64,000 nucleotides of DNA. Origin: Leclercia sp. S52. Lineage in GTDB: Bacteria; Pseudomonadota; Gammaproteobacteria; Enterobacterales; Enterobacteriaceae. The notes beneath the pieces are model-generated. The model ran no database searches and was not told the origin of the DNA. It saw only the letters and a list, made by a program, of their open reading frames with translations. The first letter of the stretch is position 1; every line of letters begins with the position of its first letter. This document shows, piece after piece, positions 1 through 64,000 of the stretch. The stretch spans positions 248,001-312,000 of the forward strand of contig NZ_CP152474.1 in NCBI RefSeq assembly GCF_039727615.1, given 5' to 3'. The translations under genes and the position numbers were made by a program.

Positions 1-135
1 ATTCAGGAAGAGCTGGGCGAGCACCGCTTCAGCAGCGGTCGCTTCGACGCCGCCGCACGCCTGATGGAGCAGATCACCACCTCAGATGAGCTCATCGACT
101 TCCTGACGCTGCCTGGCTACCGCTTGCTGGCCTGA
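1..135 (+). CDS. aceB: Malate synthase A, C-terminal end (partial)
   Basis: Only the last 44 codons are inside the window; the reading frame is open from base 1 and ends in TGA at 133-135. The C-terminal residues LIDFLTLPGYRLLA are those of enterobacterial malate synthase A, which condenses glyoxylate with acetyl-CoA to malate in the glyoxylate shunt. The gene lies 33 bases upstream of aceA in the same orientation, as in the aceBAK operon. The identification rests on this short tail plus the perfect operon context. Confidence 0.9.
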   Translation: MQEELGEHRFSSGRFDAAARLMEQITTSDELIDFLTLPGYRLLA

Positions 136-168
136 TTTCACCACATAACAATAATGGAGCATCTGCAC

Positions 169-1473
169 ATGAAAACCCGTACCCAACAAATCGACGCATT
201 ACAGAACGAGTGGACTCAACCGCGCTGGGAAGGCATTGAACGCCCTTATAGCGCAGAGGAAGTGGTGAAGTTACGCGGCTCGGTCAATCCGGAGTGCACC
301 CTGGCGCAGCTGGGAGCGGCAAAAATGTGGCGTCTGCTGCACGGTGAATCGAAAAAGGGCTATATCAACAGCCTCGGCGCGCTGACAGGTGGCCAGGCGT
401 TACAGCAGGCGAAAGCGGGCATTGAAGCAGTCTACCTCTCGGGCTGGCAGGTCGCGGCGGATGCCAACCTGGCGTCCAGCATGTACCCGGACCAGTCCCT
501 CTATCCGGCGAACTCTGTCCCGGCAGTGGTGGAGCGCATCAACAACACCTTCCGTCGGGCGGATCAGATCCAGTGGGCGTCCGGGATTGAGCCAAACGAT
601 CCGCGCTTTGTGGATTACTTCCTGCCGATCGTCGCCGATGCTGAAGCGGGGTTTGGCGGGGTGCTGAACGCCTTCGAGCTGATGAAATCGATGATTGAAG
701 CCGGTGCAGCGGCCGTTCACTTCGAAGATCAGCTAGCCTCGGTGAAGAAGTGCGGACACATGGGCGGCAAAGTGCTGGTGCCAACGCAGGAGGCGATTCA
801 GAAACTGGTGGCCGCCCGTCTGGCCGCTGACGTGCTGGGCGTCCCGACGCTGGTGATTGCCCGTACCGATGCCGATGCCGCGGACCTGATCACCTCCGAT
901 TGCGACCCTTACGACAGTCAGTTTATTACCGGGGAGCGGACCAGCGAAGGCTTCTATCGTACCCATGCCGGCATTGAACAGGCGATCAGCCGCGGTCTGG
1001 CCTACGCCCCTTATGCGGATCTGGTGTGGTGCGAGACCTCCACCCCGGACCTGGCCCTGGCTAAACGCTTTGCTGATGCCATCCATGCGAAATATCCGGG
1101 CAAACTGCTGGCCTATAACTGCTCACCATCCTTCAACTGGCAGAAAAACCTGGACGATAAAACCATCGCCAGCTTCCAGCAAGAGCTGTCGGACATGGGC
1201 TACAAGTATCAGTTCATCACCCTCGCGGGCATTCACAGCATGTGGTTCAACATGTTCGATCTGGCGCACGCCTACGCCCAGGGCGAGGGCATGAAGCACT
1301 ACGTCGAGAAGGTCCAGCAGCCGGAGTTCGCAGCAAGCCAAAAGGGCTATACCTTTGCCTCGCATCAGCAGGAAGTGGGAACGGGCTACTTCGATAACGT
1401 CACCACCATCATTCAGGGCGGCGCCTCCTCCGTAACCGCGCTGACCGGGTCGACCGAAGAAGCACAGTTCTGA
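169..1473 (+). CDS. aceA: Isocitrate lyase
   Basis: Cleaves isocitrate to succinate and glyoxylate, the first committed step of the cytosolic glyoxylate shunt. The product is 434 residues, the same length as E. coli AceA. The family signature KKCGH is at residues 193-197 with the catalytic Cys195. The frame is open from an upstream ATG at 154, but I chose 169 (MKTRTQQID) because it matches the conserved N-terminus and follows an AATGGAG ribosome-binding region. It is the middle gene of aceBAK. An intergenic REP palindrome and a second hairpin lie between it and aceK; such structures are known to reduce aceK expression relative to aceA. Confidence 0.97.
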
Positions 1474-1483
1474 TAACGGAAAC

Positions 1484-1513
1484 GCCCGGTGGCGCTACGC
1501 TTACCGGGCCTAC
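1484..1513. repeat. REP palindrome between aceA and aceK
   Basis: Single REP-type inverted repeat with arms GCCCGGTGGCG and ACCGGGC, located just after the aceA stop. The same core recurs at six other intergenic sites in the window. Confidence 0.85.
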
Positions 1514-1521
1514 GGTTCCTT

Positions 1522-1544
1522 GGGAGAGGGTTAGGGTGAGGGGA
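1522..1544. repeat. GGGAGAGGG-type dispersed intergenic repeat
   Basis: The string GGGAGAGGGTTAGGGTGAGG lies directly in front of aceK. Related copies with both hairpin arms occur at 3291-3318 and 43332-43370, so this is one arm of a dispersed palindromic intergenic element different from REP. Here only the right half is evident. Confidence 0.6.
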
Positions 1545-1548
1545 AGCT

Positions 1549-3276
1549 ATGTCGCGTGGCATGGAGTTACTGATTGCACAAACCATCCTGCAGGGCTTTG
1601 ATGCCCAGTATGGCCGCTTTCTGGAGGTGACTGCCGGGGCGCAGCAGCGCTTTGAGCAGGCCGACTGGCACGCGGTGCAGCAGGCCATGAAGCAGCGTAT
1701 CCACCTCTACGATCACCATGTGGGCCTGGTAGTGGAGCAACTGCGCTGCATCACCGGGCACACCAGTACCGATGCCGCGTTCTTACTGCGTGTGAAAGAG
1801 CATTACACCCATCTGCTGCCGGATTACCCTCGCTTTGAAATTGCGGAGAGCTTTTTCAACTCCGTCTACTGTCGGCTGTTTGACCACCGCTCCCTGTCAC
1901 CGGAGCGGCTCTTTATTTTCAGCTCTCAGCCCGGACAACGTTTTCGCACCCTGTCGCGCCCGCTGGCGAAAGATTTCTTTCCCGACCAGGGCTGGGAGGC
2001 GCTGTTAACCAAGGTGTTAGCCGACCTTCCTCTGCGTCTGCCCTGGCAAAATCGCCCGCGTGATGTCGGGTATATCATCGCCCATCTGTCTGAAACGCTG
2101 GGTGCAGACAACCTGCGCAACTGCCATCTGCAGGTCGCTAACGAACTCTTTTATCGCAACAAAGCCGCCTGGCTGGTGGGCAAGCTGGTTACGCCGGACG
2201 CCACGCTGCCGTTTCTGCTGCCCATTCACCGCAGCGATGAAGGGGAGCTGGCGGTGGATACCTGCCTGACCACCAACGCCGAGGCCAGCATCGTTTTCGG
2301 TTTCGCCCGCTCCTATTTTATGGTTTATGCCCCGCAGCCGGGCGCGCTGGTGGAGTGGTTGCGGGAGATCCTGCCCGGTAAAACCACCGCCGAGCTCTAT
2401 ATGGCGATAGGGTGTCAGAAGCACGCCAAAACAGAGAGCTATCGGGAGTATCTGCACTATATCGCCCGTGCCGACGAGCAGTTTATCGAGGCGCCGGGCA
2501 TTCGCGGTATGGTGATGCTGGTCTTCACCCTGCCGGGATTTGATCGGGTCTTTAAGGTGATTAAGGACAGGTTCGCCCCGCAAAAAGAGATGACTGCTGC
2601 TCACGTCCGTGCCTGCTATCAGCTGGTTAAGGAGCACGATCGCGTCGGGCGCATGGCGGATACCCAGGAGTTTGAGAACTTCGTACTGGATAAGCGGCAG
2701 ATTGCGCCGGAACTGATGGCGCTGTTGCTCCAGGAGGCGCCGGGAAAAATCAGCGATCTGGGCGACCGGATTGCCATCAGCCACCTCTATATCGAACGGC
2801 GGATGGTGCCGCTCAATATCTGGCTGGAGCAGGCGGAGGGGCAGGCGCTGCACGACGCCATCGAAGAGTACGGCAACGCTATCCGTCAGCTGGCGGCGGC
2901 CAACATCTTTCCGGGCGATATGTTGTTTAAAAACTTCGGCGTCACCCGCCACGGGCGGGTGGTGTTCTACGATTACGACGAAATCTGCTACATGACGGAA
3001 GTGAATTTCCGTGAGATCCCGCCCCCGCGTTATCCGGAAGATGAACTCGCCAGCGAGCCCTGGTACAGCGTCTCACCGGGGGATGTCTTCCCGGAGGAGT
3101 TTCGTCACTGGCTCTGCGCCGACCCACGCATCGGGACGCTGTTTGAGGAGATGCATGCCGATCTGTTCCGCGCTGACTACTGGCGGAGCCTGCAGACGCG
3201 CATCCAGAACGGGCATGTGGAAGATGTATATGCTTACCGGCGTAAGCAGCGGTTTAGCGTGCGGTATGCTGCATAA
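1549..3276 (+). CDS. aceK: Isocitrate dehydrogenase kinase/phosphatase
   Basis: Bifunctional enzyme that phosphorylates and dephosphorylates isocitrate dehydrogenase, switching carbon between the TCA cycle and the glyoxylate shunt. The product is 575 residues (E. coli 578) and is collinear with E. coli AceK throughout, including the kinase-lobe stretch [20 protein letters not shown] and the following [14 protein letters not shown]. Only the last few residues differ (ends SVRYAA). The ATG at 1549 aligns with the E. coli start. It is the distal gene of aceBAK and is followed by a strong terminator. A second in-frame ATG at residue 5 is possible but less likely. Confidence 0.96.
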
Positions 3277-3290
3277 CGTGCGGTCTGGTG

Positions 3291-3318
3291 CCCTGACCCT
3301 CTCCCTCGGGGAGAGGGA
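3291..3318. repeat. CCCTCTCCC/GGGAGAGGG intergenic palindrome
   Basis: Inverted repeat CCCTCTCCCTCGGGGAGAGGG with a CCCTGA flank downstream of aceK. It matches the elements at 1522-1544 and 43332-43370. Confidence 0.65.
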
Positions 3319-3328
3319 ACAAACACTA

Positions 3329-3353
3329 AAAACGGCAACAAGGTTGCCGTTTT
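3329..3353. terminator. Terminator between aceK and iclR
   Basis: Hairpin with arms AAAACGGCAAC and GTTGCCGTTTT and an AAG loop, between the convergent ends of aceK and iclR. The A/T flanks on both sides make it a bidirectional rho-independent terminator. Confidence 0.85.
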
Positions 3354-3383
3354 GCATTTACCTCGCCGCCGGGCATTTAAGAC

Positions 3384-4208
3384 TTAACGGATCCCACCAT
3401 ACGCCAGCGTCACCTCTTTCGCCGCCTTAATCACCAGCGCCCCCAGCTCGGTCACCCGGTCATCGGTCATTCGCGAGATCGGCCCGGAAATGGAGATGGC
3501 GGCAAAAGGCTCGCGGTGTTCGTCAAAAATACAGGCTGCCAGGCAGCGCAGACCGAGCGCATGCTCTTCGTCATCAAAGGAGTAGCCGCGCTTGCGCGTC
3601 AGGGCCAAATCCTCTTTCAGATGCACCGGTGAGACCAGCGTCGCATGAGTATAAGCGTGCAGCCCTTTACGGTGTAGCAGGCCCGTGACCTGCTCCTCGC
3701 TGAGCTGGGATAAAAACGCCTTCCCGGCCCCGGAGGCGTGCATCGGCAGCTTGCCGCCAATCGGCGCCGACATGCGCATCAGCTGAGTACACTGCACCTG
3801 GTCGATAATAATCGCCTGGTGATCGCTCTGGTCGAGCACCGCCAGGTTGACCGTCTCGCCGGAGTCCTCCATCAGCTTGCGCAGGATCGGGTGCACGATA
3901 GCGAGCAGGTTACGACTCTGTAAAAAGCTGCTGCCGACGATAAACGCATGGGCACCCACGGACCAGTGCCCCAGCTCGCCCACCTGACGGACAAAGCCCA
4001 GCTGCTGCATGGTGGTCAGCAGGCGATGGGTGGTGGAGTTCGGCAGGCCAGCCTGCTGGGCCAGCTCGGTCAGCGCCACGCTGCTGTGCGACTCGGCTAT
4101 CCACTCCAGCAGTTTAAGGCCCCGCGTCAGGGACTGGACTTGTCCGCCCGCCGGGGCGGTTGCGGCGGCGGGTTTTCTGCCGCGTTTAGCGGGAACGGTG
4201 GCGACCAT
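3384..4208 (-). CDS. iclR: Transcriptional repressor of aceBAK, IclR
   Basis: Repressor of the glyoxylate shunt operon and founder of the IclR family. The product is 274 residues, identical in length to E. coli IclR: an N-terminal winged HTH at about residues 25-90 (LTELAQQAGLPNSTTHRLL) followed by the effector-binding domain. The frame extends 11 codons upstream to 4241; I chose the start at 4208 (MVATVPAKRGRKPA), which aligns with the known N-terminus and has AGGAG-like bases before it. It is convergent to aceK and divergent from metH. An IclR-type operator sits 24 bases upstream of the start, consistent with autoregulation. Confidence 0.96.
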   Translation of the reverse strand: MVATVPAKRGRKPAAATAPAGGQVQSLTRGLKLLEWIAESHSSVALTELAQQAGLPNSTTHRLLTTMQQLGFVRQVGELGHWSVGAHAFIVGSSFLQSRNLLAIVHPILRKLMEDSGETVNLAVLDQSDHQAIIIDQVQCTQLMRMSAPIGGKLPMHASGAGKAFLSQLSEEQVTGLLHRKGLHAYTHATLVSPVHLKEDLALTRKRGYSFDDEEHALGLRCLAACIFDEHREPFAAISISGPISRMTDDRVTELGALVIKAAKEVTLAYGGIR

Positions 4209-4231
4209 GACAGGCTCCTTTTTCTGTATCG

Positions 4232-4246
4232 TGGAAATCATTTTCG
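4232..4246. promoter_or_regulatory. Putative IclR operator (autoregulation)
   Basis: TGGAAATCATTTTCG is a near-palindrome matching the IclR operator core TGGAAATNATTTCCA. It lies in the iclR-metH intergenic region just upstream of iclR, where E. coli IclR represses its own gene. Confidence 0.7.
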
Positions 4247-4402
4247 TTTTATTTGGCTGTTTTGCAACCGCTATCCTTACTGATCGGAGGAGTTATGGTG
4301 AACATGTCTCATGTTACCGCAGTGTGACTTTTCCCCTTTGCAAGATTATGCCAGTATGGTCTGCTGGCCTTTTGGCCTGGTTGAGCGTTGTCGGGAGCAA
4401 GT

Positions 4403-8086
<3,684 letters not shown>

Positions 8087-8108
8087 GGTCACGTTTCCTT
8101 ACAACAAA

Positions 8109-8131
8109 CAGGGCACCCACCGGGTGCCCTG
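8109..8131. terminator. metH terminator
   Basis: Hairpin CAGGGCACCC / GGGTGCCCTG followed by TCTCTTTCTT, 22 bases after the metH stop. Confidence 0.85.
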
Positions 8132-8182
8132 TCTCTTTCTTACGTTTGAACCCTTATACTGAACGAAGGCTCCTTCGGCATT

Positions 8183-8249
8183 GCCCGGTGGCGCTCTCGC
8201 TTACCGGGCCTACAGGTAGGCCGGATAAGGCATCGCCGCCATCCGGCAA
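8183..8249. repeat. BIME (two REP units) between metH and yjbB
   Basis: Two oppositely oriented REP palindromes: GCCCGGTGGCG...ACCGGGCC followed by GGCCGGATAAGG...CCATCCGGC, with a TACAGGTAG linker. Confidence 0.85.
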
Positions 8250-8304
8250 TACAGCGCGCTAAGAGCCTCAGGAAAATGGATAACGAAAAGGAGGACCTAC
8301 ATCC

Positions 8305-9936
8305 GTGCTGACACTGCTACATCTGCTTTCTGCCGTGGCGTTGCTGGTTTGGGGCACGCACATTGTCCGTACCGGCGTGATGCGTGTTTTTGGTGCTCGC
8401 TTACGCACCGTCCTCAGCCGTAGCGTTGAGAAAAAACCGCTCGCGTTCTGCGCCGGCATTGGCGTAACCGCGCTGGTGCAAAGCAGCAACGCCACTACCA
8501 TGCTGGTCACCTCATTTGTGGCCCAGGATCTGGTGGCGCTGACCCCTGCGCTGGTGATTGTCCTCGGTGCTGACGTGGGGACCGCGCTGATGGCGCGGGT
8601 ATTAACCTTCGATCTCTCCTGGCTGTCGCCGCTGCTGATTTTCATCGGCGTGATATTTTTCCTTGGCCGTAAACAGACCCGCGCCGGACAGCTGGGACGC
8701 GTGGGGATCGGCCTGGGGCTGATCCTTCTGGCGCTGGAGCTGATCGTCCAGGCCGTCACCCCCATCACCCAGGCCAGCGGTGTGCAGGTCATCTTCGCCT
8801 CGCTGACCGGTGATATTCTGCTGGATGCGCTGATTGGCGCGGTGTTTGCCCTGATCAGCTACTCCAGCCTGGCGGCGGTACTGTTAACCGCCACCCTCAC
8901 CGCGGCAGGAATTATCTCCTTCCCGGTGGCCCTGTGTCTGGTGATAGGCGCTAACCTCGGCTCCGGCCTGCTGGCGATGCTCAACAACAGTGCCGCCAAC
9001 GCCGCGGCCCGTCGCGTGGCCCTCGGCAGCCTGCTGTTTAAGCTGGTGGGCAGTCTGGTGATCCTGCCATTCGTCTATCCGCTGGCGAACCTGATGGACA
9101 ACCTGCCGCTGCCGAAATCGGAGCTGGTGATCTACTTCCACGTCTTCTACAACCTGGTCCGCTGCGTGGCGATGGTGCCCTTTGCTGAGCCGATGGCGCG
9201 GTTCTGTAAGCGGGTGATCCGCGATGAGCCGGAGCTGGATGCACGCCTGAAACCGAAACATCTGGATACCTCAGCCCTGGATACGCCAGCGCTGGCGCTG
9301 GCCAATGCTGCCCGGGAAACGCTGCGCATGGGCGATGCCATGGAGCTGATGCTGGAAGGACTGAAAAAGGTGATGCATGGCGAACCGCGGGAGGAAAAAG
9401 ATCTGCGCAAGCTCGCCGATGACATCAACGTGCTCTATACCGCCATTAAGCTCTATCTGGCGCGGATGCCAAAAGATGAGCTGGCGGAGGAGGAGTCCCG
9501 CCGCTGGGCGGAGATTATCGAGATGTCGCTCAACCTTGAGCAGGCCTCCGATATCGTTGAGCGCATGGGGAGTGAAATCGCTGATAAATCGCTGGCGGCC
9601 CGCCGGGCATTTTCCCTCGAAGGGGTCAAAGAGCTGGATGCGCTGCACGATCAGCTGCTGGCTAACCTCAGGCTGGCGATGTCGGTCTTTTTCTCCAGCG
9701 ATCTGGCCAGCGCCCGTCGTCTGCGCCGCAACAAGCACCGCTTCCGCATCCTCAACCGCCGCTACTCCCACGCGCACGTCGACCGGCTGCACCAGCAGAA
9801 CGTGCAAAGTATCGAGACCAGCTCCCTGCATATGGGGCTGCTGGGCGACATGAAGCGTCTTAACTCCCTGTTCTGCGCGGTGGCGTACAGCGTGATGGAA
9901 CAGCCGGATGAAGATGATGGCCGGGATGAGTATTAA
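8305..9936 (+). CDS. yjbB: Na+/phosphate cotransporter family protein YjbB
   Basis: Inner-membrane protein of the Na/Pi-cotransporter family; E. coli YjbB has been linked to phosphate export. The product is 543 residues as in E. coli. The N-terminal half (1-300) is a run of hydrophobic helices with the duplicated glutamine/serine-rich motif (GVTALVQSSNATTM; second copy near SYSSLAAVLL). The C-terminal part (about 330-530) is a helical PhoU-like domain. The start is the GTG at 8305 with a good AAAAGGAGG ribosome-binding site 9 bases upstream. The stop overlaps the stop of the convergent antitoxin gene by 4 bases. Confidence 0.95.
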   Translation: MLTLLHLLSAVALLVWGTHIVRTGVMRVFGARLRTVLSRSVEKKPLAFCAGIGVTALVQSSNATTMLVTSFVAQDLVALTPALVIVLGADVGTALMARVLTFDLSWLSPLLIFIGVIFFLGRKQTRAGQLGRVGIGLGLILLALELIVQAVTPITQASGVQVIFASLTGDILLDALIGAVFALISYSSLAAVLLTATLTAAGIISFPVALCLVIGANLGSGLLAMLNNSAANAAARRVALGSLLFKLVGSLVILPFVYPLANLMDNLPLPKSELVIYFHVFYNLVRCVAMVPFAEPMARFCKRVIRDEPELDARLKPKHLDTSALDTPALALANAARETLRMGDAMELMLEGLKKVMHGEPREEKDLRKLADDINVLYTAIKLYLARMPKDELAEEESRRWAEIIEMSLNLEQASDIVERMGSEIADKSLAARRAFSLEGVKELDALHDQLLANLRLAMSVFFSSDLASARRLRRNKHRFRILNRRYSHAHVDRLHQQNVQSIETSSLHMGLLGDMKRLNSLFCAVAYSVMEQPDEDDGRDEY

Positions 9937-10220
9937 TCTGTTGCGTTTTTAATGGCTAACCCAAGACCCAATGCTTTCATCACTGCCAGGGTGGTTTTAA
10001 GTGTTGGGTTACCTTTCTCACTGAACGAGCGATAAAGCTGTTCGCGCGAAAGTCCTGTCTGGGCCGCAATCTGCGTCATGCCTTTGGCGCGGGCAACTAC
10101 GCCAAGGGCTTGCGCTATATAGGCCGCATCACCCGTTTCCAGCGCATCGGCCATGAATACAGCTATTTCCTCATCATTAATGAGCGCGCTGGCAGGATCG
10201 TAGTGGGTCAATTTATTCAT
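9933..10220 (-). CDS. Antitoxin of the HI1420 / addiction-module antidote family
   Basis: 95-residue helix-turn-helix protein. The C-terminal half ([20 protein letters not shown], then [24 protein letters not shown]) is typical of the XRE-like antidotes paired with HigB/RelE-superfamily toxins of the HI1419 type; the acidic N-terminus begins after [13 protein letters not shown]. Its ATG overlaps the 3' end of the upstream toxin gene by 8 bases, the usual translational coupling of this module. The toxin partner is broken, so this is probably an orphan antitoxin that may still autoregulate its promoter. The pair occupies the slot where E. coli has pepE. Assignment is from motif and architecture only. 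Confidence 0.85.
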
Positions 10221-10444
10221 CGCAAATGATCTCCTGATTGTCGAGCGATCTGGCGAGGATTTTAGCCATCTCTATATCTTTTTTTTGGCTGCTTTTATCG
10301 CCACCACAGAGCAGGATAATGAGAACATCCCCTCGTTGTTGATAGTAGAGCCGATAGCCGGGTCGCAATCAGCGTGTTTACACGTCTGTCCTTAATGCTA
10401 TTTTGCCAGCGCCGAAAGACTTCTGTCTGGACAATCGTCTTCAT
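10213..10444 (-). pseudogene. HI1419-type (HigB/RelE-superfamily) toxin, internally deleted
   Basis: Two toxin fragments lie in different frames. The N-terminal part begins at 10444 (MKTIVQTEVFRRWQNSIKDR) after a GGAGG site. The C-terminal part reads [20 protein letters not shown] and then [20 protein letters not shown], ending in TAA at 10213-10215. Family members have about 25 additional residues (the GDVKPVGEGVSELR region) between these blocks. The gene is only 232 bases long, so an internal deletion near 10363 removed that segment and shifted the frame. No long homopolymer lies at the junction, so unlike the other frame disruptions here this looks like true decay. Confidence 0.85.
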
Positions 10445-10624
10445 CATACCTCCCTGTATTTTATAAACTACAATGCGGATTAACAAGTGGACGAGAAAAA
10501 TTAGGAGGCGATAGCGGGCAAGTAAAGAGGGATATCGGTGATTCTGAATGCGTCTCGTATTTCTTGGTACTTAACTTTTTACCAGCTCAAACCTAAGGTA
10601 TATTTCGCCTCTACAGGAGAAATT

Positions 10625-11500
10625 ATGCTGCCAACTCAATCCACCCGATTAAACAAATACATTAGCGAGAGCGGGATCTGCTCGCGTCGCGAGGCTGACC
10701 GTTATATCGAACAAGGCAACGTGTTTATCAATGGTAAACGCGCCACCATTGGCGATCAGGTCGTCCCTGGCGACGTCGTAAAAGTAAATGGTCAACTGAT
10801 CGAGCCCCGGGACGAAGAGGACCTGGTGTTTATCGCGCTGAATAAACCGGTTGGCATTGTCAGTACCACAGAAGATGGCGAGCGCGACAACATCGTTGAT
10901 TTCGTCAACCACAGCAGCCGTATCTTCCCGATTGGTCGTCTGGATAAAGACTCCCAGGGGCTGATTTTCCTCACCAACCACGGCGATCTGGTGAATAAGA
11001 TCCTGCGTGCCGGTAACGACCACGAGAAAGAGTACATCGTCACGGTTAACAAGCCGGTGACGGACGAATTCATTCGCGGCATGGGGGCGGGCGTGCCGAT
11101 CCTCGGCACGGTCACGAAGAAGTGCAAGGTGAAGAAAGAGGCGCCGTTCGCCTTCCGTATCACCCTGGTTCAGGGCCTAAACCGCCAGATCCGCCGCATG
11201 TGCGAACATTTTGGCTTTGAAGTGACGAAGCTGGAACGTACCCGCATCATGAACGTCAGCCTCTCCGGCATCCCGCTGGGCGAGTGGCGCGATCTGACTG
11301 GCGATGAACTGATTGAGCTGTTCAGGCTGATCGAGAACTCCTCCTCAGAAGCCAAGCCGAAAGCGAAGGCAAAACCGAAAGCGCAGGGCATTAAACGACC
11401 GGTGGTCAAAGCCCCGCAGGCGGAAGAGAAAAGTAAAGCCAAACCGGCCGGGAACGGGAAACGCTTTACCCAGCCAGGGCGCAAAAAGAAAGGGCGCTGA
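10625..11500 (+). CDS. rluF: 23S rRNA pseudouridine(2604) synthase RluF
   Basis: Isomerises U2604 of 23S rRNA and U35 of tRNA-Tyr. The product is 291 residues (E. coli 290): an S4 RNA-binding domain at 7-65 ([20 protein letters not shown]), the RsuA/RluB/E/F catalytic domain with [10 protein letters not shown] carrying Asp107, and a lysine-rich basic tail (about 255-291). The open frame extends upstream to 10538, but the ATG at 10625 follows an ACAGGAGA site and matches the family start. It is convergent with yjbD, whose stop codon is immediately adjacent. Confidence 0.96.
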
Positions 11501-11774
11501 TTAGCGCCTTCCACGGGTTGGGGTATTTGCCGACCAGGAGAATGTCGCCTCTTTATCCACTTTATAAGCCTGCTCTTTTTTAAGCTTGCGGGCTTTTTTT
11601 AGCGTCCAGTTCACGCTGCGCCATCAGTTTGTCGATGTACTCTTTCTTAACGTGATTGGTTTCGGCGTTGGTCAGCAGTCGGCCATGGGCGATACGGGCG
11701 CGATCGAGCAGGGTTTTCAGCTCGCGCTGCTCGCTCTCCGTCATCTCTTTCTGGGTCAATCTCGGTGTGGACAT
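11501..11774 (-). pseudogene. yjbD: DUF3811 protein YjbD, frameshifted in an A7 run
   Basis: Small conserved enterobacterial protein of unknown function. The first 64 codons (MSTPRLTQKEMTESEQRELK...) stop early at 11580. One extra base in the A7 run (T7 on + at 11594-11600) causes this; reading it as A6 continues through KKARKLKKEQAYKVDKEATF and ends ...ANTPTRGRR at 11501. The restored protein is 90 residues, the E. coli YjbD length. The restored stop codon abuts the rluF stop. A sequencing over-call is the simplest explanation; polymerase slippage on A7 is a weaker possibility. Confidence 0.85.
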
Positions 11775-11837
11775 ACCTGAAGCCTCCTGTGGACGAGGCT
11801 TCAGTGTAAAGCATGCCTTCGCTGTCGCGAAGCTGAA

Positions 11838-12782
11838 TTACCCTTCCTTCACCACATCGCGTTTCTTTTGCTCATCGATCGGCTTACCCGACCAGTAACC
11901 CGCCAGCAGCGAGCCGGACAGGTTATGCCATACCGAGAACAGCGCGCCAGGCAGTGCCGCCAGCGGCGAGAAGTAAATTTTGCCGAGCGCAGCGGCCAGG
12001 CCGGAGTTCTGCATCCCTACCTCAATCGCCAGCGTACGGCAGGTGGATTCGTCAAAGCCGAAGAGCTTCCCGCCCCAGTAACCACCCAGCAGGCCGATGG
12101 TGTTGTGCAGCACCACCGCGATAATCACCACAAAGCCGACAGAGGCGATATGCGCCGCAGAACCGGCCACCACGGCGCTGATAATCGCCAGAATGCAGAC
12201 CATCGAAAACGCCGGCAGATACGGCTCCACGGCTTTCACCAGCCGCGGGAACAGGTGGTGGATAATCAGCCCCAGCGCAATCGGGATCACGACGATCTGC
12301 AGAATGCTCAGCAGCATCCCCATCACATCCACCTGAATGTGGGCATCCACGTACAGACGGGTCAGCAGCGGGGTCGCCACCACGCCCACCAGGGTGGAGA
12401 CGGAGGAGATGGTCACCGACAGCGCCACATCGCCTTTCGCCAGATAGATCATCACGTTGGAGGCCGTACCGCTGGCCACGCTGCCTACCAGCACCATCCC
12501 GGCGGAGAGATCCGGCGGCATTTTAAAGGCGATAGCCAGCGCCCATGCCGCCAGCGGCATCACCAGGTAGTGCAGGAAAATACCCGCCGCGACCGGGGCC
12601 GGGCGTGACAGCACGCGTTTAAAATCATCGACTTTCAGGTGCACGCCCATGCCGAACATGATCAGCATTAGCAGCGTGGTGACCCACGGGCCGATAGCGG
12701 TAAAGGTGGATGGCGTGTAATACGCGAGAACAGAGAGCAGCAGCGCCCATAATGGGAACAGCCGGGTGATGGCGGATAACAT
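11838..12782 (-). CDS. panS: Ketopantoate/pantoate/pantothenate transporter PanS (BASS family)
   Basis: Multi-pass inner-membrane protein of the bile acid:sodium symporter superfamily, 314 residues with about ten hydrophobic segments. It carries the paired family motifs [19 protein letters not shown] (about 100-118) and [15 protein letters not shown]. Salmonella PanS, which imports ketopantoate, belongs to this family and, as I recall, is encoded near metH/lysC, which supports the name; other BASS members have different substrates. It is monocistronic, downstream of rtcR in the same direction but separated by a terminator. Confidence 0.75.
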
Positions 12783-12824
12783 ACGGATTCCTTGCGATTG
12801 TGTTGTGTCATGTAGTTATAAAAA

Positions 12825-12846
12825 AAGCCGGGTTCGAGCCCGGCTT
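12825..12846. terminator. rtcR terminator
   Basis: AAGCCGGG-TTCGAG-CCCGGCTT hairpin. On the minus strand it is followed by a run of seven T, as expected for termination of rtcR upstream of panS. Confidence 0.85.
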
Positions 12847-12894
12847 AGAGATAGTGTTTATCCTGCTAATGAATTTTGTTCAACCAAATTTTCT

Positions 12895-14470
12895 TCATGA
12901 TCCCGGGTGAAGGCTTTCCCAGCTCAGCCCAAAGCGGGCGAGATATTTGCGCAGCCGGTCGGCATCGTTAGGGTTGACCTTTTTCATCCGGGAGACTGCA
13001 AAAAGTTCCCGACCGGCCTCGGATAATGAGGCGCTACGACGGCACACCTCCAGCACGGTTTCCAGCTGTCGCTGGTCGAAGAGATCGCGTTCCATCGCCG
13101 CTGATGGCGTGGCGGTTTGCCAGCTCTCCTGCAGCCTGGCGATCTCTTCCTCAACAAGCGCTAAGGTGATACGCCCCTGCTCGGCAAGGGTAGCCATTCG
13201 TGCCACAGAAGAGCCCAGTTCACGAAAGTTACCCCGCCATAACGCCTGAGGCGAGTCAGCAAAACGCAGATAGCGCTCGCGCGCCTCTTTATCGAAGCGA
13301 ACCTGAGATTGTGCTTCGGCCGCAAAGCGCTGCAGCTCGTACTCCACGTTAGGGGCGATATCCTCCCGGCGCTGCGCCAGGCCGGGCAGGGCAAAACTCC
13401 ACATATTGATGCGGGCGTAGAGATCCTCACGGAAACGGCTTTCCGCCACCCACTGACGCATATCCCGGTGCGTGCCGGCAATCAGCTGAAAATCGCTCCT
13501 GACCTCTTTATCGGAGCCAAACGGGAAGAAGGTTTTTTCTTCGATAGCCTTCAACAGCATGGCTTGTTCGTCGAGGCCCAGTTCGGCGATCTCATCTAAA
13601 AACAGCACGCCGCCGTCGGCCTCTCGCAGCAGCCCGGCGCGCGCCGTGGCTGCTCCGGTAAAGGCGCCTTTGACATGGCCGAAAAGGGTCGACATAGCGT
13701 TGTCACCCCGCAGCGTGGCGCAGTTTACCGCCACCAGCCTGCCTGCCAGCTGATGGCGGGATTGCTTAAGCTGGTAGATACGGTTGGCGAGGAAGGATTT
13801 TCCGGCCCCCGTTGGGCCGGTCAGTAACACCGGGGCAGTTGAGCGCAGCGCCACACGTTCAATCTGATCGATCAGGGCGTTAAAGGTGGCATTGCGGGTA
13901 TCAATCCCGGCTTTGAGGAACGAAATGGACTCCTGCTGTTCACGCTGAAAGCGGCTGGTCAGCGTGGCATAGCGGCTTAAATCCAGGTCGATGATCGAGT
14001 AACGTCCGACGGGTACGGCCTCTTCCGGCGCATCCCTGCTGGCGGGGCCGGTCTGGATCAGGCTGGCGGGGAGATACCGCGCTTCGGTCAGCAAAAACCA
14101 GCAGATCTGCGCCACGTGGGTGCCGGTGGTGATATGCACCAGGTACTCTTCATGCTCGGTGTCAAACTTGTAGTGGGTGGCGAAGTCGAGGAACGCGGCG
14201 TAGACCTCTTCAAAATCCCAGGGATCGGCAATGGTGACGGGGCACGGGCGCACGGTGGTATGGGGTGAAAGCAGCCTGATATCTTCCGTTATCTGTTCTG
14301 CCATCCCCCCGATCCTGGGGCTGGTGGAGGAGCTCAAGCCGGTCGACGGGGAGATCGGGCTGCTGGCAAAGCGCGACCGTTGGGCGCCATTTGCGTAAGC
14401 GGTTAGCCCGCTTGCCGCGTTTGTCCATCACCGTGCCCAAGACCCCAATAACCACCTGCCGCTTTTTCAT
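12895..14470 (-). pseudogene. rtcR: RtcR, sigma-54 activator of RNA repair, frameshifted in a G6 run
   Basis: Activator of the rtc RNA-repair genes. The N-terminal CARF domain (HITTGTHVAQICWFLLTEAR) is thought to sense RNA-derived ligands. The AAA+ domain has GPTGAGKS (Walker A), GAFTGA (sigma-54 contact) and LFLDEIAEL (Walker B), and a C-terminal DNA-binding region follows. Translation from 14470 (MKKRQVVIGVLGTVMDKRGK) shifts frame near codon 54 at six consecutive G (C6 on + at 14305-14310). With five G the frame continues QDRGMAEQITEDIRLLSPH and yields 524 residues, near the 532 of E. coli. As written, only a 480-residue product lacking the N-terminal 50 residues could be made from 14337. 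Probably an assembly error. Confidence 0.88.
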
Positions 14471-14604
14471 GTTTATCCTGCAAGATAAAAACCGATACTA
14501 AAAGATAAAAATATTCTGCGGGTTAAGCAATAATTGAAGAAGGCCTGTTAATTAAATTTAATATAATCAAAAGGATATGTTTTATTTGTGGAGACTAAAT
14601 ATTC

Positions 14605-14620
14605 TGGCACGCTTCTGGCA
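14605..14620 (+). promoter_or_regulatory. Sigma-54 promoter of rtcB
   Basis: TGGCACG-CTTC-TGGCA has the -24 GG and -12 GC dinucleotides 10 bases apart, matching TGGCACG-N4-TTGCA. It lies 39 bases upstream of the rtcB start in the rtcR-rtcB divergent gap, whose distal half is AT-rich (14490-14590), suitable for RtcR/IHF binding. Confidence 0.8.
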
Positions 14621-14658
14621 ATACTTCTCAGTAACAGACAGCCCTGAGGGTCAGCACC

Positions 14659-15885
14659 ATGAAACAGAATGATTTTGACGTGTTAACGGCGCAACACAGC
14701 GCCCCGGTAAAAATGTGGACGCACGGGGTGCCCGTTGAGCCAGAGGCGCGCGAGCAGCTGCTGAATACCGCGAAAATGCCGTTTATTTTTAAACATCTGG
14801 CGGTAATGCCGGATGTGCATCTCGGAAAAGGGTCCACCATTGGCAGCGTGATCCCCACCAAAGGGGCCATTATTCCGGCGGCTGTGGGGGTGGATATCGG
14901 CTGCGGGATGATCGCCGTGCGGACGTCGCTTCTGGCAGGCGATCTGCCGGATAACCTTCACGGGCTGCGTAGCGCCATTGAACAGGCGGTGCCGCATGGG
15001 CGCACCAACACCCGCTCCCGCCGCGACAAAGGGGCATGGGAAAAGACGCCGGATGAAGTGGATAACCACTGGCGTCAGCTGGCGCCACGCTTCAGGCGTC
15101 TGACGGATAAGTATCCGCAACTGCTGAAAACCAATAACCATCAGCATCTCGGGACGCTGGGCACCGGGAACCACTTTATCGAGATCTGCCTGGACGAGCA
15201 GCAGCGCGTGTGGGTCATGCTGCACAGCGGCTCGCGTGGCGTGGGTAATGCCATCGGCAACGTGTTTATCACCCTGGCGCAGAAAGATATGCAGCAGCAC
15301 ATCGCCAACCTGCCGGACAGAAATCTGGCCTATTTCCAGGAGGGAAGCCGGCACTATAACGACTACATCGAAGCCGTGGAGTGGGCGCAGGATTTTGCCC
15401 GCCATAACCGCGAGGTGATGATGTCGCGGGTGCTGGCCGCGCTGTCGCGCATCGTGCCAAAGCCTTTCCTGACCCAGCAGGAGGCGGTGAATTGCCATCA
15501 CAACTATGTGCAGAAAGAGCGTCATTTTGGTGAAGAGGTGCTGGTGACGCGCAAAGGGGCGGTGTCGGCGCAGAAGGGCGAGATGGGGATCATCCCCGGC
15601 TCGATGGGGGCGAAAAGCTTTATCGTGCGCGGCCTGGGCAACGAAGAGAGCTTCTGCTCCTGCAGCCATGGGGCAGGGCGGGTGATGAGCCGCACGGCGG
15701 CCAAAAAACGCTTCACCGTTGCCGATCAGATCCGCGCCACGGCCCACGTCGAGTGCAGAAAAGACAACGAGGTCATCGACGAGATCCCGATGGCCTATAA
15801 AGACATCGATGCCGTCATGGCGGCGCAAGCATCCCTGGTCGAAATCGTCCATACGTTGCGCCAGGTGGTATGTGTAAAAGGATAA
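14659..15885 (+). CDS. rtcB: RNA-splicing ligase RtcB
   Basis: GTP/Mn-dependent RNA ligase that joins 2',3'-cyclic phosphate or 3'-phosphate ends to 5'-OH ends, repairing cleaved tRNA and rRNA. The product is 408 residues, the same as E. coli RtcB. Metal ligands are visible in GVDIGCGM (Asp79, Cys82), LGTGNHFIEI and NCHHNY; the guanylylated histidine is His337 in CSHGAGRVMS. The ATG at 14659 follows a GAGGG site and a sigma-54 promoter. The next gene starts 5 bases downstream and encodes an RlaP-like nucleotidyltransferase rather than the RtcA cyclase of E. coli, so the operon composition differs. Confidence 0.96.
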   Translation: MKQNDFDVLTAQHSAPVKMWTHGVPVEPEAREQLLNTAKMPFIFKHLAVMPDVHLGKGSTIGSVIPTKGAIIPAAVGVDIGCGMIAVRTSLLAGDLPDNLHGLRSAIEQAVPHGRTNTRSRRDKGAWEKTPDEVDNHWRQLAPRFRRLTDKYPQLLKTNNHQHLGTLGTGNHFIEICLDEQQRVWVMLHSGSRGVGNAIGNVFITLAQKDMQQHIANLPDRNLAYFQEGSRHYNDYIEAVEWAQDFARHNREVMMSRVLAALSRIVPKPFLTQQEAVNCHHNYVQKERHFGEEVLVTRKGAVSAQKGEMGIIPGSMGAKSFIVRGLGNEESFCSCSHGAGRVMSRTAAKKRFTVADQIRATAHVECRKDNEVIDEIPMAYKDIDAVMAAQASLVEIVHTLRQVVCVKG

Positions 15886-15890
15886 AGCAG

Positions 15891-16679
15891 ATGGCTGATA
15901 ACGGTGTAGATACCGCCATGCGCGAGCGCGTACGGCAGCAACTCAACGAAATAGAACAACGATTTAATGTGACCGTGCTTTACGCCTGTGAATCGGGCAG
16001 CCGGGGCTGGGGCTTTGCGTCGCCGGACAGCGATTATGACGTGCGCTTCCTGTATGTGCATAAATCTGACTGGTATTTGCGCGTAGAGCCGCAGCGGGAC
16101 GTGATCGAGCTGCCGATAGACGACGAGCTGGACGTGAGCGGCTGGGAGTGGCGCAAGGCGCTTGGCCTGCTGAAAGCGGCCAACCCTACGCTTATCGAGT
16201 GGCTGGATTCGCCGGTGGTCTATCAGCAGAGCGAAACGGTGATAGCGGAACTACGCGCGCAGGTGCCCGCCTGGTTTTCCCCGGTTCGTGCGCGCTGGCA
16301 CTACTACTCCATGGCGCGTAAAAACTTCCGCGGTTATTTACAGGGCGAGGAGGTGCGGCTGAAGAAGTACTTTTACGTCCTGCGGCCGCTGCTCGCGGTG
16401 CGCTGGGTGGAGGCCGGAAAAGGGATACCGCCGATGCGTTTTGCCGAGCTGCTGGCGGGAAGCGATCTTGATGCGCCGTTACGTCAGGAAATCGATGCTC
16501 TGCTGGCGATAAAACAGCGCGCGGGAGAAGCACAATACGGTTTGAGGCGCCCTTTGCTGCACGCTTTTATTCAGCATGAGCTGGAACGGGGCGAAAACCC
16601 GCCCGCGCTGCCCGACAGCCGGGATGGCAAAATAGCCTCGCTGGATTCACTGCTGATGAGAACGGTGCTGGCGGGATAA
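15891..16679 (+). CDS. RlaP-like nucleotidyltransferase of the RNA-repair operon
   Basis: 262-residue protein of the DNA polymerase beta-type nucleotidyltransferase superfamily (COG3541/PF10127-like, RlaP). The active-site signature is ESGSRGWGFASPDSDYDVRF: Gly36-Ser37 and the metal-binding Asp48/Asp50. A helical region follows (RARWHYYSMARKNFRGYL). It lies 5 bases after rtcB and should be co-transcribed from the sigma-54 promoter, which suggests an RNA end-modifying or end-extending role during RtcB-dependent repair; the substrate is not known. I chose the ATG at 15891 over an upstream one at 15870 because the latter overlaps rtcB and lacks a ribosome-binding site. Confidence 0.85.
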   Translation: MADNGVDTAMRERVRQQLNEIEQRFNVTVLYACESGSRGWGFASPDSDYDVRFLYVHKSDWYLRVEPQRDVIELPIDDELDVSGWEWRKALGLLKAANPTLIEWLDSPVVYQQSETVIAELRAQVPAWFSPVRARWHYYSMARKNFRGYLQGEEVRLKKYFYVLRPLLAVRWVEAGKGIPPMRFAELLAGSDLDAPLRQEIDALLAIKQRAGEAQYGLRRPLLHAFIQHELERGENPPALPDSRDGKIASLDSLLMRTVLAG

Positions 16680-16685
16680 AAAAAT

Positions 16686-16703
16686 GGCCCGGTTTCCCGG
16701 GCC
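16686..16703. terminator. Bidirectional terminator between rlaP-like gene and lysC
   Basis: GGCCCGG-TTTC-CCGGGCC hairpin with an A-run on the left and GTTTCTGTT on the right, between two convergent genes. Confidence 0.8.
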
Positions 16704-16710
16704 GTTTCTG

Positions 16711-18060
16711 TTACTCAAACAAGTTATGATGCAGCTTCTGCACGACCTGCTCGGCTTCAGCGCCAGGCACCAGGAAGCACAGGTTGTAGCTGGATGCGCC
16801 ATAGCAAATCATGCGGATGTTGAACGGCTCCATCACGCCAAACACCTCTTTGCCCACGCCGCTGGCGCGGGACAGCTCGTTACCGATGATCGCCACCAGG
16901 GCGAGATCTTCTTCCACCTCGACGCGGCACAGTTCCGACAGCTCCATCAGCAGGGACTGGGTCAGCAGGGTATCGCCGGTGGAGGTTGAGCCGGTGGTAT
17001 CCAGGGTCAGGGCAATGTTCACTTCTGAGGTGGTCACCAGGTCCACCGAGATGCTGTGGCGCGCCAGGATGCTAAACACTTCTGCCAGGAAGCCGCGGGA
17101 GTGCAGCATGCTCAGGCTGTGCAGGGTCAGCAGGGTCTGTTTGCGACGCAGGGCGATGGCGCGGAACAGCGGTGGGTTTTCAGTGGTGTTGCACACGATA
17201 GTGCCGCCCGCTTTCGGATCTTTGCTGGAACCGACGAAGACCGGGATATTGCTGCGTACCGCAGGCATCAGCGTCGCCGGGTGCAGCACTTTCGCGCCAA
17301 AGGTCGCCATCTCAGCGGCTTCTTCAAAGGCAATCACATCAATACGTTTTGCCGCAGGCACCACGCGCGGGTCGGTGGTGTAGATACCCGGCACGTCCGT
17401 CCAGATATCGACGCGGGAGGCCTGCAGGGCTTCACCCAGCAGGGCTGCGGTGTAGTCGCTGCCGCCACGACCCAGGGTAGTGGTGCGGCCTTTGGCTTCG
17501 CTGCCGATAAAGCCCTGGGTGATGACAATCCCTTCCGCCAGGCGCGGCGCCAGCTGTTGGGTGGTCAGTTCGGCAATGGCGGTCACGTCCGGCTCGGCGC
17601 GGCCAAAGCGGTCGCTGGTGCGCAGCACTTTACGCACGTCAAACCACTGCGACTGAACGTTACGCTCGCGCAGCACTTCGACAAACAGCAGGGTCGACAT
17701 CAGCTCACCGTGGCTGACGAGCTCGTCAGTCAGGGCGGTGGAGGTGGCCAGAGAGGCGGCTTCCGCCAGGGTGATGATATTTTCCAGCAGGCGCTCGATC
17801 TCTTCGCTGATCACGCTCGGATTGCGCAGGCGGCCAAGAATATCAAACTGAATTTTGTGCAGCGCTTCGAGCTTCGCCTGGCGCTCGCTCGCTTCCAGCC
17901 CTTCAGCAAGGGCGACCAGCAGATTGGTGACGCCAGCCGAAGCGGACAACACCACCAGGCGGGTATCAGGATCGGCCAGCACCACATCGGCGCTGCGGTT
18001 CATGGCATCAAAATCGGCCACGCTGGTACCGCCAAATTTGGCGACAACAAAACTCGTCAT
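16711..18060 (-). CDS. lysC: Lysine-sensitive aspartokinase III
   Basis: Phosphorylates aspartate, the first step of the lysine/threonine/methionine pathway; the E. coli enzyme is feedback-inhibited by lysine. The product is 449 residues, the E. coli length: kinase domain with KFGGTSV at residues 8-14 and GRGGSDYTAALL, then C-terminal ACT domains (about 310-449; LHSRGFLAEVFSILARH). It is monocistronic and divergent from pgi. Its leader shows no trace of the lysine riboswitch usual for this gene. Start ATG at 18060 with a CGAGG site. Confidence 0.96.
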   Translation of the reverse strand: MTSFVVAKFGGTSVADFDAMNRSADVVLADPDTRLVVLSASAGVTNLLVALAEGLEASERQAKLEALHKIQFDILGRLRNPSVISEEIERLLENIITLAEAASLATSTALTDELVSHGELMSTLLFVEVLRERNVQSQWFDVRKVLRTSDRFGRAEPDVTAIAELTTQQLAPRLAEGIVITQGFIGSEAKGRTTTLGRGGSDYTAALLGEALQASRVDIWTDVPGIYTTDPRVVPAAKRIDVIAFEEAAEMATFGAKVLHPATLMPAVRSNIPVFVGSSKDPKAGGTIVCNTTENPPLFRAIALRRKQTLLTLHSLSMLHSRGFLAEVFSILARHSISVDLVTTSEVNIALTLDTTGSTSTGDTLLTQSLLMELSELCRVEVEEDLALVAIIGNELSRASGVGKEVFGVMEPFNIRMICYGASSYNLCFLVPGAEAEQVVQKLHHNLFE

Positions 18061-18146
18061 AACAACCTCGTGTCAGGGAAGGAAAAAAGCGACCATGGCA
18101 CAAGGACAAAATAGTTTTATCGGTGCAGGCGCAAATACCGTGTGTA

Positions 18147-18175
18147 TAAATAAAATGTGCAGGGGATCCTGTCAA
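18147..18175 (-). promoter_or_regulatory. Probable lysC promoter with a short, riboswitch-free leader
   Basis: On the minus strand a perfect TTGACA (-35) is followed after 17 bases by TATTTA (-10), giving a leader of about 80 nt to the lysC ATG. The end of the leader (CCCTGACACGAGG before the start) resembles E. coli, but the lysine-aptamer core strings (AGAGGNGC, GGAGGAGCCAGUC, GCCGAGG) do not occur anywhere in the 304-bp lysC-pgi gap. Promoter call by eye. Confidence 0.55.
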
Positions 18176-18364
18176 CGCCGGGATTATGCGGATTTTTCAT
18201 GCTGCCTTCCATATGAGAAACAGGACTTATAACAGCTATACTTTTGGAGCTTTTACGCTGCACTTGATGCAGGCCAGGCCAATGGCATAAAAACCATCAC
18301 AATTTTTGGCGACAGAGGCTACAATCGACCGAGGTCACAATTCTCAATTCAGAAGAGTATTGCT

Positions 18365-20014
18365 ATGAAAAATATCAACCCAACGCAGACTTCAGCCTGG
18401 CAGGCATTACAGAAACATTTTGAAGAAATGAAAGACGTCACCATCGCGGAACTGTTCGCGGAAGACGGCGATCGTTTCAGCAAGTTCTCCGCGACCTTCG
18501 ACGATCGGATGCTGGTGGATTTTTCCAAAAACCGCATCACTGAAGAGACGCTGGCAAAACTGCAGGATCTGGCGAAAGAGACCGATCTGAGCGGTGCCAT
18601 CAAGTCCATGTTCTCCGGTGAGAAGATCAACCGCACCGAAGACCGCGCGGTGCTGCACGTGGCCCTGCGTAACCGTAGCAATACCCCAATTATCGTTGAC
18701 GGCAAAGATGTGATGCCGGAAGTGAACGCCGTCCTGGAAAAGATGAAATCCTTCTCTGAAGCGATCATCTCCGGCAGCTGGAAAGGCTACACCGGCAAGG
18801 CGATCACCGACGTGGTGAACATCGGTATCGGCGGCTCCGACCTCGGCCCGTTCATGGTGACCGAAGCGCTGCGTCCGTACAAAAACCACCTCAACATGCA
18901 TTTCGTTTCTAACGTCGATGGTACCCACATCGCCGAAGTGCTGAAAAACGTGAACCCGGAAACCACCCTGTTCCTGGTAGCGTCCAAAACCTTCACCACT
19001 CAGGAAACCATGACCAACGCCCACAGCGCGCGCGACTGGTTCCTGAAAACGGCCGGTGACCAGCAGCACGTAGCGAAACACTTCGCGGCGCTCTCCACTA
19101 ACGCCAAAGCGGTGGGCGAGTTCGGCATCGACACCGCCAACATGTTTGAATTCTGGGACTGGGTGGGCGGTCGCTACTCCCTGTGGTCCGCTATCGGCCT
19201 GTCGATCATCCTCTCCGTGGGCTACGACAACTTCGTTGAGCTGCTCTCCGGCGCGCACGCGATGGATAACCACTTCGCCACCACCGCACCAGAGAAAAAC
19301 CTGCCGGTACTGCTGGCGCTGATCGGCATCTGGTACAACAACTTCTTCGGCGCTGAAACCGAAGCGATCCTGCCGTACGACCAGTACATGCACCGTTTCG
19401 CGGCCTACTTCCAGCAGGGCAACATGGAATCCAACGGTAAATACGTTGACCGTAACGGCAACGCCGTGGATTACCAGACCGGCCCAATCATCTGGGGTGA
19501 GCCAGGCACCAACGGCCAGCACGCGTTCTACCAGCTGATCCACCAGGGTACCAAAATGGTTCCTTGCGATTTCATCGCCCCGGCCATTACCCACAACCCG
19601 CTGTCTGACCACCATCCGAAGCTGCTGTCGAACTTCTTCGCGCAAACTGAAGCGCTGGCGTTTGGTAAAGCGCGTGATGTGGTTGAGCAGGAGTATCGCG
19701 ACCAGGGTAAAGATCCGGCGACTCTGGACCACGTGGTGCCGTTCAAAGTGTTCGAAGGCAACCGCCCGACCAACTCCATCCTGCTGCGTGAGATCACCCC
19801 GTTCAGCCTGGGCGCGCTGATTGCCCTCTATGAGCACAAAATCTTCACCCAGGGTGCGATCCTGAACATCTTCACCTTCGACCAGTGGGGCGTAGAGCTG
19901 GGCAAACAGCTGGCTAACCGCATTCTGCCGGAGCTGGGTGATAACCAGGATATCAGCAGCCACGACAGCTCCACCAACGGTCTGATTAACCGTTACAAAG
20001 CCTGGCGCGCATAA
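18365..20014 (+). CDS. pgi: Glucose-6-phosphate isomerase
   Basis: Interconverts glucose-6-phosphate and fructose-6-phosphate in cytosolic glycolysis and gluconeogenesis. The product is 549 residues (E. coli 549) and collinear along its length, including [18 protein letters not shown] in the sugar-phosphate-binding SIS fold and [20 protein letters not shown] around the catalytic glutamate and histidine. The ATG at 18365 follows AGAAGAG. Strong codon bias fits a highly expressed gene. It is divergent from lysC and followed by a BIME. Confidence 0.98.
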
Positions 20015-20036
20015 GTAAGTCTGCTGCGGTCTGTGT

Positions 20037-20106
20037 GCCCGGTGGCGCTACGCTTACCGGGCCTACAAAACCCTGTAGGCCGGGCAAACGAAGTGCCGCC
20101 CGGCAG
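20037..20106. repeat. BIME (two REP units) downstream of pgi
   Basis: GCCCGGTGGCGCTACGC...ACCGGGCC and an inverted partner GGCCGGGC...GCCGCCCGGC flank an ACAAAACCCTG linker. Confidence 0.85.
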
Positions 20107-20193
20107 ATCTGAACAAAATATAAACAAAAAATATAGATCCCCGTCACATTTTTGCGTTATACAGGAACCTCGCCCCGGAGAATGAGGTGCTGT

Positions 20194-20604
20194 ATGACAT
20201 CCCTGACTCGCCCGCGCGTTGAGTTTATCTCAACCATTCTGCAGACCGTGCTGAACCTGGGTCTGCTGAGCCTTGGCCTGATCCTGGTCGTCTTCCTCGG
20301 TAAAGAGACGGTGCATCTGGCTGATGTGCTTTTTGCCCCTGAGCAAACCAGCAAATACGAGCTGGTTGAAGGGCTGGTGGTTTACTTTCTCTACTTCGAA
20401 TTTATCGCCCTGATCGTCAAGTACTTTCAGTCTGGCTTTCACTTCCCGCTGCGCTACTTTGTCTACATTGGTATCACCGCGATTGTGCGACTGATTATCG
20501 TCGATCATAAATCGCCCCTCGACGTGCTGCTCTACTCGGCGGCGATCCTGCTGCTGGTGGTGACACTCTGGCTGTGCAACTCGAAGCGACTGAAGCGGGA
20601 ATAA
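20194..20604 (+). CDS. psiE: Phosphate-starvation-inducible protein PsiE
   Basis: 136-residue inner-membrane protein with four predicted transmembrane helices (about 15-37, 57-77, 83-103, 108-128). It is almost identical in length and sequence to E. coli PsiE ([20 protein letters not shown]). The molecular function is unknown; in E. coli it is induced by phosphate starvation and controlled by PhoB and CRP. I chose the ATG at 20194 over one at 20152. It is convergent with malG; E. coli xylE, which normally lies between, is absent. Confidence 0.93.
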
Positions 20605-20609
20605 AAAAA

Positions 20610-20627
20610 GGCGGCCCGAGGGCCGCC
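20610..20627. terminator. psiE terminator
   Basis: GGCGGCC-CGA-GGGCCGCC hairpin preceded by A7, directly after psiE. On the minus strand it would also end malG transcription (T7 tail). Confidence 0.85.
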
Positions 20628-20697
20628 GAATACAGTCACAAGTTTGGATCAAGACATCAAGGCAAAGTTGAGGGTTGCAGTGGCATAACAATGAAAC

Positions 20698-21589
20698 TTA
20701 ACCTTTCACGCCCCCCCGCGGTCAGGCCGTTCACCAGCCAGCGCTGGGCCAGCAGGAACACGACGGTGATCGGGATAGCGGAGAGTACGGCGGCTGCGGC
20801 AAAGTCGCCCCACAGGTAGTTTTGTGGGTTGAGGTATTGCTGCATCCCTACCGCCAGGGTGTAGCTGTTCACATCACGCAGCAGCAGCGATGCGACCGGC
20901 ACTTCGGTGATAGCGGCGATAAACGACAGAATAAAGACCACCGCCAGAATCGGCACGGAGAGCGGCAGCAGCACCAGGCGGAACGCCTGCCACGGAGTGG
21001 CGCCATCCAGCGAGGCCGCTTCTTCCAGCGAGTTGTCGATGGTTTCGAAATAGCCCTTGATGGTCCAGACGTGCAGCGCGATCCCGCCGAGGTAGGCGAA
21101 GATCACCCCACCGTGGGTGTTCAGACCGATGAACGGCACGTACTGGCCGAGACGGTCAAACAACGCGTACAGGGCCACCAGCGACAGTACCGCCGGGAAC
21201 ATCTGGAAAATCAGCATCCCTTTCAGCAGCGTCGCTTTCCCCTTGAAGCGCATACGGGCAAAGGCGTAGGCGCAGGTGGTGGAGAGCGTCACGATACCGA
21301 TCGCAGTGATGGTGGCGACTTTCACCGAGTTCCACAGCCACAGCAGGACCGGGAACGGCGGCGGCGTGACGCGGCCATCGGCGTGCTCCACGCTGAAGCC
21401 CAGCGCCAGCTTCCAGTGCTCCCAGGATATTTGATCCGGGATCAGGCTGCCGGTGGCGAAGTTACCCGAACGCAGGGAGATGGCGATAACCATCAGCAGC
21501 GGGAACATGATCGCCGCGATAAAAATCAGCAGGCCTAAGTGCGTGGCGAAGAGGCGCAGCTTCTGAGATTTGGGTTGGACCATAGACAT
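20698..21589 (-). CDS. malG: Maltose ABC transporter permease MalG (3' frameshift in a G7 run)
   Basis: Inner-membrane permease of the maltose/maltodextrin importer MalFGK2. Six transmembrane helices and the EAA loop ([20 protein letters not shown]) that docks to MalK are present. The run of seven G (C7 on + at 20711-20717) shifts the last codons, so the written frame reads [13 protein letters not shown] and stops at 20657. With six G it reads NGLTAGGVKG and stops at 20698, giving 296 residues as in E. coli. The defect affects only the last three residues but adds a 16-residue tail. Third gene of malEFG. Confidence 0.93.
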
Positions 21590-21603
21590 GTTCTGTGCCC
21601 TCC

Positions 21604-23149
21604 TTAGTCGAATTTCATGCGTGTGGCTTTCAGGTTCACAATCGCCAGCGCGCCTACCAGCAGGAAGATCAGGGTGGCAATCGCTGCCGCCAGACCGAAG
21701 TCCTGACCGCCGCCGCCTTCGAAGGCGATACGGTAGGTGTAGCTCACGAGCAGGTCGGTATAACCGGCTGGCGTGGTGGTGCCGAGACGGTCCGGGCCAC
21801 CGTTGGTCAACAGCTGAATCAGCACGAAGTTGTTAAAGTTAAAGGCGAAGCTGGCGATCATCAGCGGCGTCAGCGGCTTGATCAGCAGCGGGAGCGTAAT
21901 CTTAAAGAAGTTCTGAAACGGGGTCGCACCGTCCATCGCCGAGGCTTCGTACAGGTCGTCCGGAATCGCCTTCAGCAGCCCCATGCACAGGATCATCATG
22001 TACGGATAGCCGAGCCAGGTGTTGACGATAACGATCATGGTGCGGGCGGTGGTCGGGTCGCTGAACCAGGCCGGCTTGATGCCAAACAGCCCGCTCAGCA
22101 TCATGTTGATTTCACCAAAGCTCTGGTTGAACAGGCCCTTGAAAATCAGAATCGAGATGAACGACGGTACGGCATACGGCAGGATCAGCAGGACACGGTA
22201 AATCGCTTTCCCTTTTAACGCTTCCCACTGCACCAGGCAGGCCAGCACCATGCCGACGGCCACGGTCAGGATCACGGTCAGTACCGAGAAGACCACGGTC
22301 CAGACGAATATGGCGAAGAACGGCTTCTGAATGCCTTCGTCGGTGAAGACGCGGGTAAAGTTGTCCCAGCCAATGGTGACGGTATAGCCCGGGCTGAGCT
22401 TATCGTCGCCCCAGTTACCGTCGGCATTCACGGATTGATAGAAGCCAATCTCGTTGTTCGGACGGTACTTCACGCCGGTCTGGTTGTTGGTGAGCGTGCT
22501 GTTATCGCCCAGCGTGTAGAGCGGGCGGGTGCCGGAGAACTGGCGCAGCGAGCTCATGATCACTTTGCTTTCGTCCGGCAGCTCGGCGGTAATCTGGGTC
22601 AATGCCTGTCGGTTCTGGGTGATGACACGCAGGTTAGCGCGCTCGCCTTCCGGCAGGGCGTCGGCTTCTTTCAGGGCCAGTTTCTGCTCGCCGCCAAATT
22701 TAAAGGCGTCGGAGACGTAGTTTTTGCCCGTTGCATCGTCGGTCAGCGCCAGCTTCCACTCATCACCGGCCGGGTAGAGGCCAAAGTTGAAGGTCTTACC
22801 GGCCTGATAGGAACGGTCCATCAGCACCTGCTGGGCACGTTCTTGCGCGAGCTGGTTGGTGCTGCTGTAGTTGGTAAAGGCAATGGCGATGGTGCAGATC
22901 AGCGGGAACAGGACAAACAGCCCCATCCCGGCCACGCCCGGATAGACATAGCGCCAGGCGTAGGCTTTACGATTGGCGAAAATATAGAGGCCGACCGCGC
23001 TTAAAATCAGCGTCATGGCGGCAAACAGGTACTCCCCCCTGGGCGTACATCAAAACAATAAGGTAACCCACCAGCAAGCCCAGCAGACCAATCACTGACC
23101 ATTTCAGCGTGTCGCTTTGCCACCAGTGTTTCTTTTTAACGACATCCAT
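21604..23149 (-). pseudogene. malF: Maltose ABC transporter permease MalF, frameshifted in a G6 run
   Basis: Larger permease subunit of MalFGK2. The start at 23149 gives MDVVKKKHWWQSDTLKWSVI and two-thirds of the second helix, then the frame breaks after MYAQG at six G (C6 on + at 23034-23039). With five G it continues GEYLFAAMTLILSAVGLYIF. The restored protein is 514 residues, exactly E. coli MalF, with the large periplasmic P2 domain (about 90-275) and EAA motif (YEASAMDGATPFQNFFKITL). As written the product would end after 60 residues. The pattern matches the other homopolymer insertions here, so an assembly error is likely. Confidence 0.93.
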
Positions 23150-23182
23150 GGGGATCTTCCTCTACAACTGTGAAAACTTATT

Positions 23183-23259
23183 GTCAGGTGGCGCTCCGCT
23201 TACCTGACCTACGGTTCGAACCGTAGTTGTAGGGCGGGTAAGCGAAGCGCCACCCGCCG
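23183..23259. repeat. malE-malF intergenic REP/BIME
   Basis: Inverted pair: TCAGGTGGCGCTCCGCTTACCTGA and AGGGCGGGTAAGCG...CCACCCGCC. This is the position of the classical malE-malF REP of E. coli, which stabilises the upstream malE mRNA and lowers malF/malG expression. Confidence 0.88.
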
Positions 23260-23269
23260 CTGTTACTTA

Positions 23270-25940
<2,671 letters not shown>

Positions 25941-25975
25941 GCAATCCCAATAATAAGCACGAAACCATCAGGTGA

Positions 25976-27319
<1,344 letters not shown>

Positions 27320-27347
27320 TACGTAACACCTGATGTACTGACCTAAA

Positions 27348-27367
27348 AGAGGGGCGTAAGCCCCTCT
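27348..27367. terminator. Hairpin between lamB and malM
   Basis: AGAGGGGC-GTAA-GCCCCTCT followed by TCG, without a long T-run. It probably acts as a partial attenuator or mRNA-stabilising hairpin inside the malK-lamB-malM operon. Confidence 0.65.
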
Positions 27368-27432
27368 CTTCGTAGAGTCCTGCGCGCTATTGCCTGGCCA
27401 CCGCAGTGCTTATGCTATCTGAGGTAAAAACA

Positions 27433-28398
27433 ATGAAAATGAAGAAAAGTCTCGTCGCGCTGTGCCTCTCTGCAGGGTTGCTGGCAAGTGCCCCAGCCAT
27501 CACTCTCGCTAACGTCAACTTTGTACCGCAAAACACCAGCGCCGCGCCTGCAGTTCCGGCCGCTGCGCTGCAACAGCTGGTCTGGACGCCTGTCGACCAG
27601 TCGAAAGCCCAGACCACTCAGCTTTCTACCGGCGGTCAGTCCCTGAATGTGCCGGGGATCGCCGGCCCGGTGGCGGCCTACAGCGTGCCTGCCAATATCG
27701 GTGAAATCACCCTGACGCTGAACAGTATTGTGAACAAGCAAACCAGCGTCTTCGCCCCGAACGTGCTGATTCTGGATCAGAACCTGACGCCATCGGCCTA
27801 CTTCCCGAGCGAGTACTTCACCTACCAGGAGCCGGGCGTAATGAGCGCTGACCGCCTGGAAGGGGTAATGCGCCTGACGCCTGCACTGGGCCAGCAAAAA
27901 CTGTATGTGCTGGTGTTTACTACCGATAAAGATCTGCAGCAATCCACCAAACTCATCAACCCGGCAAAAGCCTATGCCAAAGGCACCGGCAACGCCGTAC
28001 CGGATATTCCTGACCCGCTTGCCCGCCACGTCACCGACGGTGAGCTGCGGTTGAAAGTTTCCACCAACAGCGCCTCCAGCGTGCTGGTTGGCCCGCTGTT
28101 TGGTTCTTCCGGCACCGGCCCGGTGACCGTGGGTAACACCGCAGCACCTGCTCCGGTCTATGCCGCGCCAGTCGCAGCCCCGGCCACCGCTACACCGGCG
28201 ACCGCTGCTGCCCCGGTCGCTGCGAAGAAGAGCGAGCCGGTGCTTAACGACACCGAAACCTACTTCAATCAGGCCATTAAACAGGCAGTAGATAAAGGCG
28301 ATGTCGACAAGGCGCTGAAACTCCTTGATGAAGCCGAGCGTTTAGGCTCGACCACTGCCCGTTCCACCTTTATCAGCAGTGTAAAAGGCAAGGGGTGA
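27433..28398 (+). CDS. malM: Maltose operon periplasmic protein MalM
   Basis: Periplasmic protein co-expressed with malK and lamB; its precise role is unknown. The product is 321 residues with a signal peptide (MKMKKSLVALCLSAGLLASA...). A low-complexity Ala/Pro linker (about 240-275, APVAAPATATPATAAAPVAA) is longer than in E. coli, and a conserved helical C-terminus ends DEAERLGSTTARSTFISSVK. I chose 27433 over the upstream 27406 because it matches the E. coli start. It is followed by a strong terminator that closes the operon. Confidence 0.94.
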   Translation: MKMKKSLVALCLSAGLLASAPAITLANVNFVPQNTSAAPAVPAAALQQLVWTPVDQSKAQTTQLSTGGQSLNVPGIAGPVAAYSVPANIGEITLTLNSIVNKQTSVFAPNVLILDQNLTPSAYFPSEYFTYQEPGVMSADRLEGVMRLTPALGQQKLYVLVFTTDKDLQQSTKLINPAKAYAKGTGNAVPDIPDPLARHVTDGELRLKVSTNSASSVLVGPLFGSSGTGPVTVGNTAAPAPVYAAPVAAPATATPATAAAPVAAKKSEPVLNDTETYFNQAIKQAVDKGDVDKALKLLDEAERLGSTTARSTFISSVKGKG

Positions 28399-28434
28399 CC
28401 GTCTCCCCACAGTGCTGATTTTGTCAGTAGTTTG

Positions 28435-28454
28435 GTGCGCCCTTACGGGCGCAC
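28435..28454. terminator. malM terminator
   Basis: GTGCGCCC-TTAC-GGGCGCAC followed by T8, 37 bases after malM. Confidence 0.93.
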
Positions 28455-28580
28455 TTTTTTTTGCACGGTCTGCCGCTGTTGCATCTCTGTTGCGATAATG
28501 TTCGCTAGTTCACGTTTGCCCGCCCCCATTCCGCGTTTCTGCGATACAATAGCTTCACGTTATGTATCGGAGAGTCTGGC

Positions 28581-29078
28581 ATGTCACACCCCGCGCTAAC
28601 GCAACTGCGCGCGCTGCGTTATTTTGACGAAATCCCTGCGCTGGAACCGGAGCAGCTCGACTGGCTGCTGCTGGAAGATTCCATGACCAAACGTTTTGAG
28701 CAGCAGGGCAAAAAGGTCACCGTCACCCTCATTCAGGAGGGATTTGTCACGCCTGACGCGGTCGCGGATGAGCTGCCGTTGCTGCCGCAGGAGGCACGCT
28801 ACTGGCTGCGGGAGATCCTGCTCTGTGCCGACGGCGAGCCGTGGCTGGCCGGACGCACCGTGGTGCCTGAATCCACGCTCACCGGGCCGGAGCTGGCGCT
28901 GCAGCAGATGGGCAAAACCCCGCTGGGGCGTTATCTGTTCACCTCCTCCGAACTTACCCGAGATTTTATTGAAATTGGTCGCGATGCCGGGCTGTGGGGA
29001 CGCCGTTCCCGCCTGCGCTTAAGTGGTAAGCCCCTGATGCTGACCGAGCTGTTTTTACCGGCGTCGCCGTTGTACTAA
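28581..29078 (+). CDS. ubiC: Chorismate pyruvate-lyase
   Basis: Converts chorismate to 4-hydroxybenzoate and pyruvate, the first committed step of ubiquinone synthesis in the cytosol. The product is 165 residues, the same as E. coli, and collinear throughout ([19 protein letters not shown]; ends [11 protein letters not shown]). The ATG at 28581 follows CGGAGAG. It lies 12 bases upstream of ubiA, with which it forms an operon. Confidence 0.96.
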
Positions 29079-29090
29079 GAGGAAGAAAAA

Positions 29091-29960
29091 ATGGAGTGGA
29101 GTCTGACGCAGAACAAGCTGCTGGCGTACCACCGCTTGATGCGAACCGACAAGCCGATCGGTGCGCTGCTGCTGCTGTGGCCGACCCTGTGGGCGCTGTG
29201 GGTGGCAACCCCCGGGCTGCCGCCGCTGTGGATCCTGGCGGTATTTGTGGCGGGCGTCTGGTTGATGCGTGCGGCAGGCTGTGTCGTCAACGACTATGCC
29301 GATCGTAAGTTTGACGGCCATGTGAAACGCACCGCGAATCGTCCGCTGCCGAGCGGCGATGTCACCGAGAAAGAGGCGCGCACGCTGTTTGTGGTGCTGG
29401 TGCTGCTGTCGTTCCTGTTAGTGCTGACCCTGAACACCATGACCATTCTGCTCTCCGTCGCAGCGCTGGCCCTGGCCTGGGTCTACCCGTTTATGAAGCG
29501 CTACACCCATCTGCCGCAGGTGGTGCTGGGGGCGGCCTTTGGCTGGTCGATCCCGATGGCGTTTGCCGCCGTCAGCGAAAGCGTGCCCTTGAGCTGTTGG
29601 CTGATGTTCCTGGCGAATATCCTCTGGGCGGTAGCCTACGATACCCAGTACGCGATGGTCGACCGGGACGATGACCTGAAAATCGGCATCAAATCCACCG
29701 CCATTCTGTTTGGCCGTCAGGACAAGCTGATCATCGGGATTTTACAGGTGGCAGTGCTGGGGCTGATGGTGGCGATTGGTTATCTGAACCAGCTGAACGG
29801 GGCCTTTTACGCCGCAGTCGCGGCGGCAGGGATACTGTTTATCTACCAGCAGAAGCTTATCGCCAACCGCGAGCGCGACGCCTGTTTTAAAGCGTTTCTT
29901 AATAACAACTACGTCGGTCTGGTGCTGTTTGTCGGGTTAGCGATTAGCTACTGGGCATAA
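29091..29960 (+). CDS. ubiA: 4-hydroxybenzoate octaprenyltransferase
   Basis: Inner-membrane prenyltransferase that attaches the octaprenyl chain to 4-hydroxybenzoate in ubiquinone synthesis. The product is 289 residues with about nine hydrophobic helices and the two Asp-rich metal/diphosphate-binding motifs, [15 protein letters not shown] (about 66-80) and [17 protein letters not shown] (about 183-199). Start ATG at 29091 with an AGAGGAAG site. Second gene of ubiCA, followed by a BIME. Confidence 0.97.
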
Positions 29961-29966
29961 AAAAAT

Positions 29967-30046
29967 GCCCGGTGGCGCTAGCGCTTACCGGGCCTACAGG
30001 TTCTGCTAAATCGTAGGCCGGGTAAGGCGGAGCCGCCACCCGGCAT
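29967..30046. repeat. BIME between ubiA and plsB
   Basis: REP pair GCCCGGTGGCGCTAGCGC...ACCGGGCC and GGCCGGGTAAGGCGG...CCACCCGGC between convergent genes. Confidence 0.87.
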
Positions 30047-30055
30047 TTTTATGCA

Positions 30056-32476
30056 CTACTCGCCCTGCGTCGCGCTCTCAATCGTTAAGCGCACGTCGGA
30101 GGTAATCAGGTCTGCCAGCATCTGGTACACCTTCATCGTCTCTTCCGGCTCGGCATCACCACTGTCGCTGATATAACCCTCGTCACGCAGCGTCAACACC
30201 AGCGAACTGAAGACCGCTTTGTCGAAGAACTCCGGCGCGTTGATGCCGTGCAGCATCGACAGACGCTGTGCCAGCGTGCGGCTCTCTTTCTCCAGCGTAC
30301 CGCGGTTGATCGACGGGTTAGCGCTCAGCAGCCAGAAGGTAATGGCGTAGCGCTGCACGGTTTCGCGTGCGCCCGCCGCCAGCAGCTGCAGCGTGCGTGC
30401 CCGGGATGGGTTGATCAGCAGAACGTCCTCTTTCTGCGAAATCAGTCCCTGGCGGGTCAGCTCTGCAATCTGCTGATCCAGCACCTCAACCAGCTCCTCG
30501 TTGTTCCAGCGCAGGAACAGCTCGGCTTTCAGCATCGGATAGAGGGCGGTGACGTGCTCCAGCAGCGCCTGACGGCTGATCTGGCGATGCTGGGTAATGA
30601 TGGCAGCCATCAGCGAAGGCAGCATCAGCATATGCGCAATGTTGTTACGGTAGTAGGTCATCAGTACCGCCTGCTCGCGCGGCAGAATGATGATATCGCC
30701 GATGGTATCCTTCTCGACCTCGAACTTATTCATCTGCAGCGCGTGCTCGATCAGTTCGCTGGCGCTGGCGGTCGGCACCGTGGCATCTGCCGCGTAAGGC
30801 ACGTTGCGCATCAGGTTCAGGTAGCAGTCGAGCTGCTCGGTCAGCTGCTCGCGGGTGAGCGAGCGCTGGCGAGAGGCCAACAGGGCGGTACAACACAGGT
30901 TCATGGCGTTGGCCGCCCCGGCGTTGTTAATGCGCACCATCAGGTCGGCAGCAATGGCGTTCACCGTTGGCGTCAGCCAGGCAGGACGCACCGCTTCGAT
31001 CGGATCGATGGACTCGCGCCACTCCGGCACACGGTGGTTGAGGTAGGTCATCAGCGGCATAGGTTCGCCGAAGTTGACATACCCCTGGCCGAGGTTACGC
31101 AGCTTGCTCAGGCCGCGCAGCATCTGCAGCAGGCTCTCTTTCTCTTTGGTAGCACCGCGCAGCTCTTTGGCGTAAGTACCCACTTCCATCACGTGCTCGT
31201 AACCGATGTAGATCGGCACCAGGGTGATTGGACGCGTACCGCCGCGCAGCATCGCCTGAATGGTCATCGACAGGGTGCCGGTCTTCGGATCGAGCAGACG
31301 CCCGGTACGGGAACGGCCACCCTCCACGAAATATTCCACCGAGTAGCCGCGGCTGAACAGCTCGCCCAGATACTCACGGAACACCGTAGAGTAGAGCTTG
31401 TTGCCCTTAAAGGTACGGCGAATAAAGAACGCACCCAGACGGCGGAAGATCGGGCCTGCCGGCCAGAAGTTAAGGTTGATACCCGCAGCGATGTGCGGCG
31501 GCACCAGCCCCTGGTGATAGAGCACGTACGAGAGCAGCAGGTAGTCCATGTGGCTGCGGTGGCAGGGCACGTAGACAATCTCATGGCCGTCGTGAGCGAG
31601 CTGGCGCACACGCTCGGCGTTGTGCACGTTGATCCCCTGATAGAGACGGTTCCAGGTAAAGCTCAGGATACGGTCGCTGAGGCGGATCATCTCGTAGGAG
31701 AAGTTAGCCGCAATCTCTTCCATCAGGGCGATGGCGTTTTGCTGCGCCTTCTCATGGGAGATTTTTTTGCTGCGCGCTTCGTCTTCGACAGCGCGGGCGA
31801 TCGCTTTCGAGGCCAGCAGCTTGTTAAACAGATCCTGACGAGCCGGCAGACGCGGGCCTACCGCGGCCAGACGCTGACGGGCAAAGTGCATGCGCGCCAC
31901 GCGTGCCAGCTTCTGGGCGATGGTCTTATCCGTACCGTGCTCATCGGCCATGCGGCGCAGTGAGACTGACGGCGAGAAACGCACAAAGCTGTCGCGGCCC
32001 AGCCAGTTGACGGCGAAAAATTTCTGCACCCCGTTGAGCATGCGCAACGGCGGGTTTTCCTCGCCTTTATCGCGCCCCGGACGGCGGCCAAACATCACCG
32101 ACACCGGCACCATCTGCACGTCAAGCAGCGGGTTGCTGCGGTGCAGATCGAGGTAGTCATGGAACAGCTTGATCGACTCTTCTTTCGGCGTGTACCAGGT
32201 GAACACGCGAGGGCCACCGTGGATAAAGATGTAGCGCGGCAACAGGGTGCCGTCGATCTCCAGCGGCTCCAGCGGATCGGGGAGATCGTGCGCCAGGCAC
32301 TGGGCGCGCAGCGTCAGCAAGTCGGCCTTCGAGTTATAAGGCAAAACGTACATAATAGGACGCGAGGTATCGAGTCCTAACTCCAGCGTCGGAACCGCCG
32401 GAATAGACTTGCTTTTTACCAGGACGCTTAATGGTAAATTAAGTAATTTGTAGTAAATTCGTGGCCAGCCAGACAT
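30056..32476 (-). CDS. plsB: Glycerol-3-phosphate 1-O-acyltransferase PlsB
   Basis: Membrane-bound enzyme that acylates glycerol-3-phosphate with acyl-ACP or acyl-CoA, the first step of phospholipid synthesis. The product is 806 residues (E. coli 807). The HX4D catalytic motif is in [12 protein letters not shown] at about residue 306 and the glycerol-phosphate-binding block in [13 protein letters not shown]. The open frame extends 21 codons upstream to 32539; I chose 32476 ([15 protein letters not shown]), the established family start. It is divergent from dgkA. Confidence 0.96.
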
Positions 32477-32631
32477 AAACGATGTAAAGCCTCTGGTTAA
32501 AAATGCAATTGCGGCGCAAGGATAACAGAAAGCGCGCAAAATTTCTGTTGTTACCCGTCATACTTCCGGTGGCTGCGCCAGGCGCTTAAGCCACCGTTTC
32601 TGACGCTATTTTCGAAGAAAGGTTTCTTTTA

Positions 32632-33001
32632 ATGGCCAATAATACCACTGGGTTAACCCGAATCATTAAAGCTGCCGGCTATTCATGGAAGGGCATCCGT
32701 GCTGCCTGGATCAATGAAGCCGCATTTCGCCAGGAGGGGGGTTGCGGTCGTCGCGGCGATTATTATTGCCTGCTGGCTGGATGTTGATCCCATCACCCGC
32801 GTATTGCTGATTGGCTCGGTGATGTTGGTGATGATAGTCGAAATTCTGAACAGTGCGATCGAGGCGGTAGTCGACCGCATCGGCACTGATTTTCACGAGC
32901 TGTCGGGCCGGGCCAAAGATATGGGCTCTGCCGCAGTGCTGATGGCGATTATGGTTGCGTTGTTTACCTGGGTCACGCTGCTTTGGGGACATTTACGATA
33001 A
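32632..33001 (+). pseudogene. dgkA: Diacylglycerol kinase DgkA, frameshifted in a G6 run
   Basis: Small trimeric inner-membrane kinase that recycles diacylglycerol from MDO synthesis to phosphatidate. From the ATG at 32632 the frame reads MANNTTGLTRIIKAAGYSWK...NEAAFRQEG, then breaks at six G (32736-32741). With five G it continues VAVVAAIIIACWLDVDPIT to the stop at 32999-33001. The restored protein is 122 residues, exactly E. coli DgkA, with its three helices and the catalytic EILNSAIEAVVDR. Two rarer starts (32699) would give only the C-terminal part. Probably an assembly artefact. Confidence 0.93.
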
Positions 33002-33065
33002 GCCTTCAGAAACCGAACAAGTCTCTGGTTTTTTATGCGGTTTGTGGTTCCAAAATCACCTTTAG

Positions 33066-33081
33066 CTGTATATACTCACAG
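33066..33081. promoter_or_regulatory. LexA (SOS) box 1 of lexA
   Basis: CTGTATATACTCACAG, a CTG-N10-CAG operator identical to the E. coli lexA box 1. Confidence 0.93.
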
Positions 33082-33086
33082 CATAA

Positions 33087-33102
33087 CTGTATATACACCC
33101 AG
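33087..33102. promoter_or_regulatory. LexA (SOS) box 2 of lexA
   Basis: CTGTATATACACCCAG, the second tandem operator. The G-run that follows is six long where E. coli has five, the same kind of +1 change seen in the frameshifted genes. Confidence 0.92.
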
Positions 33103-33111
33103 GGGGGCGGA

Positions 33112-33720
33112 ATGAAAGCGTTAACGACCAGGCAGCAAGAGGTGTTTGATCTCATTCGGGATCATATCGGCCAGACGGGTATGCCGCCGACGCGTGCAGA
33201 AATCGCGCAGCGTCTTGGCTTCCGTTCTCCAAATGCCGCCGAAGAGCACCTTAAGGCACTGGCGCGCAAGGGTGTGCTTGAGATTGTCTCCGGTGCGTCT
33301 CGTGGTATTCGCCTGCTGGTTGAAGCCGAAGAGGGCCTGCCGCTCGTCGGTCGCGTCGCTGCCGGGGAACCGCTGCTGGCGCAACAGCACATTGAAGGCC
33401 ACTATCAGGTCGATCCAGGCATGTTCAAACCGAGCGCAGATTTTCTGCTGCGTGTAAGCGGTATGTCGATGAAAGACATCGGTATTCTGGACGGCGATCT
33501 GCTGGCGGTGCATAAAACGCAGGACGTGCGTAACGGTCAGGTCGTAGTGGCGCGCATAGATGATGAAGTCACCGTTAAGCGCCTGAAAAAGCAGGGCAAC
33601 ACCGTGCAGCTGCTGCCGGAAAACAGCGAGTTTTCCCCGATAGTTGTCGACCTGCGTGAAAATAACTTCTCCATCGAAGGCCTGGCGGTTGGCGTCATCC
33701 GCAACGGTGAATGGTTATAA
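33112..33720 (+). CDS. lexA: SOS repressor LexA
   Basis: Represses the DNA-damage regulon and self-cleaves when stimulated by RecA filaments. The product is 202 residues, as in E. coli: winged HTH (1-70, [20 protein letters not shown]), cleavage site Ala84-Gly85 in RVAAGEPLL, catalytic dyad Ser119 (SGMSM) and Lys156 (VTVKRLK). I chose the ATG at 33112 over the open frame from 32983, which overlaps dgkA. Two LexA boxes precede it. It is followed by dinF as an SOS operon. Confidence 0.98.
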
Positions 33721-33783
33721 CTGATTTCTGACAAACTGCGGCGCTGCCGCAGTTTGCTTTTCCTGCCTCTGGCGAACATTTTC

Positions 33784-35103
33784 ATGTCTCTCCTGACTGC
33801 TTCAGACAAGGCGTTGTGGCGTCTTGCACTTCCCATGATCGTCTCCAATATCAGCGTCCCTCTGCTTGGGCTGGTGGACACGGCAGTAATTGGTCATCTT
33901 GATTCGCCCGTCTATCTGGGCGGTGTCGCCATCGGCGCGACGGCAACCAGCTTCCTGTTTATGCTGCTGCTCTTTTTGCGCATGAGCACCACCGGGCTTA
34001 CCGCCCAGGCCTATGGCGCAAAGGATCCGCTGCGTCTGGCCCGCGCGCTGGTGCAGCCGCTGATCCTGGCTCTGGGTGCCGGGCTGCTGATTGTGCTGTT
34101 GCGCACGCCGCTTATCGATCTGGCGCTGCATATCGTCGGCGGCAGCGAGGCCGTTCTCCATCAGGCGCGGCGCTTCCTTGAGATCCGCTGGCTCAGCGCC
34201 CCGGCTTCGCTGGCTAACCTGGTGCTGCTCGGCTGGCTGCTGGGCGTGCAGTACGCCCGGGCGCCGGTGATCCTGCTGGTGGTGGGCAACCTGCTCAATA
34301 TCGTGCTGGATCTGTGGCTGGTGATGGGCCTGCAGATGAACGTGCAGGGGGCCGCGCTGGCAACCGCTATCGCAGAGTACGCCACCCTGTTAATCGGCCT
34401 GTGGATGGTCTGGCGGGTGCTGGCCCTGCGCGGTATTTCGCTGGCGCTGCTGAAAGCGAGCTGGCGGGGCAACATCCGCAAGCTGCTGGCCCTCAATCGC
34501 GACATCATGCTGCGCTCGCTGCTGCTGCAACTCTGCTTCGGGGCGCTGACGGTGATGGGCGCGCGGCTGGGGCCGGAAATTATCGCCGTCAATGCCGTGC
34601 TGATGACCCTGCTGACCTTTACCGCCTATGCGCTGGATGGTTTCGCCTATGCGGTTGAGGCGCACTCCGGGCAGGCATACGGCGCACGGGAAAGCGGCCA
34701 GCTGCGGGAAGTGTGGCGGGCGGCCTGCCGACAGTCCGGTCTGGTGGCGCTGGCCTTTGCGCTCGTCTATGCCCTTGCAGGAGACAGGATCATTGCCCTG
34801 CTGACCTCGCTGCCTGAACTGCGCGCGCTGGCGAGCCACTATCTTATCTGGCAGGTGGTCCTGCCGGTGGTGGGCGTCTGGTGCTATTTGCTGGATGGCA
34901 TGTTTATCGGCGCAACCCGTGGGGCAGAGATGCGCAACAGCATGGCCGTGGCGGCCGCCGGATTTGGCCTGACGCTGTTCACCCTCCCGTGGCTGGGTAA
35001 CCACGGCCTGTGGCTGGCCCTGAGCGTGTTCCTGGCCCTGCGGGGGCTCTCTCTGGCCTGGATCTGGCACCGTCACTGGCGCAACGGCAGCTGGTTTTCA
35101 TAG
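33784..35103 (+). CDS. dinF: MATE family efflux transporter DinF
   Basis: DNA-damage-inducible multidrug and toxin efflux protein of the inner membrane, reported to protect E. coli against oxidative stress and bile salts. 439 residues from the chosen ATG (MSLLTASDKALWRLALPMIV), with twelve hydrophobic segments and the MATE duplication. A longer in-frame start (TTG at 33754) corresponds to the longer E. coli annotation; the choice is uncertain. It lies 63 bases after lexA; a hairpin with a short T-run (33735-33760) between them may attenuate read-through. Confidence 0.93.
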   Translation: MSLLTASDKALWRLALPMIVSNISVPLLGLVDTAVIGHLDSPVYLGGVAIGATATSFLFMLLLFLRMSTTGLTAQAYGAKDPLRLARALVQPLILALGAGLLIVLLRTPLIDLALHIVGGSEAVLHQARRFLEIRWLSAPASLANLVLLGWLLGVQYARAPVILLVVGNLLNIVLDLWLVMGLQMNVQGAALATAIAEYATLLIGLWMVWRVLALRGISLALLKASWRGNIRKLLALNRDIMLRSLLLQLCFGALTVMGARLGPEIIAVNAVLMTLLTFTAYALDGFAYAVEAHSGQAYGARESGQLREVWRAACRQSGLVALAFALVYALAGDRIIALLTSLPELRALASHYLIWQVVLPVVGVWCYLLDGMFIGATRGAEMRNSMAVAAAGFGLTLFTLPWLGNHGLWLALSVFLALRGLSLAWIWHRHWRNGSWFS

Positions 35104-35241
35104 CGGCTTCGCCTGGCTGAATGGTAAAAGATTCCGAATAACAAACCTAACGCCGCAGGGTTATCTATAATAATTATCACGTCCAGCACGAAACGTATTT
35201 CAGGACGAACTTAACCTTAACGACCGAACGAAGAGGAATCG

Positions 35242-35454
35242 ATGATGAATAAAGACCAAGTCGGCGGTAACTGGAAGCAATTCAAAGGTAAAGTAAAAGA
35301 ACAGTGGGGCGATCTGACTGATGACGATATGACCGTCATTGAAGGTAAACGTGACCAGCTGGTGGGTAAAATCCAGGAACGCTATGGTTATGAGAAAGAC
35401 CAGGCAGAGAAAGAAGTTGGTGACTGGGAAACCCGTAACAACTATCGCTGGTAA
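35242..35454 (+). CDS. yjbJ: CsbD-family stress protein YjbJ
   Basis: Small hydrophilic protein, 70 residues from the first of two tandem ATGs (69 from the second at 35245, the E. coli length). It is very close to E. coli YjbJ (NKDQVGGNWKQFKGKVKEQW...). CsbD proteins are abundant in stationary phase and under osmotic stress; the biochemical role is unknown. A GAAGAGG site precedes the start. Monocistronic with a strong terminator. Confidence 0.94.
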   Translation: MMNKDQVGGNWKQFKGKVKEQWGDLTDDDMTVIEGKRDQLVGKIQERYGYEKDQAEKEVGDWETRNNYRW

Positions 35455-35490
35455 TTAACCTATACCCGCAGGTACACGGATGTACGCCCA

Positions 35491-35519
35491 GGGCGACCTT
35501 TCAGGTCGCCCGTTTTTTT
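35491..35519 (+). terminator. yjbJ terminator
   Basis: GGGCGACC-TTTCA-GGTCGCCC followed by GTTTTTTT. Confidence 0.93.
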
Positions 35520-35523
35520 GCCC

Positions 35524-36039
35524 TCAGCGCGGCTTTTTCTTTAGCTGGATAGAGTGATCGTGCTGACAATCTTCCTGATGGCGGCAGGCTTCCACTTCCA
35601 CACAGTTGCGGCACAGTCCGTGCGCTTCAATCACGTTGTGGCGCAGGGCAAAGCCCATCTTCGCCGCCAGGCTATGCATGATATCTTCCACCCCTTCCGC
35701 GCCTTCTTCCTTCACGCTGCCGCAGCGGTCACAGATGAACATCGCTGAGGTGTGGGTAGGCTGATCGAACAGATGGCACAGCACGTAGCTGTTGGTCGAT
35801 TCCACTTTATGCACAAAGCCCTGCTCAAGTAAGAAATCGAGCGCCCGATAGACGGTAGGCGGCTTGGCCTGCGGCTCGCTCTCGCGCAGCAGGTCGAGCA
35901 GGTCATAGGCGCTGATGGCCCCGTTTTGCAGGCTCAGCAGACGCAACACTTCAAGGCGCTGCGGAGTCAGGCGCACATTGCGTTGCGCGCACAGCTTTTC
36001 GGCTTGCGCTAACAGTGCCTGCATTGTGGTCGTTTCCAT
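35524..36039 (-). CDS. zur: Zinc uptake regulator Zur
   Basis: Fur-family repressor of zinc-uptake genes that binds DNA when zinc-loaded. The product is 171 residues, as in E. coli: N-terminal winged helix (about 20-90, VRLTPQRLEVLRLL), metal-binding hinge (VLCHLFDQPTHTS), structural cysteine pairs CDRC (about 103-106) and the CRNC pair (about 143-146). E. coli has Cys in KEECAEG, replaced here by Gly; that residue is not a known zinc ligand. The frame is open to 36171, but 36039 (METTTMQALLAQAEKLC) is the family start. Confidence 0.96.
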   Translation of the reverse strand: METTTMQALLAQAEKLCAQRNVRLTPQRLEVLRLLSLQNGAISAYDLLDLLRESEPQAKPPTVYRALDFLLEQGFVHKVESTNSYVLCHLFDQPTHTSAMFICDRCGSVKEEGAEGVEDIMHSLAAKMGFALRHNVIEAHGLCRNCVEVEACRHQEDCQHDHSIQLKKKPR

Positions 36040-36151
36040 TTTGCACCTCGAATGACGTGGAATAACAAACCGCCAGTTTACCATGTTCTGGCCTAAACGC
36101 CGAGATCCCGCGGGTATGCTACCCTGACGAAAAACCACAGGAGATGGAAAG

Positions 36152-36640
36152 ATGAAAAGACCTGACTGCATTCGACACTGGCGTGAAGTAGAAGGCGCCG
36201 ACGACTCTACCTACCCTGACAGCACAGAGCATTTCTCCATTGGCGCACCGCTGGCCCGTGCGCTGGGACTGGGCCGCCTCGGTATCCACCATGAACGCCT
36301 GCCACCCGGGCGTCGCACCTCCTATCCTCATGCCGAAAGCGATGAAGAGGAGTTTATCTTTGTGCTCGAAGGTTATCCCGAAGCCTGGATCAACGGTTAT
36401 TTATGGAAGCTGGAACCGGGGGACAGCGTCGGTTTTCCTGCCGGGACGGGCGTTTGCCACACCTTTATTAATAATACCAGTGAAGAAGTGCGGTTATTAG
36501 TGGTGGGTGAAGCGAATAAAAAACATAACCGAATTTATTATCCGCTAAATGCTGTATATGCCGCGACGCGCGAAGATCGCTGGATAGATCATCCGCCGCA
36601 ATTTTTTGGACCGCATGACGGAAAACCAGGGCAAAAGTAA
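36152..36640 (+). CDS. Cupin-domain protein of unknown function
   Basis: 162-residue single-cupin protein. Cupin motif 1 is at about residues 60-80 (YPHAESDEEEFIFVLEGYPE) and motif 2 at about 96-112 (PAGTGVCHTFINNT); several candidate metal ligands (His60, Glu65/Glu66, His104) are visible. A GGAGATGG ribosome-binding site precedes the start. It is divergent from zur across 112 bp in which I see no convincing Zur box. There is no counterpart at this position in E. coli; the substrate cannot be told from sequence. Confidence 0.85.
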   Translation: MKRPDCIRHWREVEGADDSTYPDSTEHFSIGAPLARALGLGRLGIHHERLPPGRRTSYPHAESDEEEFIFVLEGYPEAWINGYLWKLEPGDSVGFPAGTGVCHTFINNTSEEVRLLVVGEANKKHNRIYYPLNAVYAATREDRWIDHPPQFFGPHDGKPGQK

Positions 36641-36803
36641 TTTCTTGTTCTATACATATTAAAGAAATAAGGAAATCAATAACTTAATCTAATACTAAAG
36701 TTTAGATAAATTCGGCTCCTCATACTTTTTTCACAAAGGACGTATGCCCCTGCGCGGTATTTAGCCGCCGGGGTTTATTCACCCACAATAAGTCAGGTGT
36801 CCT

Positions 36804-38114
36804 GTGAAAATTAAATTCAAAATTTCTGTGGCGGGAATTGCCACCGCTTTCCTTTTGCCTAATCATGCTGGAGCAGCAAATACCTGGACGGAAGCACGCG
36901 GCGATGCAATGGGTGGAACGGGCGTTGCGTCGGCGCATTATAGCAGCGGGGTGCTGATCAACCCGGCCCTGCTGGCAAAATCGAAAGCAGAAGACGACGT
37001 CGCCATTATATTCCCCTCGGTGGGGGCGCAAATCAGCGATAAAGACAATCTGCAGGACAAGATCGATGAAATCAGCGATGAGATCAGCGCCGATCGGGAG
37101 ATGATCGACGATCTGACCGTGGCGAGGATCCTGGCCGATCCGCAGGGGACGCTCAGCGATCTTCAGGGCGCCGCAGGCAATCTGGCCGATCAGCTGGAGT
37201 TCCTCGAGGGCAAAACCGCGCACGGTAACGCCGGGGCAGGGATAGCCGTCAGTATCCCGGGCTCGGGGCTGTCGCTGGCGTTTGTCGCTAAGGCCAATGC
37301 CCACGCGCGCATCAGCTCGGAGATCGATCAGCAGGATATCGATTTTCTGCGCAGACTACAGGGCAACGCAGGGATGACCAACCAGATGGCGCTGGGGGCG
37401 GCCCGGAACGGCAGCGACGTCATTACCCGTAACCTCAACTCCGTTGCCATGGGCAGGGCGGCGATCGTCTCCGACTACGGCGTGGCGGTTGCCCGTCAGT
37501 TTGAGTTCAACGGCCTGCCGGTATCGGTCGGCGTAACGCCAAAACTGCAACAAACCTGGCTCTACAACTACACCACCTCCATCTATACCTACGACAGCGG
37601 CGATTTTAACAGCAGTCGTAACCGCAATGACGATACCAGTTTTAACGTCGATGTCGGCGTCGCGGTCGACTTTGGTGAAAACTGGACGGTCGGCCTGAGC
37701 GGGCAGAACCTGTTCTCACGGGATATTGATACCAACGATATCCGCATTCTCAACGGGCGTACCGGGCAGGAGGTGAGCTATCAGGACACGTACCAGATCC
37801 GCCCTCTGGTCACGGCGGGGGTGGCCTGGCACACCGGCCTGCTCACCCTCAGCGCCGATGGCGATCTGACCGAAACCCGGGGCTTCAAAAGCGAAGAGAA
37901 CGCCCAGTATGTCGGGGTGGGGGCAGAGGTATCCCTGCTGGGCTGGCTGGCGGTACGCGGCGGCTTTCGCGGGGACGTGAAGGGCAACGACAGTAACGTC
38001 GTTACCGGCGGTCTCGGCTTCGCTCCCTTTAATACCGTGCATATCGATTTAACCGGCATTTACGGCGAGGATGAAACCTGGGGTGCCGGGGCGCAGTTCA
38101 GCGTCACCTTCTGA
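36804..38114 (+). CDS. Predicted outer-membrane beta-barrel protein, TraF_2-like
   Basis: 436-residue exported protein. The signal peptide is about 1-24 (MKIKFKISVAGIATAFLLPN then HAGA). The conserved start of the mature protein (EARGDAMGGTGVASAHYSSG, VLINPALL) is that of FadL/UPF0164-type barrels labelled conjugal transfer protein TraF in databases. A charged helical insert (about 75-120) is followed by repeated amphipathic strands and a C-terminal strand ending GAGAQFSVTF, with terminal Phe as in outer-membrane barrels. The start is GTG at 36804. No other conjugation gene is nearby, so a transfer role is unlikely. Absent at this site in E. coli. Confidence 0.75.
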   Translation: MKIKFKISVAGIATAFLLPNHAGAANTWTEARGDAMGGTGVASAHYSSGVLINPALLAKSKAEDDVAIIFPSVGAQISDKDNLQDKIDEISDEISADREMIDDLTVARILADPQGTLSDLQGAAGNLADQLEFLEGKTAHGNAGAGIAVSIPGSGLSLAFVAKANAHARISSEIDQQDIDFLRRLQGNAGMTNQMALGAARNGSDVITRNLNSVAMGRAAIVSDYGVAVARQFEFNGLPVSVGVTPKLQQTWLYNYTTSIYTYDSGDFNSSRNRNDDTSFNVDVGVAVDFGENWTVGLSGQNLFSRDIDTNDIRILNGRTGQEVSYQDTYQIRPLVTAGVAWHTGLLTLSADGDLTETRGFKSEENAQYVGVGAEVSLLGWLAVRGGFRGDVKGNDSNVVTGGLGFAPFNTVHIDLTGIYGEDETWGAGAQFSVTF

Positions 38115-38194
38115 GGGGATCCGGAGGCGCTCTGCCTCCGGCGAATATGTGCTATAGTAGCGCCCCATTTTCAGCAGATGCTTAAAACTTCGCC

Positions 38195-39190
38195 ATGTCG
38201 TCAGAAAATTCGTCCCTCTATCCTGCTCATCGTTTTTCCATCGCGCCGATGCTCGACTGGACAGACAGACACTGCCGCTACTTCCTGCGCCTGCTGTCGC
38301 GCCATACCCTGCTCTATACCGAGATGGTGACCACCGGGGCGATTATTCATGGCAAGGGCGACTATCTCGCCTTCAGCGAAGAGGAGCATCCGGTGGCGTT
38401 GCAGCTCGGCGGCAGCGATCCGGCCGCGCTGGCGCACTGTGCGAAGCTGGCAGAGGCGCGCGGCTACGACGAGATTAACCTCAACGTCGGCTGCCCGTCC
38501 GACCGCGTGCAGAACGGCATGTTTGGTGCCTGCCTGATGGGCAATGCGCAGCTGGTGGCCGACTGCGTGAAAGCGATGCGCGATGTGGTCTCCATTCCGG
38601 TGACGGTCAAAACCCGTATCGGGATAGACGATCAGGACAGCTACGAATTCCTCTGTGACTTCATCGGCACGGTGGCCGGGAAGGGCGAGTGCGAGATGTT
38701 TATCATCCATGCCCGTAAAGCCTGGCTCTCTGGCCTGAGCCCGAAAGAGAACCGGGAGATCCCGCCTCTGGATTACCCGCGCGTTTATCAGCTGAAGCGC
38801 GATTTCCCGCAGCTGACCATGTCGATCAACGGCGGCATCAAGTCTCTTGACGAGGCCAAAGCGCATTTACAGCATATGGACGGCGTGATGGTGGGCCGCG
38901 AGGCGTACCAGAATCCGGGTGTGCTGGCGGCAGTGGATCGCGAAATCTTTGGTATGGATAGCGCCGATCGCGATCCGGTGGCGGTGGTGCGGGCGATGTA
39001 TCCCTACATTGAGCGCGAGCTGAGCAACGGCACTTATCTGGGCCACGTGACCCGCCACATGCTGGGTCTGTTCCAGGGGATCCCGGGCGCGCGCCAGTGG
39101 CGGCGTTACCTGAGTGAAAACGCCCATAAAGCGGGTGCCGATATCGAGGTGCTGGAGCAGGCGCTACGTCTGGTAGCAGACAAGCGATAA
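38195..39190 (+). CDS. dusA: tRNA-dihydrouridine(20/20a) synthase DusA
   Basis: FMN-dependent reductase that makes dihydrouridine at tRNA positions 20 and 20a. 331 residues. TIM-barrel start [35 protein letters not shown] contains the catalytic Cys113; the C-terminal RNA-binding helical domain covers about 255-331. Start ATG at 38195. Followed by its own terminator and the pspG promoter. Confidence 0.95.
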
Positions 39191-39219
39191 TTTTCACCAA
39201 AAGTTCGTCAAATTCACCA

Positions 39220-39243
39220 CGCCCGGCAGCCTGTTGCCGGGCG
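39220..39243 (+). terminator. dusA terminator
   Basis: CGCCCGGCA-GCCTGT-TGCCGGGCG followed by TTTTGTTTTTAT. Confidence 0.9.
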
Positions 39244-39272
39244 TTTTGTTTTTATCTCAAGGAGTTACGTTT

Positions 39273-39287
39273 TGGCACGGATCTTGT
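39273..39287 (+). promoter_or_regulatory. Sigma-54 promoter of pspG
   Basis: TGGCACG-GATC-TTGTA matches the -24/-12 consensus TGGCACG-N4-TTGCA except for one base. It lies 46 bases before pspG, as in E. coli, where PspF activates it during envelope stress. Confidence 0.85.
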
Positions 39288-39332
39288 AAAGGTCATAGCA
39301 GCGTATCGTTGTGATGCATTCGGGAGAGAGCC

Positions 39333-39575
39333 ATGCTGGAACTACTTTTTGTGATTGGATTTTTTGTCATGCTGTTGGTAACCGGCGTCTCGCTGCTGGG
39401 GATTATTGCCGCGCTGGTGGTCGCCACCGTGGTGATGTTTATCGGCGGCTTGTTTGCCCTGATGCTGAAACTGCTGCCGTGGTTGCTGCTGGCCGTGGCG
39501 GTGGTGTGGGCGATACGGGCGATTAAATCGCCAAAAATCCCACGCTATCAGCGCAATAACCGCTTTCGTTACTAA
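39333..39575 (+). CDS. pspG: Phage shock protein PspG
   Basis: 80-residue inner-membrane effector of the phage shock response. Two long hydrophobic segments (about 3-45 and 47-62) are followed by a basic tail (RAIKSPKIPRYQRNNRFRY). Start ATG at 39333 with a GGGAGAGAG site. It is a PspF/sigma-54 regulon member located apart from the pspABC operon; the sigma-54 promoter upstream fits. Confidence 0.93.
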   Translation: MLELLFVIGFFVMLLVTGVSLLGIIAALVVATVVMFIGGLFALMLKLLPWLLLAVAVVWAIRAIKSPKIPRYQRNNRFRY

Positions 39576-39729
39576 GGTATTGAGCGGTTCGTCACATCCT
39601 TGCAACTTTTACGGCAGCATTGCTTAGAACAGAATAGGATTTAGTTATCGAATCTGTCACTATTGCCGCCGTTAAAGAATTCATCGCGCTGTACCCTACA
39701 TACAGCCGAACTAAAAAAAGAAAAGAAAA

Positions 39730-39749
39730 GGGCTTCCTACGGGAAGCCC
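39730..39749. terminator. qorA terminator
   Basis: GGGCTTCC-TACG-GGAAGCCC between pspG and qorA. The A-rich left flank gives a T-run on the minus strand, so it ends qorA; T-rich sequence on the right allows bidirectional action. Confidence 0.85.
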
Positions 39750-39758
39750 AATTTCTTT

Positions 39759-40742
39759 TTAGGGGATCAGTAAACTTGACCCCTGTGTCGCCCGACTCTC
39801 CAGCACTTCATGCGCGCGTTGCGCGTCACTCAGCGGATACTTCTGCGCCTCCGCCACATCCACCTTAATCACGCCGCTGGCAATCAACGAGAACAGCTCG
39901 TTACTGGCCTCAACCAGTTCGTCATGATTGGTGATGTAACCCTGCAGCGAAGGGCGGGTGGCGAACAGCGAGCCTTTCTGGTTAAGAATGCCCAGATTGA
40001 CGCCGGTCACCGGGCCGGAGGCGTTGCCGAAGCTGACCATCAGGCCACGGCGTTGCAGACAGTCCAGCGAGGCTTCCCAGGTATCTTTGCCCACCGAGTC
40101 ATAGACCACGCGTACCTTTTTACCGCCGGTGATCTCTTTCACCCGCTCAACGATGCTCTCTTCGCGGTAGTTGATCACCTGCCAGGCGCCCGCCTGCAGC
40201 GCGCGCTGCGCCTTTTGCGCATTCCCGACGGTGCCGATCAGCTTGGCCCCCAGCGCTTTTGCCCACTGGCAGGCAATCAGCCCGACGCCGCCTGCGGCCG
40301 CGTGGAACAGAAACTGTTCGTCAGGTTTGATCTCATAGGTTTTGCGCAACAGATAAAAGACCGTCAGCCCTTTCAGGAAGGAGGCGGCGGCCTGCTCAAA
40401 GGAGATGGCGTCGGGCAGGATGGCAGCTTTATCCGCCGGGACGTTGTGGATCGAGCTGTAGGCGCCGAGGGCGGATTGCGCATACACCACGCGGTCGCCC
40501 TCCTTTATATGCTTAACGGCGCTGCCCACTTTGATCACCACCCCGGCCGCCTCTGTGCCCAGCCCGCTTGGCAGGGCCGGGGGCGGATAGAGGCCACCGC
40601 GGATATAGGTGTCGATATAGTTAATGCCAATGGCTTTGTTTTCGACCTGGACTTCGTTATCGCCAGGCGCGGTGGGCGTGAACTCTACCGCCCTGAGAAC
40701 GTCCGGGCCGCCGTGCTTATGAAATTCAATACGCGTTGCCAT
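39759..40742 (-). CDS. qorA: NADPH:quinone oxidoreductase QorA
   Basis: Zeta-crystallin-type medium-chain dehydrogenase/reductase that reduces quinones with NADPH and lacks catalytic zinc. The product is 327 residues, as in E. coli. The catalytic domain begins MATRIEFHKHGGPDVLRAVE; the nucleotide-binding Rossmann motif is AAAGGVGLIACQWAKALGA (about 148-166). The frame extends to 40787; 40742 matches the family start and follows GGAGGGAG. It is divergent from dnaB. Confidence 0.95.
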   Translation of the reverse strand: MATRIEFHKHGGPDVLRAVEFTPTAPGDNEVQVENKAIGINYIDTYIRGGLYPPPALPSGLGTEAAGVVIKVGSAVKHIKEGDRVVYAQSALGAYSSIHNVPADKAAILPDAISFEQAAASFLKGLTVFYLLRKTYEIKPDEQFLFHAAAGGVGLIACQWAKALGAKLIGTVGNAQKAQRALQAGAWQVINYREESIVERVKEITGGKKVRVVYDSVGKDTWEASLDCLQRRGLMVSFGNASGPVTGVNLGILNQKGSLFATRPSLQGYITNHDELVEASNELFSLIASGVIKVDVAEAQKYPLSDAQRAHEVLESRATQGSSLLIP

Positions 40743-40813
40743 GCTCCCTCCATTAGACTTAGAAAATATGGTAATCTTTCGACCCACTCTCTATCTCGGT
40801 AACTCCATTCACT

Positions 40814-42226
40814 ATGGCAGGAAACAAACCCTTCAACAAACAGACTGAACCCCGTGAACGCGATCCGCAGTTAGCCGGGTTAAAAGTCCCGCCGCACTCG
40901 ATTGAAGCGGAACAGTCGGTGTTGGGCGGTTTAATGCTGGATAACGAGCGCTGGGACGACGTTGCCGAGCGCGTTGTCACCGACGATTTCTATACCCGCC
41001 CGCACCGCCATATCTTTACCGAGATGGCGCGTCTGCAGGAATCCGGTAGCCCCATCGACCTGATCACGCTCGCGGAATCGCTGGAGCGTCAGGGGCAGCT
41101 GGAAACCGTGGGCGGCTTCGCTTATCTGGCCGAGTTATCGAAAAACACCCCAAGTGCGGCGAACATTAGCGCTTACGCCGATATCGTTCGCGAACGTGCG
41201 GTGGTGCGCGACATGATCTCTGTCGCCAACGAGATCGCCGAAGCGGGTTTCGATCCTCAGGGGCGTAACAGCGACGAACTGCTCGACCTGGCCGAGTCCC
41301 GGGTGTTTAAAATCGCCGAAAGCCGCGCCAATAAAGACGAAGGGCCGAAAAACATTGCCGAGGTGCTGGATGCCACCGTCTCGCGTATTGAGCAGCTATT
41401 CCAGCAGCCGCACGACGGGGTCACCGGCGTTAACACCGGCTATGACGATCTGAACAAAAAGACCGCCGGTCTGCAGCCGTCGGATCTGATCATCGTCGCC
41501 GCGCGTCCGTCGATGGGTAAAACGACGTTTGCGATGAACCTGGTCGAAAATGCGGCGATGTTGCAGGATAAACCGGTTCTTATCTTCAGCCTGGAGATGC
41601 CCTCCGAGCAGATTATGATGCGTTCTCTGGCCTCGCTGTCGCGTGTGGATCAGACCCGCATTCGTACCGGCCAGCTGGACGACGAGGACTGGGCGCGGAT
41701 CTCCGGCACCATGGGTATTCTGCTGGAAAAACGGAACATCTATATCGATGACTCCTCCGGCCTGACGCCGACGGAAGTGCGTTCCCGCGCGCGCCGAATT
41801 GCCCGTGAGCATGGCGGCATTGGCCTGATCATGATCGACTACCTCCAGCTGATGCGCGTCCCGTCACTGTCGGATAACCGTACCCTGGAAATTGCCGAAA
41901 TCTCCCGCTCGCTGAAAGCGCTGGCGAAAGAGCTGCAGGTGCCGGTGGTGGCGCTGTCGCAGCTTAACCGCTCCCTGGAGCAGCGCGCCGACAAGCGCCC
42001 GGTCAACTCCGACCTGCGTGAATCCGGCTCCATCGAGCAGGATGCCGACCTGATCATGTTCATCTACCGCGATGAGGTCTATCACGAGAACAGCGACCTG
42101 AAAGGGATCGCAGAAATTATTATCGGTAAGCAGCGTAACGGCCCTATCGGTACGGTGCGTCTGACCTTTAACGGACAGTGGTCGCGTTTCGACAACTATG
42201 CCGGTCCTCAATATGATGATGAGTAA
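40814..42226 (+). CDS. dnaB: Replicative DNA helicase DnaB
   Basis: Hexameric 5'-3' helicase that unwinds the replication fork and recruits primase and the Pol III tau subunit. The product is 470 residues (E. coli 471). N-terminal helical collar (about 20-130), linker, RecA-like ATPase domain with Walker A ARPSMGKTTFAMN (about 230) and the Walker B/H3 region GLIMIDYLQLM. Start ATG at 40814. It lies 16 bases upstream of alr, as in E. coli. The frame is intact, with no intein. Confidence 0.98.
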   Translation: MAGNKPFNKQTEPRERDPQLAGLKVPPHSIEAEQSVLGGLMLDNERWDDVAERVVTDDFYTRPHRHIFTEMARLQESGSPIDLITLAESLERQGQLETVGGFAYLAELSKNTPSAANISAYADIVRERAVVRDMISVANEIAEAGFDPQGRNSDELLDLAESRVFKIAESRANKDEGPKNIAEVLDATVSRIEQLFQQPHDGVTGVNTGYDDLNKKTAGLQPSDLIIVAARPSMGKTTFAMNLVENAAMLQDKPVLIFSLEMPSEQIMMRSLASLSRVDQTRIRTGQLDDEDWARISGTMGILLEKRNIYIDDSSGLTPTEVRSRARRIAREHGGIGLIMIDYLQLMRVPSLSDNRTLEIAEISRSLKALAKELQVPVVALSQLNRSLEQRADKRPVNSDLRESGSIEQDADLIMFIYRDEVYHENSDLKGIAEIIIGKQRNGPIGTVRLTFNGQWSRFDNYAGPQYDDE

Positions 42227-42242
42227 TTTCTAAGGAATTCAA

Positions 42243-43322
42243 ATGCAAGCGGCAACTGTAGTGATTAACCGCCGCGCTCTGCGACACAACCTGCAACGCC
42301 TGCGTGAACTGGCTCCCGCCAGCAAACTGGTTGCAGTCGTGAAAGCGAACGCTTACGGACACGGTCTGATCGAGACCGCGCGAACGCTCCCCGATGCCGA
42401 CGCCTTTGGCGTCGCCCGTCTCGAAGAAGCCCTGCGCCTGCGCGAAGGGGGGATCGCCCAGCCGATCCTGCTGCTCGAAGGCTTCTTTAATGCCGATGAC
42501 CTGCCGACCATCGCCGAAAAAAGGCTGCACACCGCGGTGCACAACCTTGAGCAGCTCGAGGCGCTGGAAAACGCGGTACTCAGCGAGCCCGTCACCGTCT
42601 GGATGAAGCTCGATACCGGCATGCACCGTCTGGGCGTGCGGCCGGAGCAGGCAGAGGCCTTTTATCAGCGCTTAAGCCAGTGCCACAACGTCCGCCAGCC
42701 GGTCAACATCGTCAGCCATTTTGCCCGCGCCGACGAACCCGAGTGTGGCGCGACCGAGCAGCAGCTCGATATTTTCAACACCTTCTGCGAAGGCAAGCCG
42801 GGGATGCGCTCGATCGCGGCCTCCGGCGGCATTCTGCTGTGGCCGCAGTCCCATTTCGACTGGGCGCGTCCGGGCATAATCCTGTATGGCGTCTCGCCGC
42901 TGGAGGGTAAACCCTGGGGACCGGACTTCGGTTTTCAGCCGGTGATGTCGCTCACCTCCAGCCTGATTGCGGTGCGCGAGCACAAAGCCGGAGAGCCGGT
43001 GGGCTACGGCGGCACCTGGGTGAGCGAGCGCGATACCCGTCTGGGCGTGGTGGCGATGGGCTACGGCGATGGCTACCCGCGCGCTGCACCCTCAGGTACG
43101 CCGGTGCTGGTGAACGGCCGCGAAGTGAACATCGTCGGACGTGTGGCGATGGACATGATCTGCGTTGACCTCGGGCCAGAGGCGCAGGAGAAAGCGGGCG
43201 ATCCGGTAACCCTGTGGGGCGAAGGTTTACCCGTAGAGCGGATCGCGGAAATCACAAAAGTAAGTGCTTACGAACTTATCACGCGCCTGACGTCGCGGGT
43301 GGCGATGCACTACCTCGACTGA
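42243..43322 (+). CDS. alr: Alanine racemase, biosynthetic
   Basis: PLP enzyme converting L- to D-alanine for peptidoglycan. 359 residues (E. coli 359). PLP lysine Lys34 in [11 protein letters not shown]; catalytic tyrosine region [20 protein letters not shown]. It contains a natural in-frame G6 run (42447-42452, Glu-Gly-Gly) that is not frameshifted, a useful control for the homopolymer problem elsewhere. Start ATG at 42243 with AAGGAAT. Co-directional with dnaB. Confidence 0.97.
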
Positions 43323-43331
43323 TGGCTATGT

Positions 43332-43370
43332 TCCCTCTCCCCTGTGGGGAGAGGGTCAGGGTGAGGGGGG
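43332..43370. repeat. CCCTCTCCC/GGGAGAGGG intergenic palindrome
   Basis: TCCCTCTCCCCTGTGGGGAGAGGG followed by TCAGGGTGAGGGGGG, between alr and tyrB. It is the most complete of three copies in the window. Confidence 0.7.
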
Positions 43371-43491
43371 AACAGACCGCACCGCAGGTTCTGTCGCCCA
43401 TGCCCCATCTTCCTTAACATCCTCTCGATCTTCTCCCGCTTCCGGTTTATTGTTGAATTCCCTGCCTCATTATTATCCGGAGAACCATCGC

Positions 43492-44685
43492 GTGTTCCAG
43501 AAAGTCGACGCCTATGCTGGCGACCCCATCCTCTCCTTAATGGAGCGTTTCAAAGAAGATCCCCGGGGCGATAAAGTTAACCTCAGTATCGGTCTGTACT
43601 ACAACGAAGCAGGCATTATTCCGCAGCTGCAGGCGGTGGCCAAAGCCGAAGCGCGTCTCAATGCCACGCCGCACGGCGCGTCGCTCTATCTGCCGATGGA
43701 AGGGCTGAACAGCTATCGTCACACAATTGCTCCGCTGCTGTTTGGCGCAGAGCATCCGGTGCTGGTGGAAAAGCGCGTTGCCACTATCCAGACCCTGGGT
43801 GGCTCGGGCGCGCTGAAAGTCGGTGCCGACTTCCTGCACAAGTATTTCCCGGAATCCGGGGTCTGGGTGAGCGACCCGACCTGGGAAAACCATGTTGCCA
43901 TCTTTGAAGGCGCAGGTTTCACGGTGCAAACCTACCCGTGGTTTGACGACCAGACCAACGGCGTGCGCGTTGGCGCATTGCTGGAAAAACTGAGCACCCT
44001 GCCGGAACGCAGTATCGTGCTGCTGCACCCGTGCTGCCATAACCCGACCGGTGCCGATCTGACTAACGATCAGTGGGATGCGGTGATTGAGGTGCTGAAG
44101 GCCCGCAACCTGATCCCGTTCCTCGACATTGCCTATCAGGGCTTTGGTGCCGGGATGGAAGAGGACGCCTATGCCATTCGCGCCATCGCCAGCGCAGGCC
44201 TGCCGGCGCTGGTCAGCAACTCCTTCTCCAAAATCTTCTCGCTGTATGGCGAGCGTGTCGGCGGCCTGTCGGTGGTCTGTGAAGATCAGGATGCTGCCGG
44301 GCGCGTGCTCGGCCAGCTGAAAGCCACCGTGCGCCGCATTTACTCCAGCCCGCCAAACTTTGGTGCGCAGGTGGTGGCGACCGTGCTGGGCGATGATGAA
44401 CTCAAAGCGGAGTGGCTGGCTGAAGTGGAAGCGATGCGTACCCGTATCCTGTCCATGCGACAGACGCTGGTCGACGTGCTGAAAGAGGCGGTGCCGGGGC
44501 ACAACTTCGACTACCTGCTGCAGCAGCGCGGCATGTTCAGTTACACCGGCTTCAGCGCGCAGCAGGTGGATCGCCTGCGTGATGAGTTCGGCGTTTACCT
44601 GATTGCCAGCGGACGCATGTGCGTAGCGGGCCTGAACAGCAGCAACGTTCAGCGCGTGGCACAGGCCTTTGCCGCGGTAATGTAA
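43492..44685 (+). CDS. tyrB: Aromatic amino acid aminotransferase TyrB
   Basis: PLP-dependent transaminase for the last step of tyrosine and phenylalanine synthesis, also active on leucine. The product is 397 residues, as in E. coli. PLP lysine Lys247 in [16 protein letters not shown]; substrate-binding [13 protein letters not shown]. The open frame starts at 43450, but the GTG at 43492 ([13 protein letters not shown]) matches the E. coli start and has a GGAGA site. It is monocistronic and followed by an imperfect GC hairpin (44699-44725). Confidence 0.96.
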
Positions 44686-44879
44686 GCACTTACTCACGGC
44701 CTCCTTCGGTTGCGAAGGGGGCCGGAATGGGTAAAACCCCGCTTTGTGATACCCCTCTTTTTATTGTGACTTATATAAAAAATTCCCTTTCATTCCCCTC
44801 CGGCTACGGTTATTTTCGGGGTGGTTTTTGACCATCCGATCAAAATAAAAAATAACGGTTTGAATATTCAGGGGAAAAC

Positions 44880-45593
44880 ATGCGCAAAATCACACTGGCG
44901 CTCAGCGCTGTCTGTTTATTGCTCTCGCTCAGCCACCCGGTGGTGGCGCGCCCCTCATCACCTCCACCGTTATACACCGGCACCAACGCCGCCAGACTGG
45001 CCGAGCAGGCACCGATCCACTGGGTGTCCGTTGCCCAGATTGAAAACAGCCTGATGGGCCGTCCGCCGATGTCGGTGGGATTTGATATTGATGACACCGT
45101 GCTGTTCTCCAGCCCGGGCTTCTGGCGGGGTAAAAAAACCTGGTCGCCGGACAGCGACGATTACCTGAAAAACCCGGCCTTCTGGCAGCAGATGAACAAC
45201 GGCTGGGATGAGTTCAGCATTCCGAAAGAGGTGGCCCGCGCGCTGATTGCCATGCACGTTAAGCGTGGCGACAGGATCTGGTTTATTACCGGGCGCCATC
45301 CCACTAAAACCGAAACCGTCACCAAAGCGTTGCAGGATGCCTTTCTGATCCCCGCCGCGGCTATGAACCCGGTCATTTTTGCCGGTGAGAAGGCTGGCAT
45401 AAATAACAAAGCCCGGTGGATAGAGCAGAAACAGGTCAAAATTTATTACGGTGACGCCGACAGCGACATCATCGCGGCCCGCGAGGCGGGTGCCCGGGGC
45501 ATCCGGGTGCTGCGCGCCTCGAACTCGACCTGGAAACCGCTGCCACAGGCAGGGGCGTTTGGTGAAGAGGTGATCGTCAATTCAGAATATTGA
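44880..45593 (+). CDS. aphA: Class B acid phosphatase AphA
   Basis: Periplasmic non-specific phosphatase/phosphotransferase of the DDDD (HAD) superfamily. The product is 237 residues (E. coli 237). Signal peptide 1-23 ([20 protein letters not shown]), nucleophile motif FDIDDTVLF (Asp69, Asp71), and the C-terminal DADSDI motif ([14 protein letters not shown]). Start ATG at 44880 with an AGGGGAA site. Monocistronic. Confidence 0.95.
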
Positions 45594-45703
45594 GTATTCG
45601 GGCAGAAAAGACGCTTTTTTAAGCAGATTTACCCGCTACGGGTTTTACCTTTCGTCGTATTGCTGCACACTTAGAAGGATTATCCTGTAATACGGAGCAG
45701 CAC

Positions 45704-46121
45704 ATGTGGTATCAGCAAACCCTGACCCTGCGCGCCAGGTCTCGTGGTTTTCACCTGGTGACGGACGAGGTCCTCGGACAGATCCGCGATCTCCCCCCGC
45801 ATCAAGGTCGGTTTACTGCATCTGTTGCTGCAACATACGTCAGCCTCTCTCACTCTCAACGAGAATTGCGATCCCACCGTCCGTTCCGATATGGAGCAGC
45901 ATTTTCTCAAATCCGTTCCCGACGATGCTCGCTGGGAACATGATGACGAGGGGCCAGATGACATGCCTTCCCATATTAAATCCTCCTTGCTGGGCGTCTC
46001 TTTGCTGCTGCCGGTGAATCACGGCCGCGTGCAGCTCGGCACCTGGCAGGGGATCTGGCTGGGAGAACATCGTATCCATGGCGGTTCGCGCAAAATTATC
46101 GCTACGCTACAAGGGGAATAA
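45704..46121 (+). pseudogene. yjbQ: UPF0047 protein YjbQ, frameshifted in a C6 run
   Basis: Member of the YjbQ family, for which a secondary thiamine-phosphate synthase activity has been proposed. The start at 45704 gives [20 protein letters not shown]...IRDLP, then the frame breaks at six C (45793-45798). With five C it continues [20 protein letters not shown] to the stop at 46119-46121. The restored protein is 138 residues, exactly the E. coli length, with the conserved His/Glu-containing [16 protein letters not shown]. Its stop overlaps the yjbR start. Probably an assembly artefact. Confidence 0.92.
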
Positions 46122-46477
46122 TGATGACAATTTCGGAGATACTTCAGTACTGCATGAATAAGCCGGGTGCGGAGCAGAGCGTGCACAGTGACTGGAAGGC
46201 AACCCAGATTAAGGTCGCAGACGTGCTGTTTGCGATGGTGAAAGATGTGGAGGGGCGTCCGGCTGCCTCGCTAAAAACCAGCCCGGAACTGGCGGATCTG
46301 CTGCGCCAGCAGCACACCGACGTGCGTCCCAGCAAGCACCTGAATAAAGCGCACTGGAGCACGGTCTATCTCGATGGGTCGATACCGGATTCGCAGATTT
46401 ACTACCTGGTGGATGCCTCGTACAAGCAGGCGGTGGAACTGCTGCCGGAGATGACCCGGCAGCAGCTTTCGGTGTGA
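46121..46477 (+). CDS. yjbR: MmcQ/YjbR family protein
   Basis: Small cytosolic protein with a CyaY-like fold; a DNA-binding role has been suggested for the family but not established. 118 residues from 46121 (tandem ATG; E. coli start corresponds to 46124). Collinear with E. coli YjbR (HLNKAHWSTVYLDGSIPDSQ). The start overlaps the yjbQ stop (TAATG type), so the two are translationally coupled. Convergent with uvrA with no gap. Confidence 0.93.
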   Translation: MMTISEILQYCMNKPGAEQSVHSDWKATQIKVADVLFAMVKDVEGRPAASLKTSPELADLLRQQHTDVRPSKHLNKAHWSTVYLDGSIPDSQIYYLVDASYKQAVELLPEMTRQQLSV

Positions 46478-49303
46478 CTAGTTCAGAAGCGGTTTAAGGA
46501 AGCGGGCCGTGTGCGAGGCTTCGCACTCCGCGACGGTTTCCGGGGTGCCGGAAACCAGGATTTCGCCGCCGCCGCTGCCGCCTTCCGGACCGAGATCGAC
46601 AATCCAGTCCGCGGTTTTAATCACGTCCAGGTTGTGCTCAATCACCACGATGGTGTTGCCCTGATCGCGTAGCTGATGCAGCACGTCGAGTAACTGCTGG
46701 ATATCAGCAAAGTGCAGACCGGTGGTCGGCTCGTCCAGAATGTACAGCGTCTGCCCGGTACCGCGTTTGGAGAGCTCACGCGCCAGCTTCACGCGCTGCG
46801 CCTCCCCGCCCGACAGGGTGGTCGCTGACTGGCCCAGACGAATGTAGGTCAGACCGACATCCATCAGGGTCTGGAGCTTGCGCGCCAGCGCCGGAACGGC
46901 ATCAAAGAACTCACGCGCCTCTTCAATGGTCATATCCAGCACTTCGTGGATGGTCTTGCCTTTATATTTGATCTCCAGCGTTTCGCGGTTATAGCGCTTG
47001 CCTTTGCACTGGTCGCACGGCACGTAGATGTCCGGCAGGAAGTGCATCTCAACCTTGATGACGCCATCGCCCTGACAGGCTTCACAGCGACCGCCGCGAA
47101 CGTTAAAGCTGAAACGTCCTGGCGTATAGCCGCGTGAACGCGATTCCGGCACGCCGGCAAAGAGTTCACGTACCGGCGTAAACACGCCGGTATAGGTCGC
47201 CGGGTTGGAGCGCGGCGTACGACCGATCGGGCTCTGGTCGATATCGATCACCTTGTCGAAGTGCTCAAGGCCGTGGATCTCGCGATACGGCGCCGGTTCA
47301 GCCAGGGTTGCGCCGTTCAGCTGAGTCTGAGCAATCGGGAACAGGGTGTCGTTAATCAGCGTTGATTTACCGGAACCCGACACCCCGGTGATGCAGGTGA
47401 ACAGGCCAACCGGCAGGGTCAGGGTCACGTCTTTCAGGTTGTTACCGCGAGCCCCGGTGAGCTTCAGCACTTTTTCCGGGTCGGCGGGTACACGCTGTTT
47501 CGGCACTTCAATCTTGCGCTTGCCGCTCATGTACTGGCCGGTCAGGGATTCTGGTACCGCCATAATGGCGTCCAGTGGACCTTCCGCCACTACCTGGCCG
47601 CCGTGGACGCCGGCTCCCGGGCCGATGTCGATCACGTGATCGGCCGCGCGGATAGCATCCTCGTCGTGCTCAACCACAATCACCGTGTTGCCGAGGTTAC
47701 GCAGGTGGATCAGCGTTCCGAGCAGGCGTTCGTTGTCGCGCTGGTGCAGGCCGATGGACGGCTCATCCAGCACGTACATCACCCCCACCAGGCCCGCACC
47801 GATCTGGCTCGCCAGACGGATACGCTGCGCTTCACCGCCGGACAGGGTCTCTGCCGAGCGGGAAAGGGTCAGGTAGTTCAGGCCGACGTTGACCAGGAAC
47901 TTGAGGCGATCGCCGATCTCTTTCAGCACTTTCTCGGCGATTTGCGCGCGCTGGCCGGAGAGCTTCAGGTTGTTGAAGAAGTCCATCGCATGGCCGATGC
48001 TCATGTCAGAGATGGTCGGCAGCGGCGTGTTTTCAACATACACGTGGCGCGCTTCGCGGCGCAGACGGGTGCCGTCACAGGTGGCGCAGGAGCGGTTGCT
48101 GATGAACTTCGCCAGCTCTTCACGTACCGCGCTGGATTCCGTCTCTTTGTAACGGCGCTCCATGTTGTGCAGCACGCCTTCAAACGGATGACGGCGCACC
48201 GAGGTATCACCGCGATCGTTCATGTATTTGAACTCGATGTTCTCTTTCGCAGAACCGAACAGGATCACTTTGTGCACGGTTGGGCTGAGGCTGCCCCACG
48301 GCGCTTCGACGTCGAATTTATAGTGTTCAGCCAGCGATTTCAGCATCTGGAAGTAATAGAAGTTACGCTTATCCCAGCCGCGGATCGCGCCGCCAGCCAG
48401 CGACAGCTCCGGATTCTGGATCACCCGGTCAGGATCGAAATACTGCTGCACGCCCAGGCCATCACAGGTCGGACAGGCGCCGGCCGGGTTGTTGAACGAG
48501 AACAGGCGCGGTTCGAGTTCGCGCATGCTGTAGCCACACACCGGACAGGCGAAGTTGGCGGAGAAGAGCAGCTCTTCCGCCTGCGGGTCGTCCATATCGG
48601 CTACCACGGCCGTACCGCCGGAGAGATCCAGCGCGGTTTCGAACGACTCTGCCAGACGCTGGGTCAGGTCATCACGCACCTTGAAGCGATCGATCACCAC
48701 CTCGATGGTGTGTTTCTTTTGCAGCTCCAGCTTCGGCGGATCGGAGAGATCGCACACTTCCCCGTCGATACGGGCGCGGATATAGCCCTGGCTGGCCAGG
48801 TTCTCCAGCGTTTTGGTGTGCTCGCCTTTACGCTCTTTAATGATCGGTGCCAGCAGCATCAGGCGTTTGCCTTCCGGCTGCGCCAGCACGTTATCCACCA
48901 TCTGGCTGACGGTCTGGGCCGCCAGCGGGACATCGTGGTCCGGGCAGCGTGGCTCGCCCACGCGGGCATACAGCAGACGCAGGTAGTCATGGATTTCGGT
49001 GATGGTCCCGACGGTGGAGCGCGGGTTATGGGAGGTCGACTTCTGCTCAATGGAGATGGCCGGCGACAACCCTTCGATATGGTCGACGTCCGGTTTTTCC
49101 ATCAGCGACAGAAACTGACGCGCATACGCAGAGAGCGATTCAACGTAACGACGCTGCCCTTCGGCATACAGGGTGTCGAAAGCCAGTGAAGATTTGCCTG
49201 AGCCTGAAAGCCCGGTCACGACGATCAGTTTGTCGCGAGGGATGACGAGGTTGATATTCTTGAGATTGTGGGTGCGGGCGCCCCGAACTTCTATCTTATC
49301 CAT
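46478..49303 (-). CDS. uvrA: Excinuclease ABC subunit A
   Basis: DNA damage-recognition ATPase of nucleotide excision repair. The product is 941 residues (E. coli 940). Two ABC modules: Walker [13 protein letters not shown] (about 31) and [12 protein letters not shown] (about 640), with signature LSGGEAQRI and [12 protein letters not shown]. Zinc modules [10 protein letters not shown]...CPTC (about 253-280) and CEACQGDG...CDQCKGKRY. Start ATG at 49303. A LexA box 88 bp upstream is shared with the divergent ssb gene. Confidence 0.98.
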
Positions 49304-49390
49304 TCACCTTTCCCGGTAGGTAGATACACGGAATGCCTGGTTTGTTTGAAGGACAACCGGCAGAAACGATTAATTATGACACAAACTGAC

Positions 49391-49406
49391 CTGGCTGGAT
49401 ATACAG
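49391..49406. promoter_or_regulatory. LexA (SOS) box between uvrA and ssb
   Basis: CTGGCTGGATATACAG (minus strand CTGTATATCCAGCCAG) fits CTG-N10-CAG. It is at the same place as the E. coli uvrA/ssb SOS operator. Confidence 0.88.
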
Positions 49407-49554
49407 TATTGGAATGCATCTTCTGATTACTTGTGCAACAATGTAACCTTCGTGAGAACTCTGGAAGATGCTTCGAAACTATCGGAAGACCACGTGGAAA
49501 TGGTACACTCGCGCGCTTACACTATTTTCAGACACGTTTTCAGGAGACACGATC

Positions 49555-50082
49555 ATGGCCAGCAGAGGCGTAAACAAGGTGATTCTCGTCGGTAATCTGG
49601 GCCAGGACCCGGAAGTACGCTATATGCCGAGTGGTGGTGCAGTGGCCAACATTACGCTGGCGACGTCCGAATCCTGGCGCGATAAAGCGACCGGTGAGAT
49701 GAAAGAGCAGACCGAATGGCACCGCGTTGTGCTGTTTGGCAAACTGGCCGAAGTGGCCGGTGAATATCTGCGTAAAGGCTCCCAGGTCTATATCGAAGGC
49801 CAGCTGCGTACCCGCAAATGGACCGATCAGTCCGGCGCAGAAAAATACACTACCGAAGTAGTGGTTAACGTCGGCGGCACCATGCAGATGCTGGGTGGCC
49901 GTCAGGGCGGTGGCGCACCAGCAGGTGGCGGCCAGCAGCAGCAGGGCGGTTGGGGTCAACCTCAGCAGCCGCAGGGCGGCAACCAGTTCAGCGGCGGCGC
50001 ACAGTCCCGTCCGCAGCAGCCGTCTGCACCGGCGCAGTCCAACGAACCGCCAATGGATTTCGACGACGATATCCCGTTCTGA
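49555..50082 (+). CDS. ssb: Single-stranded DNA-binding protein
   Basis: Essential tetrameric ssDNA-binding protein. 175 residues (E. coli 178). OB fold at 1-112 ([20 protein letters not shown]), flexible Gly/Gln/Pro-rich linker (about 113-165), and the conserved acidic tip DFDDDIPF that recruits partner proteins. I chose 49555 over the open frame from 49468 because it matches the known start and has CAGGAGAC upstream. Followed by a strong terminator. Confidence 0.98.
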
Positions 50083-50112
50083 TAAGCAGAACCTGCGTTT
50101 CGCAACCACAAA

Positions 50113-50139
50113 AAACCCAGACGATGTCTGGGTTTTTTT
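50113..50139. terminator. ssb terminator
   Basis: AACCCAGAC-GAT-GTCTGGGTT followed by T6 and preceded by A-rich sequence, so it can also serve the convergent yjcB. Confidence 0.93.
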
Positions 50140-50146
50140 ATATTCA

Positions 50147-50428
50147 CTAGGTGTACATCATTGGCCAGTCTGGTGGCGTATGGCTCATCGCCTCGACCAT
50201 TACTTCTTTAACGTTGTTCCAGATAACGGCCACATCCAGCAGGGTGATGCCCAGCAGGCCGGTAGCGAACCAGCATGCTGCCGCCAGACCCAGACAGGTG
50301 CTGACCACCGCCAGCGCGGTGTAATCTGATTTACGAAACTGAATGTTCAGCGTGCTGGCCAGAAACATCAGCACTGCGCTCAACAACTCCCAGCGTGCAA
50401 ACACAACACCGGTGGTAATAGCTGCCAT
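50147..50428 (-). CDS. yjcB: Inner membrane protein YjcB
   Basis: 93-residue membrane protein of unknown function, the same length as E. coli YjcB and recognisable throughout (ITTGVVFARWELLSAVLMFL...LNIQFRKSDYTALAV). Two to three hydrophobic segments (about 5-25, 36-52, 57-72). The ATG at 50428 was chosen over 50443 by alignment. Convergent with ssb. A CRP-like site lies 126 bp upstream. Confidence 0.88.
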   Translation of the reverse strand: MAAITTGVVFARWELLSAVLMFLASTLNIQFRKSDYTALAVVSTCLGLAAACWFATGLLGITLLDVAVIWNNVKEVMVEAMSHTPPDWPMMYT

Positions 50429-50974
50429 AAAAACGATCCTCAAAGATAACCGCCGCCGGGTAAAGCGCGACGTTGCCCAGACACTGTGGCAAACTGGCTA
50501 TCGGCAGGCTCAGACTCACAACAATGAAACAATGTTTCTTGTTACATAAGATATGTGAACTATATCACGTTTGTTCTTTTATTCACCACTGGGCAAATGC
50601 ATAAAAATGGTCTTTTTTAACCCTGTTATTATCATGGTTATTGCGATCTGAAATATATATTTAGCCTGCTAATCGGTGTAATTATGATAACTTTACTGAT
50701 AATTCATCGGGATAAGAAAACGTGTACAGAGCGGGCGTCGATGTACAATATTTACAGCCTCAGGGCTATGGATTATGCTTCTTGCGGTTGCTTACTCAGT
50801 TCGTAATAAATAAATCAGGCTAGCGCTTTTTGTTTTTTATTATTCTTTGTCATTTAATTTTTACACACGCATCCCTGTAAGAGAGTCGCATTAATTTATG
50901 TCGACTGAATATCACTTTATTCCTGATTAATTCGTTGCGGTATTTCTGTCTCGTTAATGAGCTGCGAATAAACA
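50429..50974. other. 546-bp AT-rich gap between yjcB and the diguanylate cyclase gene
   Basis: No open frame with coding character. It holds a CRP-type site at 50554-50569, a perfect 6+1+6 palindrome GAAACA-A-TGTTTC at 50526-50538, and long AT-rich tracts typical of H-NS-bound promoter DNA up to the cyclase start. I see no sRNA-like terminator. Confidence 0.6.
50554..50569. promoter_or_regulatory. Putative CRP site upstream of yjcB
   Basis: TGTGA-ACTATA-TCACG matches TGTGA-N6-TCACA in nine of ten conserved positions. Confidence 0.65.
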
Positions 50975-52369
50975 ATGAAGCAAGTAAATCGAGAGAATAT
51001 TAAAGACAGTACCCGAGCCCTGCACGCATTAGCTAAATTAATGCCAAAGTTATCATCCCACGTCACCTTAACGGATCTGCTGGGGACGATTAATCATACC
51101 TTTGGCGCCCAGCTCAGCTGGGTGATGATGCAGGATGATACGGGCCAGCCGCAGTTTGTCAGTGCCGGTGAATTAACCTGCCATCCGCTGGAAATTAATG
51201 CGTTTCTTGCCAGCCTGTTATTGCAGCGCCAACGCCGTTCATGGCAGGTCATCGGCTGGAAAGAGAATATGGGCGCGCTGATATTTCCTTCCGGCCATCC
51301 AGGACATCAACAATTACAGTGCGGGGTGCTGTGTAAAATGGCGCCGCATCAGCACGGCTACTTTTTCCTGGGCTTTGCGCAACCGCAAAGCAGCATTACC
51401 GTGCTGAAAGAGGTGGTGATTATCCTGGTGGAAAAGCTGAAGGATTTTGTCACCGGGCTCGTCGCCCGTGAACGCACGGCAAAAGAGATGCAGCGGATGC
51501 TCGCCCAGTATAAAACGCTGTTTGAACGGGCGCCGGTGCTGATGAACTCTTTCGACAGGAATAGCCGCTGCGTGTTGTGGAATGCCGAATGTGAAAAGGT
51601 GTTTGGCTGGACGATGGCGGAGATCAACGCCCATGCCGATCCGCTGGCGCTGTTTTATCCTGACCCGGAGGTGCGCCGCCGGGTGCACGATTCGGTTAAC
51701 ATCACCCCGCTGAACGATATGTATGAATGGCACCCGGTGCGCCGGGACGGTATGCAGCTGACCATCCTGTGGTCGAACATCTCCCTGCCGGACGGCTCGA
51801 TCCTCAATATCGGGCTCGATATCACTGCCCGTAAAAAAGCGGAGCGGCAGCTGGAGATGAAGGCCATGACCGACGATCTGACGCGCTGCCTGAATCGCTT
51901 TGCCATCCTGCAGCAGATTGCCGCCGCCCTGGAGGCCAGCCAGCGGCAGGAGGCCGACAGCTACTTCTCGGTGCTGATGTTCGACCTGGATTTCTTTAAG
52001 CAGATCAATGATCAGTGGGGCCACCTGGTGGGGGATGCGGCGCTGGTGCACTTCTGCGACTGCCTGCGGGCGCTGCTTCCGCCCGGTTCGGCGCTGGGTC
52101 GGGTCGGCGGAGAAGAGTTTTTACTGCTGCTGCCGAAAACCTGCAGCGATGCGGCGGTGCATCTCTCCAACCGGCTCCGCCAGGCGCTGTCGGTGACGCC
52201 GCTTAACGTTGGCAGCCGGACGCTGATCCTCTCTTTTAGCGCGGGAGTGGTAGAGGTAAGCGGCGAACAGCACGATACCTCCTCGTTACTCATTAGCGCA
52301 GATAAGGCACTTTATGATGCCAAACGCGCGGGAAGAGGAAAAACAATCGTTGCGGTTGATTATTTATAA
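50975..52369 (+). CDS. PAS-domain diguanylate cyclase
   Basis: 464-residue predicted cytosolic c-di-GMP synthase. An N-terminal GAF-like sensor region (about 20-165) without membrane helices, a PAS domain (about 175-290, FERAPVLMNSFDRNSRCVLW), and a C-terminal GGDEF domain (about 295-464). The active-site loop is GGEEF at 378-382, an active variant. No RxxD inhibitory I-site precedes it (the residues there are LPPGSALGRV), so product feedback may be absent. Not present at this site in E. coli. It is followed by the phosphodiesterase pdeC in the same orientation, pairing synthesis and degradation. The sensed signal is unknown. Confidence 0.88.
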   Translation: MKQVNRENIKDSTRALHALAKLMPKLSSHVTLTDLLGTINHTFGAQLSWVMMQDDTGQPQFVSAGELTCHPLEINAFLASLLLQRQRRSWQVIGWKENMGALIFPSGHPGHQQLQCGVLCKMAPHQHGYFFLGFAQPQSSITVLKEVVIILVEKLKDFVTGLVARERTAKEMQRMLAQYKTLFERAPVLMNSFDRNSRCVLWNAECEKVFGWTMAEINAHADPLALFYPDPEVRRRVHDSVNITPLNDMYEWHPVRRDGMQLTILWSNISLPDGSILNIGLDITARKKAERQLEMKAMTDDLTRCLNRFAILQQIAAALEASQRQEADSYFSVLMFDLDFFKQINDQWGHLVGDAALVHFCDCLRALLPPGSALGRVGGEEFLLLLPKTCSDAAVHLSNRLRQALSVTPLNVGSRTLILSFSAGVVEVSGEQHDTSSLLISADKALYDAKRAGRGKTIVAVDYL

Positions 52370-52707
52370 ATCACTTTAATCATTATCGTGGGATAAATAG
52401 CACAAAATTTCATGAGGAAGTTGCGCTTTTTTCACGCTGTCGGTAGTTTGACTTAATCGACGACATTCTGTTGAGTTATCCGGGAGCCTGGCTTTCGAAA
52501 TGGGTAATTATTTTACTTAATAAACAGGAAACGAATACTTTCAGTTTGGCTTACGGACAAATATTATCGGCATAACCAAATATTAGGTTATTGGTGTTAA
52601 AAGTCAGTTGCTAACTTCGCATGATTCATGCAACGTAATCACCTGTTTAGCAAAGCATCCGGCCTTCATGATTACAGGCACATAAAAAGCAGGGAAAAAG
52701 GGCGGAA
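52370..52707. other. 338-bp AT-rich gap upstream of pdeC
   Basis: No gene seen. It contains a 6+1+6 palindrome GCATGA-T-TCATGC at 52619-52631 and AT-rich promoter-like DNA. No clear terminator for the preceding cyclase gene. Confidence 0.55.
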
Positions 52708-54294
52708 ATGAATCGTAGCGCACGGGACAAGGTGCTGAGGATAGTCGGGGTTATCATGGTAGTTTCGCTACCTGTGATGCTTGCGCTATGGTTTGCCCAG
52801 CAACGCGCGGTCAACGAAACACGCAGCCAACTCAGCTCCTTTGCTCAACTCGCTTTAGACAAAACTGAACTGGTGATTCAGCAGGTGGAGCTGGCGCGTC
52901 AGGCGGCTGAACAGTATTCGGGTGATATTTGCACGCCGGCACACCGACAGAATATGTTAAATATCGTCCGGGGCCGACTTTACATTGCCGACCTGCTCTA
53001 TGCTGATGGCCGTGAATTCCTCTGCTCCACGACGAGCACCCCCGATAACCCCTATACAATTTCCGACGCCAATTACCAACGCCAGCCTGACGTCTCTATC
53101 TATTATTACCGCGATACGCCGTTTTACGCGGGATATAAGATGACTTATATGCAAATAGGGCATTATGTGGTGGTGGTTAACCCCCTGACCTATAGCGAAG
53201 TCATGTCTTCGGATCGCTCTCTGGCGTGGGGTGTATTTGATACAGTGACCAATGCTTTTTTCTCGGTCAGCGAACAGGCTAATCAAAATGAATTAAAAAC
53301 GCTGATTGGCGATAACGATCTTTCGTTCCAGAAACAAGGCCGCTTTTATACTATTGTGCGCTCGGACAAACGCCCGATTGCCGCCATTGTTTCAACGACA
53401 AACCAGCGATTTTACGAAGTGCTCTATCATCAGGCGACATTAACCCTGCCGCTGGGGATGATCAGCAGCATTATTATTTTACTGATGTGGTCGCGGACGC
53501 GACGGGAATTTAATTCCCCGGGTCGCTTATTGCATCGGGCATTAAATAAAAGACAGCTTTGCCTGCACTACCAGCCGATTATTGATATTAAAACCAACGT
53601 CTGTGTCGGGGCAGAGGCGCTGTTGCGATGGCCTGGTTTTAACGGCCCGGTGATGAGCCCGGTAGAATTTATCCCGCTGGCAGAAGAAGAAGGCATGAGC
53701 GAGCGCATTACCGACTACGTGGTGGAAGAAGTCTTCAGCGATCTGGGCCCTTTCCTGGCCTGCAACCCGCATATCTATATCTCCATTAACCTGTCAGCCA
53801 CGGACTTCCACTCTTCACGCCTGATTGCGATGATCACCGATAAGGCCCGTCACTACAACGTTCGGGCCCAGCAGATTAAAATCGAAGTGACCGAACGCGG
53901 GTTCATCGACGTACCGAGAACCACACCGGTGATCCAGGCGTTTCGTCAGGCGGGATATGAAGTGGCGATCGATGATTTTGGTACCGGCTATTCCAACCTG
54001 CACAACCTCTACTCCCTGAACGTCGATATCCTGAAAATCGATAAATCCTTTATCGATACGCTGACCACCAACAGCACCAGCCACCTGATCGTCGAGCACA
54101 TTATCGAAATGGCCCAGAGCCTGCGCTTAAAAACCATCGCGGAAGGGGTGGAAACGGCGGAACAGGTCACGTGGTTAAACAAGCGCGGCGTGCAGTATTG
54201 TCAGGGCTGGCACTTTGCGAAGGCGATGTCGCCGCAGGATTTCATGACCTGGCAGCAACAGCCTGTCGCGGCATCACTCGCCCACAGCCACTAA
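52708..54294 (+). CDS. pdeC: c-di-GMP phosphodiesterase PdeC (CSS-EAL)
   Basis: Membrane-anchored phosphodiesterase, 528 residues. TM1 (about 10-30), periplasmic CSS domain with the redox cysteines Cys75 and Cys106 (CSTTS), TM2 (about 245-262), and a cytoplasmic EAL domain. The catalytic EAL is at 303-305 in GAEALLRW, with DDFGTGYSNL and the later IAEGVE motif. In E. coli PdeC (YjcC) a DsbA/DsbB-formed disulfide controls activity and proteolysis. Start ATG at 52708. The stop overlaps the soxS stop by three bases, as the genes are tail-to-tail. Confidence 0.93.
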   Translation: MNRSARDKVLRIVGVIMVVSLPVMLALWFAQQRAVNETRSQLSSFAQLALDKTELVIQQVELARQAAEQYSGDICTPAHRQNMLNIVRGRLYIADLLYADGREFLCSTTSTPDNPYTISDANYQRQPDVSIYYYRDTPFYAGYKMTYMQIGHYVVVVNPLTYSEVMSSDRSLAWGVFDTVTNAFFSVSEQANQNELKTLIGDNDLSFQKQGRFYTIVRSDKRPIAAIVSTTNQRFYEVLYHQATLTLPLGMISSIIILLMWSRTRREFNSPGRLLHRALNKRQLCLHYQPIIDIKTNVCVGAEALLRWPGFNGPVMSPVEFIPLAEEEGMSERITDYVVEEVFSDLGPFLACNPHIYISINLSATDFHSSRLIAMITDKARHYNVRAQQIKIEVTERGFIDVPRTTPVIQAFRQAGYEVAIDDFGTGYSNLHNLYSLNVDILKIDKSFIDTLTTNSTSHLIVEHIIEMAQSLRLKTIAEGVETAEQVTWLNKRGVQYCQGWHFAKAMSPQDFMTWQQQPVAASLAHSH

Positions 54295-54617
54295 TTCAGC
54301 TGATGACGGTAGTCGCTGGGGGTGCGATCAAACTCGCGGCGGAATACGCGGGAAAAGGTCTGCTGCGAGACATAGCCCAGATCCATGGCGATATCAAAAA
54401 TAGGTCGCTGGGTCGTGCGCAGCGCCTGAGCGGCCAATAATAACCGGCGTTGGCGAATGTACTCGCCCAGCGTCTGGTGCATCACGGCGCGGAACATCCT
54501 CTGTAAGTACCACTTCGAATAACCTGACTTTTTCGCCACCACATCAATACTCAAGGGTTGATCGATATGGTCATCCATCCATTCAATAAGTGTCTGAATA
54601 ATTTGTTGATGCGACAT
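54291..54617 (-). CDS. soxS: Superoxide response regulator SoxS
   Basis: AraC/XylS-family activator of the oxidative-stress and antibiotic-resistance regulon; its amount is set by SoxR-dependent transcription. 108 residues (E. coli 107, one extra C-terminal Asn). Two HTH motifs: IDVVAKKSGYSKWYLQRMFR and the second in IFDIAMDLGYVSQQTFSRVF. The ATG at 54617 was chosen over 54641 by alignment. Divergent from soxR with the SoxR operator between. Confidence 0.96.
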   Translation of the reverse strand: MSHQQIIQTLIEWMDDHIDQPLSIDVVAKKSGYSKWYLQRMFRAVMHQTLGEYIRQRRLLLAAQALRTTQRPIFDIAMDLGYVSQQTFSRVFRREFDRTPSDYRHQLN

Positions 54618-54685
54618 AAAGCAGCCTCCCTCTGGGTACACCTGTGTCTATAGATTCGTCGTTTTGTCTGCGGGCGAGTATAATT

Positions 54686-54703
54686 CCTCAAGTTAACTTG
54701 AGG
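54686..54703. promoter_or_regulatory. SoxR operator in the soxS promoter
   Basis: Perfect 18-bp palindrome CCTCAAGTTAACTTGAGG, the SoxR binding site between the -35 and -10 of the soxS promoter, 13 bp before soxR. Confidence 0.93.
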
Positions 54704-54715
54704 TAAAGAGATTTT

Positions 54716-55174
54716 ATGGAAAAGAAATTACCGCGGATAAAACCGCTGCTGACGCCGGGCGAGGTGGCCAGGCGTAGCGGCGTGGCGGTGTCAGCACTGC
54801 ATTTCTATGAAAGCAAAGGGTTAATTAAAAGCATTCGCAACACCGGTAACCAGCGGCGTTATACCCGCGACGTGCTGCGCTACGTGGCGATCATTAAGAT
54901 TGCCCAACGCATTGGCATCCCGCTCGCCACCATTGGCGAGGCGTTTGGCATCCTGCCGGAGGGGCATACCCTGAGTGCGAAGGAGTGGAAAGCATTGTCC
55001 TCCCAGTGGCGCGACGAACTGGATCGGCGCATTCATACCCTGGAGGCGCTGCGCGATGAGCTTGACGGCTGCATTGGCTGCGGATGCCTGTCGCGCAGTG
55101 ACTGCCCTCTGCGTAACCCTGGCGACAGACTGGGCGAACAGGGCACCGGCGCGCGGCTGCTGGAAGAAGATTAG
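54716..55174 (+). CDS. soxR: Redox-sensing activator SoxR
   Basis: MerR-family dimer that activates soxS when its [2Fe-2S] clusters are oxidised. 152 residues. HTH at 11-30 ([20 protein letters not shown]), dimerisation helix (about 83-118), cluster cysteines Cys119, Cys122, Cys124 and Cys130 in [12 protein letters not shown]. Start ATG at 54716. The 3' end is followed by a terminator shared with the opposite-strand SraL RNA. Confidence 0.97.
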
Positions 55175-55185
55175 CCCGACGCAGT

Positions 55186-55327
55186 AAAAACTAAAGCGCC
55201 ACAGAGGCGCTTTAGTTTATTCCCGGTCTTTGTCTTTCTCTCTATCCCGCTGGTTCACAGGAGGGTTTCCCCCGACATCAACACCCCTCAGTCGAGCATG
55301 CTTTGGAGGTTCCGGTTTGTGCTGACA
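55186..55327 (-). ncRNA. sraL: Small RNA SraL (RyjA)
   Basis: The minus strand contains conserved SraL blocks: AACCGGAACCTCC near the 5' end, TGTCGGGGGAAACCCTCCTG, CCAGCGGGATAGAGAGAAAG, ACAAAGACCGG, and the terminator stem ACTAAAGCGCC / GGCGCTTTAGT ending in a T-run. The 5' end is inferred from a -10-like CTAGACTT at 55332-55339, as expected for the sigma-S promoter of SraL. In Salmonella SraL represses the chaperone gene tig. Location between soxR and the ghxP region is conserved. Exact ends are estimates. Confidence 0.85.
55190..55216. terminator. Shared soxR / SraL terminator
   Basis: ACTAAAGCGCC-ACAGA-GGCGCTTTAGT with A5 on the left and TTTATT on the right; it acts in both directions. 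Confidence 0.9.
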
Positions 55328-55447
55328 ATTTAAGTCTAGGCCGGGAGCCCGGGTTTGCCAGCGGCACAGTACAAAAACTCGGCGAAATTTTTTCGCCAGG
55401 TTGTGCAATTTTCTATAGTTAGTGGATAAGCCCAACTGGAGATGACC

Positions 55448-56120
55448 ATGATTAAGGTCCACCACCTCAACCAGTCCCGATCCCAGCGTGTGCTCTGGGC
55501 GCTGGAAGAGCTCTCACTGCCCTATCAGATTGAACGTTATCAGCGGGATAAGACAATGATGGCGCCCGCCGCGTTGCGCAAAGTCCATCCGCTGGGCAAA
55601 TCTCCGGTGCTGGAGGATAACGGCCTGATCCTGGCGGAGTCGGGCGCGATCCTCGAATACCTGCAGGAGACCTACGATCCCGGCTCGCAGCTTAAGCCGC
55701 AGGATCGCGAGCTGAAACTGCACTACCGTTTCTGGCTCCACTACGCGGAAGGCTCCCTGATGCCGTTGCTGCTGATGAAGCTGGTCTTCTCCAGCCTCGG
55801 TAAACCGCCGATCCCGTTTGGCCTGCGCTCGCTGGGCAAAGTGCTGGGGCAGGGGGGTGCAGAAAGCGTATCTCAACAAACAGCTGGAAACCCACGCCCG
55901 TTTTCTGGAGTCCTGGCTTAAGGATCACCGCTGGTTTGCCGGGGATCGTCTCAGCATGGCGGATGTGCAGATGAGCTTTCCGGTGTTTGCCCTGCTGGAG
56001 CGTGGCGGCATAGAGGATCTTCCTCACCTGCAGACGTGGAAGAAAAACGTCGAAATGCGGCCAGCCTGGCAGCGGGCGATCCAGCAGGGCGGTCCGTTCG
56101 AAATCCCCGGCGAGCCCTGA
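55448..56120 (+). pseudogene. Glutathione S-transferase, frameshifted in a G6 run
   Basis: Thioredoxin-fold N-domain (MIKVHHLNQSRSQRVLWALE; glutathione-site residues SPVLEDNGLILAESGAI at about 56-72), then a helical C-domain. The frame breaks at six G (55852-55857) after GLRSLGKVLGQG. With five G it continues VQKAYLNKQLETHARFLESW to the stop at 56118-56120. The restored protein is 223 residues. A GST gene is known at this place, between soxR and ghxP, in Salmonella. An alternative start is 55442. Its position next to soxRS suggests an oxidative or electrophile defence role, which is inference. Confidence 0.87.
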
Positions 56121-56288
56121 AAATGTTATCAAATTGCGCATTCACGATAACGTTTGCGCATACTCTGTCTACTTCTTCACCACCCCGTACGGAAATTAGC
56201 GAAAAACGGCAAAGTTAAGTTGAAAATGCCCATGTTTAAGCCGGATAATCGTTTGCCTTTAATTCAACACCCGTTTTGTCAGCGCGAA

Positions 56289-56304
56289 GCTAAACGTTTG
56301 CTTT
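56289..56304. promoter_or_regulatory. Putative PurR box upstream of ghxP
   Basis: GCTAAACGTTTGCTTT resembles the PurR operator ACGCAAACGTTTGCGT; a second half-like match, GATAACGTTTGCGCAT, is at 56146-56161. E. coli ghxP (yjcD) is a PurR regulon member. Confidence 0.6.
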
Positions 56305-56418
56305 TTTTATGACGCCCCTCTTTGTCATAAACGCAGCACAGGGATATGACGTTTCGCTGGTCGTGGAGTGTCCATCACGCTGACCGACGACGATAATAAT
56401 TTTCAGGGGATGTTTTCT

Positions 56419-57768
56419 ATGTCTACGCCATCTGCGCGTACCGGCGGTTCACTCGACGCCATGTTCAAAATTTCTGCCCGCGGCAGTACCGTGCGTCAGG
56501 AGATCGTTGCCGGTCTGACGACCTTCCTGGCGATGGTCTACTCGGTGATCGTGGTGCCGGGCATGCTGGGCAAAGCCGGTTTCCCACCGGCGGCGGTCTT
56601 TGTCGCCACCTGTCTGGTGGCCGGTGTCGGCTCCATCGTAATGGGTCTGTGGGCCAACCTGCCGCTGGCGATCGGTTGCGCCATCTCATTGACCGCCTTT
56701 ACCGCATTCAGCCTGGTACTGGGCCAGCACATCAGCGTGCCGGTTGCGCTGGGTGCTGTGTTCCTGATGGGTGTGCTGTTTACCATTATTTCCGCCACCG
56801 GTATCCGTAGCTGGATCCTCCGCAACCTGCCGCAGGGCGTTGCGCACGGCACCGGGATTGGTATCGGCCTGTTCCTGCTGCTGATTGCCGCTAACGGCGT
56901 AGGTCTGGTGATCAAGAATCCGCTGGACGGTCTGCCGGTTGCGCTGGGTAATTTCGCCAGCTTCCCGGTGATCATGTCGCTGATTGGCCTGGCGGTGATC
57001 ATTGGTCTGGAAAAACTGAAAGTGCCGGGCGGCATCCTGCTGACCATCATTGGCGTTTCTGTGGTGGGGCTGATTTTCGATCCGGCAGTACACTTCTCCG
57101 GCGTGTTCGCCATGCCATCCCTGAGCGATGAAAACGGCAACTCGCTGATCGGCAGCCTGGATATCATGGGCGCGCTGAACCCGGTGGTGCTGCCAAGCGT
57201 GCTGGCGCTGGTGATGACCGCGGTCTTCGACGCCACCGGCACCATCCGCGCGGTAGCGGGCCAGGCGAACCTGCTGGATAAAGACGGTCAGATTATCGAT
57301 GGCGGCAAAGCGCTGACCACCGACTCCCTGAGCAGCGTCTTCTCCGGTCTGGTGGGTGCCGCGCCGGCAGCCGTGTATATCGAATCTGCGGCGGGTACGG
57401 CGGCAGGCGGTAAAACCGGTCTGACGGCGATCACCATCGGCGTGCTGTTCCTGCTGATCCTGTTCCTTGCTCCGCTGTCGTATCTGGTTCCGGCATACGC
57501 GACCGCACCTGCGCTGATGTATGTTGGCCTGCTGATGCTGAGCAACGTGGCGAAAATCGATTTTGCCGACTTCGTTGATGCGATGGCCGGGCTGATCACC
57601 GCGGTGTTCATCGTGCTGACCTGTAACATCGTCACCGGCATCATGATCGGTTTCGCCTCGCTGGTGATCGGCCGTATCGTCTCCGGTGAATGGCGCAAGC
57701 TGAACATCGGAACGGTAGTGATTGCCGTGGCGCTGGTGGCGTTCTACGCGGGCGGCTGGGCTATCTAA
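56419..57768 (+). CDS. ghxP: Guanine/hypoxanthine permease GhxP
   Basis: Proton-coupled purine importer of the NCS2/AzgA family in the inner membrane. 449 residues, the same as E. coli GhxP (YjcD), with about thirteen hydrophobic helices. Family motifs: [19 protein letters not shown] (about 28-46), [16 protein letters not shown] and [20 protein letters not shown]. The open frame begins at 56368; I chose the ATG at 56419 ([17 protein letters not shown]) by alignment. PurR-like sites lie upstream. Ends at a terminator. Confidence 0.96.
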
Positions 57769-57788
57769 GCTGTCAACTGCGTAAAAAG

Positions 57789-57810
57789 ACGGGTGGCTCA
57801 GGCCGCCCGT
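57789..57810 (+). terminator. ghxP terminator
   Basis: ACGGGTGGC-TCAG-GCCGCCCGT followed by TTTTATTTT. Confidence 0.85.
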
Positions 57811-57920
57811 TTTTATTTTCGGAACACATCTTGTTGCCTTATGCGTTACTCTGGGGGGAGATACACTGTGGCAAGATGCCAGTGATGTAAACGTACAGAA
57901 ATCTCGCAAACAGGGAACGC

Positions 57921-59567
57921 ATGGAAATCTTCTTCACAATACTCATCATGACCCTTTTGGTCTCCCTCTCCGGGGTAGTTACCCGCGTACTGCCCTTCCA
58001 GTTACCGCTTCCGCTGATGCAGATCGCCATCGGTGCTCTGCTGGCGTGGCCGACGTTCGGATTGCACGTCGAGTTTGATCCCGAACTGTTTCTGGTACTG
58101 TTTATTCCTCCCCTGCTGTTTGCCGACGGCTGGAAAACCCCGACCCGTGAGTTTCTCGAACACGGGCGCGAAATCTTCGGCCTGGCGCTGGCGCTGGTGG
58201 TGGTCACCGTGGTGGGGATTGGTTTCCTCATCTACTGGGTGGTGCCGGGGATCCCGCTGATACCGGCCTTTGCGCTGGCGGCGGTACTGTCACCCACCGA
58301 TGCCGTGGCGCTGTCCGGGATCGTCGGTGAAGGGCGCATTCCGAAGAAAATCATGGGCATCCTGCAGGGCGAGGCGCTGATGAACGACGCCTCCGGCCTG
58401 GTGGCGCTGAAATTTGCCGTCGCCGTGGCGATGGGCACCATGGTCTTCACCATCGGCGGGGCGTCCGTTGAATTCTTCAAAGTGGCCATTGGCGGCATTC
58501 TGGCTGGGTTTGTGGTGAGCTGGCTGTATGGCCGTTCGCTGCGCTTCCTCAGCCGCTGGGGCGGCGACGAACCCGCCACGCAAATCGTGCTGCTGTTCCT
58601 GCTGCCGTTCGCCTCTTATCTGATTGCAGAACACATCGGGGTGTCGGGTATTCTGGCCGCGGTGGCGGCGGGGATGACCATCACCCGCGCCGGGGTTATG
58701 CGCCGTGCGCCGCTGGCGATGCGCCTGCGCGCCAACAGCACCTGGTCGATGCTGGAATTTGTCTTTAACGGCATGGTGTTCCTGCTGTTGGGCCTGCAGC
58801 TGCCGGGGATCCTCGAGTCCTCGCTGGTGGCGGCCGAGGCCGATCCGAATGTCGAAACCTGGATGCTGTTTACCGACATCGTGCTGATTTACGCCGCGCT
58901 GATGCTGGTGCGTTTCGGCTGGCTGTGGACGATGAAAAAGTTCAGCGTGCGTTTCCTGAAAAAGAAACCGATGGAGTTTGGCTCCTGGACCACCCGTGAA
59001 CTGCTGATTTCCACTTTCGCCGGGGTACGTGGGGCCATCACCCTCGCCGGTGTGCTCTCCATTCCGCTGCTGCTGCCGACCGGCGACGTCTTCCCGGCCC
59101 GCTACGAGCTGGTGTTCCTGGCCGCCGGAGTCATCCTCTTCTCGCTGTTTGTCGGCGTGGTGATGCTGCCGATCCTGCTGCAACATATGGAGGTCGGCGA
59201 TCACGTTCAGCAGCATAAAGAGGCGCGTATTGCCCGGGCAGCAACCGCTGAAGTGGCGATTGTCGCCATCCAGAAGATGGAGGAGCGTCTGGCCGCCGAT
59301 ACCGAAGAGAACATCGATAACCAGCTGCTGAAAGAGGTGAGCTCGCGGGTAATTGGCAACCTGCGCCGCCGCGCGGATGGCCGCAACGATGTGGAAAGCT
59401 CGCTGATGGAAGAGAATCTCGAACGCCGCTTCCGTCTGGCCGCGCTGCGCTCTGAACGCGCGGAGCTGTACCACCTGCGCGCGACCCGGGAGATCAGCAA
59501 CGAGACGCTGCAGAAGCTGCTGCACGATCTCGATTTGATGGAAGCGTTGTTGATAGAGAAGCAGTAA
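57921..59567 (+). CDS. yjcE: Putative Na+/H+ antiporter YjcE (CPA1 family)
   Basis: Inner-membrane cation:proton antiporter of the CPA1/NhaP type, 548 residues (E. coli 549). About twelve hydrophobic helices with the ion-binding Asp pair in LSPTDAVALSGIVGEG and GEALMNDASGLVALKFA (about 120-165), then a charged cytoplasmic C-terminal tail (about 420-548). Transport activity of E. coli YjcE is inferred from family. Start ATG at 57921. Followed by a BIME. Confidence 0.94.
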   Translation: MEIFFTILIMTLLVSLSGVVTRVLPFQLPLPLMQIAIGALLAWPTFGLHVEFDPELFLVLFIPPLLFADGWKTPTREFLEHGREIFGLALALVVVTVVGIGFLIYWVVPGIPLIPAFALAAVLSPTDAVALSGIVGEGRIPKKIMGILQGEALMNDASGLVALKFAVAVAMGTMVFTIGGASVEFFKVAIGGILAGFVVSWLYGRSLRFLSRWGGDEPATQIVLLFLLPFASYLIAEHIGVSGILAAVAAGMTITRAGVMRRAPLAMRLRANSTWSMLEFVFNGMVFLLLGLQLPGILESSLVAAEADPNVETWMLFTDIVLIYAALMLVRFGWLWTMKKFSVRFLKKKPMEFGSWTTRELLISTFAGVRGAITLAGVLSIPLLLPTGDVFPARYELVFLAAGVILFSLFVGVVMLPILLQHMEVGDHVQQHKEARIARAATAEVAIVAIQKMEERLAADTEENIDNQLLKEVSSRVIGNLRRRADGRNDVESSLMEENLERRFRLAALRSERAELYHLRATREISNETLQKLLHDLDLMEALLIEKQ

Positions 59568-59576
59568 CCGTTTGTT

Positions 59577-59648
59577 GCCCGGTGGCGCTGCGCTTACCGG
59601 GCCTACATGTTGACCGTAGGCCGGGTAAGGCGAAGCCGCCACCCGGCG
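59577..59648. repeat. BIME between yjcE and the LysR gene
   Basis: GCCCGGTGGCGCTGCGC...ACCGGGCC and GGCCGGGTAAGGCGAAG...CCACCCGGC between convergent genes. Confidence 0.87.
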
Positions 59649-60536
59649 CTATTCCACCGAAGTCCAGAATCCCTCACAGCATTTCAGCCACGCCTGGGCG
59701 CTGTTCGACAGATAGACCCCCTCACGCCAGATCATCCCCAGCTGCCAGTGCAGATCGCTCTGCAGCGGGATCCAGCGCAGGGTGTTTTTGTCCAGCCGCT
59801 CGCAGATGGGCTGCGGCAATATCGCAATCCCCACCCCCGCCTGCACCATCGCCGCCAGAAAGTCCCACTGCCCGCTGCGCACCGCGATGCGCGGCTTCAC
59901 GCCGTGCTGGCTGAAGAGCTGCATCAGCTGGCGGCTGAGGGCAAAATCTTCGTTGTAGATCAGCAGCGGGTGCTCGGCCAACAGCTCCGGATTAATGGCC
60001 TCCAGCGTCAACCAGCTGCCGGAGCGCGGCACCAGCACGCACAGCGGATGGCTGAACAGCGGCAGCGCCGTCAGACCGCTGTCCTCCTCCACCGGCAGGG
60101 CGGTCATCGCCAGATCCAGCTCGCCGTTGATCACCGCCTGTTGGACGGTTAAGCCACCAAATTCAGAAATTTTCAGCTCCACGCCGGGATAGCGCTGGCG
60201 AAACAGGCCGATGGGCCCGGCCATCATCATCCCCACCATCGGCGGGATCCCGAGGCGCAGTACGCCTTTATTCAGGTGGTTGATGTCGCCAAGCTCGGCC
60301 TCCAGCTGGCGAAATTCCGCGAGGATCGCCAGCCCGCGCTCAAACACCACCCGGCCGGTGTCGGTTAACAGCAGCTTGCGTCCGTCGCGGATCAGCAGGG
60401 TACAGTTCAGTTCATCTTCGAGGTTTTTCAGCATTTTGCTGATGGTGGGTTGGGTGACAAAAAGCTTCTCCGCGGCGCGGGTGAAACTCTGCTGGCGGAC
60501 CACTTCGACAAAGTAACGCAGCGTGCGTATGTCCAT
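59649..60536 (-). CDS. LysR-family regulator, probable controller of the CidA/LrgB pair
   Basis: 295 residues. N-terminal winged HTH (1-60, FTRAAEKLFVTQPTISKMLK) and a C-terminal periplasmic-binding-protein-like effector domain (about 90-295). It is divergent from a CidA/LrgB-type operon with 101 bp between start codons, the arrangement of CidR-type regulators that respond to weak acids or overflow metabolism in Gram-positive bacteria. Control of the neighbouring pair is inference from position. It lies outside the E. coli-like backbone. Confidence 0.85.
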   Translation of the reverse strand: MDIRTLRYFVEVVRQQSFTRAAEKLFVTQPTISKMLKNLEDELNCTLLIRDGRKLLLTDTGRVVFERGLAILAEFRQLEAELGDINHLNKGVLRLGIPPMVGMMMAGPIGLFRQRYPGVELKISEFGGLTVQQAVINGELDLAMTALPVEEDSGLTALPLFSHPLCVLVPRSGSWLTLEAINPELLAEHPLLIYNEDFALSRQLMQLFSQHGVKPRIAVRSGQWDFLAAMVQAGVGIAILPQPICERLDKNTLRWIPLQSDLHWQLGMIWREGVYLSNSAQAWLKCCEGFWTSVE

Positions 60537-60637
60537 GACTATTCCTCGAAACTATACCTTTGATGATTTTAATTCATTTCAGTCAATTACGGGCGCTGAC
60601 TATACTGGCGCTCTCTCTCATTTTGAGGAAATCCCCC

Positions 60638-61048
60638 ATGACCGTGGCGTTAGGTCGCGTTACGCCTGCCGTCGTGCAACGACTCCAGGTACCGGTTCAG
60701 GTACTGCTTTATGCGGGTCTTTTTGTCTTCGCTGAATACCTTGTTGGCTGGCTACATCTGCCGCTGCCGGCCAATCTGGTTGGCATGGTGCTGATGTTCA
60801 GCCTGATCCTCTGCCGCATCATTCCCCTGAACTGGGTGCGGGCAGGCTCGCGCTGGCTGCTGGCGGAAATGCTGCTGTTCTTTGTGCCGGCGGTGGTGGC
60901 GGTGGTCAATTACGTCCAGCTGCTGATGGTGGACGGCTGGCGTATCTTTGCGGTGATTGCCCTGAGCACGCTGATGGTGCTGGGTGCCACCGCCTGGGTG
61001 GTGGATAAAGTCTACCGCTATGAAATCAGCAGGCAGAAACATGACTAA
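60638..61048 (+). CDS. CidA/LrgA family holin-like membrane protein
   Basis: 136 residues with four hydrophobic helices (about 20-40, 45-63, 75-95, 105-125) and the family signature LPLPANLVGMVLMFSLILCR. CidA/LrgA proteins pair with CidB/LrgB; the complexes have been linked to murein hydrolase control in staphylococci and to pyruvate uptake in Bacillus. The E. coli relatives are YohJ/YohK. I chose the ATG at 60638 (MTVALGRVTP) with a GAGGA site rather than the upstream 60560. The stop codon region overlaps the next gene's ATG by 8 bases, so the pair is translationally coupled. Confidence 0.88.
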   Translation: MTVALGRVTPAVVQRLQVPVQVLLYAGLFVFAEYLVGWLHLPLPANLVGMVLMFSLILCRIIPLNWVRAGSRWLLAEMLLFFVPAVVAVVNYVQLLMVDGWRIFAVIALSTLMVLGATAWVVDKVYRYEISRQKHD

Positions 61049-61731
61049 CTTTCAGGTCAGCGTCCTCTGTCTGGTGGTAACCCTGGCGATCTATTTTGCC
61101 AACAAGCGCCTGTACCGCCGCTTTCGTAAACTGCCCCTGATGCCGCTGGTCTTCACCCCGATTTTGCTGGTGATGATGCTGGTGTGGGGCCATATCTCCT
61201 GGCAGAACTATATCGGGGAAGCGCACTGGCTGCTGTGGCTGCTCGGCCCGGCGACCATCGCCTTTGCGGTGCCGGTGTACGACAACCTGGCGGTGATCAA
61301 ACGCCACTGGATGTCGCTCTCCGCCGGGGTGATCACCGCCACGGTGGTGGCGGTCACCAGCTCGGTCTGGCTGGCGCGGTTGTTTACTCTGTCGGACGAG
61401 ATCCAGCGCAGCCTGGCGGTGCGCTCCGTCACCACCCCCCTTTGCGCTGGCCGCAGCAAAACCACTCGGCGGGCAGCCGGATCTGGTGGCGCTGTTCGTG
61501 GTGGTAACCGGGGTGTTTGGCATGGCGGTGGGGGATATGCTGTTTTTACGGCTCTCGATCCGCGAAGGGATGGCGAAAGGGGCCGGGTTTGGTGCGGCCT
61601 CGCACGGTGCCGGCACCGCCCGCTCCTATGAGCTGGGTCAGCAGGAGGGGGTGGTCGCCAGCCTGGTGATGATGCTCTCCGGAGTGGTGATGGTGCTGGT
61701 GGCCCCGCTGGTGGGCTGGTTGATGTTCTGA
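61041..61731 (+). pseudogene. LrgB/CidB family membrane protein, frameshifted in a C6 run
   Basis: Partner of the preceding CidA-like gene. The frame starts at 61041 (MTNFQVSVLCLVVTLAIYFA) and breaks at six C (61435-61440) after RSVTTP. With five C it continues FALAAAKPLGGQPDLVALFV and ends VLVAPLVGWLMF at 61731. The restored protein is 229 residues with the family's AAASHGAGTARSYEL-like block (SHGAGTARSYELGQQEG). As written the product is truncated at the C-terminal third. Probably an assembly artefact, as for the other seven genes. Confidence 0.87.
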
Positions 61732-61740
61732 GCCGTTTTC

Positions 61741-61810
61741 TGCCGGGTGGCGCTGCGCTTACCCGGCCTACAAAACCGTAGGCCCGTGCAAGCGTAGCGC
61801 CGCCGGGCAA
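61741..61810. repeat. BIME between the lrgB-like gene and the sugar-binding-protein gene
   Basis: TGCCGGGTGGCGCTGCGC...ACCCGGCC and a degenerate inverted partner GTAGGCCCGTGCAAGCG...CGCCGGGCAA between convergent genes. Confidence 0.8.
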
Positions 61811-61816
61811 TGAATG

Positions 61817-63091
61817 CTAACGATTCAAACGACGCACAATCCGCTCCACTTTCTGACGGAAATCCGCCGCGACCTGGGCGGGCGTCTGGCCCTGCTCCAG
61901 TTTCTCCCGCGCTGAGGTGAACTGGTCGATCACCTGCAAATCCTCAATATAAGGCGTGGCGACGGCGGTGGTGTGCAGCGCCTGCGCCTGGCGCAGCCCG
62001 GCAATCACCGGATCCTGTGGGTCAATCACCCCTTTCTCCGTAAGCTGCGTCTCTGCCGCCTTGTTGAGCGGAATACCGCGCTCCAGCCCCAGGGCGTCCA
62101 CCGACTGCGGATCGTTAAGCAGGTAGTTCACCAGTATCGCCGCCTCTTTTGGATGCTTCGTGGATTTCGCCACCGACAGCATCTGCGCCGTTTTGAAGTA
62201 CACCCCCGATTCCTCCGTCCCGGGCTGCATCACGTAGTCGCCCAGCACCAGCTTCGCCGGCGGCGTCATGTTGTTGGCAAACATGCGGATGGTGATATTC
62301 CAGGTGAACAGGCCGCCCCATTCGCCGTTAATCCACGGCTTCATCTCATACAAATTGCCTTTGCCGTAGGAGGAGAGGGTTTTGGGCGACGGGAGAACAT
62401 GGTCGTCGCTCAGGCGCTTCACAAAGCTGAAGGCCTCCTCCCACTGAGCGTCGTTCCAGGCAAAGGTGCCGTCGCTGTTGAACATCGGCTTCTGGTGTTT
62501 CTGCATCATATACGCATTGAGCAGCAGAATGACGTCCTGATCGACCATCGCGTAGGGGTAATAGTTGTTACCCAGTTTTTGCTGGAAGACTTTCCCGGCG
62601 GCAAAAAAGTCGTCCCAGGTTTTCGGGTACGCCAGCCCGGCCTTCTGCCAGGTGACGTCGTTGTAGTAAAAGACCGGGGCGTTGACCGAGATCGGCAGGC
62701 CGTTGAGCTTGCCGTTGACGGTGGTGGACTGCAGATCCTGCGCCTGGTACTGGCTTAAATCCAGCTCCGCTTTCAGCTTGTCGAGATCGTAATAGCCTTC
62801 GCCGTTTTTAGAAAAGACGATAAGCCACGGCCAGTTGGTCTGCATCACATCCGGCTCGGTGCCGCTCGCCATCTGGGTAGTCAGGCGCGAAAGGTGACCG
62901 TCCCAGCCGGTGTATTCGGCCTTCACTTTGATCTCCGGATGCGCTTTTTCAAAGGCCTCGAGCGCCTTCAGCGTAGCCTGGTGGCGGCTGTTGCCACCCC
63001 ACCACGACATGCGTAATTCAACGGGCTGCGCCCAGGCAGAGGTACAGGAAAATAACAGCGATGCGATGACACCTGACAGGAGCTTATTCAT
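61817..63091 (-). CDS. TogB-like oligosaccharide ABC transporter substrate-binding protein
   Basis: 424-residue periplasmic solute-binding protein (family 1). Signal peptide 1-21 (MNKLLSGVIASLLFSCTSAW). It is strongly reminiscent of TogB, the oligogalacturonide receptor of pectinolytic enterobacteria: ELRMSWWGGNSRHQATL, AEYTGWDGHLSRLTTQMASG and MKPWINGEWGG are shared blocks. The ligand may be an oligogalacturonide or related acidic oligosaccharide. The permease and ATPase genes are not in the window and may lie beyond its right edge. It is co-directional with and 53 bp upstream of nothing else here; the upstream neighbour is the oxidoreductase gene, so the two probably belong to one operon read leftward. 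Confidence 0.82.
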   Translation of the reverse strand: MNKLLSGVIASLLFSCTSAWAQPVELRMSWWGGNSRHQATLKALEAFEKAHPEIKVKAEYTGWDGHLSRLTTQMASGTEPDVMQTNWPWLIVFSKNGEGYYDLDKLKAELDLSQYQAQDLQSTTVNGKLNGLPISVNAPVFYYNDVTWQKAGLAYPKTWDDFFAAGKVFQQKLGNNYYPYAMVDQDVILLLNAYMMQKHQKPMFNSDGTFAWNDAQWEEAFSFVKRLSDDHVLPSPKTLSSYGKGNLYEMKPWINGEWGGLFTWNITIRMFANNMTPPAKLVLGDYVMQPGTEESGVYFKTAQMLSVAKSTKHPKEAAILVNYLLNDPQSVDALGLERGIPLNKAAETQLTEKGVIDPQDPVIAGLRQAQALHTTAVATPYIEDLQVIDQFTSAREKLEQGQTPAQVAADFRQKVERIVRRLNR

Positions 63092-63144
63092 TATTTTTCT
63101 CCGTGACTTTTATTATTAAACAGGTGAATAACGGCCCAACGTCC

Positions 63145-64000
63145 TTAGCGCTTCTTCAGACGGGAAACCAGCTCAAACTCCTTAAAGTTGACCGGACGCT
63201 GCTGCTGCATGGAGATATTGCCCGCAATCCCGGTGAGGATGGACATCGCCCCGGCGCGGTGGTCGGCGGCGCGCTGCAGCGGGTCATGGCCCGGCGTACC
63301 GAACAGGTCGGCCAGCATGGCGTTGTCGCCGCCGCCGTGGCCCCCCTCGCCGAGGCTGAACTCCGCTTTCCAGGGTTCGGCAAACATCGGGAAGACGGTG
63401 AGATCGCACTGCTCGAGGCTGCCCTCGTTTTCGCGCTTGCCCCCGGCGTTGACGTAGGATTTCTCGACGATCTTCATCTCCAGGCGGCCTTCGGTGCCGT
63501 TAAAGACCACGTTCAGCCCTTCCCACGGCAGGTAGGCGTTGAGGGAGTAGGTGAGCTGGACCTGGTTCTGGTACTTCACCAACACTGACATCGTGTCTTC
63601 GATGGTGATGCCGTCGCTGAACACGCTCTGGTCGCGGAAGTAGTTATCTTCATGTTCTGCATCGAGATAGAGCGCTTTGAGCTGGGCGTTCTCTGCCATC
63701 TGCAGGGCAAAGGGATCCGCTTTCGCTTCGGCAAAGCCGTGGGCGCGCGGGTAGAATTGTGTCACCCCGCGCTTCTCCGCGTTCTCCCGGCCGTAGAACT
63801 GCAGGCTGCCTTCGGCGTAAACCCGTTCCGGATAGCTGCCGAGCCAGAAATTCATCAGGTCGAAGTGGTGGGTGGATTTATGCACCAGCAGGCCGCCGCT
63901 GTTGCGTTTTTCCCGGTGCCAGCGGCGGAAGTAGTCCGCGCCGTGTTCGGTGTTGAGCAGCCACTCGAAGTGCACCGAGGTGACCTTGCCAATCGTCCCC
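63145..64000 (-). CDS. Gfo/Idh/MocA family oxidoreductase, C-terminal part (partial)
   Basis: The frame remains open to the window edge; at least 284 codons are present and the N-terminal NAD(P)-binding Rossmann domain lies outside. The visible part is the C-terminal substrate domain: GKVTSVHFEWLLN, then HREKRNSGGLLVHKSTHHFD, where KxxHHFD supplies the catalytic lysine/histidine region, and GEGGHGGGDNAMLADL. It contains an in-frame natural G6 run (C6 on + at 63341-63346). It is read toward and sits 53 bp upstream of the TogB-like gene, suggesting joint sugar catabolism. The substrate is unknown. Confidence 0.87.
   Translation of the reverse strand, partial: GTIGKVTSVHFEWLLNTEHGADYFRRWHREKRNSGGLLVHKSTHHFDLMNFWLGSYPERVYAEGSLQFYGRENAEKRGVTQFYPRAHGFAEAKADPFALQMAENAQLKALYLDAEHEDNYFRDQSVFSDGITIEDTMSVLVKYQNQVQLTYSLNAYLPWEGLNVVFNGTEGRLEMKIVEKSYVNAGGKRENEGSLEQCDLTVFPMFAEPWKAEFSLGEGGHGGGDNAMLADLFGTPGHDPLQRAADHRAGAMSILTGIAGNISMQQQRPVNFKEFELVSRLKKR

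Follow-up and report, generated by a model that had tools for sequence, protein, structure and literature searches.

Lengthened mononucleotide runs in the window

The window analyzed here is a stretch of 64,000 nucleotides (G000:C1:248001-312000) within a single contig of 4,932,897 bases, in an assembly, G000, with a completeness rating of 99.96%. It holds eight genes that each carry a mononucleotide run one base longer than in related genomes. The yardsticks were a draft of the same species in about 50 contigs (G011) and two congeners (G032 and G039), with mean identities to the window block of 96.3%, 93.3% and 95.1%, respectively. Of the named loci compared, those of Enterobacter come nearest to the window (Enterobacter sichuanensis and an Enterobacter MAG, 86.5% over the aligned portions), so that the genus is probably Enterobacter or a near neighbor.

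Four of the genes lie on the minus strand, and at these two relatives align (G032 and G039), the matching G011 contig being outside the comparison. They are yjbD, a DUF3811 gene (gene match 11504-11774), with a T7 run at 11594..11600; rtcR (12898-14470), with a C6 run at 14305..14310; malG (20711-21589), where a C7 run at 20711..20717 occupies the 3' end of the gene; and malF (21607-23149), with a C6 run at 23034..23039. The other four lie on the plus strand and align with all three relatives: dgkA (32632-32998), with a G6 run at 32736..32741; yjbQ, a UPF0047 gene (45704-46118), with a C6 run at 45793..45798; a glutathione S-transferase (GST) gene (55442-56114), with a G6 run at 55852..55857; and an LrgB-like gene (61020-61728), with a C6 run at 61435..61440. 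All eight runs had been listed, each as a +1 event, in an earlier note made from the DNA letters, and nucleotide alignment places the window longer by one base at each of them against every aligning relative. In yjbD, rtcR, yjbQ, the GST gene and the LrgB-like gene, at least one relative has a different letter within the run, so that the difference common to the relatives is one of length only.

The extra base splits seven of these genes, i.e., aligning the intact proteins of the relatives with the window takes two frames, which join at the run site. malG is the exception to the earlier description of eight broken genes, since residues 1-293 of 296 match the window in a single frame and the change is confined to the last residues at the C-terminal end. 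The protein lengths proposed earlier agree with the intact orthologues of yjbD, rtcR, malG, malF, dgkA and yjbQ (90, 524, 296, 514, 122 and 138 residues), and those of the remaining two depend on the start codon chosen: by the first possible start, the GST frame in the relatives spans 225 or 254 residues (previously 223) and the LrgB-like frame 236 or 248 (previously 229). The family names assigned to the eight genes are backed by Pfam.

The list of eight was incomplete, however, as the window holds twelve such runs. The four additional ones are all intergenic: a C6 run at 24719..24724 and a T8 run at 28455..28462, each exceeding its counterparts in G032 and G039 by one base, and two G6 runs, one between dgkA and the next gene at 33102..33107 and one at 57853..57858, each exceeding its counterparts in all three relatives by one base. 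A C5 run at 60633, for which G011 is the only relative with a shorter run, was left out of the count. Of the 14 G/C runs of at least six bases in the window, 10 carry the excess; one of the four that do not, at 43365, lies within a stretch missing from the relatives.

This G-rich intergenic stretch (43356-43382) has no counterpart at the corresponding position in any of the three relatives and resembles a small repeat element of the kind found between genes. Elsewhere in the window, ARAGORN reports a tRNA-Ser(GCT) at 4025-4107, inside a 285-residue open reading frame (3384-4241) on the opposite strand; this is perhaps a false call.

Dependence on run length, direction and sequence context

Run lengths were surveyed beyond the window in seven blocks of G000 totaling 835,000 bases, compared with G032 over 773,583 alignment columns (summed over high-scoring segment pairs). 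Runs of at least five bases were scored if four identical bases flanked them on each side and discarded if the flanks differed, which left 1363 runs. Lengthening by one base was found in 36 of 212 G/C runs of five, in 21 of 34 runs of six and in both runs of seven, and shortening by one base in two runs of five and one of six. Among G/C runs of four, scored with six-base flanks, only 2 of 1131 were lengthened. The G/C excess thus climbs with run length and is nearly nil in short runs. For A/T runs the corresponding counts were 7/768, 21/264, 6/66 and 0/15 at lengths five, six, seven and eight, and here the rise does not continue. The changes run almost entirely in one direction: across the 1363 runs there were 93 gains of one base, 10 losses of one base and one loss of three. 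A gain of two bases was seen in none of the 1363 runs with four-base flanks, and in a single A/T7 run when two-base flanks were accepted.

Pairs formed among the relatives themselves served as controls over the window block (G039-G032, G011-G032 and G011-G039). They gave no lengthened run among 46 G/C runs of five or six, and three runs shortened by one base; G000 compared with the same-species genome over an enlarged block gave 9 lengthened of 46 (Fisher p = 0.0025 against 0/46 in the control pairs). For A/T runs of six, one of 43 was lengthened in the control pairs versus 21 of 264 in G000, and the A/T effect is therefore more weakly controlled than that of G/C.

Isolated one-base gaps were counted separately and numbered 231, of which 187 are insertions and 44 deletions in G000. 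Insertions at runs of at least five bases account for 136 of the 187 (98 in G/C and 38 in A/T runs). The remaining 95 of the 231 gaps, which are deletions or lie outside such runs, form a background made up of natural differences along with misplaced gaps. Scaled to the genome, the 136 insertions correspond to roughly 870 run-linked insertions, a rough projection given that the blocks were chosen rather than drawn at random.

The base preceding a run also matters. Read on the G strand over the seven blocks, G runs of five were lengthened in 22 of 72 cases after A, in 10 of 53 after C and in 4 of 85 after T (A versus T, p = 2e-5). That many runs stay in frame is accounted for by length in combination with context. 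The dependence on the preceding base suggests a base caller that responds to signal or model context, and may be a signature of the sequencing platform or of a base modification.

Two further sites were noted in G000. Near G000:C1 1584173, an ABC-ATPase frame spans 564 residues versus 659 in the same-species genome G011, a shortening that probably reflects a further frame break of this type; and fhuB of G000 carries three lengthened G runs in one gene relative to G032.

rRNA and essential genes

The excess is blind to the function of the DNA in which a run lies. In the eight 16S rRNA copies of G000, 9 of 40 runs are one base longer (5 of 32 G/C runs of five and 4 of 8 of six), and these are unevenly spread among the copies. 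None of the 40 corresponding sites is lengthened in G032 and none of the 40 in G039; the comparison was made with these two genomes, a full 16S match not having been obtained in G011. Near-identical 16S copies thus disagree with one another within G000 at sites that show no lengthening in G032 and G039. Over the seven blocks, with rRNA operon spans placed by hand around the 16S positions, rRNA and other DNA are lengthened at similar rates, both for G/C runs of five (4/25 versus 32/187; Fisher p = 1.0) and for runs of six (8/12 versus 13/22; p = 0.73).

The eight genes of the window are non-essential, as had been pointed out earlier, however, this is misleading with respect to the genome as a whole. 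We compared 102 Escherichia coli genes regarded as essential, with proteins taken from annotated K-12 regions, directly with G000 and G032. Thirteen genes that are not clearly essential were omitted (cydC, cydD, trxB, secG, rpsO, kdsC, folP, can, rpsT, rplQ, rpsM, erpA and hemL), as were murI, murB and birA, for which no position was found in the stretches compared. Seven of the 102 (murD, tsf, cdsA, dnaE, ftsK, ribF and ispH) are matched in two frames in G000, versus none of 102 in G032 (p = 0.014), and one-base insertions at runs were also found in rplX (named by NCBIfam), coaE and tilS. Runs within essential genes are few: G/C runs of five or six were lengthened in 2 of 12, and a first count with two-base flanks and fewer stretches gave 0 of 5 for G/C runs of five and 1 of 31 for A/T runs of six. 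A 785-residue protein in the compared DNA is DNA polymerase II rather than LptD, and one gene pair is speE and speD.

From what is established about these genes, a cell with a split replicative polymerase, EF-Ts and MurD would not be viable, and no cell could carry such split essential genes. That rRNA and essential genes are struck too indicates an ordinary assembly fault rather than biology.

Origin of the extra bases

Homopolymer over-calling, put forward in the earlier note as the leading reading, is supported by the law relating excess to run length, the one-way direction, the rate in rRNA, the disagreement among 16S copies and the split essential genes. On this sequence evidence we hold it as close to certain that the extra bases are over-calls introduced by the assembly. 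On this reading, a true G/C run of at least five bases and, more weakly, an A/T run of six or seven frequently appears in the consensus one base too long, with a chance that, for G/C, increases with length and varies with the base preceding the run. Within a gene, the extra letter moves the frame, and an intact gene appears broken. We infer that the fault would have arisen in base calling or consensus building, on an error-prone platform without accurate polishing.

Homopolymer errors of related kinds have been described for other assemblies. In a PacBio RS II assembly of Wolbachia wAu, 88 indels relative to Illumina data were mostly single-base insertions in homopolymer tracts (PMC4223829); the type of error is that of G000, but several hundred insertions are projected in G000 and their bias toward G/C is strong. 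In a PacBio assembly of Streptomyces, G/C runs were likewise the trouble spots and gave rise to false frameshifts, however, bases were omitted there, in runs of at least three (PMC4487206), whereas G000 shows additions in runs of at least five. In the MinION assemblies of the Kastor study, non-random indels associated with runs fragment genes and are detected against references, as in G000, but these were mainly deletions and affected A/T runs more than G/C runs (PMC12007338), in contrast to the mostly +1 and G/C-biased changes seen here. The +1 direction alone points to no single platform, as published homopolymer errors run both ways.

Most of the eight changes could be over-calls while at least one is a true natural frameshift of the strain. 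We consider such a mixture improbable. It draws on the background of one-base gaps, including the 44 deletions among the 231, and on the occasional run changes that also occur in the control pairs; against it, the length class and direction of all eight fit the general pattern of over-calling, and none of the 46 control G/C runs of five or six was lengthened. Any single one of the eight genes could still carry a true change, yet all are best regarded as intact unless accurate reads contradict this.

A lineage defective in mismatch repair, which would truly have gained bases in mononucleotide runs, had been raised earlier as an alternative, and we judge it extremely unlikely. A mutator is expected to yield gains as well as losses. 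The mixture of +1 and -1 changes looked for on this account did not appear in the seven blocks, where the 93 gains stand against 10 losses of one base and one of three, and the repair genes do not bear it out either: mutS, mutL and mutH are all open in frame, encoding 875, 620 and 283 residues versus 875, 618 and 283 in the relatives (a comparison of frame only). There is, moreover, no two-step change, all 21 lengthened G/C runs of six being longer by exactly one base (a simple Poisson model of independent repeated hits gives this a probability of about 1e-5), and rRNA and essential genes are struck. The non-essential nature of the eight named genes would speak for a mutator, as would the status of runs as indel hot spots in mismatch-repair-defective E. 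coli. In the mutation-accumulation study of such strains, indels concentrate in mononucleotide runs, in likeness to G000, but essential coding sequences took only 31 of the 5,324 indels (PMC8510543), and mutS, mutL and mutH of G000 are open in frame. Relative-rate counts of substitutions on the G000 and G011 branches were 1279 versus 1555 with G032 as outgroup and 551 versus 697 with G039, thus giving no excess for G000, in a weak test in which recombination is uncontrolled; from the 30,061 substitutions per 5,324 indels of that study (PMC8510543), a mutator would be expected to add only about 86 substitutions over 87 kb.

That a living lineage truly has one base more in the majority of its longer G/C runs, including those in some rRNA copies and in essential genes, and repairs the frame in transcription or on the ribosome, has in our estimation a vanishingly small probability. 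Other bacteria are known to show slippage on runs, but that precedent finds nothing in the present data to join it; a reading in which the extra bases truly exist, with transcriptional slippage or programmed frameshifting bringing the genes back into frame, has practically no chance of being right, since intergenic and rRNA runs, for which frame is irrelevant, are struck at the same rate and a shared rescue of many unrelated genes and a structural RNA is not credible.

Consequences for gene content

With homopolymer over-calling as the preferred explanation, the caution voiced earlier about pseudogene calls from this assembly is upheld, and claims of gene loss and metabolic reconstructions based on it are likewise unsafe. 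The approach provides a screen for other assemblies that works without reads, in which the rRNA copies serve as internal truth and are combined with the state of the essential genes and the run-length law relative to related genomes.
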